From positions 1-64,000 of the forward strand of contig JAQGBZ010000235.1 of the NCBI GenBank assembly GCA_034687125.1: a stretch of 64,000 nt of DNA, written 5' to 3'. Position numbers and translations under genes: made by a program. A model generated the notes under the pieces. That model worked only from the letters and a program-made list of their open reading frames with translations. It had not been told where the DNA came from and searched no databases. This stretch comes from Neelides folsomi (taxonomy: Eukaryota > Arthropoda > Collembola > Neelipleona > Neelidae). Shown here piece after piece: positions 1 to 64,000 of this stretch (positions are counted from its first letter, which is position 1; every line of letters begins with the position of its first letter).

Positions 1-220
1 TAGTTGCATTTATAGTTAAAAGTATGAAGACTTTTAACTATACTTCGAGAACCTAGAAGTTAACAGAGTTTGATAATGTGGACTCTGTGACTTTATGGCC
101 GAATGAGAGAAAGAGACTGGGCTTACAACACAATCCAGCAGCAGCAACAACAATCACAATCAACACCCATTTACACATCCATACCACTGCATAAACTAAT
201 TAAGCACCTAAGAAACACAT
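1..220. repeat. Dispersed repeat, copy 1 (second copy at 32401-32654)
   Basis: The first 220 bases match 32401-32654 closely. Shared blocks run from the opening TAGTTGCATT to AAGAAACACATTA. Copy 2 has about 35 extra bases after the GGGCTTACA stretch. Similarity stops abruptly after ACACATTA in both copies, which marks one boundary of the repeat; the other boundary is outside the window here. The class is unknown. A solo long terminal repeat is possible, because one end reads ACA in this orientation, but no primer-binding site or polypurine tract was found. Confidence 0.75.
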
Positions 221-560
221 TACAATCCGTCACAATTTTCAAATTGGCTTGAAATTCACCTAATTCCTTATTTAATGTAGCAATTTCCTGTTGCATTTTG
301 TTACGTTCATTGCCTCTTTCTTCCTTGTTTTTTGCAGGATCCCCGTCTTTTCTAAGATCCTCATTTGCAACAATATTAACGAGATAATCAACAACTTCAG
401 TAATGGGATCGTCAACCATCAACATCTATAAATTCTTTCATGGCAGGATTTTGATTTTGCAGAATTTTGTTACGTCTTAAATATCTTGCGTTTCTCTAAT
501 GCCTCGAAGATTTTTTTGTCACACAAATATTTTTTATTGTAGTCGTTCGAAGTCATTTTA
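171..560 (-). pseudogene. Decayed coiled-coil-like reading frame next to the dispersed repeat
   Basis: Read on the minus strand from about 556, three open segments in different frames follow one another. The first starts MTSNDYNKKYLCDKK, the second contains NARYLRRNKILQNQNPAM, and the last is the 84-codon frame ending at 171. The last segment is rich in Glu, Lys and Gln (MQQEIATLNKELGEF), as in a coiled coil. The switches of frame point to a dead gene, perhaps an internal gene of the element that owns the repeat at 1-220, because its stop lies inside that repeat. I do not recognise the family. Confidence 0.35.
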
Positions 561-934
561 GAGATCTAAAATTTATTAAATAAAAGTTTGATTCTAAAAA
601 ACTTTTTATTATATTATACAATATGAATAATATAAAATAAAAACATAAATCATTGTTTTATAAAATACATAATAAGTATTTAAAACTGACGTATTAGTAA
701 TAATTATAAAAGTTTATTTCCAATTGAAATTTTCAATATTCATTTCACCAGAAGAGTAGTTTGATTCCCAATAGAATTCCCAGATGACCCGAACAATGAG
801 TGCTTATTATGAGATATTTTGTACAATTAAATTATATTTAATTTTGTAAATAAATAAATTAATATTTTTTAAAAATGAACATTTATTTCTCATTGTTGAA
901 TACATAATAATACATTATTTTAAACGTTACTGTT

Positions 935-1125
935 TCTACGGGTCCAAGGTTACATGTACCCTTTTTAACAGAATTAGGGTCCAATTTACCTCTTTGGGGG
1001 TTAAATTTACCCACCTTGGGTCCAAGGGTACATGTACCCTTTAAAATGTACCCGTTTAAGGGTCCAATGTACCTCTTTTAGGGTTTAATGTACCCTTTTT
1101 GAGGTTCAGTGTACCCATATACCCA
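935..1125. repeat. Degenerate minisatellite of a GGGTCCAA...GTACC unit
   Basis: Variants of GGGTCCAAGGTTACATGTAC and GGGTCCAATGTACC followed by a T run recur six or seven times with spacing near 25-30 bp. The spacer length and several positions vary, so this is an old, diverged tandem repeat. It runs straight into the integrase relic that follows. Confidence 0.6.
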
Positions 1126-1169
1126 CTTTAGTTCCCAATATCCTTACCCCAACCGAAAAGTTCCCCTCT

Positions 1170-1700
1170 TATTAAAAATAATTAAGTCTTTGATCGCTGT
1201 CTTTGATCAAGATTCTCCGCCGCCCTTTAAGTTCAATAACTTAGCTGTTTATTCATTGCAAAATAATGTGTTATACAAGGCAAATTATTCTCCTAATGGT
1301 CGCCTTTGGTTACTTTATTTCAAGTTGAAACTATAGAGACCCGTTTGTCGGGTCTTTATGCATCGTATTTGGGTATTGCTTATACATTATACAACGTAAA
1401 GTCCCGTTTTCATTGCCCAAATATTAATAGAAATTTTCCGTCGAGTCATTGCTGGTTGTTTTATGAGTGCCAACAAAAATATATATAAATTGTGGTTTGC
1501 CAGCTGGTCTTTTGTAAATTCCTGACATGCCTTCTCGTCCATTTGAGAATATTGACATTGATTTCCAAGGTCCTTTTCCCACTTCGGCATCAGAAAATAA
1601 GCACGTTTAGGTTGTTGTCGATTATTTAACTCGTTATGTCGAAGCAATTCCCTTCTCTTCTGCTTCTGACGCAGATGCCCTTAAAGCTCTGTACTCGTGT
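1170..1700 (+). pseudogene. Broken Ty3/Gypsy integrase fragment
   Basis: Several frames read as consecutive parts of a Gypsy integrase. At 1340-1440 there is a stretch like the zinc-binding segment (GIAYTLYNVKSRFHCPNINR). At 1528-1690 there is the start of the catalytic core (RPFENIDIDFQGPFPTS, then VVVDYLTRYVEAIPFSS), including the first catalytic Asp context. An in-frame stop after ENKHV and frame changes between the segments show that it is dead. No reverse transcriptase or long terminal repeat was identified beside it. Confidence 0.8.
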
Positions 1701-3731
1701 AATATGTCCCATATTTATTCAAAAAAGTTTAAATACAATTTGTTTGTTATTCTCTTGTATTTAAGTATTTATGCTGTTAATTGAATCAATTTGTAGATTT
1801 AAATAATAATTTTCTTTAAATGTTATTCTTTTGAATCATAATTGTATGAATTTTGATGTAATTAATTAAAGTTTAAGTTTCATTTTGATGTTAATTAGTA
1901 ATTGTTATTAGTCTTTACGAGTATTCTATTATTTGATGTTTTATTTATGATTTAATTAACTGTTTATCATAAATCATTAATTAACTTTAATGATTCAAAT
2001 TAAGATGTAATGATCAATTAAATTGTTTTAATGTTCTAAATGGTTTCATTAAGTTTTATCCGAGACGGTTTAAAGTAGAAGAGAAGTGTGTATGTTTTGG
2101 ATGTTTCGGATTTACCTAAATTTACCTAGATTTATTAATGCTTTACATCTCACTTTACATTATTTAATGGAAGTTATAAATGTTAATCAATGCACATTTA
2201 TGAGTTTATGAATGTTAAGTTGTCCAGTGTGTATAAATGAGAGATTTTATCTCCCTCGCATTCATTTTCTTGTCGTAAGTCGAAACTCTGTCAAAATCTG
2301 ACAGAGTTTCGACAAAAGCTGACTTTGTCTTAAAAGTTACAAAGCCAATTCCATCCTTACCATTCATTTCCTATACTTATCAATAGTAAAAAGTTTTCAA
2401 AAATATAATAATTTAATGGAGCGAAAGCCATCAGATCTAATTATAGAGTTCATAAATAATTTAATAGTTATTACAAAAAATAAATTACAAGAAATATCTA
2501 GTACAAATGTTTTTAAGTATCAATTCATGTCAAAATTTAATATTTTGGAGGTGCAATTATATTTAATTAAGCTTCAAGTTATGATTATCAAAACAATTAT
2601 GAACATGATATTAAATGTCATATGAAAGATGAAAATCCATATAATTCTGAGCAAAAGTTTTCCTTAATAAAAATTATTTCAAAAATTTAATTGTATCTTT
2701 TGAAAAATGCGAACCAAACAAATTGAATGTAATTTAGAATATTAACTCTTTTTTTGGCAAAAAATGATCAAAAATATATAAATTTTATGGAAGGAAAATT
2801 AATGTTTCTAAACAAAACTATGGTATTTTATTCAATGGTTCACTTTCCAAATTCTGGGAGTTAATAAATAAATGGATTTCCAAATTCTGGGAAGTTTTTT
2901 TAAGATAGGAGATAAACAATTTTACTTTTATGCAGAAATAAATGGATAAATCTTGAATTAAAAATAAAAATCTATTATATAAAATTGTAACATTCGTGTT
3001 TACGGATTTTTATTCCTAATATATAAATTAATGACAAACTAAAATGTCCTAACCCTTCCTAATTTTAATGTGTCTGGGTTATTTTTATTTTCAAAATTCT
3101 AAGAAAATATTTTTAGAATTATCTTTTCACCCTTCAAATTTCGAAAAGATAACAGATAAAAGATAACTTTTTAACATTTATCTAGATATTTTATCTAGAT
3201 AAAATTATTTTAAAGATAACATTATCTTGCCCATCTATGATAGTTCATAATGTACATTGTTTATTTGAATTGAATATAGGAGACGGGGACGGGAAATTCC
3301 CGGTCTCCCCGGGAAGAAATGCTTTTCGGGGAGAGTTCTCTGGGGAGAAAATATTTTTGGGGAATTGACATCCATAATTAGTACATGTGAATGGTAGAAG
3401 TGTAGAATTCAAATACGAAAGCATTAGTTTGTTACATTTTGATTTTGATTGCAATACGTAAATTGAAGCCTGGTTAGACTAGACTTGAATATTACTTATT
3501 ACATTTCATCATGTGGTTTATTAATCCATAAATTTATATAAATGTTACATATTAACAACATTATGACTTATGACACATATTGAAACGAAGGTCTGCATAA
3601 TTTAAAATTCAAATATAATTTTTTTAATTAATCATTTAATCATCTAATCAAACAAAATTTGCTGTCGTCTCACTTTAAAACTTATGTTGTCATTCATTCA
3701 GGGCTATATGTAAAGGTGTTACATAGCCATA
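1701..3731. other. AT-rich stretch without a recognisable gene
   Basis: Mostly AT-rich sequence. It holds a perfect hairpin at 2279-2313, a 69-codon open frame near 2416-2625 with no family signature, a short direct repeat of TTTCCAAATTCTGGGA near 2845 and 2880, and a G-rich patch around 3280-3365 in which GGGGAGA-like words recur. No splice pattern links any of these to a neighbouring gene. Confidence 0.5.
2279..2313. repeat. Perfect 15-bp inverted repeat with a 5-base loop
   Basis: The arm GTCGAAACTCTGTCA at 2279-2293 is followed by AAATC and then its exact reverse complement at 2299-2313. A related word (GCTGACTTTGTC) follows directly. Possible roles are the fold-back end of a decayed transposon or a transcript hairpin; nothing in the sequence decides between them. 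Confidence 0.85.
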
Positions 3732-4102
3732 TTGGCTGAGTTATCGTTTTTGGGCTGGGATTTCCGGCAAATTTAGGTAGTTGCCGTGACGACATCTGTC
3801 TTCAGTATTAAAGCTATTCAATTTTATTTGTTTATAATTAATTTAGGATAGGTTAGGTTAGTATTGATGGGAATTATGACTTTAATTCTTTTAAGCTAAC
3901 CTAACCTTCCCTAACATAATATAAATCAAATAAATCAAATCGAGGTTACTACCTAGTGCCGTTAAGTTTACTACCTAGTGCCGTTGCGGCAGCTACCGTG
4001 ACGGCATTTGCCTAAATGTTTGACTGTAGTTATCGTGACGGATTTCCGGCAACTACCGGAATTTGCCGGAAATCTCATTCCAAAAACGATAATTCAGCCA
4101 CC
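3732..4102. mobile_element. Foldback MITE with about 45-bp terminal inverted repeats
   Basis: The left arm (TTGGCTGAGTTATCGTTTTT and on through GGGATTTCCGGCAAATT) matches the reverse complement of the right end with few changes. The interior is about 280 bp and carries repeated GCCGTGACG and CTACCTAGTGCCGTT words, so much of the element can fold on itself. CATATT flanks the element on both sides and may be a target duplication. There is no coding capacity. It sits just beyond the stop codon of the minus-strand NLR-like gene. Confidence 0.75.
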
Positions 4103-4131
4103 ATATTTAAACTTTAAATTAACACATCAAT

Positions 4132-7100
4132 TTACAAATTACTTAAAAGCAAGTTTACAATTATTTCATGATTTTCATTCATTGCAATATCAAGAGGAGT
4201 TAAACCATCTGTATTCTTTTCATCAACTCTTGCTCCTTTATTCAGAAGCAGCCCTACAACCTCAGCATGCCCACCCCTTGTTGCAAGATGTAATGGAGTG
4301 TAACCATTTATTTCCTTAATATTAACAATGGCTCCTTTTTTTAAAAGCAATTTAACAATTTTTAAAAATCCTTTACTTGAAGCATAATGTAATGAAGTAA
4401 GATTGCCCTTGCTTAAAGCATTTACGTCTGCTCCTTTATCCAGAAGCAGCCCTACAACCTCAGCATGCCCACCACTTGTTGCAAGATGCAAGGGAGTGGA
4501 ATATATATTATTTTTAATATTAATTGTAGCCCCCTTTTTTAAAAGTAATTCTACAACATTTGCGTGTCCCGTGGCCGAAGCTGAATGCAAAGGAGTCCAA
4601 TTTTCCATTCCAAAACCATCAATTTCTGCTCCTTGTAATAAAAGTAGTTCCACTATATCTACAGATCCTTTCATTGAAGCAAAAAGTAGAGGAGTGTGAA
4701 ACTGAAATTCAAAAACATCAACAGATGCGCCTCTCTCCAAAAGTAATTTCACAATTCCAACGTGTCCATGAGCAGCAGCAAAATGTAAAGACGTCATGAA
4801 ATCATTATTGTAAGAGTTAATTTTTGCACCTTTTTGCAAAAGTGATTTTACAACTTCTGGATGTCCTTTATTTGAGGCAAAATGCAAAGGAGTTGTATTA
4901 TTTTTGTCCCGAGCTTCGAAGTTTGCTCCTTTATCTAAAAGCAACTTGACAATCTCCACAAATCCTTTACTTGAAGCTAAATGTAGCGGAGTGGAAGCGT
5001 CTTGATTTAAATCATCAACTTTGGCCCCCTTTTCCAAAAGCAACTTCACAATTTCTACGTGACCTCTACTTGACGCCGTATGCAATGGAGTCATATGAAG
5101 TAAATTGTCATCATCAATGCTTGCGCCTTTTTCTAAAAGAATTTCCACAATTTCTTCGTACCCGTAAAATGAGGCAGCCTGAAGCGGAGTTTCGTTAAGA
5201 AAACAAACGTTTACGTTGTCTGTTATTTCGACAATTAATTTAACAATTTCTGCATTTCCATATGAGGAGGCAAAAAATAAAGGTTTGTCTAAAAACTCCC
5301 TTTCACTCTTTACACATTCATCCAGTTTCAAAGTGTTACTTTGAAGCATTAATTTTGCAATGTCAATTGATTCATTTTTCACCGCAATATCCAAAGGAGT
5401 ATCTTTCATAAAGACGTTTAATTTTGCTCCTTTTTCAATGAAGAACTTGACAATTTCAATTAATTCTAATTCAGTCGCAATGTGCAGTAGATTGTTGTTT
5501 GGATGGTCGAAAACAATTTGAATGTTATAGAGATTTAAAATTTCGATAAACCGACTTTCGTTGAATTTATCTTCTAATTCCGTTTTGAAGTATGGATTAT
5601 TTTTAAAAACTTTTTCAATCATTTCATTTCTCAACCGATCGTCTGGATTCTTGGGTTTCCATTTATTCTAATGAATTTAAAACAATAATTTATTAATAAT
5701 TAATAAAAAAATATAATAATTATTTAAAAATTATGAAAAATAATATATTTATTTACTGGAATTCTTTCAACAACGTCAATCCATTTTAATTCCTTTTCTA
5801 ATATTTCAATTAATATAAAATGCAATGAAATTCCTGGTTTCCTCTCATTTGTCCAGTGTAGAATCAAATCATGATATAAATCGAAAATTTGAACTCCCTG
5901 ATCTTCAACTTGATGCTTCTTCAATGTTTCATTGAATAGCTTTGAAGAAAGCAAACATAAATCTTCAATTTTCTTCCTAGCACGTGACAATTCTAAACTG
6001 AAGTATAAAATCCAATCTAAAAATTAAATAAAAATTTTGTTTATGTATTTTTTCTATTTAATTAAAAGACAACAATTTAATGAAAATTTTTAATTTGCGA
6101 TTGTAATAAATAATTGCGGATTACCTTTTCTTTCCAAAGTCCGCTGTATATTGTAAGCATCAACATAAGAAGTTAAAATCTCTTTATTTTTGGTCAAATT
6201 TTCCCGGTTTTCATCTTCAAGCCACCTTGATTCAAAATAATACGAACGCCCCAAATTGTATCTTGTGGATAAACTATATTCAGAGTTTCCCAAAGTTTCC
6301 TCCCAATGAAAATTCGGTATTTGTCGGTGTTGAAAAGCAAGAAGATAGTTTATTTCCAAAATCAATTCATGATTTTCATTCAAAATATTTTTGAAAATTT
6401 TTAAACTTTCATTTAAATTTTTTACGATATTTTCACGATTTTGACAAGACAATTCAAAATATTTCAGAGCATCAATAATTGAATTACAGTTTGGATTTTG
6501 AACGAAAGTTGTCTTTGTTTTTTTAAGTTCATTTAACAATTTGCTTGAACTACTTAGATTGTACATGTCCTCTTTAATTTTAAATGGATTGGGCAAATCA
6601 ATTTTTTTTCCATTCCATTCACAATCTTCAACTCCATTCAATTTGTCGAGGTGAATATTTAAAGATTGATAGTGAGGGAACAAATGAGATTTTAAAATCA
6701 AATCATTTTTACTTATTCTTCCAATAGGATAGCAATCGAAAATCCTTTTATAAGCTTTCTGAACAACTTCTTTTGGAGTGTTTCCCGGATACCTTAAAAA
6801 TAATTAAAATATTAATATAAATAACATAAAAATATACAAATATAATAAACAATTAACATGATAAATATCAAAAATATAAATTATATTAAAATTTATTTTG
6901 TAATTAGGATAAAGTTTTAAATAAAGATTTACATTATTTTGTTTACGTCTTTTTCAGTTTTGTAATTTCTAGTAATTTCAAAAATTAAAGACTCTTGAAT
7001 AAGACGATGGATAGACAGTAAATTTTCATCTTCGAGAGTAATGAGGGAATATTCATTGAGAATTCCCAAAACTTCTTTGTTAAATAAATTTCTAGGGATT

Positions 7101-8906
7101 TTGTTTGGAAGTAGAAACGCACATTGAATCAATGCATCAAATGCGCTTTGATTTGCTACATGAATTTCTTTTACAGAAATTAAAAGATTTTCAAATACAG
7201 GCATGTCACAGTTTTCAAATTGATTTTCCGTCACTTTGATTGGAGTTCGAATAAATTCCAATTTCTTTTCATTAAATTTACTAATGCTGATTCTTAAATT
7301 TTTAATATATGCTGCAGCGAGTGAAATTGCGAGCGGATGTAACTCGGGTTGATTTCCAAATGTCTTAAGAACTTCGGTTTTTCCTTCTTCGATCTTTAAT
7401 TTTAACAAGTATTCTTTAACATCTTTCTGATCAAATAAACCTAATTCAATTTTTTCTCCAACTTCAAAGAAACGATTCCTTGAAGTTATCAAAATTTTAC
7501 CTCCCTTTGAAGGCATAAAATTTTCAATTGATTCTTGGTTCTTGGCATTGTCAAATACAATTAGCCAACCATTTTCTGTGTTTTCGAACCAGTTCACAAT
7601 TTTTGTAATGTTCATTTCTCCTTCTTTCATGTTTGTATATTCTTTTCCAAATTTGAGGAATTCCTTTTCGAGCAAGTTCACTTTTTGATCCGAATTGAAC
7701 CAAACAATTCTTTTGTATTTTGTTTTGTTTCTCTCAATGTATTCAGAAATCAATAAAGTTTTTCCAACTCCGCCCATTCCAACATAGACAAGAACATTTT
7801 CCTGTTCAAACTTTCGTTCGATTGTAGTCAAATAGTCTTCTCTTCCTGTGAAGTTATTAAGCTGGATGTTTCTAACGTAATTAAACAAAATAGCTTCTTT
7901 TGAAGCGCACGAGTCCAATATTTCATTGGCCACTCCATTCCATTCCAATTTTGTCAATATTTCTCCTAACGACTTTCCGATATTTTTTGGAACTGTTTTT
8001 TTGTTCCACTCATCAATTGCGTTGTAATATTTGATACTGGTTTCCTTAGTTTCATTTTCTTCATATTTTTCCGGTATATTTAATTTATAATAGAAAAGTT
8101 CGACATCACTTCTCTTAAAATAAGATTTGGCTAAAATTTCAGCCCAATTAAAGAAAGCATCAGCTAAAAAAGTAAAAAAAAATTAACAATTAGTACAAAT
8201 GAAATTTTTGTAAAACAATTTTGTTTTTGAAAATAATATTAAAATTTAATTAATTAGATCAATTTATTTATATATTTCCTTTTAGCTTGTACTTGTTTTA
8301 GCTATGACGTGAAATATGTTTAAGAATTACGAAAAGATACAATCAAATGGAATATAGAAAAGGTTTAAATTAAGGAGGCAAGTATAACCCCTCATTGAAG
8401 GTTTTAAAATTTATGCCATAGATAGCTCAATTAATAATAGCGTTTAAAAATAAAATTACAAATATATAAAATAAAATTTATATATAATATTGTTCAAATA
8501 GGTGATAATTAAAATTATTGTTCGTTAAGTAGTAAGTTTATACACTTGACCACTTGTTATAAAGATATCAAGTTTAGTATTCATATTACTACAATTTAGT
8601 TTCTCATTGAAATTATTCCATATTTTATCGACATATAGTAAAAGGGAAGATTAACCATAATAATTTTTATAATTATGACAAGAATGTAAATAAGACTTTT
8701 ATATTTCGTCTTGTTTTATAGGTGTGGACTTGGTATGATTTTAAAAAGTAGTTTTTGAATGCTTTAGGGAAGGTTTTCATGTAGAAGTTTGCGCATTAAA
8801 ATAAGAATAGATTTGGAATATAAATTATCAATTAGTTTAATAGCTTACTATTATAAGTATTTAAATAATGTAATTGAATTGAATAAAATATAATAATACC
8901 GTTCAT
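4132..8906 (-). CDS. NLR-like receptor A: Death-like, NB-ARC, helical and ankyrin regions
   Basis: Deduced coding exons are 8906-8900 (tentative ATG exon of 7 nt), 8163-6933, 6792-6125, 6016-5757 and 5667-4132, giving about 1233 aa with phases 1, 2, 1, 0. Residues about 4-90 resemble a Death-fold domain (NWAEILAKSY, then YNAIDEW). The NB-ARC core shows a P-loop GMGGVGKT near 131-138, Walker B WLIVFDN near 205, ITSRNR near 230, HPLAI near 280 and an MHD-like IHRLIQ near 390. A helical stretch with LFPHYQSLNI follows, as in NB-ARC-TPR proteins. Fourteen diverged ankyrin repeats fill about 780-1233. It should be an ATP-regulated sensor. Its ligand is unknown and an immune role is inferred from architecture. 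The first exon rests only on phase agreement with the gene at 33227. Confidence 0.85.
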
Positions 8907-9520
8907 TGTTAGGTCCAATATTTATATTGAAAAGAAAATTATATTAAATTTAAATGTGATAATTAGATAATCATTAACTGTGATGGTCAGTTATTTTAAT
9001 AATTATTTTAAGCGTTTAGGTTAAGTTGAAGAATATAAATTCAAGATGAGGATTCTGTGGCTTGAGATTGAATATAAAATTAGGAATGGCGTTTTAACCT
9101 TGAAGAATCGAAGCTTTAAGTGTCTGGAAAAGGAAACCAGATTGAACCGACGTAGGAAGAGAAGGCGATAACCGATAACGACAAAAAACATGAAGGCAAT
9201 ATCATTGATGTATATAATATATAATGTACCAAGAAGAATGTAAATGTAAGATATTAAATTGAATCATTTAACAATTTATTTTTAAATAAACATAAATATA
9301 ACACTTATGTATGTAAGGCTTATATATATATTTGTATAGAAATACGAATACATCTGACCCTGAGTGAATTAAACCGTGGTGGAATTTTTATTAACTCTAT
9401 TTTTACCCTTACAGTATTAAATGATCAAATGAAAGACACCACTACACTAGAATATTTTCAATTTCTAACCTTATATTAATTTTGCAATGTCTGCGTCTTA
9501 TGTAGCAATTAAAATATATC
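8164..9520. other. Intron 1 of receptor A and AT-rich upstream DNA
   Basis: Between the Death-like exon and the tentative ATG exon (8900-8906) the sequence is AT-rich and repeat-poor. Beyond it, up to 9520, there is a 41-codon frame at 9046-9171 on the plus strand ending in a run of Arg and Lys (NRRRKRRR). It has no family match and I do not call it a gene. The promoter of receptor A should lie here, but no core element is obvious. Confidence 0.4.
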
Positions 9521-9627
9521 CCCTAAAACTTGCCGAGTGTAAGGGCGACCAATCATTAGAATCAAAAACATTAATTTTAGCTCCATTTTGTAAAAGTAAT
9601 TTCACAATTGCAGTTTTATTTGATCAA
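9521..9627 (-). pseudogene. Ankyrin-repeat relic of the NLR-like family
   Basis: Minus-strand translation gives one ankyrin unit, IVKLLLQNGAKINVFDSND followed by WSPLHSASFRG. It is close to the repeats of the two full NLR-like genes. Stops lie on either side and no NB-ARC remnant was seen. It shows that the family once had another copy, or a longer one, here upstream of receptor A. Confidence 0.75.
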
Positions 9628-9990
9628 TCCAGAGAAAAATGAGTTTTAATGTAAAAAATTGATTTTAATTAATGATTTTTGAATGAATAAATAACTCTAT
9701 TTATTTAACTATTTTATATTACTTTATACATAAGTACATCAAAAAAGAGTACATATATGTATACATACTACTGATATAGTACAATAATAGATATGTATAT
9801 TTATAGTACTTATAGTATCTTTATATTGATTATATAATGAATAGTATACTGTCACATAATCAGCTTTACATAATTAAAATAACATACATCACTAATTAAT
9901 TAATAATTGAGTTAATTGTGTTGGATTTAGTTGTACTATCAAAGAAAAGGTTAAGAAAGTAAATGGTTTTGGTTCTTTGGTTGGATTGAA

Positions 9991-10179
9991 GTGGGGTGTC
10001 GCATTCTCAATTGCTTGCTCAATATTTTAAATAAAATAAATGCTGAGTATTTTTTAAGTCGTCATAGTCATAATATTTATAATAAGAATCTTCAGTATCC
10101 CGCAAGAAACAATCGGAAAGCTCGAAATGACAATGTTTATTATAACTATAAGGGCCAAGCTCCTATAGTCAAGTCTTAA
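9991..10179 (+). pseudogene. Possible C-terminal scrap of a non-LTR retrotransposon
   Basis: A 62-codon frame (CRILNCLLNILNKINAEY, then SRHSHNIYNKNLQYPARNNR) has the His/Asn/Tyr/Arg-rich look of the end of a LINE reverse transcriptase protein. The match is only by feel: no catalytic motif is present and no poly-A tail is clear. It could equally be a chance frame. Confidence 0.2.
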
Positions 10180-13100
10180 ATAATAGCACAATAGTTTTAT
10201 CCATTTGTGAGTCTTTTATTGTTCCGATAATTAAAATTCACTTTAACTCTAAATATTCACAATGTCACAATATTTATTTAATACACACAAGTATCAGTTT
10301 ATCAAATATCGACACATTCCCAAATGTACGAGGGAAGCCCGAGAGGGCCGAAACTTCTTTATCAAAGCTTTGTGTAAGGAGGGTGTGAGAGGGGAGCAAA
10401 TAATTATATGAAAACTTCAAAGATGATTAACTTAATAGTTTTGGAGATACTTTAATGAATGAGTGAACCGGGTGTAAGGGAGGAAAAGAGTATATATGAC
10501 CAAGAGCCAAGGACTAACTCTTTTCTTTTTCCACCGATATTTATAACCTATTTTCTATATTGTTCTGGGAATCCTTTTTCACTAATTGTAATGACCCGTG
10601 CATTCTTCATGGAATAATCTGCTGAGTAGTTTCCGCTCTTAGGACTCATCCCGCTGATCCTCGCGAGTTGTGTGTTTATTAACCCCAAATTCTATCGTGT
10701 AAGTTGCTGCGTCCAGCAACTATCTCATTACATATTATACACTTCCGTGCCCATTTACTTAGGATTGTCAGATGACAGTGCTCTCATGAATGCATCTGAG
10801 AATGTGGATGACTACCCAAGGAGTGACATATGAATATATGTTATATTATGAATAAGTGTTATATATTTTGTACAATGCGGCAAATAATTCTTTAAATTAT
10901 TCATTAATTTAAGAGATTTGATATTTCCATGAAGTTGTTTAACTTTTAATTCTTAAATGATTATAATTATGACTGATAATGAATATTAATGCGCAAGAAA
11001 TTGACATTATTAAGTTATTTATTCATTTAATAATCATTAAAATCATAATGTGTAAAAATTATAATGAAGATACATAAATTATTTCTGTCCATATAGGCAA
11101 GGCAGGCTTCGGATTGATCAGTAAACTAATACAGAAACTAATACTACAGTACTAATCTGTAAATACAATTATCCTAAATCTCATTATAAAATGTTTAAAT
11201 AATTATTTTCTGGTTAATTGATGTAAGTTTTTAGGTCAATTAATTAAGTTTACCAGACCAATAAAAGATTATCGATGAACAATAACCATTTAAACAAACA
11301 AATAAAATATTTTCTATTTCTAAAAGATTAAGAAAATCATACAAAGAATAAATAGTAGAATATAATTAATGGCAATGGGTAAATTGAACAACAATAAGTA
11401 AATTAATTATAAATTAATAATTAGCAATATACAGCAATAGAAAAGTTTAAATATTAAAAATTAAAGCTGAATTAAGTCAATAATTATAGAATTAATAATA
11501 TTAAGTACAAAGAACGTCATTAAATTAAACATTAATTAAATAAAAGCCACAATGTTTAGAGATGCTGTGTCACAGTGAAGGTACTTTAGTTTTTAAAACG
11601 AGAACCATTTTAAATATTTTTCTCCAGTCATTTCCACAAAGGTCATTTCAGTTCAAATTAGCGAAAAACTTTACATTAAACATTTAAGGTATTTAAGCTC
11701 TGGTCATTCTAAAAACTTGGTTCGAATTTTCTAATTTTAAAAATTCTCACCATCGAACCAATCAGAATTTACATTAGTTATAACTTAAAATTTTGTTAAC
11801 TCAAATAACTATTAATTTGTGCTTTAATTGCTACAAATTATATTCTTAATGGTTTAAATTCGTTAATCACACATTTCAATCAAATGTAAATGTAAAGCTA
11901 GTCAATATTCTAATTAATTTTTTAAAATAAATACCGTATACCTTTAATACAATTAATACATTATCTAATTTGACTTTAGTACGAGAGCAATAACTCTTTA
12001 AACATTTAGTATATTTTAATACTCTATTTAACAATATTTATCTACCTAAGTACATTATGTTATTTAGCAATTATAAATTAATGGCTAATTTTTAAATAAT
12101 ATAATTTAACCAACAATTATTATATAGATTAATTAGTTATATTTAATATTAATATTGTAGTCTAATTACTAACTATCCATTTGTTTAAGTACCATATTTA
12201 AGTATATTCTTTAATGTTAAAATTATTCAATAGAATGCGTCAAGTCTAATTTTATGATTCTTGTGAGATAATGAACATTTTCGGTTTTGAGGGATCGCGA
12301 AAAACTTTTTTGAAAATTCAGTTTAAGAATTTCTATTTAACCTCAAATTTCTCCTCGTGTGACTCAATGCATAAATGCATAGAACTCACCATTTTCTTAT
12401 TTTCACACAAAAGTGAATAAAGAAACACTTACATTTAATTTAAAGAACATAAAACAATACTTATATTAATAATATGTAGTTTATAATAAATATGTAGTAA
12501 TACATATATTCATATAGCTATTATATTTTAACTAAATAATTGTTATTTTTATAATACTAATATTAAATATAAGGTAAAGTTAAAGTATATCATTTGATCA
12601 ATAGTTTACACACGAGACGTATAGTTAATTAGCTTTAATATGTTTGATGATTTTTACAATTGGTAGTTTTAATGGAGCATTTACTTCTTTATTTTAATAG
12701 GCTATTTAAGTACATCTAAACCTATACTTGGTTGATTAGGTATAAGTGATCTACTATATTAGCTAGTTTCAGGATTAATATTAATTTAACTGTCTTTTTC
12801 CCAATTCATGACATCCAAATTGATACGTTTGTCGCGGGGCGGTTGAAGAGTTAAATGCTTAATTGTTAGTCATTTAGTCAATAAATAAATTGATCTCGTT
12901 GTCAGCTGAAATTCTCCAAACTTTTAAATAGTTCAACCATAATTAAAATATCATACATATAAAATAAATCACTCATAGCCATAATTAAGATTTAACATCA
13001 TCAATATTTAACAATAAGCTTCATTTATCTCATTTAAAATATTTTTTGATATTTTATATTCAAAATCCAATTAAAATTTCAAATCCCAACTAAATCCAGC

Positions 13101-13360
13101 GACAAAATCTTCAAACAAAATCTTCTTCTTAGCGCAATTAACTTAATAATTTTATAATTATCAATATCATCAGCTAATTAATTAACATTTACTAAAATTT
13201 ACCTATTAACCATTAATTAAAGATCAATGATATATTAATTAAATTAAGTTAAACTCCTATTTAATTAATATCCAATTAATTGGTAAATTTACAATTAATT
13301 GGTTAATTCACAATCAATTGGTTAATTAATTGGTTAATTTTAATGAAATTGATTGCATCT
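10180..13360. other. Gene-free AT-rich region downstream of metro
   Basis: About 3.2 kb of AT-rich DNA with no open frame of note. A less AT-rich patch at about 10320-10830 contains words such as GAAGCCCGAGAGGGCCGAAA and TCCTCGCGAGTTGTG. It may be a decayed repeat, but I found no partner in the window. A short GC patch near 12828 (GTCGCGGGGCGG) is isolated. Confidence 0.4.
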
Positions 13361-16300
13361 CTATTGAACCCAAGTGGCAGGGACCCAAAGAGGTTCGTTG
13401 TCCACTTTCTTGATGATTTTGAGAAGTCGTTCGAACGCTTTTGGAAGTTCGTCGTTGACGAGAATTTCATCAAAGAGATGTCCATACAAATATTCAATCC
13501 GTTCAGAGCTTTTGAGAATCTCGTGAAACTCCTCGTCCTAAACACAAACAAACAAAGTCAAACCACGGCAAAATTCAAATCCAAGAGTGGTAAAAAACAG
13601 ATTTTAAATACGTGGAAATGAGTGCGCATCGACCGAATTTTAGGGAAAAGTTACGTTGAAAGTTAGAATTAATTAATTAGTGTGTGAATTTGGGTTTTCA
13701 TTTAAAACTTTCGTTCAACTCTTCTCAACTCTCTTAGTTTTTTTATTAGCTCAACAATTAAGAGATTAATTAGCGGAAAAGGGGTGAGCTTAAAGCTCGC
13801 GAATATACATTTATATTTTTTAACAAATAACCAAATACTCCAGCTCAATTCAATCCCAAAATATTTAATTTTAACGTAACATTAAACATCCAAAACAAAA
13901 CAAACATTCAAATAACCCATAATATATTCAATAATCCCACTCAATATTTAACATAAAAAAACGCATATAAAGATACACCATTTAATATCCAATTGTAGCT
14001 AATTTTTGTATCATTAGTACAATGCGATAATCCACAAAGAAACATTTATACATTAATTGAGAAAGAATATGATAGCAATAGAGTAAAATAGTTAGTAATT
14101 ATGATCATCATCATAATAATTATTAAAAATATAAAATAGCTAAATAAATTACATAAAAAACAAACTAATAAATTAAACAAATTCTTATAAATGATTTAAA
14201 ATAAAATTTTTAAACAAATCAAAATTCCCGCATTCGCTTAATTCAAATATTTAAAAGGGTAGTATTTAAATTGCTGATAAAATATTCACATTTAAAATAT
14301 ATTTATTTAGAACAGTATTTGACCAGAAAAGGGATAGATATTTAGAAGAATAGAATTGAAAAGAATAGAAGAATAGAATTTTAGATAGAATAGGAAGCGT
14401 CACAAGAATAATTTTAATTAGTACATAAAATAAATAAATCTTTAGTGATTGGTAAGGGAGAGACTAAAAAAAGCGAAACGAGAGAATTGAGGAGAGGGGT
14501 TTGAAAAGGGGGAACGTACGTTGAAAGCGCGGGAGTTGGTCTCATCAAAGGTAGACTTGGCGAAAGCCTTATGCCGCGAGCACTTGAGTACCTCGAACGG
14601 CGGCGGCTTCACGTACACGATGTACGGCTTGAACTCCGCCGTCCGGAGCATCTTCAGAGCTTGAGAGTGAGGATTGAGAACTGCACAAAGACCGGACTGC
14701 ACGATGCTCCGCACATTCTCGCTGCTCGTCCCGTACAAATTACCCTTGTACTCCCCGAACTCGATAAACTTCCCACCGGCGATCTCTTCCTCCATACGTT
14801 CACGACTCACAAAGTGATACTCCTTACCCTTAACCTCACCCGCCCTCGGAGGTCGACTCGTGTCTAAAATTTTAAAAAAATTCGCAGATTTTAGTTAAAT
14901 ATCGTAGTTTTTAGTAAAATTGCAGTTTTTTGGAAAATCGCAGTTTTTAGCAAAATCGCAGCTTTTAGCAATATTTAGTTTTTTATATAATTTTTAAATG
15001 GCACCTTATTTCAGTATTATTGTAGTAATTGAAATTATATTAGCTTTTGTATAATTGTGAATTTAAATAGATAGAATAAAATTAATTTAGAAATTGTATA
15101 ATATTTAGCCGCGTATGCCCTTAGGGTTCCATTGCAGTATCAATAGTGTAAGGAATTGAAAAAAACTTACATGGAATTGTTGTTTTGTACTTGGTGGGGT
15201 CGAGGTCAAGAATCCTCCTTTTGAGTTCATTTCGGCCGACGCCTGGTGGGCCGATGAGGACGATTGGGCGGTAGAAATTGGGTCGAGGGTAGAGTTTGGA
15301 AACTTCCTCGTAGGTCGCAACTTCGTCCCGATCATAATCCTCGTTCTCTGCCAATTCATATGCCACTTTTTTAGCGCCCATCGACCCGCACCCGCCGTCC
15401 CCACAACCCCCATTCACCCCTAACGCACACAAAATTAAAATCATTTCCAACTCTCACACTTTAGCTTGCCCTTTTTCTTAAATTATAAACCGCTAAAAGT
15501 CCAGCTACAAATCCATCATCGTTTCAGTATTGATCTCACAGAAAAACGATTTATCAAGATTTAAAGTTTCACAAGTTAAAGATAAGTGCGAAAACATGTA
15601 AAAGAAACACACACGCACACGCACGATTTAGTACACACATAAGCATACCTATCTTAAATTATTGATAAATAATTTATCTAAATTTTCATTTAATCCATAT
15701 AAGGAATAAAAAATTAAATATTTAAAGCCAGTACTTATAGGTATATTAATATTTATAATGCTATATGTAATCGTATTAAGTTTAATCCAAATGTGTTAAC
15801 ATTTGACCAAAAGTTAAAAGCATTTGAAAGGATTTTCTGAGAAATGGAACGGCCAAGATGTGAAGCAATAAAAAATATAAATTGAAGCAATTGTGAGTTT
15901 TGTGAGAGGAAATCAATAGGAAGGATATTGATGTCAGGAGTCAAATGTTAAATAATAAAAAGAAAGATGAAAAACGTAAGAAGATGAAATTTGATATGAA
16001 CGTGAAAGATCCTTATTATTATTGGAAGCACAAAAGAGAGATCGTATAAAAACGTTCTCAAATGATGTCTTCATACATCACAGAAAACCATTTTAGAATC
16101 CCAATTTCTTGAAAAATCCATTTAAACACGGATTTTACTTTTTCTTTCTTATTTGTATGATTCTTTTAAACCGTGCAAAAACTTACTTACATATTACATT
16201 TAGTTGAAAAATTGTTAAATTCACATACAAATTGATGTAGGTATGTAATGCATGTAATTATAGTTAAGACAATAGTATGTACTTGACTCAAGTTTGAATT

Positions 16301-19300
16301 TAATATTATTTAAATATTTCCAAGAATTAAAGGTTTAATGACTTTAACCAGAACTTGAGAGAATTTGTCATTTTACTCATTTAATCATTGAGCCATTGTG
16401 GAAACACTTTAATTTTAATAGCCGATGTTTATATAACTTAGAGTCTAATCTTAAACTGAATTTAAATAGATAAAAATAACCAAAAATGAGTAAAATAATA
16501 ACAATTATTAAAATTTAATGTGAATTCTGAATTTAGTTAAATTTAACTTTGAAATAATTTTTTCTTAAGGTAATTTGTTCATATTTTTCATTTTTTTAGA
16601 ATTCTTACCAATCATATTACTTCCAATTATAATGGAAATTGGATGCGCTGAATTAGAAAATGTAAATCGTCGGGTTCGAAATTGTATGTAAAATAAAATT
16701 CAATCCAATACAATTAAGGTTAAAATTTAAATATAATTATGCTAAAATTAATATTTACAATTTTTAAACTACATTTACAAAATCCATTATAAAAAATGTT
16801 AATTTTTAAATTTCTTAATCTTACAATTGTTAATCTTTTGCTCATATAGTTAATGCATTCACCAGCATGTGTAATTGTGGTGAATCTGGAGACATTTGTG
16901 GAACAAGAGCGGATTCTGACAGCGAAATTTTAACTGGAGAATGTGCCGAAGACACAAAAAGTTACGTCTACACTTGTGAGGAAAAAGGATCGAGAGCATT
17001 CGCAGTTTACTGTAAAAATGATTGTCGAGAAGAACCATTAAACGACGATGGGAAATTCCAAGATGCTTGTAATGTAGATTAAAAATTAAAAAATATCTCC
17101 ACAATAAAATATAATTTTTATAAAATTCAATTGAAAATTTCGAATTAAAAATTATTCCTAGTTCATAAAATAAAAACTCATTAACTCATTGACATTTAGC
17201 TACATATTGGGAGTAAATTCAATAATCATAAAATCATATTAATTATGAAAAATTAAGTTCATGTTAATTGTATTTAAAATCATATTTAAAAATTAACACG
17301 TAGGATAAATTGAAATCATGTGATGGCTAATTTAGTAATTCTAAGAATTAAAGTTCAATGAATTCAAAGAGTAAAATATTGATAAAATGGATAAATAAAA
17401 CAAATACAGGATTACAGGTTACATGTATAACAAATAATTATATTAATCAAAAATTATAATTTGATTAATTGTTGATTTATTCAAAATAATAATTTATTTA
17501 AATTGATAAATTTTAAAATTTAATCTCCTTATAATTTTCCTTGCGATCATACCAATATTTTGCCAAACTAAGGAAGAGATCGCACAACTTAAAAAATTTA
17601 ATAGAAAACAGTACGCATGGGATATGGATCTAAATCCTTCTGCGAAGCGACAATGTAAGCCCAAACATGAACCCAGACCAAATATTTTCCTCATTTATTA
17701 CCAAATATTATATAAGCTTAATTATTCGTTAAAGACGTTCTCATACATAATATTAAATTTATAGATAATCCTTCTGATAGTATTTGCTATTGCATAATGA
17801 CTGGTGACTGCCCTGAGGGAGATTTGGCAAATCATTATCGTTTCGAATGTAAAAGTAAAGATTCGATTATTGGATGGCCTACAAACTGCCCAAATGGTTG
17901 TCATCAAGAACCAATAAACGATGCGGGTGAAATGAAATACAGTGATTTGTGCAATTAAAATTAATAATATTTATATGTAAGAATTAAATATCAATGAATT
18001 TTAAAACTAATAATATTAATATTGCTAATAAAAGCTTAATAAACCCATTTTAAAGTTAAATATAAATAAGCATTTAAGAAAAGTCTTTGTACTTATTTTG
18101 CTACTTGCAAAGATTGCGAATTAAAAGTGTGAAAATTAAAGCTGCGAAGAATTTTTAACTGCGGGAAAGAAGCGTTAAATAATTAAGCAGAAAAAAGATT
18201 AAAATTTAAGGTGTTTTGAAGGGAGTTGGAAAGATGTGAATAATTAAAAATTTTTTACCTTCAGCATCCGCATCCTTCGTTCGTGCCATGAGAGTTCGTC
18301 GTTCTTGAAGGGATCGACTTGGGATTAAACCCGCTCTCATCGTTTTATCTCCCTCTCGTCTCGCTTGCCACCTGAAATATTCACAAATTGGTTGCCATCT
18401 TTATTCAACGTTTCATTTTATCCTCTTCATCTTGTCTATTTTAAGGTAATGTAAAAAAAAACACCATCTTTACGTTTTTACCTTAAATCTTATTTTTTGG
18501 GATTCTAAACTTTATATAAACATATTGAAAAATCTCATTTTAATTAAATGTATTGAGATGTGTAATACTTGTATGAAAATTGTGGGAAATTAAAACGGTT
18601 TTTCTTGTATGAAAATTGAGGGAAATTAAGAGTTTTTCTTGTTTGAAAATTAAGGGAAATGAAAGGGTTTTTTAGTTTTGATAACAAATGCTATTTTACT
18701 TAATGTTAGTTAGAGTTAATTATATTTGAATTTAACGTTTAATATTTAATTCATTTACCAGTAAATATCATCTTGTGATACAATGTGCAAAACTGTTCCT
18801 TTCTTGAAATCAAGCCCAGCTTCCTTACAAGGAATATGAGGATCATCTTTGGGATGAAAATCGAACAAACACCGAACCCGAACTTTGCTCTCCCGCTAGT
18901 AATTAGTAATTAATCATAAATTAATAAAAGCATTAGTAAATTCGTAACATCAACTATTAACCAAATACAAATCTTAATCAATCAAAAATAAACTGTAATT
19001 ACAAATTACGTAGCTACCTATACAAATTAACTACAAATATCTAATAAATCATAAAATGTTAGTAAAATTAAAAAAGAGAAAGAAATTAATAAGTTCACTA
19101 GTTAACTAAGAAGTTTAACTAACTATATAAAAACATACATACTAATACTAATACACAAAATAAGCAAAAATAAGCAATGAAACAAATTAGCAAAAAATAA
19201 ATAATCGGTGAAAATTCCAACAGTTGAATTTTATTTAACAAAATTTCAATTAAATTATACAAACAAAACAAAATATGAAAAATGATGAACAAACATGCAA

Positions 19301-21763
19301 ACATGACATGAACAGAAAATAATAAAAAATGAGTAAAATTGATTAAAATCGTATTTGATAATTTTTATACTTTTTGCCGTCCAGAGTCGGCTGGAACAAG
19401 TTTGAAGGTGATGGTTCCTTCAGACGCTTTGAGAATGTTCAGAACATCGTCGGGTGATTTCCCCTCCACTGACAACCCATTGACCTCCACAACTTCGTCC
19501 CCTGGATAAATGAGACCTGACCGGTCGGCTGCTCCGCCGTGCATTACACGGGCAATTGTGATCTTTCCGCTCTCTTCGTCCTTTTTGATCGTTGCTCCCT
19601 AAGCAAATAAAATATTTTAGTTTAAAACGCTCAACTTCAATTGTAAATCATGTTAACGCATTAATTGAACCACACACAAGACAATTAACATTTAACACTC
19701 TTGGGTTAAAAACACTAATTTAAAACACTAGTTAAAAACACTATTTAATAACACTATTTTAAAACACTAATTAAAAATATTAATTAAAACACAAAATCAT
19801 CCAAAAATTAATACAATTAAGTCATACCAAATCTTAATTAAGTCAGAACTCATTAACTTATAAACCAACAATCAAAATGCCTTAAAAATAAATTAACTTT
19901 AACTTATATAACTATTTATCCAATTTTACGCATAAAGATGAAATTTAACTAACTACAATCCAAAGTAGTGCAAAGAGCAATTAAGCTCAAAGGGTTTAGT
20001 TATTAGACAAAATGTATTGAATTGACTACAATTATAATTTAAAAGTAAATTTTCATGCAGAATGTTTAATTAAAAAACTACGTTACAAAAATCAAATTAA
20101 ATATTTAAAGAATAGATTAAATATTTAAGAAATGGACTAAATATTTAAGGAATGGATTAAATAGATAAAAAATTGATCCATTGACAGGATCAATTGTTAT
20201 GATAGAATTTAGACGAAAGTGTAAAAGATGAAACCAACAATAAAAAAGCAATATATTGAGAGTGAATTGAAGCAGAGAGAAGCGTTAAGCCTTACCACGA
20301 TCGGCTCAGCTGTTTTCGCCCCATCCTAAAGATTCCCAAAAGAAGAAAAGCTTTTTTAATAACAAGGTGAAAATTGAAAAAGAGAAGATTTGAACATCCC
20401 AATTTACACAAAGCACATTTGGTACATTCAGTTTGCACATCAACTCCAAACTCGACCTTTTTCATCGTTAAGTCATTTGACCCATTGACCCTTGATCCCA
20501 TAATAGTCAAAAGACACAGAATTTAAATACAATTTAACTATAATTTAAACTAAGAAAGTTTAAAGTAAGGAGCAGAAGATAAATATTTGAAATATATGAA
20601 TAGTTTGAAGAGAAAGAGAAATGACCAAGTCTTTGGGTCTTTGAAGTATAAAGTTGAATATAATTAAAAATAAATTTATAATTAAAATAAAATCTTGTAA
20701 AATATAACAGGTGAAGAAGAACTTCTGGGGATTAAATTATTATGTATTTATATTTTACCAAGGTTATTAATTACAGTGATTAAAGTTCAATTTAACACAG
20801 TTTACATTTAGAAATTAAATTGATGAATTGACATTAGAATAGAATGTTTGATTTTTAATTAAATTAGGATAATTAAATAAGTTTATTAAATAGGATAATT
20901 TTAGTAATAGATTTATTAATTTCCTTACAAGTGGCTCGTTGGATTTTACGAGCTGAACAATTTTGATGGTTTCTTCCTGATCGTCCGGGTCCGGGTATTC
21001 GGACGGGAGAAGTTCGGGAAGTTTGGGCAAATAGTCCTTCTGAGCGACGATGTCGTGGGAGTAAAAGAGCCCTTGGATGTGCGGGCTTTGGAGGAGGTCG
21101 AACAGATCGGTCGCATCGGGATTTTCGTCCGTTGCGTGTGGCCCAAGGAGATCCAAAACATCTTCGGAGACCTCGACCGAGTTTGAGAGCAGCGGATGAA
21201 ATCTCTCGTCCTTTTCCAAAATGGTGTTGTGGACGCGGACGAGGGCGTGGAGCTCTCGAGATTGAAGCAAATCACTCAAAAAACCGATTTCCTCATCGCA
21301 CCCTGACGGAAGGGTCGGTCGGGATTCTTCCAATGTCACCAGTAATTTTGAAAGCGCTAAAAATTAAAATCATTAAAATTAAAATTTAAACCGCAAATGC
21401 ATTTAATATTCAAAACATTAACACCGATTAAAACTAAATACCAATGCAGTTGTAAATACAACACTAATACAGAATATATTTAACCATTTAACTGTATTGT
21501 ATATTTAATTAATTGCAATATTCAAATTATTCACTTAATTAGAAAAATTATTAACGGAAAAACTATTAAATATTTAAATATAAAAGTATTGATGACTGTG
21601 CGATCCAATGGGAGAAAAGAATTGATTTTAATCATAATTAATTAAAGGAGCCGAGCGGGAGATTCAAAGTTAAAATGGAATTAAATAATTTAAAGTTGTT
21701 TAGCGGATGAGTGAGTTTGTTGAAAAGGGTTTGACCTGGGTCCCAGCGCCCGGTGTCCAACAT
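13361..21763 (-). CDS. metro: Metro/MPP7-like MAGUK scaffold (L27-PDZ-SH3-GK)
   Basis: Coding exons are 21763-21736, 21356-20929, (optional 20325-20296), 19598-19371, 18895-18759, 18371-18259, 15419-15171, 14863-14520 and 13537-13361. They give 567 aa, or 577 with the optional exon, and all phases agree; human MPP7 is about 576 aa. Exon 2 carries the paired L27 region ([20 protein letters not shown]). The PDZ has [11 protein letters not shown] and [20 protein letters not shown]. The SH3 spans [13 protein letters not shown] to [11 protein letters not shown]. The hook reads [14 protein letters not shown], and the GK P-loop is [15 protein letters not shown], ending [11 protein letters not shown]. 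MAGUKs of this type hold polarity and synaptic complexes at the membrane. MPP3/MPP7/Metro fits better than Stardust/PALS1 because of the PDZ sequence. The start is the first ATG in the frame of exon 1. Confidence 0.9.
14882..14972. repeat. Short tandem repeat of an ATCGCAGTTTTTAGCAAA-like unit
   Basis: Four to five imperfect copies of a roughly 18-20 bp unit (TCGCAGATTTTAGTTAA, TTGCAGTTTTTTGGAAAA, TCGCAGTTTTTAGCAAAA, TCGCAGCTTTTAGC). They lie in the metro intron just upstream, in gene direction, of the acceptor of the second GK exon. Confidence 0.7.
16600..17082 (+). CDS. Small secreted Cys-rich protein 1, nested in a metro intron
   Basis: Two exons are visible: 16600-16683 and 16850-17082, joined in phase 1. 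The first encodes a hydrophobic leader ending GCA ([16 protein letters not shown]), so cleavage before [11 protein letters not shown] is likely. The second encodes a domain with eight Cys: CNC, IC, EC, TC, YC, DC and AC contexts, with the motif [12 protein letters not shown] near the end. The exon with the initiator ATG was not found. The paralogue at 17502 shares the Cys pattern and the EP-ND-G motif. I do not recognise the family. A secreted, disulphide-stabilised peptide is likely; defence, inhibitor or structural roles are all possible. Confidence 0.65.
17502..17958 (+). CDS. Small secreted Cys-rich protein 2, paralogue of the gene 0.6 kb upstream
   Basis: Exons are about 17502-17654 and 17765-17958, again joined in phase 1. 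The leader ([17 protein letters not shown]) is hydrophobic and is followed by [15 protein letters not shown]. The second exon has seven Cys: ICYC, GDC, FEC, TNC, NGC and DLC contexts, with [11 protein letters not shown] matching the partner. The partner's Cys in TGEC is absent here. The leader frame is closed by a TAA near 17500, with no ATG or acceptor seen between, so the 5' end is either a missed exon or damaged. Sequence divergence is high, so the duplication is old. Confidence 0.55.
18570..18672. repeat. Three tandem copies of a roughly 34-bp unit in a metro intron
   Basis: The unit reads about TTGTATGAAAATTGAGGGAA plus a short purine and T-rich tail. Three imperfect copies lie in the intron between the two SH3 exons of metro. 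Confidence 0.75.
19690..19795. repeat. Tandem array of an AAAACACTAATT-like unit
   Basis: Six to seven imperfect copies of a 14-16 bp unit (GTTAAAAACACTAATTT, AAAACACTAGTTAAAAAC and variants) lie in the intron upstream of the PDZ exon of metro. Confidence 0.7.
20096..20166. repeat. Three tandem 20-22 bp units
   Basis: AAATATTTAAAGAATAGATT, AAATATTTAAGAAATGGACT and AAATATTTAAGGAATGGATT follow one another in the intron just downstream, in gene direction, of the optional PDZ microexon. Confidence 0.8.
20296..20325 (-). other. Candidate 30-nt alternative exon in the PDZ ligand-binding loop of metro
   Basis: On the minus strand a clean acceptor (TTCTTTAG) precedes 30 open bases encoding [10 protein letters not shown], followed by a strong donor (GTAAGG). 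It lies between the exon ending in SNEPL and the exon starting GATIKKDE, both in phase 0, so inclusion keeps the frame. Inclusion would replace the context of the carboxylate-binding loop, from EPL-GATI to EPIV-GATI. Expression is not known. Confidence 0.6.
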
Positions 21764-22849
21764 CCTAATCGTCGTGTCGTGTAAAGCCTTTTGGCACTCA
21801 ATGAGGGCGAGGTGAATTCCTAAGCCACGGGTGAGAACTGATTTCCCTGGTTCGGGTTCGGTTCGATTCCGGGGCTTCCGACGGGGAGAATTCGGTGAAT
21901 TCGGGGCGGTTGTTCATTCGAGTCGTCCGCAATTGACGTAAAACTGCCGCGACATCTCACAGTCCCTCACTCACACCCGAAGACTCCCACCCAACAAAAT
22001 CTCGCCCTGGGTCTTTTACAACCAGCGGGAAGAGGAAATTCGGTAATTTTAATTACAATTAAATCCATTTGATTTAAATCGTTAAGAAGAAAGTCCAATT
22101 AAGATTTGGGGATGTAAAGAGCCGGTGCTTAACCTTGCGATCGATTAACTTCCAATGCAAAATGTAAGTTTACTTTGATTATTGTCAATTAAATTGGATA
22201 GGAATTTAACTGGGTCATTTCAATGCAAATTATTAAATGACTCATTATTTTCGTCATTACATCATTATCTTCACGTGTTCAATGTTACATGGAAAGATAA
22301 ATCATTTCCTTTATTACCGCAAAATACAAAATTAGTGAAATTTCGATCAAGTCTTTCAAATTCCAATTTATTCCAACAAATCACTTAACTTAAGTTCACA
22401 GTATTAATCTCAAACCTCCACATTTATCACAATGAATAATTTTTTTAAGAAAATTAAAACTCAAGTAAAAATACACCTATAATAATTACATTAAATACCT
22501 TATAATAAATCAAAAAATTATCATTATTTTATTAACTTCTTAAAGTTAGTTCTTACTCATCGATTACTCATTTATTATATCAAACTAGCCAGCTTATTAG
22601 TTAATATTACGTTTACACATTTATTTAAATAAACTAACTAACTCCTTTAAAATATATTAATTTTCTTAAAATCTATAAACAATATATCAATCAATTAATA
22701 GTAAAAACAATTAACTTTTATACATTTGGCCATTTAATGTAAATATTAACTTATTAACAAATCAAATTACTTACATTTTAAATTAACAAATTAACAAACA
22801 TGCCTAATAATGAATGGTAAATTAATGATTATTTTATTTTCAGTTTAAA
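21764..22849. promoter_or_regulatory. Shared promoter interval between metro and the DnaJ-X gene
   Basis: The two genes point away from each other across about 1.1 kb. The metro side (21764-22030) is distinctly GC-richer than its surroundings and probably contains the metro leader and promoter. On the DnaJ side, CAAAAT|GTAAGTTT near 22160 looks like the donor of a non-coding first exon, spliced to the acceptor at 22843 just before the ATG. No TATA box was chosen with confidence. Confidence 0.5.
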
Positions 22850-24585
22850 ATGATGGACGGCAACGGAATGGGTGACATTGTGATCCAATCCCGAGAACCT
22901 CAATTCACAACCTTAAAATGTCCCAAATGCTCTTCAACATGCGAATTCTTCACTCCCGCAAAGATGACAGTCCTCAAAGTCAAAGTGACCTGTCACAAAT
23001 GCAGCAATCAAATCCCCTACGATCCCTCTGCTCCAAAAACCGCAACGATTCCCTCAACGACTTCTTCTTCCAACGATCGTCCCGCGAGCTCCTCAATGAC
23101 CTCAGAACGAAATAAATTCAAAATCGGCTCGGACGAAACTCCTCTGTCGCTCGAATATTACGAAGTTCTCGGAGTTCCCTCAACAGCCACCACGGCCGAA
23201 ATCAAAAAGAAATATTACGCCTTGTCCATGAAATTCCACCCGGACAAAAATGATTCCGCAGAGGCTGAGGAAAAATTTAAAAAGATCTCTGAAGCTTATC
23301 AAGTTTTGTCCGACCCGGACCTTCGACGAAAATACAATGAGTTTGGGCCGGATAGAGGTCAACCTGAGGGCGGGTTCATGAACCCTGAGGAATTCTTCCA
23401 AAGACAGTTCGGTGGGGAAAGGTTCGTGGACATTATAGGGGAACTAGGAATTGCGAAACATTTCAAAGATGTCATGGTTTCCCAGGCGGGAAATGAAGAA
23501 GGGGAAGAGGGAAGTCCAAAAGAGGAGAAAACTTACGAGGAGAAATTGAAGGAATACGAAGAGAGGAAAAAAGAAAGAGACAAAAGAGTCGAGAAGTTGG
23601 CGGAGAATTTGGTGGTTAAAATGGCGCCTTATGTGACCACGGGGAATGTGGCGGAGTTTAAGGCAGCCATTAACCACGAAACGGAGGATTTGCGGGTGCA
23701 GAGCTTTGGGGTTCAACTGTTGCAGAGCATCGGGTTCATTTATTATCTCAAGGCTAATGAATATCTGGACAAGGACGAATTCTTGGGACTTCCAAGCTTC
23801 TTTCATAAAATACGAATGAAAGGACATGCGGTAATTTTCAAAAATTTACAATATTTGACACAAAATCATAATTTTCGTTATTTAAAAATTCGAAATTTAA
23901 TAATTTTCGCAAAAATCCAAAATTTTTGTAATTTTTGCCCCAAATATTCATTAATTCAATATTTAATAATTTTCACCAATAATCTAAAACCTTTAGTTCC
24001 GAACATTCAAATGTTTACGATTTTCCTCCAAAACCTTAATTTTGTATTTTATAGTTAAAATAAAAAATTTTCTTTTTTAATTTTTCATTTCAGATCAAAT
24101 TTCTTTTAAGTTTTTACATTCAGTGAAAATTTTGAGCACGCAATATTACTAAACTCCGATATTTTAAGTTGCATTTAAATTTTTTTAACTTTGTTTTGTG
24201 GACATTCTGAATTCTGGAATTTTAATTGCTATTCAAATTTTGAATTTGCAATTAATATGCTAATATTCAATAATTTAATTAACAGGTGAGCGAGACATTT
24301 TCTACAGTCAAATCTGCTGTTGATGTTCACAAGAGCTTCATCGAGCTCCAGGAAGCTGAGAAACGCGGGGAAATGACAGAAGAAGAGAAAAGTCGCAGGG
24401 AAGAAGCCGCAGCGAGAAAGGGATTGGCTGCTTTATGGCAAGGATCGAAGTTGGAAGTTGAGAGCGTTTTGAGATCTGTCTGCGACAAAGTTTGCGCCGA
24501 TCCTGTAATCGACAAAGTGACGTTGAGACGAAGAGCCGAAGCTCTCAAAATCATCGGAGAAATCTACAAGAATGTTAAGGAGTAA
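22850..24585 (+). CDS. DnaJ-X domain cochaperone (Caj1/Djp1-like)
   Basis: Two coding exons, 22850-23830 and 24286-24585, join in phase 0 and give 426 aa. Residues about 24-60 form a four-Cys ribbon (CPKC...CHKC). A J domain follows at about 100-165 with the HPD motif in KFHPDKND. The rest matches the DnaJ-X region of fungal and plant cochaperones: [16 protein letters not shown], the charged [31 protein letters not shown] and [11 protein letters not shown]. Such proteins stimulate Hsp70 ATPase activity; yeast Djp1 aids peroxisomal import and Caj1 is membrane-associated. Reading on past the donor at 23831 gives only low-complexity sequence, which supports the intron. Confidence 0.9.
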
Positions 24586-26043
24586 ACAAACAAAGACCAA
24601 TTTCTTCAATTTTACCGCGTAGTCCCTCATAGCAGCTTTTAGCACTATGTCGTTGAGAAAATCCTATTAAAAATTCCTTGTCTGTAACTTTTTATCTGTT
24701 TTTAATTAATGCCAGTGAGGAATCAAATCGGGTTATTCGAAATCTTAGAGGGTTTTAGTATAATTATTAAAATCAAATTGATTAATCAATTTAAAATGTC
24801 CAATTTGAATATTCCTGGCAGATTTAAATTCGCGATAATCAGTGAATCTCAAATTTTGAAAATCGCGATAATTATATTCTAATGTTTCTAAATAAGTAAA
24901 ATCCTAAAATTAAATCAGAAGACATTTATTGACATTTTCAAACATTTTGTCTTCTACTTCAAAACAATATCTTAAAGTTAATTATTAACAATTATAATTG
25001 TTCAATAATTGTTAATTAAAATCTTGATCAATTTTCCTATATAATAATAAATCATATTATATTCAAAAGGCACATAAGCACTTTAAAATAATAATAACTT
25101 GTTAATATGATAATAGTATTAATTATGGAACTATTGTTCATTAACTTTATTTAATTTGTAAGTCCTTTTACTTTTTGTTGAATTTTTAACAAAGAATTAT
25201 GTGATAAATAATAATATCGTATTTATTCATGTAAATAATTAATAATTTAATGTGCAATTAATGTTGTAAAACTAATTTTGAGTATTTTGATGTTTGATTA
25301 TGTTCGTGCTTTAACAATCTCAATTAATGGTATTGTGTTTTGTGTGATTTTTTACATTAAAATAGGTATGTTTAACATTTCCTCATTTCTAGTCCAACTT
25401 TTTTAATTGTTCAATTTAAAACTTGTTCAAATTGTTAAATCATTGTTAAATCACAAGTTACTTACAATTAATAATGTTAATTAATAATACTAAATAAGTG
25501 GCTTAAAGCACATTAAGCATAAGCATTAATTGAAATAAGCAATTGAAACAATTAAATGTAAATAAGGTCTAATAAGAAATTCATGTGCAATGAGCCTATA
25601 CATTACATACCTATTTAAATATTTAGATTTCAATTTTACTTCAAATAAGTAATTAAAAGACATTTAGCAATTGACTTTGAGTCGAAACTTTGTTCAACTT
25701 TGTTAAGTATTTGAATATTACGCAAGGAATATTTAACAATTGAAATACATTGCAAAATAAGTGTTAGCTGTTAAATGAAGAGGGTTAAAGTGGTGGCGCC
25801 AATTTATTAGTAAAAACAATTTAAGCTCAGGCAATTGAACCTCTTTCGCAATGCAAAAATTAAAATTCATTCCAACTCCACGTAATCTCATTTTTGTTTG
25901 CCGATTCTTGGAATTGAACAATCCAAAGTATCAGCAAATAAAATAGATTATGATAAATAATTTTACTTTGTTCGTTTGATGTGAAGTTTATTCGAATTCC
26001 ATGTATTTTTTAAACATGTAAAACACACCTAATGTATGATATG

Positions 26044-26124
26044 TACAGGGTGGACCTAAAGTTGCTTTCTTTTTGTATACGATTATTTATTTAAAAATGA
26101 AAGCAACTCATGGCCCAGCCTGTA
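26044..26124. mobile_element. Hairpin MITE with TACAGG...TGG...CC termini (copy 1)
   Basis: The left arm TACAGGGTGGACCTAAAGTT, continuing GCTTTC, pairs with the right end, whose reverse complement begins TACAGGCTGGGCCATGAGTT and also continues GCTTTC. The element is 81 bp and starts and ends with TA/TGTA. The outer bases resemble those of the hairpins at 56439 and 60615. TA-flanked ends of this type suggest a Tc1/mariner-type non-autonomous element. Confidence 0.7.
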
Positions 26125-26438
26125 TTTGTTAATAATTATGATTAATGTACCTTTTTAGTGTTATAGATTTATCGAAAATTGTTAAAGTTATATGATTAAA
26201 TAGTTATCTATATAAGTAAACATTATTGTGATTAGCTTTTCTTCTAAAAATCATTTTGTTGTACTTAACACTGTAATTAAAGTAATCAGATGAATCCAAT
26301 GTCAAATTAATTCCTCGTTTATTCTATTTTAATCTCCATATAATTGCATATAAAATATCACAGGTTTATATCACTAGTATCGCTGGGTTTAAAACAATCT
26401 CCTACACATATTAGTAGTTAGTAGTCTTCATGCATACT

Positions 26439-26563
26439 TTGGGCCAAGGTCCAGATGATGTGCACGAAACGGGCTATATAGCTCGATAATAGCCCAAATT
26501 CAGACTACCATAGCCAATTTTCGGGCTATATAGTCAGTTTCGTGCCCATCATCTGGACCTTGA
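26439..26563. mobile_element. 125-bp MITE with 30-bp inverted ends
   Basis: The left end GGGCCAAGGTCCAGATGATG plus TGCACGAAAC is matched by the reverse complement of the right end (GTTTCGTGCCCATCATCTGG plus ACCTTGACCC) with two mismatches. A second inner pair, CGGGCTATATAG, also recurs. No coding capacity and no obvious target duplication. Confidence 0.75.
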
Positions 26564-26664
26564 CCCATACTTTGTTCAGTCAATGGCTTTTGAAATTTAA
26601 TTAGTATTAGTGTCTTAGTGTTTGATTGATAAATAGTTATAAATGATAGATGTTTAATCAAACT

Positions 26665-28048
26665 TTAATTCTTGGCTGAATTATTCGAGTTTCCTTGTTT
26701 GGATTCAGGTTGATTTGAGAGGAAGACGCCAACGCCGATTCCAATTCCAATCAAAATGAGTATTGTGATGATGAGGACAATGATGAAAAAGATTTTGTAA
26801 GGCAAACAGCAGATCTTTTTCTCACGAGCTTCCGCTCTGGCCATTTCTTCTTCGAATCTGTTTGGGTTAGAAGGATCACCGAGTTGACCTTCCTTCTTTT
26901 CAATCAGCTTCTAAAAATGATTGCAGGATTTAGTAAAATGGCATTGGATTTACAATTGTAACACAATTTATAAAATAAAGAAAAATTCACATTTTAAAAA
27001 ATTCAGATTGGCCTGTCACCGATTTTAGTCAATAGTTGTTAAAACCTTTGTGTAATTAATTAAGAATTTGTATTTAATTCTAATTAAGTTAAAATATAAT
27101 TTAAACTTAAAGTATTTTAAATTATTTACCTTTTGATCCCCTGCATTTTGAACTGACTTCGTTGGCGGTTCGAGTGTTATAGATGGAGTTCCAACTCCGC
27201 CCAGTTCAGTTCCTGGTTCAGTGTCGTAGTTGAAAAACTGGGAATTTTCAAATGTTCCTTCAATTTGCTTTTCAGTTTCGTCTCCAAAAGCTTGGCCTTC
27301 GTTCGTTATCGGATCATCACAAATCGTCTCGGTTTCTTCGGCCATTTTTTCAGTCGTTTCTTCAGTCGGTTCGACCTCTTCACCTATTGAAGATTCAATG
27401 CTCATTTTGACGACAGTTTTCGAAATGATCGATTGGGCAGTTTGAGCGGCAATGTCCGGAATTATCGTTTCCTCTGGGATTTGTTCGTAAGGCGATTGGG
27501 GAATCATCTCGAACTTCGCATCGAGTAGAATTTGAGTTTCGACCCAACTTTCAACTTTGGAATTGATTTCTGGAACCGCTTCTTCAATTTCTATTTAATT
27601 TATGTTTATTTTAAAAAATAACATCCAATAAAAATATTATGTTAAGTGTCATTAAGTTTGGTTAATTAGGACTTTAACAATTAATTTCCAAACCCATTGG
27701 GAAAAGTTCTTTGAAAAATTTTGCATCTTCGCTCAAAGGCTTTTCTTCGTTCTCTTCAACGTCCACGTGGAATTTTTTAGATTCGGGCGACTCGAGCGGA
27801 TTGATTTCTGTGAATGTTTGGTCATCAAAGGAATCCTCCGTTTGATCATCGGGATCGACATTGACGTTGACTTCATCTTCGCCTGTTAAAACAAACTGTT
27901 GTGGTTCTGATTCTTCTTTCGCCTTTGCCAATTCCGACTTTTCTTCAGATTCCTCTTGTTTTTTCATTTCGTTTTGAAAGAGGTCCAAGAAGGTGGCGGG
28001 ATCTTCCTCCCCTGAAGAACAATTCGACTCCGTCTTTTCCTCCTCCAT
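26665..28048 (-). CDS. Acidic protein with a C-terminal membrane anchor, function unknown
   Basis: Coding exons 28048-27694, 27590-27130 and 26910-26665 (phases 1 and 0) give 353 aa. The N-terminal 300 residues are very rich in Glu, Asp, Ser and Thr (MEEEKTESNCSSGEEDPATF) and look disordered. Near the C-terminus a basic patch (AREKKICCLPYK) precedes one strongly hydrophobic helix (IFFIIVLIITILILIGIGIG) and a short tail. There is no signal peptide, so a tail-anchored or type II topology with the acidic part in the cytosol is likely. The exon 1 donor was placed at ATGG|GTTTGG because the next possible donor leads to a stop. No known family was recognised. Confidence 0.75.
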
Positions 28049-28339
28049 TCCAAAATTCGGAATGCGGAATTTTTAAGATCAGTAAGAAATTTGCTAAAGT
28101 TGAAAATTTGTTGAACTGTTCAAAATTAATTTGTGTATTGTTTGAGCTTTGGGTATTATATGGTTACTATGAAATTTCAAGTAGACATGTATTGTACGAG
28201 GGTGTAGTCAAAAATATTGGTAACGTATTTTTATTATTTTCCCTGCTTGAGGTTAAAATCAAACTACATAATAATTTTATGATAGGACCCTTAAAGTAAA
28301 TTCACGAAAGTTTTTCAAACTATCACCAAACCAAAATGG

Positions 28340-29897
28340 TAAGCGAAAAGGTTCGGAATCCTGCAAAAGCGTAAGACGAAAGTGAGAAAGTTGATTTGTT
28401 CCTTTCTCGCCGCTATAGTGGAAGGAAGGACCGGGCCAGCCAAATTCCCTGTGACAATTCAATGGAATGCAACGCAAAGCCGAGCATACTTAAACAAACT
28501 TAAAATGACAGCTTTATTTTATGTTTATTAAGATACTAATTAATGAGATGCCAATATTTAAAAAATTGTTTCATTATAAAGCATACACAAATTAAAAATG
28601 GAGTTCACGCAAGTGGAATTAAGAAGCGTAATTAGATTTTTAAGTGTCAAAGGCTTTGGAAGTAGGCAAATTCACAGACAATTAATTGAGGTTTACAGAA
28701 AAAATTGTATTGGTTTGAGAACGGTTGGGCATTGGGTTAAAAAGTGGAGTTACAAGTTTGTCAAATGTTCGTCAAACTGGTCGTCCAAAAACAATTTCGT
28801 CTTCAGAAATTGTCAAACAAGTTGACCAATTAATTAGGTCAAATCGTCGACTCAATGAACGTGGCGACGACGCTTTCAATAAAAAAATCTTCAGCATGGA
28901 GACTTTTCCATAATGAATTATTGTTTCGAATAGCGTGCGCTCGTTGGGTTCCAAAACAACTTACTCAAGATATGAAAGACTAGAGTTGCAAAATGCCAAT
29001 CGCTGCTCAAATTTTATGATGATGGACTAAATTTTTTGGAGAGAATTGTGACAGGAGACGAAACATGGATCCATTACTATTGTCCTGAGACAAAAAAAGC
29101 TTCCATGTAATAGAAAACAAAAAGTTCACCCCGTTGTGTGAAATTTAAAATGAGATAACTTTTATTTTATTAAATATTTAATTTTATAATAATTTTATAA
29201 TTAACTAATTATTTTTATTTATACCTAATTTTGTTAGGTTATATACCTAACCAAATTAAGCATCCAAATCGGCCGGAAAAATAATGCTGTCTTTTGGGAC
29301 ATGAAAGGGGTATTAATGATGAATTTTAGATCAAAGGGAACCATTAAAACCGAAAATTATTACCCGCTTCTTGAAAATCAGGTCAGACCTGATATTGTTG
29401 CAAAAAGAAAAAGAGCGTTGAAAATGGGAGTACTGCTGCAGCATGAAAATACTCGTCCACATACATCACATTTGACGCAGATGACCATTAAGAAACTTCG
29501 ATTCCATTGATCATCCTTCCTATAGTCCTGATTTGGCCCCTTCAGATTTTCACATTTTTGGGCCTTTGGGAAAAAAACATTTAGGTGAAAAGAAATTTAA
29601 CACTGACCAAGAGGTTTGTGATGCCGTTCGATATTGGCCAATAAATTTTTATTCTAATGGGATTAAAAAATTAGTAAAGCATTGGAAAAAATGTATCCAA
29701 CTTGGTGGCGAATGTGTGGAATAAGTTAATTGAATAAAGATCTCTAAAGTTTTCATGCACTATTTTGCATTGAATTGAATTTATATAGGGAATTTGGCTG
29801 GCTCGGCCCTTCCTTCCACTATAGCGGCGAGATAGGAACAAAACAACTTTTTCATTTTTGTCTTACACTCTTGCTTGATTTCGAACCCGTTCGATTA
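28340..29897 (+). mobile_element. Mariner-family transposon with about 130-bp terminal inverted repeats
   Basis: The left end (about 28340-28480) and the reverse complement of the right end (about 29765-29897) match over roughly 130 bp, including TCGCCGCTATAGTGGAAGGA and GCCAGCCAAATTCCCT. TA is present at both outer limits, as expected for mariner insertion. The body encodes a broken mariner transposase. An AT-rich patch near 29145-29260 splits the coding part and may be a later insertion. Inverted ends this long are unusual for mariner, where about 30 bp is typical. Confidence 0.9.
28598..29724 (+). pseudogene. Decayed mariner transposase
   Basis: Reading across several frames gives an N-terminal helix-turn-helix (VIRFLSVKGFGSRQIHRQL), a linker with SNVRQTGRPKT, the first catalytic block VTGDETWIHYYCPETK, the second block LLQHENTRPHTS and the third block HPSYSPDLAPSDFHIFGP. 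The second block has Glu where the usual motif has Asp (HDNARP). Several frameshifts and stops break the frame, so it is not functional. Confidence 0.9.
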
Positions 29898-30563
29898 TAT
29901 TGTTGAATATGCTATATGATACATGATTACCCAATTTGAAGTGCCTGTAAGGATTTATTAAAGTTCTGAAGGAAAAAGGAGGTGATTTGTTACAATGAAG
30001 AGCGGCGTCAGGCGACGTCATATGTGAATGTAAGAAAGAGTTATTATATAAACTCATATATGAGTTTTACTTGCCCCACTTCCTCAGATCGTGCATCGTA
30101 TCTCATAGAGTTGTTGGGTATTATATATTGAGTGACTGAATAAAATTAGAAGAGCTTTTATATCAAAACATCCATTTCATTAATTTATCATCATCAGTAA
30201 TTAAGTAGAGAAAAGTTATCATTAGGGAGTTAAGGCATCATACTAAACTTCATAGCACCTAAAAACGAGGTTTTGATGATGTATTAATAATGCGTCATGC
30301 GCTGGATCAAATCATAAACATTGTGATTAATTTAAAGACAATAAATTTGAGACAAATCAACAATCAATAAGCGCATTAGCATAAGGGATATTTATATTTT
30401 CATTTTAGAATACATTCTAAAAAAATCCTACAAATGAAAAATATGTGAAAATTCAATGGTTGACAAGTGAAGTGTAGGGACCCAACTGAATTTGAACACT
30501 TGAGAAAAACCAGATACAAAATATGTGAATAATTAAATGAGAGTAAGGTAATTGTATATAGGC
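29898..30563. other. Non-coding stretch with a fragment resembling the 32.1 kb repeat
   Basis: At 30018-30095 the words GACGTCATATGT and CCCCACTTCCTCAGATC occur in the same order as at 32117-32270, suggesting a diverged, shortened relative of the repeat found there. A self-complementary ACTCATATATGAGT lies near 30052. Nothing coding was seen. Confidence 0.4.
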
Positions 30564-30957
30564 CAGTGCTCGATCCGGCATGCCTTTTGCCGGATGCCGG
30601 ATTTTGCCTATTAGGCATTTGACAAATGCCTATTAGGCAATGCCGGATGCCGGATTGAAAAATTTACAGAAACGAGCCAAGACGACTAGTTCAATGAGAC
30701 ATAATTCAGCTATCTTGCTAAATTATGAAACATGTAAAAGCACTTGAATTTAAATAAGCATGTCTTCAGAACGTTAAGATAATAATTGCATCATTCAAAT
30801 TAGTTAAAATATTTATGTCGGTTTGACACCAAGAGGGTTAGACTATTTATTATTAAATTTGTAAGTCTCAAATTGCCTCTCCGGCAACCCGGCATCCGGC
30901 AAGTATCAGGCAATGCCCGAAGAATTTTCCAATCCGGCTGCCGGATGCCGAGCACTG
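30564..30957. mobile_element. hAT-type MITE with perfect 8-bp target duplication
   Basis: The element runs from CAGTGCTCG to its inverse and is flanked on both sides by ATATAGGC (30556-30563 and 30958-30965), a perfect 8-bp duplication typical of hAT insertion. The ends are rich in CCGGCAT and GCCGGATG words that pair with each other. At 394 bp with no open frame it is non-autonomous. The perfect duplication points to a fairly recent insertion. Confidence 0.9.
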
Positions 30958-31352
30958 ATATAGGCGCATGAAAATTTGCTGGAGAAAAATCATCAAAAGC
31001 AAAATCTGTGAATATTTGAATATTCATGTGGCTATAAATCAGATATATACAAACACATTAAAGTATATACTGGAGAAAAACAAGAAAGAATTCACCCAAC
31101 ACAATCTACCTGACATAGTCCACCCAACACAGTCCACCCGACACAATCCACAACACTTTTGTAAATCTCAAAACATTTCTTACTCAAATAAGGTTCCATT
31201 TATCCGACACAGAAAATCCCAATTAGATTTCTTACTCACCCAACAAGTTCTCTAGGAGAAACTTTCTTACTCTGCACCCGATAGATTTCTTACTCATACG
31301 ACATTTGATAGATTTATTTTTTACCAAACCTATTTACTAAACCACTTATACC

Positions 31353-32750
31353 CAGGGTTGGATAAAATTTCTTTTTTTACCCTTGAAAAAGAAAGAAACG
31401 GAAAAATAGAAAAAAACGGAAAAAAATAGAAATATATGGAAATAAACGGAAATGAACCATATATTTTTATATCTTTCTAGTAAATTTTTTTAAATATCGT
31501 TCAATACACATCTGACTAAAGTACCAAAATTTAAATCCTTCGAACTCTAACAATTTTTAACTTTGAGTTTATAATTTAAAGTTAATTAATAAATATACAA
31601 TTACCTAATTTGAAATTTACCTTCCCAAAATCCCAACATTCAACATTACTCCTCAACACTACAGAGCCCCGTTGGTTCTACCGCAGACGAATCTGGGTAT
31701 AATGCAACCAGTTTTATTTTACAATTGTTCTTCTTACGAAGACGACGCTGCACAGCTTTATCGGATTTTCAGGAAGTTTTTTATATTAAACAATACAACA
31801 TTTTAAATTATCAAGTGACTTCCTCAAAAGATCAAATCTTTTTTCTCACGTTGAATGTGTATCTGACAGCCAATCAATTAAAGATTTGCAATAGTGATCC
31901 TTTAACTCATGTTTTAAATAAACTTTTACATGAAAATATAAATTAATAAATACAAAATGGTTCACCAATCTCAAATGCAATTTTGAAAGAGTTCGATGTT
32001 TTATTTTCTCTTGTATTTTTTAATATGATATTTTTATAAATAGATATATTATACATAGGTAAATGTAAAAGTATAAACATGTATACAAATATATTATAAT
32101 ATATATGATGTGTATGACGTCATATGTAAAGGGAGACAAAGGGAGCCAATGGAGTGCAAAGGGATGTGTGTGTTGGTGATGTAAAATATTGAGTGGGAGA
32201 TGAGGAGGGCCGAGGGAGAGATCCTTAAGGTCTCTTGTTTGACTTTTCCTCTCCCCACTTCCTCAGATCCGTTAAGACCGATCCTATTGAAAGCTGGGTT
32301 TCTTATTTTTATAAAACACCTTAATATATTGAGATATAACAAATACAGTCGGACGATTCAATATTTCACTTTCAGTAACAGTCCATTTAACCATCTAAAG
32401 TAGTTGCATTGATAGTTAAAAATCTTCATACTTTTAACTATACTTCGAGAACCTAGAAGTTAACAGAGTTTGATAATGTGGACTCTGTGACTTTGTGGCC
32501 GAAAGAGAGAAAGAGACGGGGCTTACACTCACAGCCATTCCAACACAATTCAGCGGCAGCCGAAGGAGGCGCAGCAACAACAATCACAATCAACACCCAT
32601 TTACACATCCATACCACTGCATAAACCAATTAAGCACCTAAGAAACACATTATTTTCCCTTTTGGTTTAGTAGAAAAATTCAGAAATTTTTAGAAATTTT
32701 TCTTTTTTTCATCTTTCTTTTTTTAGAGAATAATTCTTTTCCCATGCCTG
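31353..32750. mobile_element. hAT-like element with 8-bp target duplication, carrying a nested repeat
   Basis: The ends read CAGGGTTGG and, inverted, CAGGCATGG. CTTATACC lies directly outside each end (31345-31352 and 32751-32758), an exact 8-bp duplication. Inside are A/G-rich and T/C-rich subterminal tracts, a 73-codon frame at 31725-31946 without a transposase motif, and the dispersed repeat also seen at window position 1. It is therefore non-autonomous and was itself a target for another insertion. Confidence 0.8.
32401..32654. repeat. Dispersed repeat, copy 2
   Basis: Matches 1-220 over nearly its full length and stops at the same ACACATTA boundary. The repeat may begin as early as about 32110 (TGTATGACGTCATATG), which is beyond the part available in copy 1. 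The whole lies inside the hAT-like element at 31353-32750. Confidence 0.75.
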
Positions 32751-33226
32751 CTTATACCTAACAAGCAAATATTCATATTAATACTTACCTATTTACATTA
32801 TGGTGAATACTAATTGCATCCCCATTATAAATCATAACTAAACTATCTTATAACAATTCACTATTAGATCACAATAGCAAATACAACCAACGATAACAAA
32901 TGTACAATTAAGCTATTTTGTATTTTCCCTATTATGTATTACGCTAACATTTTAGAGTCCCATAATGTACTTACATCTTTAATACCCAATATCTTACGTA
33001 TTAAGTATCCACATATAGCAAATCTTATTATATTCACATTCAGTTTCGTGGTTGGTTGGAACTGGTTTTCTGCCCTTGATAAAAGTACAAAGTTCAGTTC
33101 AAAGAGAATCTTCAAGGGGAAAACCTAATTTATTTATTCTATATTTATATTAGAAATTTGGCCAAGGAAGAATAATCTTCGTTTAATTTAAAATTTACAA
33201 TAAAAAGTTTTTGATAATTCTCCAAA

Positions 33227-36200
33227 ATGGTAGATTCAATCAAAGGTAATTTTTTAACTTTATCATTATAAAATTATTATTTAAAGCAGAATAATAAATA
33301 CCATTTAACATTAAATAAATATTATAAACAAATAATACGCGTTAAAATAAGTAATTCAATGAAATAATTATAATTTTGTAATAAATTTACAATATGATAA
33401 TTCATTTTATAAATAAGCTTTATTTGTTAAAAAAGTTTCTCTTAATTGTGTGATTTGGTATGATTTGAATTATGGTTGATTTTCAGAAGAGATCAATAAT
33501 TGGGCTAGAATTATAGCTAAAAAACATAATAAAAATAAAGATGTTGAAAAATTTTACTTTGAGTTGGATTTAATGGACATATATGAAGCTAATAAAAAAA
33601 GTTATAGTGAAGTAGCAATTTATAATGCAATTTATACGTTGTACAAACAAAATAATCCCAAAAATATTAAAATGTCTTTAATTTCAATTTTGAGAAAATC
33701 GGGTTGGAATTTAGTGGCCGATGAAATTTCTCAAATTTCAAAAAATGTTCAAACAAAACTTTGGAATGTTCCTGAAAAATTATTAAATTTTACTGGAAGA
33801 GAAAAGTATTTAATTGAAATTGATAAATTACTTCAACAAGATACAAAACATGTTCTTGTTTCTGCTTATGTTGGAATGGGTGGGATTGGAAAAACTTCTT
33901 TGATTGCTGAATACATTTGGAGAAACTCAGAAAAATACAAAAGAATTGTTTGGTTCAATGCAGAAAAAGAGAATTTGCTTAATAAAGAATTTCTTAAATT
34001 TGGAAAAGAGCAAAAAATAATCAAAGAAAATGAGGATATTTCAAAAATAGTCAATTGGTTTGAAAACACTGAAAATGGATGGTTAATTGTATTTGACAAC
34101 GTTGAAAATTACAAATATCTAAAAAAATATTTGCCTAAAAATGGAGGAAAAATTTTATTAACATCTAGAAATCCCTTTTTTGAAAACGCAATTACAATTG
34201 AACTTTGCAATTTTGAAATTGAAGATGTAAAAAAATACTTACATAAAATGATTCCAAAAGAAGTTGAAAAGTCAACTGAAGAAGAAATTGAGCAATTTGC
34301 AAAATTACTTGAATTTCATCCTCTCGCCATTTCACAGGCAACCTCATATATAAAACGTCTGGGAATCAGCATAAAGGAATATATTAACAATTATGTAAAT
34401 GAATTAGAAATAATTCAAATTTCCATTACAAAAAATGTGTCGGAGGAAAATTTATTTTTGGAATTGTACATACCGGTTTTAACAAATCTGACAATTTCAA
34501 TACGACAAATCTACGATCAAAATGAGGAAGCGTTTGAATCATTAAATCAATGTGCGTATTTGCTGCCGAATAAAATTCCAAGAATTTTATTTAATAAAAA
34601 TGTTTTGGCAATTCTACGGGAATATTCGTTAATTAACTATGATGATGATGATAATTTCATTTCTATGCATCGTCTTGTTCAACAATCGTTGATTTACAAA
34701 ATTGCCGGAAATTATACAACTAACGAAATTGAAATGTAATTAATAAAATTTATGAAATTTTTTTAATTATAATTTTGTAAACCGTTGTTTAATATATACA
34801 AAATTATAAAATACAAATACTCTAATATACAAAATGTAATTTTTGCTAAAATGCAATATAGGTATCCAGAAGATATTTCCAAAAAAGTTCTTAGAAAGGC
34901 TTATGAATCGATCGATAATTGTTATCCATTGGGAAGATTGACTGAAGAGAATTTAATTTTAAAATCTTATTTACTGCCACACTATTACTCACTGAATATT
35001 CAAAACGAGAGAATTAATGGAGTTAAATTTCAAGAAATCGACCTTCCTATACCTTTTGAAAGGAAACTCCACAATTTATATATACTAAATAACTTTATAA
35101 AAATTTCACAAAACAAAACAAATTCAAATAAAAACCTCATTGAAGAATCAGAAAATACAATTAAACTTGGACTTAAATATTTTGAAAGATCTTGTAAATA
35201 TAAGGACGATTTTAAAAATACAATCAAGGATTTAAAAAATTGTCTAACCGTTTTCCAAAATACTTTAAAAAATGATCACGAATTAATTAAGGAAATAAAA
35301 TATCTACTGGGCTTTCAATACCTTCAGAAATTGAAATCTGATGACAACGAAATTTATAAAATTGAAGCAGAATATTTTGAAAGTAAAATTGAAAATAGTT
35401 TAATTACAAGAAATAATTTGGCATGTTCGTATAATTTTGATATATTTGCTAATCCAAAAGAATTGGATAAGCGAAATGAAATGTTGGTTTCGTATATAAA
35501 TGCTTACAATATTCAGAAAAGATTGTTACAAAAAGGTGATAGCAATCAAAATTATTTATTAATTTACATTAATTTACAAAAACTTAAATGAAATGTATCA
35601 TTGAATAAGATATTAATAATTTAATTATGTTTGATTTATAGATTGGATCTTAATCATATGTCATTATTTGGTAACATTTTACAATACTGCTGATGACATT
35701 TATTTATTATATTCAACATTATTTGATCAAGATTTGAAGAAAAATAATATTGAGAATTTTAATTTTGGTAATTTATACTATGAAATAATTAACAAATGGA
35801 CAAATGAAAGAGATACTGGAATTTCATTACACTTTTTATTAATCGAAATATTGCGGCAAGATTTAAAATGGACAAAAATCCTTAAAAACATTCCGGTAAA
35901 TATGAATATATTTGGAAAGCGAAAAAGTAACGAGATTATGTGTTTATTGAAATGTGAATAATTTTATTAACTATTACTACAACTACAACATTGCAATTTG
36001 CAACAGATTTTAACTATTAAAACTAATTTCTGTTATGCTCCCTGCAATTTGTCCATTGTTGTTGTAAAGTTTCGAATCAACGTCTGCATAAGATCAAGAG
36101 TCCAATAGCTTAACCAATAGGTCCCTTCAGGGATGGGCAAGGCGGGTAAAACTCAAACTGGTATAACTAAATAAAACGGTTAAAACTGGGCGGCCTCCGA

Positions 36201-39200
36201 CTGGTGTGGGAGCATAAAGTGTGACAATTCACCCATTTTTCCCAAATGTGTGATAATTCAACAAAACGTGTGACGCTTAGTTGCAGCATCTAGCCTGATG
36301 TCATATTATATGTATCAACTTTTCATAGAATACTCAACATTGGCAGGTAATATACATGATATATATGACATCAGGGCAGATGCTGCAACAAAGCGTCACA
36401 CGTTTTGTTGAATTATCACACATTTGGAAAAATTGGGTGAATTGTCACACTTTTTGCTGCTGTCACACATTTGGTTAAATGAGTAAAACTCAATTTTCTC
36501 AATTTTCCCTTAGAATGATTTTATTTATTTAAAATTATAGTCCCACAGATCCCCAATTGTTATAAGAAGCTCAAATAAGCGATATTTGATGCATATTTAA
36601 ATATTTAAAAATTAATTGATTTGACTGATTTAGGTTTGGGTCATTTTCATTTTTCTCATTCTCATAATTTTCATTGGCCATTTGAGACAGAAAATGAATT
36701 TCACTACTCCTGTTCCTGTTTATAAAAACATAGAAAGTACTAAAACTACAATTTTTAATTAAACTTGATACAGCTCAACCTCAGTAAAGTAAACATTGAT
36801 TTTTCATTGTCAATATTAGGAAGAAAAATTTTATCGTCATAATCTAAGAAGATATAATAAATTTATAAAAATTATTGAAGCAGTTGTCTCTTTATTAAAG
36901 CAATTGTCTCAAAAATTTTACTTGAAATCAAAGCTTTTAATTTCTACCTATTTAGTTAGCTTTAAGAACTTACTTATTCAAATCTACAATGTATTTCCAT
37001 ATTCCAATTAATACAAAAAAAATTAAATTGTAATTGTATTGATTTAAATAACGGAGAATATTAACATATTGATTAATTTAATGGAGAAATCGCCAAACAA
37101 TGCTTAAAGTGCTAATAATTGCTAGGTGCACATACATTTAAATGCCCTACCATCTCTTCCAGGCTTTAGTGCACACTACAAGCAAAAGCGAGTTTTAACC
37201 GATTGGATCGGTTTCTTCCGGTTAAAACAGGTCGAAGAGTTTTACCCGCGGGTTTTTTCCATCCTGGTGTCTCTTTATTCTGAAGTTTGTCGTCTGATTG
37301 AAATATTCTACCATTCAATTTCTTCTTCATTGGCTAAAATAGATCGTAATCATAAGGAAAAATATTGAAGGAATTTGCTGGATGTGGTCGTTCTTCAATC
37401 CCAAGACATTGCAGTGTTCCTAGCAAGCTCAAGTGGAGCTTGATTGGAATAAACATCGGGATTTACTTTTATATTCGCTGAATATTTTTTAGAAAATGAA
37501 AGATATATACATTTTATAGTAAAAGAAAATTTGGTGCATATTTTTTCTGTTTTAATAGTGTGAGACTGCAATCCTCCCTGAAATATACTAACACATTTCC
37601 TCGTTACTTTTGCACTTTTCACTTATCTTCGTTAATCCTAAATGATTATATTTTAGTTAATGTTAATGCGACAATGACTTTAGCAAACATGGTTACCAAA
37701 GAAGACTCCTAGCGTTGATTCGAGATTTGAAATGATTGACCAAGTATTCAAAGACCATCCAGAATTAAAAATTGAATTTATGAACCAACAAAAAGCTTTT
37801 GATGAAAAATATTTCATTGAAACATTGATACATAATGAAATCCAACTTGATTTTGATGACACGCTTTTACATATTGCAACCGAAATGGAATTTTGCAAAA
37901 TTGTAAAATATTTTATTGAAAATGGAGCAAATTTAAGACATTTGGATAAGGGTAATTTCACACCATTGAAAATAGCTGTAAAAAATGAATCAGATAGAAT
38001 GGTAAAATTAATATTAGGATGCGATGCTATGGCTGAAATTATTAAGACTGAAGAAGCATTTTTAAATAAATCATTATATTTAGCCTCAAAAACAGGAAAT
38101 ATAGAAATTGTAAATATCCTTTTGGAAAATGTGAAAAATGTTAATTTTTTTATTAATAATGAGACTCTTTTACATAGAACTTCAAAGTTTGGTTATGAAC
38201 ATATTGTAAAATTACTTATATTAAAGGGAGCAAAAATTAACGTTTTAGATAAAAATAATTCGACTCCGTTACATATGGCGTCGACTTATGGACATTTAGA
38301 AATTGTAAGGTTACTTTTAAAAAAAAGAGCTTCAATTAATGTTTTAAATATAGATAATTGGACACCTTTACATTTGGCGTCGGCACATGGACATTTAGAA
38401 ATTGTAAGGTTACTTTTAGAAAAAGGAGCTTCAATTGATGTTTTAAATAAATATAATATGACACCTTTACATTTGGCTACTGATCATGGACATTTAGAAA
38501 ATGTAAGGTTACTATTAGAAAAAGAAGCTTCAATTGATGCTTTAAATAATTATAATTGGACACCTTTACATTTGGCGTCGACATATGGACATTTAAAAAT
38601 TGTAAGGTTACTCTTAGAAAAAGGTGCTTCAATTAATGTATTAAATAAAGATAATTGGACACCTTTACATTATGCTTTGAGAAATGGACATTTAGAAATT
38701 CTAAGATTACTTTTAGAAAAAGGAGCTTTAATTGATGTTTTAAATATAAATAATTTGAAAATTTTACATTTTGCTTCTAGAAATGGACATTTAGAAATTA
38801 TAAAGTTACTTTTAGAAAAAGAAGCTTCAATTGATGTTTTAGATATAGATAATTTGACACCTTTACATTTGGCGGCAGAAGAAGGACATTTAGAAATTGT
38901 AAGGTTACTTTTAGGAAAAGGAGCTTCAATTGATGTTTTAAATATAGATAATTTGACACCTTTACATTTGGCGGCAGAAGAAGGACATTTAGAAATTGTA
39001 AGGTTACTTTTAGGAAAAGGAGCTTCAATTGATGTTTTAAATATAGATAATATGACACCTTTACATGTGGCTACTAAACGAGGACATTTAGAAATTGTAA
39101 AGTTACTTTTAGAAAGAGGAGCTTCAATTGATATTTTAAATAAAAATAATTGTACACCTTTACATTTTGCGACAGAAAATGGACATTTAGAAATTATAAG

Positions 39201-41337
39201 GTTACTTTTAGAAAAAGGAGCTTCAATTGTTGTTTTAAGTAAAAATAATTTGACACCATTACATTTTGCTTCTAGAAATGGACATTTAGAAATTATAAAG
39301 TTACTTTTAGAAAAAGGAGCTTCAATTGATGTTTTAGATATAGATAATTTGACACCTTTACATTTGGCGGCAGAAGAAGGACATTTAGAAATTGTAAGGT
39401 TACTTTTAGGAAAAGGAGCTTCAATTGATATTTTAAATATAAATAATTGGACACCTTTACATTTGGCGTCGAAAAAAGGACATTTAGAAATTATAAGGTT
39501 ACTTTTAGAAAAAGGAGCTTCAATTGATGTTTTAAATATAGATAATATCACACCTTTACATTTTGTGTCAGACAATGGACATTTAGAAATTGTAAGGTTA
39601 CTATTAGAAAAAGGAGCTTTAATTGATGCTTTAAATAAAAATAATTGGACACCTTTACATTTGGCGTCAGAAAATGGACATTTAGAAAACGTTAGGTTAC
39701 TTTTAGAAAAAGGAGCTTCTATTGATGTTTTAAATAAAGATAATATGACACCTTTGCATTTGGCGTCGTTATTTGGACATTTAAATATTATAAGGTTACT
39801 ATTAGAAAAAGAAGCTTCAATTGATATTTTAAATATAAATAATTGGACACCTTTACATTTGGCGTCAGAAAATGGACATTTAGAAAACGTAAGGTTACTT
39901 TTAGAAAAAGGAGCTTCAATTGATGTTTTAAATATAGATAATTGGACACCTTTACATTTGGCGTCGGCACATGGACATTTAGAAATTGTAAGGTTACTTT
40001 TAGAAAAAGGAGCTTCAATTGATGTTTTAAATAATTATAATTGGACACCTTTACATTTGGCGTCAGAAAATGGACATTTAGAAAATGTAAGGTCACTTTT
40101 AGAAAAAGGAGCTTCAATTGATGTTTTAAATATAGATAATGTGACACCTTTACATTTGGCGTCGGCATATGGACATTTAGAAATTGTAAGGTTACTTTTA
40201 CAAAAATTAGCTTCAATTGATGTTTTAAATATATATAATATAACACCTTTACATTTAGCTACTGAACATGGACATTTAGAAATTGTGAAGTTACTTTTAG
40301 AAAAAGGAGCTTTAATTGATATTTTAAATATAGATAATTGGACACCTTTACATTTGGCGTCGGCATATGGACATTTGGAAATTGTAAGGTTACTTTTAGA
40401 AAAATTAGCTTCAATTGATGTTTTAAATAAATATAATTGGACACCTTTACATTTGGCGTCTGGAGATGCACATTTAGAAATTGTAAGATTACTTTTAGAA
40501 AAAGGAGCTTCAATTAATGTTTTAAATATACATAATTGGACACCATTACATTTGGCGTCAGAAAATGGACATTTAGAAATTGTAAGGTTACTTTTAGAAA
40601 AAGGAGCGTTAATTGATGTTTTAAATGAAGATGATTTGACACCTTTATATTTAGGGGCGAGAAATGGACATTTAAAAATTGTAAGGTTAATTTTAGAAAA
40701 AGAAACTCCAGTTGATTTTTTACAAAAATCTATTTGGACACTTTTACACTTGGCGTCGAGATATAGACATTTAGAAGTTGTAAGGTTACTTTTAGAAAAA
40801 GGAGCTTCAATTGATATTTTACATGAAGATATTTGGAAACCTTTACTTTTGGTGTGGGAAGATGGACATCTAGAAATTGTAAGATTATTTTTAGGAAAAG
40901 GAGCTTCAATTGAAGTTTTAAATAAAGATAATTGGACACCTTTACATTTTGCTTCAAGCAATGGACATTTAAAAATTGTAAGGTTACTTTTAGAAAAAAG
41001 AGCTTCAATTGATGTTTTAAATAAAGATAATTGCACACCTTTACATTTTGCTTCAAGAAATGGACATTTAGAAATTGTAAGGTTACTTTTAGAAAAAGGA
41101 GCTTCAATTGATGTTTTAAATAAAGATAATTGGACACCTTTACATTTTGCGTCGAGATATGGATATTTAGAAATTGTAAGGTTACTTTTAGAAAAAGGAG
41201 CTTCAATTGGTGTTTTAAATAAAAATAATTCTACTTCTTTACAATTAGCGTCATTAAATAAACATTTTGAAATCAAAAAATTACTTAAAGAAAAAGAAGC
41301 AAAAATTAAATTTCAAGAGTATTGTATAATTATATAA
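33227..41337 (+). CDS. NLR-like receptor B: Death-like, NB-ARC, helical region and very long ankyrin array
   Basis: Coding exons 33227-33245, 33487-34735, 34862-35535, 35642-35895 and 37684-41337 give 1949 aa with phases 1, 2, 1, 0, exactly as in receptor A. The Death-like region spans about 7-95 (INNWARIIAKKHNK; then YNAIYTLYKQ). NB-ARC has the P-loop GMGGIGKT near 136-143, WLIVFDN, LLTSRN, HPLAI and an MHD-like MHRLVQ. The helical region opens with YPEDISKKVLRKAYES and LLPHYYSLNI. Four diverged ankyrin units match the first four of receptor A. They are followed by 31 units of 33 residues. It is probably an ATP-switched sensor with a solenoid recognition arm; the ligand is unknown. Intron 4 holds nested MITEs. 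Confidence 0.9.
36128..37266. mobile_element. Inverted-repeat element in intron 4 of receptor B
   Basis: CAGGGATGGGCAAGGCGGGT followed by AAAACTC at the left is matched, inverted, at the right (GAGTTTTACCCGCGGG to CCATCCTG). A second, inner pair has GGTTAAAAC near 36178 and GTTTTAACCG near 37192. The flanks (GGTCCCTT and GTGTCTCT) are only loosely alike, so a target duplication is uncertain. The interior is AT-rich, lacks a transposase and contains the smaller MITE at 36211-36458. Confidence 0.6.
36211..36458. mobile_element. 248-bp MITE with about 95-bp inverted arms, nested in the larger element
   Basis: The left arm (AGCATAAAGTGTGACAATTC onward, through ATTCAACAAAACGTGTGACG to GATGTCATAT) and the reverse complement of the right arm match nearly throughout. 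Only about 55 bp lies between them. A transcript would form a long near-perfect hairpin inside intron 4 of receptor B. Confidence 0.85.
38263..41331 (+). repeat. 31 tandem 99-bp ankyrin units with higher-order duplication
   Basis: Anchoring on the ACT codon of TPLH, units recur every 99 bp from 38263 to 41233 with no insertion or deletion. Typical units read TPLHLASENGHLEIVRLLLE then KGASIDVLNKDNW. Units at 38845 and 38944 are almost identical in DNA. A block beginning GCTTCTAGAAATGG at 38773 recurs at 39268, exactly five units later, with the following units also matching. This indicates recent expansion by unequal exchange or conversion in steps of whole repeats. Confidence 0.95.
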
Positions 41338-41405
41338 TATTTAAATTTCTACATTAACATAAATATTTATTTTTTAAAGAATATCTAATTGATAAATTTA
41401 ATTCT

Positions 41406-41575
41406 TTAATGAAAATTTCGTTTATTGCCATCTGCAATGTCGGTCACAATTATCCTCTTTGTTTTTTCATTGCCAAAACAATTTAAATAACCCTCTTGGA
41501 TTTGAAATCGGGTACGGATTTTCAAAGTCATCGGCCTCAAATTAAACAGAGCACCAGTGCTAACATAATTGTTAC
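41406..41575 (-). pseudogene. Unassigned exon-like open segment
   Basis: On the minus strand an acceptor (TTACAG) is followed by about 57 open codons ending in TAA. They read YVSTGALFNLRPMTLKIRTR and later GYLNCFGNEKTKRIIVTDIA. The composition is protein-like and GC-richer than its surroundings. No upstream partner exon was found within reach. It may be the last exon of a lost or very split gene. I do not recognise it. Confidence 0.3.
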
Positions 41576-42169
41576 CTGTAACACGATGAAGTTTTTATTG
41601 AATAATATGAAGAATTTACTTTGATTTGTTATTTCATTTTATTAAATTGTCTCATTTTCAGAATAATTAATATTCATTATTCAATCCCTCACCATGGATA
41701 TTAGTGAGGTGGAGATAAAAAAAATTAACATTACTTCACCATGTTGAATGGAAAAACATCCATGGTTCATTATGGAGACTCGAAATTCATTTTTCGATTT
41801 CTTTTCTCAAAAGAATGGAGCACAATCTCAATCTTGCGACTAGACTAATTCCCTTTCAAATACTCTAATGGTGAATCTTGAGAATTGAGAACTTACAGTA
41901 CGCAGTACATCAGGTTTCTAAGTTTATTCGACTCTCACGGAACTGCCAACCACCAAACTCGTACATGTTGCTTAGAAAGATCTTACCAACTTGTCTGCCT
42001 AGCGCCATGTTCCAAAGCCGTGGGTAACAGGTATTTTTTATATAAGCGTATAATCGGCAATTTTTTTTAAAAAAATTGTGTTTATATGGTCAGTTATGTC
42101 AAATGCACTTAAACAATGCATATAACAACGTCCTGCCATCTTTGTTTTTTTAAAAGATAATTTGAGTTA

Positions 42170-42356
42170 ATTGTAAAATTATTTTTAGAAAATGGAGCAA
42201 ATATTAATGCTTGTAGCAAAAAAAAATATTACATCTTTACATATTGCATCAAGTGATGGATATTTAGAAATTGTAAAATTACTTTTAGAAAATGAAGCAA
42301 ATATTAATGCTTACAGCAAAAATAAGTGCAGTCCTTTATATTAAGCGTCAAGTTAA
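42170..42356 (+). pseudogene. Ankyrin-repeat relic downstream of receptor B
   Basis: Two ankyrin units survive: IVKLFLENGANINACSKK, then in another frame ITSLHIASSDGYLEIVKLLL with ENEANINAYSKNKCSPLY and a stop. A run of A residues near 42220 is the site of the frameshift. It is a truncated copy of the NLR-like ankyrin region on the same strand as receptor B, about 0.8 kb beyond its stop. Confidence 0.8.
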
Positions 42357-42735
42357 GAACACGAACAAATTATTTACTTTTAAACAAATATTGATTCTTA
42401 ACTTTAACTAAAAAAAAGTATCAATTTCAAGCTTAAATTTAATCACAAATGCTGAAATAGCTAAATTTCTAAAAGTAAAAAGTGTTTATTATAATAAATG
42501 TCGATTTTCTTAATTTTAAACGACTGCCTCTTTAGTGCAATGAAGGTTAATGTAATATTAGTATTATATTAATACCTTATGTTAAAAATATTTTTTTATT
42601 TAATATACTATAATCTATATATTATATGTGTAAATTCAAATTTAATTATTATAAATTATATAAAATCTTTTAATTAAAATACACTAAATACTATATTCCT
42701 TTATTAAAAATGAACTAGTTTGTTGTTTTTATTCA

Positions 42736-45700
42736 TCAATAACCAGCGACGTCTCCTCTTTTTCTAAAATCTGCACATCCATAAATGATTGACTCGTTTA
42801 TATAAAGTTGTGAAACTGTTGCCCAATATCCTTTGTCCACTCGCTGCGTGTTATGTCCTTTGGCTTTTAATCCTTCGAGAACTTTCTTTGAAATTCCATA
42901 TTCATAAAGTAATTGAGAACCTGGTGGTGTGAAACTTGGCATCATTCTTGGAAAATCACTTGCTTCTTTCACAGACATCCCTTTAAACAAAAGGCTCCAT
43001 GCTGTCTGAAAAAATAATAACAATTAATAATGAGTAATTAAAACTTACTTAAAATAATTTATTTTATTATTTCCTAATTGTAATTAAATTAATAATATTT
43101 ATTTAATTAACTATTATAATGGCAGGGACAATTTTGACTCCACCAGAAGCCCCAGTTAACAAGCGAGGTTCCCTTTCAGCGTCTAATAAAATAATTGGTG
43201 ACATTGAGGACGCAGGCCTTTTTCCAGGTTCAATTGAATTTGCAGGATTTGTTGGAAGTCCATAAGAATCAGGTTGATCTTCAAATGAAAAATCACCAAT
43301 TTCATCATTGAAAATTATCCCAGTCAAATTCCCCATAAATCCTGCACCCCAACTAAAGAAAATTAAACGTCAATTTATAAAATAATATTTAATTTTTTAT
43401 ATATTAAACAATATATATATATATATATATATAATATACGCAAGATTTATAGTTGTAGTTAGTGAAACGGCGTCGCCATATTGATCAATAATTGAAATAT
43501 GTGCCGTTCCTGCGTCATTCCTTGGTTTAAACATCCCGCCATAATGATGCGGATCATGAAACGTTTTCTTTCGACTGATTCTCATGGATAGATTTTCAAT
43601 GTATTCAGGACTCAAGATTTTCTTCATGAACTATTAGTTTTAAATTAAAATTCTTTAGCTGAGTGTTTATATTTTAACTGTGGACAGTTATACAGTTATA
43701 GGGTACTTTAGTGTTTTATTAATTAAGTTTTAAATTGTAATTACAATACTAGAATTAGTAAAACGCGGGTCGGATGATTGGTGTCGATGAGTTATTGCGA
43801 ATTTCAAAGTTTCTTGTAAAAAGTGCAAATCTTCCACAATTTCGCTAGTTGTCATTTCATGAAAATTTTTCTTTCTTTTCAAAAAGGATTCAAGTCGAAA
43901 TTGTGACAAATTATATATCAGATCATACCAAATTATGTGTCTTATTGTGTTTATGGAGAAGCAAATTCAAAAATTTTTTTAACTAAACAAAAATAACTAG
44001 GGAATCAGTCAAAAACATAATTTTTGATTTTATTCGATTAGTTCAAAAAATTAATTGATTATTTTCCCTATGTTACCAATGTAAATTTGAATCTTGCATA
44101 AGACCAATAAGACATATAATTTGGTATGATCTGATATTAATAGCAGTACATTAAAATAATCATCGATAAAATATAATAATTGTACTTGTTTTTTTTTAAT
44201 TACCCAATCGTTTCCAAAATTCCAAGTGCCATTGAAACAACTGGAGCTCCCGAAGGAAACGGTAAACTATAAAGCGTCAAATTGTTTTTGAATTTGTAAC
44301 TTATTGGATCTGGCCAATCGACTCTGTATAAGCGTTATTAATAAAAATGATTCTTAATCCTTAATTTTTAGAAAAATTAAGAAAATCGTATTCAGTTGAT
44401 TGGATTTAAAATTAATTTGATTGAAACCTGAAATTGTAAAGATCCGAAATGTTCATCGACCCTTTCACATTTTTATTCAGATCTTCAATAAAATCATTTG
44501 CAATTTTCCCCCTATAAAAACCTTCATATCCATTCATTTCAATTATTTTTAATGTTGCCGCGAGTCTTGGTCTTTTGGCTAAATCTCCCATTTGAAACAA
44601 AGCTCCATTAGGACGAGAAAATTCGCTTTTCAAAATCGGATCTTTTTCAAATAAAATAGCATGTTCTTTTAATGCTTTGTCCATAAGAGGTGAAACGATG
44701 TATCCTTCCTCAGCTAAAAGCCTTGCGGGTTCAACAAGTTTTGCCCATTTGACTCTTCCAAAACACAAATGGGCTTCCCATAACCCTGCAATTTCACCGG
44801 GAATTCCAACTGACATTCCGCCTCTCATAATTCCATCAGGATTTGATTTATAATATTCGGGATTTGCACGGGAAGGAGCAGTTTCACGGGCATTTAACAC
44901 ACGAATTGTTCCTCTATTGTAAACTGTCATGAATAAACCACCGCCAATTCCACTGCTTTGAGGACAAACGACGCCAATGCAAAGTGCAACTAATCATAAT
45001 AAAAAAACAAAATAATTAATTAATCATTTTTAATTAAGAATTTAAACAATGAAAAAAATATAGCAAAATTTTAATTAAAAGAATTAATTCAAAACAATAA
45101 TTAAATGTTTATTGCCAGCAACTGCTGCGTCGACTGCAGAACCATTTAATCGTTCCAAAACATTTCTATAATAAAAGTGTATATAATTTATATAATTTTA
45201 TAATTTAATTAACAGTTTAGGAATAATTCAAGTATACTGGTGCACGCTGATTTCAATACTAGTTAATTGTTTTTAGGTCAAGTTCGATGTCTTGATTACG
45301 AATTTGAAGTTAGTTTGCGTTGGACTCTTAAAACAAAAAAGTTAGAGACAATTAACACCCCAAAAATGCTTTTTTCTGTCCGTTGTAGGTACAGTCGATT
45401 TTGCGTGGCGCCAAGTGGACTCAATGCATTTGTATGGACTCCAGTCACAATATCCTTAAAATGGACTGACAATGAGTGATTAACCTGAAACAGCTGATAC
45501 TCGGGGTCTTCTTTGATCAAAACATCCTTTCCACATGACTGAAAAAATAGTGGTAACAGGTAGAATCCACTTTTTAACAAGGTAGATCGGTCATTGACAA
45601 TTTCCATAAAGTTTTCTCAAACCTCTTTCAATGCCTCCAAAATCCCAAGCTTCTTCAACATGGTGACCACGATGGAATTTTCTTTTTCCGAATTTGGACT

Positions 45701-46806
45701 AAAAAGCAAAAAACAAAGACATGCAAAATATGCAACTAACTTAACCTAACCTAAACATATTAAATATTAAAGCAATTAACATAAAAATTAACTCACACTT
45801 TCCCCGGTCCACCTATTTTTTCCCCTTTTGTGATCACACCATCAAATACAACTTCACGGCAAAAAGACGCCCTATCAACAGCTGTAGCAAGGCTCATTTC
45901 CGTCTGCTTTGCAATGACTTCTAGAGAAATTTTTGACGACCACTGCTCCACAAACACAAAAATTTGCCAAATTTGCAACTTGGAATTTGTAAAGAATGTC
46001 CCCTCTCTCAAACTTCTCCTTAAAGCAAAAGCAATTTTTAAAATAATAAAATTACCTAAATAAAATGTCTTACCCGTATCCACACCTCTTTTTCTTTTCT
46101 CGATAGACATTACACGTATTCCCGTTACACGTAAATTTAAATTTATCTATCTACAAACTATCCGCCCTTAAATACAAATGCCCCTGACAATTTGGGCATG
46201 GAATATCGCCCGATTTTGGAACTAAACCAAAAAACTGCTTTTTCTACAATTATTTCTTTAAAGTGCCACTCTAGTATCTTTTTTAAATTAATTGTATTTT
46301 CCATTTTGAACCGAATGAAATTTAACGGAATGTGAAAGTATAAAGTTGGAAAAGAAGAAATCCCAATGAAATTTATAGATTTGAATGTGTGGAAATAGGG
46401 AAAACAATTATAACTTTAATTGTCTCTAACTTTTTTGTCTTAAGAGTCCGACGCAAAATAACTTCAAATTCGTAATCAGGTCATCAAACTTGACCAAAAA
46501 ATACTTAACTAGTTTTGAAATCAGTATACTTGAATTATACCATTTTAGTTTATGCCACTATAATTAAACTAATATATGTATAAGTAAAATTTATACATTT
46601 AAAAAAATTAAATTGAATTACTTTCCGATAAGTGAGCAACGATGATCTTCTGAGTTAACGGCAGCTTTTGAAAAATTTCTCAAAATTTGTGAAGATTTTA
46701 GCAAAAGTTCGTCTGGATCTTCAATAAAATTCTCTTCATGGCTAACTGAAATGGACAAAATGAACAAAAAGAGGAAAGCCAACGTGGCATTCAAAGTCTC
46801 GCACAT
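42736..46806 (-). CDS. Ggt: Gamma-glutamyltransferase
   Basis: Eight coding exons: 46806-46622, 45165-45116, 44989-44428, 44323-44204, 43844-43745, 43630-43440, 43352-43112 and 43005-42736. They give 572 aa, the usual family length, with consistent phases. An N-terminal hydrophobic stretch (ATLAFLFLFILSISVS) is a signal peptide or anchor. Family marks are GSAVDAAVA, CPQSSGIGGGLFMTVYNRG, NARETAPSRANPEYY, the catalytic Thr in NDAGTAHISI, SLTTTINL, GIIFNDEIGDFS and LTGASGGVKIVP. The enzyme is a self-cleaving proenzyme at the cell surface or secreted; it transfers or hydrolyses the gamma-glutamyl group of glutathione. Intron 2 begins with GC rather than GT. Intron 1 carries a Merlin transposon. 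Confidence 0.95.
43411..43432. repeat. (TA)n microsatellite beside a GGT splice donor
   Basis: Eleven AT dinucleotides in a row lie a few bases inside intron 6, next to the GTATAT donor of exon 6. Length variation could affect splicing, but nothing here shows that it does. Confidence 0.9.
45220..46541 (-). mobile_element. Merlin-type DNA transposon in intron 1 of GGT
   Basis: The left end (GGAATAATTCAAGTATACTG, about 135 bp) and the reverse complement of the right end (GGTATAATTCAAGTATACTG) match over about 130 bp, including TGATTACGAATTTGAAGTTA and AAAAAAGTTAGAGACAATTA. The 1322-bp element encodes, on the minus strand, a broken transposase of the IS1016/IS1595-like type that defines Merlin. 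No clear target duplication was seen. It lies in the same orientation as GGT. Confidence 0.85.
45350..46110 (-). pseudogene. Decayed Merlin transposase (DDE, IS1595-like)
   Basis: The first segment (46110-45793) covers the N-terminal domain to EKIGGPGKV. After a gap of about 90 bp with splice-like ends the frame resumes with SKFGKRKFHRGHHVEE and AWDFGGIERGLRK. A third segment has EIVNDRSTLL, then EDPEYQLFQVNHSL and DIVTGVHTNA. The last catalytic block (IESTWRHAKST) is in another frame. The VEIDE block with the first catalytic Asp is missing between GGPGKV and SKFG, and the usual SDCW block is not seen, so the protein is inactive. Confidence 0.85.
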
Positions 46807-47761
46807 TTTAACCTACTTATTTATATTTTAGAATTTAATTAAAACTGTAATTATCAGTTAATTAAAATTCTCATGAATAATTCAATTGTTAAATATTTAA
46901 TAATAAATTATTTAATGTTTCAATTAAAAAATCAAACTAAAGTGTAATACTTAAATATTAGAGAAATCAACTAGTCACAATGGAATTGCTTGGTTCAATG
47001 GTACAAACAAACCATTTAAAAATGGAGTTTCGTTTATTTTATTTGACATTTATTCAACACTATTTGTGCGTTAAGAAAGAAAACCGCAGTTAAATATAAA
47101 TTCAAAACTGTCAATTGTTCGATCCATATCCATTTAACTGGAAAAGATAAATCATGTTTAGTCTGGACAAACAATTAAATCGACCAAGGTTTTCTCTTTC
47201 ACAATTCATCCCATGGCCATGTAAAAAAGACTATTTATTTAAAATATTTCTTTATTGTAATAATATCTATATTATTAATCCAAAGTTAATAATGGGATTA
47301 GATTAAGATTATGTTTTTAAAAATTTATCAAACGGAGTTAAATTAATTAAATATGATTCTAATAATTAAGTAATTGAACGAAATAAATAATTCTTAAAAA
47401 ATGAAATAATTATATAATCTTTCATACATACTTTCATCAACAACAATAATTCATTCAATAATAACTAACTGTTATAATTAAAATTCAATTATCATTAAAA
47501 TATTAACATTTAATGTTATTATTTAAATGGCGAAATAATTAAAATGTTATCAAAGTTAAAATAAAATGTTCGGAAATAACAAAAGTCTCATTCTCCCCAC
47601 CGCAAAGCAAAATTCATATGATCCGGTTTTGTATGATCATGCGACGCCATCTGGGCCAAATTCCCTCCATCATTCCCACATGTAAGCGAGACATTGCGGC
47701 TTTGAGAGTTCTCCTCCGATTTCAATCATTTTAACTTAATTTGGTCAACAATTAGCCCAAA
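46807..47761. promoter_or_regulatory. Divergent promoter interval between GGT and RpS24
   Basis: About 950 bp separates the two start codons. Most is AT-rich. The last 190 bp before the RpS24 ATG (from about 47575) is richer in C and T, with TCTCCCCACC and TTCTCCTCCG tracts that could be a pyrimidine-rich (TOP-like) transcription start for the ribosomal protein gene. The exact start is not fixed by sequence alone. Confidence 0.45.
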
Positions 47762-49139
47762 ATGGTAAGTCAATTAACCTTTAAACTATTCAGTATTTAA
47801 TTGTGGTCAAATTGGTGTAACCCGGGTCAAAGGGAATAATCGGGGAGACTTAATTTTAATTATTTTGTAATGCAGTCAGAGGGGACGGCTACGATTCGAA
47901 CTCGTAAGTTCATGACGAACCGTCTGTTGTCGAGGAAGCAGATGGTCGTCGACGTCCTCCATCCTGGACGAGCTTCCCTGCCCAAAACGGAAATTAGGGA
48001 AAAATTGTCAAAACTCTACAAAACCACCAACGATGTCGTGTTTTGCTTCGGATTCAAAACGGCCTTTGGTGGCGGACGATCTTCGGGATTTGCCCTCATC
48101 TACGACACTTTAGATTTGGCTAAGAAGTTCGAGCCTAAATATCGACTCCAAAGGGTAAATAAATTACAATTAAATTAAATAAAACTTCATAATTTATTAA
48201 TAATAGATTTATGATGATTTGGATAGATTTACGAAAACTATGTTAATATTATATAAAATCATCTTATAACCAAATTATAATAACTATTGAGCTAGTTGTC
48301 TTTAATGAATCTTAATTGTGTTTAATGAATGTTATTAAATATGTTTAATTTATGATTTATTTTATGGTTTATTTTAGCACGGGTTGTACGAGCGCGGAAA
48401 GACGACTCGTAAGCAGAGGAAGGAAAGAAAGAACAGAGTGAAGAAAGTGAGAGGAACCAAGAAGGCAAAGGTCGGAGCTGCTGCAGCGAAGAAGGTAAAT
48501 TTAATTATTTAAATTTAATTATTCTAATCAAATTAAGTTTATACATCAATTAAATCCAAATGTGTTATTCATAATGGAAACATTAAATATTTAAATGTGT
48601 AAAGGCGAGGAAATAAAAGTTGGTGGATTCCTTCCAAATCGCGAATCTCGAGGTTACTTTTTAACAAATGTATTGCGTGCGAGCTTTGTGCACTCTTTAC
48701 AGTTTTAATTATAATTCCAATTTTAATCATTCTCTTTTTCTGCACAATTATTTAGTCAAATTAACTAACTTTGTTGGATTAACATTGTTTTAAGTGCCCC
48801 AAACTAACTTGCCGATTGAGCTTGTTTAACACTCCAATTTAGATAACATTGTTTTTGATGTTATTTTAATTTCCTGAGTTTCGTTTTAATTAACAAACCA
48901 AGTGTTCAAGAATGCCTTTTTGTATAATTATGAAAACAATTATGATTTTAATTAATGATTTTATAATGATTTCATTTGTATAGCTAGGAATATTTTATAA
49001 TTTGAGTTTGATTTGATTTGTATCATTAGTTGAGATTTTGAGTTTAATTTGGTTTTGACTTTGATTTGCGAATATTTCAATATTTGTGGAATTGTGAATG
49101 AGCGATTTAATTAATTGTTTTTAATTTTCTTTTCAGTAA
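47762..49139 (+). CDS. RpS24: 40S ribosomal protein S24
   Basis: Coding exons are 47762-47764 (ATG alone), 47876-48154, 48378-48494 and 49137-49139 (the stop codon alone), giving 133 aa, the normal length. The protein matches eS24: [78 protein letters not shown] and the Lys/Arg-rich tail ending AAAAKK. It is a component of the small ribosomal subunit needed for pre-rRNA processing. The exon that is only an ATG followed by GTAAGT is a known feature of ribosomal protein genes. GC content is higher than in the flanks. Confidence 0.98.
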
Positions 49140-49359
49140 ACTCGCGGACGGCAATTCCTTCAATAACCCAAATGGTCTTCTGACTCTTCTAAAAGAAATG
49201 AACCTTTTGATTAAAAAATGTTAAGAATTTAATTTTTACATCTCTCTTTATTTCAACATTAATATTCATAATACTTTTTAATCTCATTTAAAATTTTAAT
49301 TTACAAACTGCTCAGCAGTTTTAATTTCTAATTAATAATAAATAAGTAGCTTTATTTTA

Positions 49360-49500
49360 ATAGAAATATTTTCATTTAACATTGATAAAGATTTGAGTAT
49401 AATTTCATTTAACTATTCAACTATTAAATTTTTAAATTCATTTAACAATTCAACTTTATTTAAATTCATTTAACTATTCAACAATTTAACTTCAGTTAAC
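49360..49500. repeat. Tandem repeat of an ATTCATTTAACTATTCAAC-like unit
   Basis: Four to five imperfect copies of a roughly 20-bp unit lie between RpS24 and the TRPV gene, which converge here. The rest of the 430-bp spacer is plain AT-rich DNA. Confidence 0.7.
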
Positions 49501-49569
49501 TAAACAAGATTTAATTTAATTTAACGCTAACTTTAATATTCAATTTAATAATTTTAATGTCATTTAAAT

Positions 49570-52500
49570 TCAAACGTCATCTTCATCTCTGTCCCAAGCT
49601 ACCAATTTGTTCATCCCAGTTATTTCCTGCGTGCTCCAACGGTCATTCCCGGTCAAAGGTCGTCTTTTCTCTTCTTCACTTCCGCTCTTCTTCGATGGTT
49701 CGATTTTGTTCCCTCCGCTCGCTCCAGCCGTCGACGAAATTTTTGCCGATTTTGCCCGTTCCGTCTTCTTTTTCTCTTCCTCGTCCCGGCTTTTGGTTTT
49801 GGAGGATTTTGGTCTTTCCTTTTTCTCTTCGAATGCGATCGTAATCTTCGGCGGTTTTTCACCTTCTTGGCCAACTCCAACTTCGTCGTCCACATAAGCC
49901 AAATTGACTGATCCTTCTTTAGTCAAAGATAATTGAGGTTTAGATGTTGGTTTAGATGAAGTTAATTGTGAAGTTAATTGTGATTTTGATGAAGAATCTG
50001 CTAATTGGGATTTGTCTAATGTGGATTTAGATTCAGAATCTAATGAAGGTTTCAATGTTGGTGTTAAATTTAAATTTGGTGGAGATTTGCTAATTGTAGC
50101 CAAATCTGCAAAGCCGCCAACTTCAACTCCTCCACCGATAGATTTTCTTCTTCCGGTTGTTCGACGTTCTTCTTCATCACTTTTGTAAAGTTCTGACTCG
50201 CTCTCGTCGCTGTCGAGATTCACTCGAATTAAATCTTTCTTGTCGGAGAAAATTATAATTTTGGGAGTGTCGCCGAGCTTAACGTTGTTCCTCCGTTTGA
50301 CTTTTATTGGTTCAATGGGGACAGCCAAAAGATTTGAGTTAAATGGAGGGACGGAGACGGAAAGACAAACGCCGTCGTTCAACGTAGAATAATCTGGGGG
50401 TTGATCTAGAGCTGGCAAATGACCATTCAGATTTTTAACATCGCCGAATGACAATTGGTCGAGGGCGGAAGTGATGTCGGTCGAAATTCCTTCAATTAGC
50501 GACTGTGATCGAGGACTAGAAAAAAGCAATTTTTAATTTTATTAATTCATCAAATTAATACTTTGATATAGAATATAATAATATTTAGATAGAAATTCAA
50601 TAATATCGATTAAACCATAAATTAAAATTAATAAGTTTATTAATTTATATAAATTGTATTTGAATGTAATTACGTTTGAACGATTGGAGTTGAAACAGAA
50701 TTTCTGTGTCCCCACATGATAATTCTCAATTCTTCTCCCGTCATTCCACGCTTTTTCAGTGCTGTGATCGTCACTTTACCAACTCTCTGTTTAAAATAAT
50801 TATTAAGTTAATTATTAATTTAAGTTCTTTCAATTGGCCTTAAATTGTCATTTTTAATATCAGAATTAGTTAATTGTAAATTAAGTTTATTTAAATAATT
50901 AAGTTAAATTGAGTAATTAAGTTAAATTAAGTAGTTAAGTTAGATTAAGTTAATTTCACCAAAATTATAATTTTAAGTAAATTAAAGTTAATTTTTGTAA
51001 AATTTAAGTTCTTGACCTTCCAATTTGACAAAGCTCCCTTCCGTTGGTTCGCTCTTGTCTTGCTCATTGATTTAATAACCATCACTCCGCGTATTTCATT
51101 TGTAGGGTCAGTTCCACCAAGTTTGATGCTATACTCGTTAATGTAATGTTTGGCATCTTCCTGACTCACGGCGCGTTCCAATGCAACCACAATCTTCGCC
51201 CACTAAAACAATAAAAACCAAATAAACAATTAAAATTCAAAATTGACTATTGATATTAAGCTTGAGAGCATTTAATATAAATAGGAATAACTAAATTACT
51301 AAAGTTTACCTGTTTGACCCATTCTTTCTCACTCCGCTCGATGACCTCCGAATAAGTGTTTCCCATCATGGCAATCAACATGTTTAGCAAAAGGATCGGA
51401 ACCAAAATCATGAAAGTGATGAAAACTATTTTGGCCATGATGGGATATGCCGTTAAGGACAAGTCATTGTACTGAAAACAATATCAAATATTAACTTCGT
51501 TAATTTTGTTAAGTGTTAATGTTAAATGTTAAAAGTTAATGTTAAATGTTAAGTCTTAATGTTAAAGTGTTAATATATGTTAATATTATGTGTTAGTGTT
51601 AATATAAATTTTATATATTTAAAATTTTAATATTTAGTATTTTATTCACGCTATATGATCCAAGTGTCATTTGATAAAGAGCCATCCAAGTTTGGGGATA
51701 TCCATGGAACAACGTGTTTTGGACATCCGGATGACTTTTGTATAAGTAAAAGAACGATTGGGAAAATCCCAATAAGAAAATTGTATAAATAATTCCAAAG
51801 GTTAGCATGTCACCAGTGATCATACTGTAAACCATTGTCACAAATGGACCTGTTAACTTGATAGCACTGTAACGAAACAATTAATCATTTTGCAATTTAA
51901 AGATTTTTAATTGTTATTAAATTAATTTATATAAGATTTTTAATTGGATAGTTTTAATTAAATTAGATTTTTAATTGAGTAATTGTAATTAAGTTAGTAA
52001 TAATATTTGTAATTAGGCTTTAGTTAAATACCCGGCAAAGAACATCATGAAGAACCAAGAACAAACCATCGCAAAACTCAATAAACTTTCTTCTAATCGA
52101 ACATCTCCGCTCATCCTCACAGGAACGCAGAGCAAAATGAGGAAATTCCCAATGAGAAAAACCAACTTGGGTGGAGATTGGGGCTAAAAATCCATTTAGA
52201 AATAGTTAATAAAATTATTATATTTCAATTATTACAATTAATTTTTACAGGTTTTGGATTTTATTTCACCAATTGCTTCAAGTAAGTGACAATTCCTTGA
52301 TTTTTGATTTCTTCTCCTTGTTGAACAAAAATATAAAGAAGACAGCAGAGAATCGTCCCAAGTTCAAAACCCAACCTGATGACATCGGCCGGTCGGGAAT
52401 AATCCACCAGGCTTTGATTCCGATCCGAAGGGCGCAAATACACGGCCAAACTCATCGTGAGCAAATGGAGAAACGCGATTGAAATTCTCTTAAGGAATTG

Positions 52501-54783
52501 ATTCTGTGCAAATGTTTTCCATTTCTCTTCCAATAGACGTTGGATGATTCCTCCTTCGAGCATGTTTAAATGATCTTCTTTACTCCCGGCCAAAATCATA
52601 AAAAGGGCTGAATTCCAATCTGGAAATTAAAATCAATTAAGTAAATTAAATCTAAAGTTAACTATAAAGTTAATTATAATAAATTAATTAGTTTTGATCA
52701 ATTGAGTTTAATTAATTTGATTATGATCTTACTTGTTCGCCCATCAGGCATAATCGTATCAAGAGCGTTTAAAGGATATCCAGAACACGTGATATTTGAA
52801 TATCTCCAAAATTCCCTCGCGCTCAATTCCAACATTTCCCTAAACACGCTCGCACGACCCAAAATACAAGCTAAGGTCAACGGGGTCAATCCTTGGTTAT
52901 TTTCAATAGAACTGCTTGCAACAACGTGAGGATGTCTTAAAGCATAGCCATACATTCCCTACAATTTCAATATTAAAAATTTACATTTTTTATATAATTT
53001 AAATACAAATAATATTAAATATAATTATAACAATAATTTATAAATTATTGTTACAATTATATTTAATACGTTATCCTTATAAATTTTCATAAGGTTTTGT
53101 GGGTCATGATGGGGTCTAATTTTTATAAGACTTTTATTAATTTAATGTTTTAATTGAAATAAAAAGAATGGAATTTTCACCAATTGATCTGTGACAACGA
53201 CCATGTGTAAAACCATATTCCCAAAAGAGTCTTGTTTGTCCGGATCTGCTCCTTTGTCTAAAAGGAGATTGTAAACGCTTTCATTGTTTACACAAGCAGC
53301 CCAAGCTAAAGGATATTCACCCAAATAGGCCAATCCTTCATAATCCGTTTCTTTGGCTGGATGGACGCGCTGTTGGTCGCGTGGTAAGAAAAAACTTCCT
53401 ACGTTTACAATTTAAAAAACATTTCTCTTTTAAACTTTGGTTAAGTTTAGTTGTGATAGTTAAGTTGGTTAATTACATTAATTTGGTTAAGATTATTTAA
53501 GTTGGGTTGGATTATTAAGTTAGTTTAGTTAGGGTTATTTAAGTTAATTTAGAGTTATTTAAATATTCTGAATTTTACCCGTTGCTCTTTGCTCAATATG
53601 AGCTCCTGACTCAATCAAAAGATGAACCATGTCATTGTTCAAATACGCAATGGCCAAATGCAAAGCAGAAGCACCTGAAAATTAAACTTTAATTATATTA
53701 TTTAAATGGTTTGATACTAAAATTACAGTTAGTGTAATTAACAGTTAAATGTTTAATTTCCTTTTTCAAAGAAACATTATAAATAAAGAAAAATGAACCA
53801 AGATATTCTTCGCCCTCGACAACGTCCACAGCGAGTTTTGGATAATATTTCAATAGAATCCGAGCAAGTCGCGAATGCAATTTTGTATTGCAGATAATGA
53901 GGAGATGAAGAAGAGATTCGCCCAAACTCCCACGATATTGCATTTGCCAACTTGCTTCATGATCTTTCCATTTAGCAAGTGGATCATTCGGACCGCTGGC
54001 CAATACAGGAATAACTACCTGGATTAATTATAACTATAAGTATTTAAATGGTGCCATTTAATTAAGTTTTGATTAAACAGTTTAATTTTAATTAAATAAA
54101 TAAATTGATACTCAAGTTTTGAAAAAGATTTGACTTTGTGCCAAAAGGCGCAATATTTAGTAAAGTTAAAAATGCACGCATACATCGCAACTACCAACTT
54201 ACTAAATCCTGCGTTTTTTGGCCAAAAGTCAAATTTTTAAATTTGAGTTAATAATTTAATTATAATTAATTGAATAAATATTTTAATTATGGCTCAATTT
54301 AATAAACTTGATTAAAATGTAAAGTTTACATGTTTTTGATTTCTAAATTTCCATCTTAAATATTCTGTTCTTGAAATGATTTGCCCTTTCCCTTCTTTAT
54401 ACATAAACATTCCGAATTGATCTCGAATCAATTTGTCAACTTCCACCGCTCCGCCAGTGTTGAAGGCGTCGATCAATTCGCCACCCTTTTTGTAATTAGC
54501 CAATTTGTAAAGAAGACAATCGTCGTCACCTGAGGCCTTTTTTAAACAAAATTCGACAATTGTAATTATATTTTAATTATCGTTTATAAATTTCAGTATT
54601 AATTATTATTTTAATTATCTTTTCGACTATATTTAACAATATTTAATTATTTTTTATTTGAAAATATTTAATTATTTTTCATTGAAGGTAAATAGTAAGT
54701 TTGTAAAATCTTACTTGAGAAACAACTCGGTCAAGAACCGCCCCAGGATTTAACTGCTCTGTTCCTCCCATACAATTACCCAT
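49570..54783 (-). CDS. nan: TRPV cation channel, Nanchung-like
   Basis: Thirteen coding exons (54783-54715, 54536-54330, 54018-53799, 53674-53579, 53398-53181, 52958-52733, 52619-52270, 52183-52032, 51866-51650, 51471-51310, 51202-51017, 50786-50674, 50515-49570) give 1053 aa with consistent phases. The N-terminus is MGNCMGG. Ankyrin repeats include [13 protein letters not shown] and [10 protein letters not shown]. Six membrane helices follow, with the pore near [14 protein letters not shown] and S6 [20 protein letters not shown]. The TRP-box region ([12 protein letters not shown]) and [17 protein letters not shown] resemble Drosophila Nanchung more than Inactive. Nanchung and Inactive form the chordotonal mechanosensory channel. 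The C-terminal tail of over 300 residues is long, acidic and Ser/Lys-rich. Confidence 0.85.
51495..51605. repeat. GTTAATGTTAAAT tandem repeat in a TRPV intron
   Basis: About eight variants of GTTAATGTTAAA follow one another in the intron between the pore-loop exon and the S6 exon of the TRPV gene. Confidence 0.8.
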
Positions 54784-55283
54784 TTTGATTTTAACCCCTT
54801 TTCAATGAGAATAGTTAACTAAAGGCTTTCTTAATATAATTAAAATTATAAGGAGATAATAAAGTTAAATTAGTTGTTAATCTTGTTAAAGATGGTCAAC
54901 TACGTAGTATTGCTATTTCACACCCAAAAGGGAGAATGCGAAGAATTTTGCATAAATGGGATCGATTTTGTTTAAGTAGAGTAATGGGAATTGGGATAGT
55001 TGGACGAAAATGGATTTTATCGACTAAACTTCATTTCTCATCATCACATTTGATTCGTGTCAAAATACAATCATATTCAATTATGCAATCACTATAAATT
55101 ACTTCCATGTTTAAGTCATTCTTTATTAATTCATTAATTTTAAATGGAAAATTTTACTTAACTGTAATACATTTAATCATAAATAGTGATAACTATAAAT
55201 TTAAGCTACTTATAACAAAAATTTAAATATATGTAGCTAAACAGACGGAAGTTTTAAATGAATTATCAATGGACAAATTAGGT
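54784..55283. other. Spacer upstream of the TRPV gene
   Basis: About 500 bp between the TRPV start codon and the stop of the next minus-strand gene. A moderately GC-rich patch at 54890-55030 may contain the TRPV promoter. No other feature was seen. Confidence 0.4.
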
Positions 55284-55799
55284 TTATTTTACAAAAGTGC
55301 AACTGCAATTATTATCCCAATAGCAAAAAGTATGAAAATAATGATAAAAACTCCAAATGCAAATTCCCAAATGTTTTGTATAAAATGCTTTTGTATTGAC
55401 CAGATTGGGATGATTCGGATCGGGGCGTCCTTCATTCGTGTAGTTTTTTGCCGGAAGACGCCCGAAATCCTTACGGACAAAAGTTCCATGTCCACCGGGA
55501 ATCCGCTCCGCATCCTTTTAATTTAAAAATCCAATATTAATTAAGATTACGTTATAAATTCATTCTAATATTTTAATCAGTCTAAATATTTCAATGTTTA
55601 ATTTTTCAAATTGGTGTTAATTTTTAATTAAATGTAATTAAATGTATAAAATGATTAAATAATAAATATGTAAGATGTTTATTTAAATTACACTTGTTAA
55701 GAGTTGATCCTCCGAACCTCCGGAGAGCCTTTGAAGCGTTGAACATCCGTTTTTAATTTCCTGCTCTTCGGCTTCTTTTGGTTTATTCTCCCGTTGGTC
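55284..55799 (-). CDS. Short unknown gene, 5' end not found; last exon open in two frames
   Basis: Exons 55799-55692 and 55514-55284 join in phase 0. The first encodes DQRENKPKEAEEQEIKNG and ends DQLLTS. The second continues DAERIPGGHGTFVRKDFGRL and NEGRPDPNHPNLVNTKAF, then a Cys/His/Tyr-rich end. A second frame of the same exon (55513-55289) encodes a convincing membrane helix, EFAFGVFIIIFILFAIGIII. One of the frames may be chance, or a frameshift or sequencing error may separate the two halves of a single-pass membrane protein. The initiator exon lies upstream of 55801. No family is recognised. Confidence 0.5.
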
Positions 55800-56046
55800 C
55801 TTTCATGAGATTTGGATTAGTTGAGATTATTGTTTTTCTGCTAATTGGGGCTGGGAAGGAAATCAAATGCAAGAAGGCAAAGCACATTAAAATTAATCAA
55901 AGACATAATTAACTTTATCTTATCTTTTATATGTATTTGACATTGAGCATCTGGTAAAATTGGAAATGATTGAAATGAATTAGTAGGATTTAATTAGATG
56001 TTAATTTATATTATTAGTATATGTGAATATTATATTACACGTTTAA

Positions 56047-56108
56047 TGCCTGCGGGTTATAGGCGAGGGCGGGTTGTATGCGAGGGCGGCTTCCTTGCGA
56101 GGGATTAG
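56047..56108. repeat. Three GC-rich units with GCGAGGG
   Basis: GGTTATAGGCGAGGGC, GGGTTGTATGCGAGGGC and GGCTTCCTTGCGAGGGA follow one another at 16-17 bp spacing in otherwise AT-rich DNA. They could be a small regulatory array or a chance minisatellite. Confidence 0.7.
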
Positions 56109-56438
56109 GGTATAATGAAAATTATGAAAATTACAAAATGTTTTTCAAAGTAACAAATATTTATTTAATTGAATGCCAATTTTTGTCATTATACTTTCAT
56201 ATAATTATATAAAATCTTATATGAAATATATTAATATACAATTACATACTTTTATATAAAATAATTCATCAATGTGATTTCCAACTTCATTAATTAAGCT
56301 ATTGATCTTAGAAAGTTGAAGGATTATGTCATTATGATAAAATCATTTCTTGGGTGATTTAAAGAAGCATTTAAATGTTTTTGTTGAATTGGTATGAATG
56401 AATTTTATTATCATTGTTCAAATATTATATATGAGATA

Positions 56439-56520
56439 TACCAGGTGAGTCATAAGTTCTGTGAAGTTTTGGTATAGCTTTCTTTCCCAAAACTTCACAG
56501 AACTTATGGCTCGCCTGGTA
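56439..56520. mobile_element. Hairpin MITE with TACCAGGTGAG termini (copy 2)
   Basis: 34-bp arms (TACCAGGTGAGTCATAAGTT plus CTGTGAAGTTTTGG) are perfectly inverted except for one base, around a 14-bp loop. The outer bases (CAGG.G..CATAAGT) resemble those of the elements at 26044 and 60615, but the inner arm differs. Confidence 0.85.
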
Positions 56521-56872
56521 GACCATATAATTAATCTTGTGATCCTTAGGCAAAAAATATAAAAGATTTGTGAGCCCCCTGCGTCCTTTAATAAAAAAAG
56601 AAGTGTATATTTAGACGCAGAAAACAATAGTCACAAATTTAAATAAATTATATTTTTTATAATAAATATACAATTCCACACAGTACATTATTTATAATTT
56701 ATATTGTCAAATATGTAAATTACATATTTAAATGAATAAAATTACATAATTGTTAGTATAAAAGGAAATTAAACTCTTGTTCTTGATCAGACGTGCATAA
56801 ATATTTCAATTTCTTAGATAAAATTTATTTTAAGAAAAATCATTCTAATCAATTTTGTCAAAATAGTTAAAA

Positions 56873-57708
56873 ATGAAAATAATTTTTAGTATGTTTTTAT
56901 TTAATTTATTTAGTTTAATACCCTATTTAATTGCCGACACACCTGATTTATTTTTGGAAACAGAGGGGGAAATTGAAGATGGTAAAATATAAACATTTAT
57001 TTTTTGTTAATTTAATTCACTAAATAGAAAAATTTAAATTTTATTTATGTTTTAAATTATTTCATTTATTTCAATTAACAACTTACGAACTTACCGACAA
57101 CATGACAACGAGTTAATAATTCAAAATATTTTTATATACATATTGAAATTTTAATTTGAATATCATTTAATTTAATTTCAGGATCCAAATTTTCGAACGG
57201 TCCCGCACTTGTTAGAATATCAAGATCTACAAATTTCGGAAATTTTAATCCAATCTCACAACTTCTCCGCATCCTGCAACCAAATCTTGGGAATCGACAA
57301 AGAAACAGGAATAATCAAAATCGCTATCTGACTCAAAATTACAATAATTACAATACTGGATATGGTGGATATAGAAATCAAAACTCATATGGAAATTACA
57401 ACAATGGAAGAGGGAATTTCAATTCCGGATATCGACAACCTCAATATGGGAAGCAAAATTACAGATATCGTGGAAATAATAGAGGCATAGGATGCTTTTT
57501 CTGTCCATTGGATTCTTCCTCTTCTTCTCTTTCTTCCTCTCTATTTTCATCTGATTTCCCTTCAAATAGTTTCTTTGATTCTTCGCATTCAGATCCAATT
57601 TTTGATTTTTCCGATTCAGGTACATCTTTTGATTCTTCGCATTTCGATACAATTTCTGATTATTCATCTTACTCTTCAGCATCAAGCCCTGACACTTCGT
57701 CATTTTAA
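56873..57708 (+). CDS. Secreted Asn/Tyr/Gly-rich protein with a Ser/Asp/Phe-rich tail
   Basis: Exons 56873-56981 and 57182-57708 join in phase 1 and give 211 aa. A signal peptide (MKIIFSMFLFNLFSLIPYLI, cleaved after IA) is followed by an acidic segment (DTPDLFLETEGEIED). Residues about 60-125 are dominated by Asn, Tyr, Gly, Gln and Arg (YNTGYGGYRNQNSYGNYNNG), with no Lys clusters. A short bridge GIGCFFCPLD carries the only two Cys of the mature chain. The last 65 residues are Ser, Asp and Phe-rich (SSSSSLSSSLFSSD, FDSSHSDPIFDFSDSG). Such two-block low-complexity chains occur in secreted glues, silks, cuticle and biomineral proteins; no specific family was recognised. Confidence 0.75.
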
Positions 57709-58329
57709 ATCCAAGTCAGTAACATTACGTTGCCCTGAACCCTGTAACCAGAACCTCATCTCATGATCTAACTATCAACCAAATATTTTAAAAAATCTAA
57801 AATTTTTAAGGATATATGTAATTCGTGAATGCTATCAATTTATTATCAGAATCAAATGATATTCTAAATCTGTTTGTTAATGTTTTAGTAAACAAATAAT
57901 TAATGTATGGCATTTTATTGAATATGTTATATTAAATTAAAGAATCCTATTCAAGCGTTACAATAAACAAATAAATAAATAAAGTTTTAACCATCACATA
58001 CAATTATATAAACCCAAAAATAGGTATATCTAATCAGGTATTACCGTATTACTATCGTCCATGTGAAAGTTTTAAAATACAAAAACTGTAATTTTTTATT
58101 TAACAAAGATTTAATACTTTACAAAATATTACAATCCCAATTAGTTTAAAATTAATTCACCCACTCAATAATAATAACAATTATTATAACAATTTCATAC
58201 AGGTATTATGGGAACCTATTAATTTTGGGAACCATAAATATTAAATATAATCAGAATAATCGCTGTAAACAATGAATATTTTGAATTGCGCCATTAAATA
58301 AAAATAAGTGTTTTATTATTTACTTATAA

Positions 58330-58486
58330 TTATTATCAATACCGTGAACATTATTCTTATTGTCAAATTGCAAGAATATTATAATCATCAGGGGCTAATG
58401 AGAGATGCAAAATATTATGAGGCATATGGCCCTGTCGATGAATATGATAATATTGATATTGGTTATGAAGGAGTAAGACCTTAGAG
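58330..58486 (+). pseudogene. Tyr-rich exon-like remnant
   Basis: An open segment reads EYYNHQGLMRDAKYYEAYGP and DEYDNIDIGYEGVRP before TAG. A neighbouring frame just upstream is also Tyr-rich (YYQYREHYSYC), and Asn/Tyr codons recur near 58170. It may be the end of another low-complexity secreted gene related in style to the one at 56873, or its decayed copy. No start or signal peptide was found. Confidence 0.3.
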
Positions 58487-59499
58487 TCATTTTTTGCCAA
58501 CCAATTAATTAATTGAAATAATTTTTAATGGAAAAAATAAATGGAATTTTCATAAATCACATTATTTGGATGCCTTTTTTACTTTATTAAAACAAATATT
58601 TTTGCTTGGAAAAATTTCACTTCAGTTTGGAGTCATATTTAAAATTTGGTCAATTGTTTCATCAATTTAATATTGAATTGAATAAAATATTGTATTTGTA
58701 TCTAAATGGTACATTTTACTTGATGTCAATTATAAAATTCCTAGAAAGCATTTACATGGAATTGGAGTTCATTGACATGAATTTATTAAAATAAAAGTTG
58801 AAATAATTCCTTGGAATATTTAATCTTTCCAATATTCATGTTTTTATCAATCCAAAATTCACATATGATGGGTTCAATATAAAACAAGCATTTTTTCATT
58901 GCATGAACAAATGCTTGTTAAGGAGAATGATCAGATTTCATCATTCTCTTTAAGCATTTTTTCAACATAATAAGAAGGATTATGTTTTTTATTTCAAGTT
59001 TAATATTTTAAGATATTTGCTTGTTCTACTTTAACCATAAAATATTTTGAATTGAATTTCATGAGATATTTAAAAATCAGTAAAACCCCAGAACACTAAT
59101 ATTTATTATTATTAATTAGGACGTAACAAAAAATATTGAACAATTTACACAAACAAAGTAGTAATAGGATAAATCACTCTCACACTATAAAGCGAATGAA
59201 AATATATTTTCAAGGAATTGGGCCAACTTTATTATAGCTGTAGTTTAACGAACTTTACGCCATTAAAGTTTTATTCCGAGTATTCCAATTTTTGTTCCAA
59301 TTTGGTTTATTAATGTAAATCTACGTCAAATATCTTTTTATTATCTTTTTATCTTTTTACTATTATCTTTTTATTCATGGAGAATTCAAAATTGTTAAAT
59401 GGCGGGAATTTATGAAAAGGCGAATTTTAAATAATTTGACTTTCTTTTGGGTTGTGTGGCGACTGGTGAGATAAGGATTGATTAAAGTGGATAATTAAT

Positions 59500-59850
59500 G
59501 TCTTTTGGATGTGACCAAAGGAGGGTGAATAAATGATGTGTGAGGGGATACGTCGTTCCTTTAAGTCTCCCCTTGACCTTCCTCTCTCACACTCCTTGGA
59601 TTACCCGACACGCGTCGAGGTCCCTTGGACCAAAACCCAAAAAGACTTAATTTGTTAAAGGATCAACTTCCCTCTTTTAATCCAAAACCCTCATGAGCCA
59701 ATAACGACTTTTCCATACGTTCGATCACGAAGTCAAAAAACCCGATAAGCCCTTCATAATCTCCCTTTCAAAATATCACAAGATTCAAATTGTCGCGCTT
59801 TGAGCCAACAATTATTCAAACGTCGTTTCCTAAGCACCCGGCTTTACACA
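59500..59850. promoter_or_regulatory. GC-richer island 1
   Basis: About 350 bp with marked CpG content (ACACGCGTCGAGGTCCCTTG) inside AT-rich DNA and no supported open frame. Candidate enhancer, promoter or non-coding exon. Confidence 0.3.
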
Positions 59851-60159
59851 TCAACATTAAACTTCCCATTTCCAGCAAATTCAACATTTAGAATTAAGGA
59901 ATAAATCAAAATCAAAAAATCGACATTAGCTTAATTACACTTAAACTACAAATTAAATCAAAAATTTAAGCAATTTCATTTAATTCTAAAAAAATTAAGA
60001 AATCAGGCTATTAAATAATATTTGCAATAATTTAAATAAATTAGCGAGAATGATTAATAAATAAAATTATTGCTAATATAATAATTTTATTAATTTAAAC
60101 CTCATTTCTATTCCAATGGCAATATTCCGTGTTTTTAGAAATTTATGAATTGAAATGTA

Positions 60160-60430
60160 AGAAAGTCGTTGAAGATGGGGAAAGGGAGAATTAAGATGGG
60201 GAAGATAAAAAAGAGGAAATTGAGCTGATTTGATTGTGGGAGTTGGACGGTCGTCCGTGGAGACGTCCATGGAGACGTCGCTCGGGTCGGGGGGATGATG
60301 GATGGCTGCAAAAACTGTTGATCTTTCCTCTCCCACATGATGAATCTGGGCATTATGGGAGTTAATCTGGTGGATGCGGAGGGCGATAAAGCCAATCTCG
60401 GCCCCGTCGCGTCTTCACCCCCTTTAAATG
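60160..60430. promoter_or_regulatory. GC-richer island 2
   Basis: Contains repeated GGAGACGTC words (GTGGAGACGTCCATGGAGAC) with an imperfect palindromic character. The minus-strand frame across it has no family features. Confidence 0.35.
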
Positions 60431-60614
60431 CCTCTCGTACTAAACGTCCCCCTCTTCATCACTCCAATCACAAAACACTCATTTAAATACAACCCCTTTT
60501 CAATTCATTTTTTCAATTCATTTAAATACTCTTCTTTAATTCTCTTCTTAAAACACTTTACATATAAGCCTTTCTATATAAAATTCAATAAAATAATAAT
60601 ATTAATACAAATTA

Positions 60615-60689
60615 TAGGTACCATAAGTATCTTTCTTTTTTAAATTAACAATCGTATAAAAAAGAAAGATACTTATGGCCCATCCTGTA
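60615..60689. mobile_element. Hairpin MITE (copy 3), left end shortened
   Basis: The right end, inverted, reads TACAGGATGGGCCATAAGTA, then TCTTTCTTTTTT. The left arm carries TAGGTACCATAAGTATCTTT, lacking about five bases of the terminus. The arms pair across a short AT-rich loop, and the termini resemble those of the hairpin at 26044. Confidence 0.75.
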
Positions 60690-60839
60690 CATGTACATGT
60701 AATTTTTTGATTTTTCTCTGAATGAGTTTAAAATGTAAATCTGTAAATGGTTAAATGGACGATTTAAAAAAAAAGAGTAAAATTTAATGTGGAGGTTCGT
60801 GCGGGTTTGGTGGAGGGTGTGATGAATTTAAAAAAAAGC

Positions 60840-61110
60840 TGTTTTTGTGCACGGGTTTATTCATAAGGGGGAGAGCGGATTGTTGGGAGATTTGTAAAGA
60901 CGGCCGCGTGCCGTCCGGTCCACGTCCTCCAACTCCCGGTAATGAAAGGGCGGATTAGGCAAACTGGATCGGAATACCCGGGTCACGGTCGGGAGAGCAA
61001 ACCCTTGAAAACCGCAAGTCCGGTCCTTCTCACGTTTCATCCCCCTCACTCCCTTCATTCCGACCATGATTTACACCCCCAAAAAGGATCGGTTTCAAAT
61101 GAACAAATCA
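60840..61110. promoter_or_regulatory. GC-richer island 3
   Basis: Contains GACGGCCGCGTGCCGTCCGG and ACCCGGGTCACGGTCGGGAG, with several short palindromes, in AT-rich surroundings. Frames on both strands are open for about 70 codons but look non-coding. Confidence 0.35.
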
Positions 61111-61539
61111 TCTTTGACCTCCGCATTCAAATGAATCAAATGACATGTGAAGTGATTCAATAAACCCACCATTTAACACAACCCGTATTTACATTCATAC
61201 AAATACATTCACTCAAATACATTTGTTCACACAAAATCAAACATTATTTGCAAACTTCATAAATAAATAAATTCGTTTATTTAGCATTAACTTTACATTT
61301 GTATTTATATTATCAAAATGTTTTTTTACTATAAATTTTTTTATCAAATTCATAATAATGCAATTATGAATTTTTTATCAAAAATCAAAAGATTACGAAT
61401 TTTTTTAATAACGGAATGATTTAAAAAAATTTAATAACGTAATTTTAATAGAGAAAAATTTGGAATGTCTTTTGTAATAAAAAAAAGCTAATTTTTGGTT
61501 GTATGACGCAATTGGGGCATTTGGGTGTATAAAAGTGTA

Positions 61540-61760
61540 ATGTGAAAGATGATGGATGGGTCGTGAAGAGAAAAGGGAATTTCGGCTGGTGTTTTGTGTG
61601 TCGTCGTCGTCGTCGTGGCGGACGTGTGTTTGAAAGTGATGCTGTCAGTTTGGATGACTGACGTTGGTCTGAAGGGGAACTTCAAATCCTCCGTCTGACT
61701 CCCAAAGATATGCCAGAACCCAAATCTCGCATGGACACCATTGATAATATTATTTAACAC
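61540..61760. promoter_or_regulatory. GC-richer island 4 with a (GTC)n run
   Basis: Holds a run of five CGT/GTC triplets near 61601-61617 and GGCGGACGTGTG. A minus-strand frame of 122 codons crosses it but is mostly Thr/His/Ser, from the triplet run. Confidence 0.3.
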
Positions 61761-62219
61761 CCCAGAGAGCTTAAACTTACAAAGCCCGACTTGAAACAAT
61801 TTCACATTATTTACCACGGTAATTGAACTAATTGAACATTTATGGGCATCTACCATGGTAACTTATTGTTACTTCCCACTTGACATATTTATATAAATTT
61901 ATCAATCTATAACCATAGCAATTGATATTAATTTAACTTTAAATTTAACAACTTTAATAAATTTTACTTTATATGGTTAATATAAGTTTAACAATTTTAA
62001 AACATAGTTAAATGTGTAGTTAATTGTTTAGATAAAAATGTAGTTAAATATGAAGTTAAATGTTCAGTTATAAAAAAAATATTCAAATGAGCGCGAGTTT
62101 TAAAAAAATTCAAATTGGTTCATTTTCCACATAAATCATTTGATTTATCCCTATCAAAACGTGTTGTTAAGAGACGATCTAGTTGAAGTTGTTAAAGATT
62201 GTGAGATTAATCAAAATGT

Positions 62220-62480
62220 AATTCGAATCCTTATAAAGTGTGTAAAACGGCGAGGAAATTCACACCGTGGATCAGAAAAAAAGGATTGATTTGGGTAAAG
62301 GGGCGGAGTTGGGCGTAAAAAACCAAAAGGGCCTTTTGTATTGTTTTCCCTCACCATTTTAATTCGAAGTAATTTATGGGTTTTGTGATAATAATTTAAT
62401 GTTTGGGGTCGGCGTATCTCCCTCACACCTTCCATACCCATAAATTAAGGATTATCATAAACGGACGACGCCTCTTTTTC
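62220..62480. promoter_or_regulatory. GC-richer island 5
   Basis: Includes GGGGCGGAGTTGGGCG and GGGGTCGGCGTATCTCCCTC. No coding signature was seen. Confidence 0.3.
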
Positions 62481-63649
62481 TTAATTCTTACACGAGGAAT
62501 CATCTTCCATCATAAAACCATTGACCAATCCTTTTAATACACATTTACAGATTTTTAATAAATATGAATTTATATGACTTCCAATATATTTCCCATATAC
62601 ACTAATACATTTTTAATATTCTACTTATTTCCTGTATTTTCTACTTATTTTGTATAGATTTTCTATGTATTTTAACGTATTTTAAATGTGTTTTAAATGG
62701 TGCGGTGGTTAGAAAGGCTTCGTAATATTCATAATGTATTTAAGTAAAGTTATAATTGTGGGATTTCTGGGCGTGAATGTAAAAAAGCGAATGGGGCGCG
62801 AACTCATTTTCAAATATTCCAAATTGGCTCAGATTCACATTTAGATTAATAATGTTGAGAGTCCAGTGGACTCATATTTATTATAAGGTCATCGATTACT
62901 CCTTTATCAATCTTATGATATTACTAAACTTTCTCCTTTCAAATCTTACACATTGCCCTATTCAAAACCATTGACTTTTATATAACTTTAACTATACTCT
63001 TTAACTTTATAAACTTTAACTTAACTGTAATACTAATATATAGAAAGTATAACTATAAAGTATGAAGAATACATAGGTATAACGTATAGCTATGCAATTC
63101 TTGTATAACAAGGCTTATGCACTTATATTATAATAATTTTCTTATAATTTGAATAAAAATTGAATTATTATAAATGAGATATGTTTATAGCTGATCTATA
63201 GAATGGCTATTTGGATGAGAGTTTATAAGTTATCGAATGTAAGCCATTATTTATGATCCTTTTCCCTTATCCAGACGACAGATTAATCATGGTAAATAGG
63301 AAGCTATCAGATGGCCAATCAAACTAATCATCTTTAGATATATTGAATCTCGATAGTCAAAATGATTATTCTAATTTGGCAGAAACGCTTTAAAGATACA
63401 ATGAAGATTCCTTCAGATCGAATATTAATTTTAACCAATTCTTCGTCTATTCTATGATAATAAAGTTGATAAGGAAAAATGGATTTTTAAAGATTTTGGA
63501 GCTTTATTATTATTATCTTAAAGTTCTATTATGTTATGTTAAACTTGATTATTAATTGTAATTAACGATTTAATAATTATTTATTTTTAATTATGAGATA
63601 TTTTGAGTTATGGAAAGATTGTTCAGATTGAATTTGGAATCTTTTAGCA

Positions 63650-63910
63650 TGAGGGAAAGATAGTCTTTTATTGATTTTGCCAAGGATGCCCCTCGGAGTA
63701 AATCGCTTTGATTGCGGAACCCCCCGAGAGGGAACTTTGTTGGGTCCAGGAAGTGGAAGCGGAGATTAAATTTGGGCGAAGGCGAGAAATCATCTTTTCC
63801 TCCCCTTCCCCGCCCAATCACACCAAAAAAGAAATTTCCGCCCCGGTCCCTATATCTCAAACACAAGGATCTCTCCGTTCTCTCCCCTTTACACATACAA
63901 CATTCAAACC
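63650..63910. promoter_or_regulatory. GC-richer island 6, possible promoter of a gene to the right
   Basis: C/T-rich on the plus strand (TCCTCCCCTTCCCCGCCCAA, then TCTCTCCGTTCTCTCCCC) and followed by an ATG at 63921 and a TTTCAG acceptor-like site near 63980. It could be the leader of a plus-strand gene that starts at the window edge. Confidence 0.35.
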
Positions 63911-64000
63911 CCGTTCAAAAATGCCCGCTATTGAGCTCTTCTTATCAATTCATACTTTATCAAAAAAAAGACATTTTCAATTTCAGATCATTTTTATTTT

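Follow-up and report, generated by a model that had tools for sequence, protein, structure and literature searches.

The window analysed here, a stretch of 64,000 nucleotides from the springtail Neelides folsomi, carries two large genes on opposite strands, whose structures are predictions from the DNA sequence and which are presumed to be spliced as modelled. Gene B, on the forward strand, is a model of five exons with intron phases 1, 2, 1 and 0 and a stop-free frame of 1949 codons, 732 of which precede the ankyrin exon. Its first exon, which holds the start codon and ends in phase 1 after 19 nt (33227-33245, placed by sequence and splice donor), is followed by (i) exon 2 (33487-34735), which combines an N-terminal helical domain (DLD, about 33489-33731), NB-ARC (Pfam stretch 33819-34175) and a helical/winged-helix part with an HRLVQ motif, (ii) exon 3 (34862-35535), a TPR-like helical region, (iii) exon 4 (35642-35895), a candidate second DLD and (iv) exon 5 (37684-41337), an ankyrin array. 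For gene A, on the reverse strand, four exons have been located, that is, exon 2 (6933-8163; DLD and NB-ARC, Pfam stretch 7472-7807), exon 3 (6125-6792, TPR-like), exon 4 (5757-6016, a putative second DLD by comparison with the exon-4 profile) and exon 5 (4132-5667, ankyrins). The preliminary description spoke of two full genes, which holds only for B, from start exon to ankyrin exon, because the tiny first exon of A was not found (there are two weak candidates within 4.5 kb). It was right that the genes have their intron phases in common, since exon 2 of A has a phase-1 acceptor and its later phases are those of B, and both ankyrin relics that it placed nearby are real by tblastn, one upstream of A (9504-9614, reverse strand) and one downstream of B (42116-42374, forward strand). 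The predicted domain order in both genes is DLD, NB-ARC ATPase, TPR-like region, second diverged DLD and ankyrin repeats. The TPR-like label of exon 3 comes from weak TPR_12 matches in three of seven paralogues; the suggested TPR search gave E 0.01 in gene A, whereas gene B itself has none.

These genes belong to a dispersed family that is larger than first claimed, with 28 genomic matches to the DLD/NB-ARC exon (exon 2), grouped into 19 NB-ARC loci, ten of which have this exon open. Five further genes have the same exon layout and phases (counted within -11 to +10 bases, a span chosen after the list had been seen), except that the exon-2 acceptor was not found in C662. The family core is under purifying selection, with dN/dS of 0.26-0.50 in 15 exon comparisons from four paralogue pairs (exon 4 of C305 being ended at 4689), and because five further genes share the layout and phases and four pairs fall in this range, a chance origin of the predicted A/B layout can be excluded. 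Part of the family is decaying, since several copies are broken: C449, C369, C699, C542, C765, C499 and C773 contain stops or frame changes.

The C-terminal ends of these proteins vary. Pfam finds 31 Ank stretches in the last exon of gene B and 13 in that of gene A, and one C694 copy shows no ankyrins. The gene B array has a 99-nt period with repeats similar to one another, and its pN/pS (2.4 vs 0.7) reveals an excess of amino-acid change at predicted binding positions. Such an excess is found in two of the seven arrays compared, where pN/pS is above 1 with its whole interval, the remainder lying near 1; all seven come from DLD genes, and the set leaves out the C536 array (five repeats) and those of C305, C458 and C824. 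Four loci continue from exon 3, across the same phase-1 junction, into DM9 exons instead of exon 4 and the ankyrins. The second DM9 exon exceeds the Pfam cut-off of 26.2 in all four (36.4, 39.8, 61.8 and 40.6 bits), while the first gives 24.2 bits or none in the two scanned. Three of the four have a Met at the DM9 start, so that DM9 might be a gene of its own there, and donors are weak in two of the four. The oyster protein DM9CP-1 is reported to bind mannose and microbes (PMC5712788). In the titles and abstract openings searched, no NB-ARC receptor that ends in DM9 is named.

What identifies the core of these proteins is NB-ARC, for which both genes score above the Pfam cut-off of 23.5 (32.2 bits in B and 27.4 in A), so that the profile search suggested at the outset supports a STAND ATPase. 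In an alignment of ten rows (A, B and eight paralogues), G132, G134, G135, G137, K138, D206, H280, P281 and L399 are invariant, and R230 and R398 nearly so. What we take to be the P-loop, Walker B, sensor 1, HPLA and HRL motifs come in sequential order across the family; A and B contain the motifs quoted in the preliminary description, and across the alignment these motifs keep most of their residues. Exon 2 of gene B has the NB-ARC fold with a winged-helix part, and the closest solved fold to its AF2 model is Apaf-1 (VIA-align, with aligned rows in the NB-ARC region only). DUF7779 is matched at E 4e-4 in B and 0.015 in A, both below the Pfam cut-off. Pfam lists no NACHT or LRR family for the exons of A or B, and none for exon 4, and three receptor exons match no family in PADLOC. 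Among the matches listed, the nearest NB-ARC sequences are of the bacterial NB-ARC-DUF7779-TPR type (23-32% identity), and most of these proteins have TPR families. The matches that carry a name come from bacteria, archaea and, in one case, a fungus (Microsporum), while the others are unnamed; no named animal protein appears among the best 120 of at least 1229 matches or the 10 listed in a second search. A separate NB-ARC gene, C267, has a Pfam NB-ARC score above that of the A/B family and scores 6 bits against the family's own NB-ARC profile, which appears far nearer to bacterial-type NB-ARC-TPR proteins than to C267. We presume C267 to be the Apaf-1 homologue; a scan of a single late piece of it showed no WD40.

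The N-terminus had been called Death-like, and here profile similarity agrees, whereas the Pfam Death cut-off (22.6) is never reached by a DLD where bits are given (14.6, 18.2 and 13.4). Death is the most frequent Pfam family among DLD members (6 of 24, plus Death_3 in one; best E 0.001), and hhalign pairs the DLD profile with the genome's own Death domains at a probability of 87.8 (E 3.3e-6, 77 columns; controls 0.2 and 0.05). The DLD alignment leaves out C449, C641, C734, C178 and C501; the DLDs of C786 and C501 are weak (E about 0.3), and that of C604, identified by eye, is in neither DLD search list. Structure prediction, also proposed in the preliminary description, placed the NB-ARC region nearest Apaf-1 but gave the DLD (residues 2-87) six helices at a pLDDT of about 50-65 only; the VIA-align comparison hardly touched this part. 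A search of solved structures with the DLD profile returned seven matches at E <=10 (best E 0.012), none of them a death domain, which were taken as chance. We consider a death fold probable for this domain. Exon 4 is, by profile comparison, a second, diverged DLD (probability 96.7, E 4.6e-10), with no match to the Death set directly (1%); its model has four helices (pLDDT 58.8), and Foldseek found nothing for it at E 0.001 or better, the model quality being too low to judge.

DLD exons also lie a short way upstream of exons for caspases, kinases and ankyrins, and beside Death-domain exons; those close to caspase, kinase and Death exons are on the strand of their neighbours. In these loci outside the window we infer that they are joined to their partners. 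Two of the caspases exceed the Peptidase_C14 cut-off (C832 and C604, 71 and 56 bits) and carry STHG/NACRG and NTHG/NSCRG, respectively, which are presumably their His and Cys motifs. Of the kinase exons, C769 scores best with EIF2AK1, EIF2AK3 and Chk2 (46.2, 45.6 and 45.4 bits) and C818 with PKR, GCN2 and MAPK6 (37.0, 36.1 and 35.8 bits), small margins from single-exon queries; the best match of each is an eIF2alpha kinase, a family that both kinases seem to resemble. The C769 exon also matches 32 bacterial kinase models in PADLOC, from which kinship was not read. C765, C536 and perhaps C786 are predicted to encode proteins with both Death and DLD. The genome has a separate caspase, C17 (82.8 bits), with a weak CARD match upstream (13.7 bits, under cut-off). 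Two other candidates were set aside, a dead caspase read by eye in C358 (no Pfam match; left uncounted) and short Cys-rich ORFs near C517 as defensins (Pfam E 0.61 and none).

That the DLD lies beside caspase and stress-kinase genes suggests a cell-death defence system, and our favoured reading, which we hold with some confidence, is that A and B belong to a springtail family of intracellular NLR-like sensors that signal to caspases and kinases through contacts between DLDs. The swappable C-terminus (the ankyrin array or, in four paralogues, the lectin-like DM9 domain) would bind a ligand that is foreign or altered self, whereupon NB-ARC would pass from a closed ADP to an open ATP form and the protein would oligomerise. 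The clustered N-terminal DLDs could then recruit, through homotypic contact, effectors with a DLD of their own (the caspases C832 and C604, the eIF2alpha-kinase-like C769 and C818), either directly or via the Death and DLD proteins, and the outcome would be cell death and/or translation arrest. The DLD-DLD binding, nucleotide switch, ligand and immune role are all inferred.

The best-placed alternative, although unlikely, is an enlarged apoptosome-like family for sensing internal damage in development or stress, with no antimicrobial role. NB-ARC, death fold and caspase together are the apoptosome layout and Apaf-1 is the closest fold, but the genome has C267, with its stronger Pfam score, as presumed Apaf-1 homologue, and C17 with its weak upstream CARD match, while the family at hand is multi-copy, with swapped recognition domains including DM9 and excess change at ankyrin surfaces. 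It differs from the Apaf-1/Dark/CED-4 apoptosome also in that A and B carry ankyrins, and paralogues ankyrins or DM9, with no WD40 among the domains found, in the resemblance of its NB-ARC to the bacterial type and in the presence of kinases. Slightly less likely again are genes for self/non-self recognition or conflict rather than pathogen receptors (compare heterokaryon incompatibility in fungi, or the control of symbionts or mobile elements). The mutually similar repeats of gene B, as if changing by whole units, the bacterial-type NB-ARC and the frequent broken copies would fit; however, no link to a conflict partner was seen, the DM9 version suggests recognition of glycans and we know of no analogue of hyphal fusion in animals. 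On a par with this stands a convergent NLR-like system with an unrelated helical adaptor, and no death fold, at its N-terminus, as weak Pfam Death matches, the search of solved structures and the low-confidence DLD model would allow. Against it speak the hhalign match, with its clean negative control, the prevalence of Death among Pfam matches and partners typical of death-fold proteins. Least of all, a decaying, laterally acquired family without present function, to which the seven broken loci and the ankyrin relics might point, is very improbable in the face of ten open exon-2 copies, conserved splice sites and the dN/dS values.

The sensor family that we favour resembles several known systems without matching any. 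It shares with animal NLRs (NACHT-LRR) the three-part layout of signalling domain, STAND ATPase and repeat sensor, but has NB-ARC instead of NACHT and no LRR. Bacterial NB-ARC-DUF7779-TPR proteins (TPR proteins of the FxSxx-COOH system) have the nearest NB-ARC sequences, whereas the springtail genes have eukaryotic introns, DLDs, ankyrins and DM9. The four springtail loci with DM9 above the Pfam cut-off share this domain with oyster CgDM9CP-1 and mosquito PRS1, but here it would form the C-terminus of an NB-ARC receptor. In the Death/TRADD-N expansions of sponges and oysters, Death-like adaptors are reported to occur in combination with ankyrins, STAND NTPases and kinases (PMC8195603); the springtail differs in its DLD adaptor, arthropod host, NB-ARC receptors and DM9 sensors.

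Accounts of arthropod immunity usually leave out NLR-type receptors, and we know of no cell-death defence system of this kind in fruit flies. A bolder picture, which we offer tentatively and at less than an even chance, is a complete inflammasome-like springtail network built on one shuffled death-type domain, with an NB-ARC core derived from bacterial-type NB-ARC-TPR proteins, swappable ankyrin or DM9 ends whose contact surface diversifies, adaptors of the DD-DLD kind, and caspase and PKR-like translation-brake arms assembled independently of vertebrate interferon genes. If true, a hexapod with multi-gene NB-ARC receptors, ankyrin or lectin-like sensors and a shared adaptor domain next to caspases and eIF2alpha-kinase-like kinases would mean that this architecture has been rebuilt (or kept) in arthropods, and would give us (i) an animal with a small genome whose sensors, adaptors and effectors can be matched by sequence and (ii) an example, open to testing, of an animal signalling network that has taken in a bacterial-type NB-ARC.

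Genes A (minus strand) and B (plus strand) had been proposed in the preliminary description to belong to a dispersed receptor family, and the homologue count across the genome (75.1 Mb in 840 contigs) bears this out. Exon 2 of gene B, which encodes the N-terminal death-like domain (DLD) and the NB-ARC core, matches 28 places at E <= 0.001 (34 candidates scored), which we grouped into 19 NB-ARC loci plus places with a DLD only. The NB-ARC exon is open from end to end in 10 of these 19 loci, and C641 (C numbers denote contigs of this genome) has an eleventh open exon, but with a long insert. Five more genes (C824, C662, C517, C305 and C458) share the four-exon ankyrin layout, with splice sites located throughout save the exon-2 acceptor of C662, while at C449 and C369 the layout is present but broken. 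Paralogues are constrained, with dN/dS of 0.26-0.50 in 15 exon comparisons from four pairs, and likewise in 6 further rows covering DLD and NB-ARC parts. A broken exon-3 relic (L010:79-737; L numbers denote extracted stretches) lies directly upstream of the intact C662 receptor, which also adjoins an ORF (L010:8237-8488, no Pfam match) similar in look to a Tc1-like transposase fragment beside C173 (L017:4121-4351, minus strand; HTH_Tnp_Tc3_2 28.8 bits, below cut-off). Downstream of C517 lie two short, similarly patterned ORFs rich in Cys (L011:6176-6484 and 9036-9323), which looked defensin-like by eye and were set aside, Pfam Defensin giving E 0.61 for one and nothing for the other.

Four receptors (C341, C173, C641 and C832) appear to carry DM9 in place of exon 4 and the ankyrins. 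As read from the sequence, their exon 3 can terminate in a phase-1 donor (weak in C173 and C641) and, ~70-140 bases further on, a phase-1 acceptor opens an in-frame exon; the second DM9 exon is above the DM9 cut-off in all four, and these loci showed no match to exon 4 or to ankyrins. This is the same phase-1 junction where exon 4 joins in the ankyrin genes. In three loci the DM9 exon opens with a Met, so a separate DM9 gene could begin there; the C641 exon lacks such a Met. PMC5712788 describes oyster DM9 proteins that bind mannose and microbes, and a mosquito protein, PRS1, that responds to Plasmodium.

DLDs are also found outside receptor genes, directly upstream of other exons on the same strand, in joins that are predicted from sequence. 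The downstream partners are (i) caspases at C832 (71 bits; DLD and caspase adjoin an NB-ARC-DM9 gene) and C604 (56 bits; its DLD was assigned by eye and is absent from both DLD search lists), (ii) kinases at C769 and C818 (DLD E 0.003), for which EIF2AK1/PERK and PKR/GCN2, respectively, are the closest solved relatives by small margins over other kinases, and (iii) ankyrins at C365, C358, C536 and one of the two copies at C694. At C166 (L030), a hydrophobic stretch that apparently spans the membrane comes after the DLD, with a weak TPR beyond it, making this a possible membrane-bound DLD protein; the weak DLD at C501 (L037; E 0.3) likewise has a hydrophobic stretch of this apparently membrane-spanning sort after it. 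At C765 (34 bits) and C536 (33 bits) a canonical Death domain precedes the DLD, and a weaker, below-cut-off match (19 bits) follows the DLD at C786 (itself E about 0.3). In 21 of 25 loci a phase-1 AG falls between -11 and +10 bases relative to where the DLD begins, and AGs in that interval number 22 in phase 1 vs 5 in the other two phases combined; these putative acceptors would be the trace expected of a shuffled exon. Elsewhere in the genome, a candidate initiator caspase (C17:154500-157500, L040; 82.8 bits) has a weak CARD upstream, and C768 (L039) holds an additional caspase copy (42 bits).

The DLD spans ~85 residues, has three positions that hardly vary across a 24-row alignment, and is probably a death fold. 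The Death-like N-terminus first called by eye is supported by hhalign against a set of five Death domains taken from this genome (87.8%, E 3.3e-6, 77 columns; vs 0.2% for the unrelated helical exon 3 as negative control), and Death is the commonest Pfam hit (6 of 24 DLDs, plus one Death_3). On the other side, no DLD was seen to pass the Pfam Death cut-off and the DLD profile search found no death domain among solved structures. The predicted model has six helices, at low confidence; we describe the domain as death-like.

The ankyrins offer a possible recognition surface. Positions 2, 3, 5, 13, 14 and 33, which are those randomised in designed ankyrin proteins, exceed random six-position sets in variability in all seven arrays tested (P <= 0.0041; an eighth was too short and three more were left out), which alone is expected of many ankyrins. 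A stronger sign is pN/pS at these positions, which reaches 2.42 in gene B (bootstrap 1.48-5.83; 0.72, 0.56-0.93, elsewhere) and 1.91 in C662 (1.04-4.45; 0.72 elsewhere), repeats not being independent. The remaining five arrays give 0.84-1.19 with intervals that include 1, and the comparison is confined to arrays from DLD genes. Taken whole, the ankyrin exon shows a dN/dS of 0.35-0.44 between paralogues.

Contamination, which would make genes A and B foreign contigs, is unlikely because both sit amid ordinary-looking animal genes on the 98.7 kb contig C235, whose bases 1-64000 make up the window: guanylate kinase (14442-14894, 105 bits) and L27 (20815-21363, 63 bits) exons, both on the minus strand and probably of a single membrane-scaffold (MAGUK) gene, a DnaJ/DnaJ-X gene (22829-24058, plus strand) and a gamma-glutamyltranspeptidase exon (44412-44993, minus strand). 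Three inverted repeats in the window resemble small DNA transposons (arm identity 84-94%): a 96-nt pair within gene B intron 4 (36211-36458), 109-nt arms spaced 1.1 kb (45247-46524) and 133-nt arms spaced 1.3 kb (28340-29897). On the mitochondrial contig, C742, genes run in the order I-Q-M-ND2-W-C-Y-COX1-L2-COX2-K-D. Collembola (80-82% identity) are the top named matches of its COX1, below one unnamed protein at 93%, which makes the animal a springtail.

As for the NB-ARC core, the exon-2 profile scores 131 sequences (130 database proteins and C267, the genome's other NB-ARC gene) at a median of 136 bits, one of the compared sequences (P0001) reaching 239 bits and C267 ranking last with 6 bits. 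This contrast is biased, the 130 having been gathered with the receptor family as query and C267 entered as two exon pieces, and is large despite that. C267 is taken as the Apaf-1 homologue because of its stronger NB-ARC score; no WD40 was found in the single late piece scanned. Among solved sequences, the profile matched plant NLRs and bacterial AfsR, with no match to CED-4 or Apaf-1 at E <= 0.1, although Apaf-1 is nearest to the receptor family by fold. The core could plausibly be of bacterial-type origin. Lateral gene transfer is a known feature of springtails, with 809 genes in Folsomia candida (PMC5490193).

A literature search that lay mostly outside subscription papers found none on NB-ARC in springtails and, by title and abstract start, none on a system combining DM9, NLR, death domain and caspase. 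The springtail NLR-like family is real and is part of a broader network of death-type domains, whose working we infer from domain content, and which reads as a new form of an already known kind.
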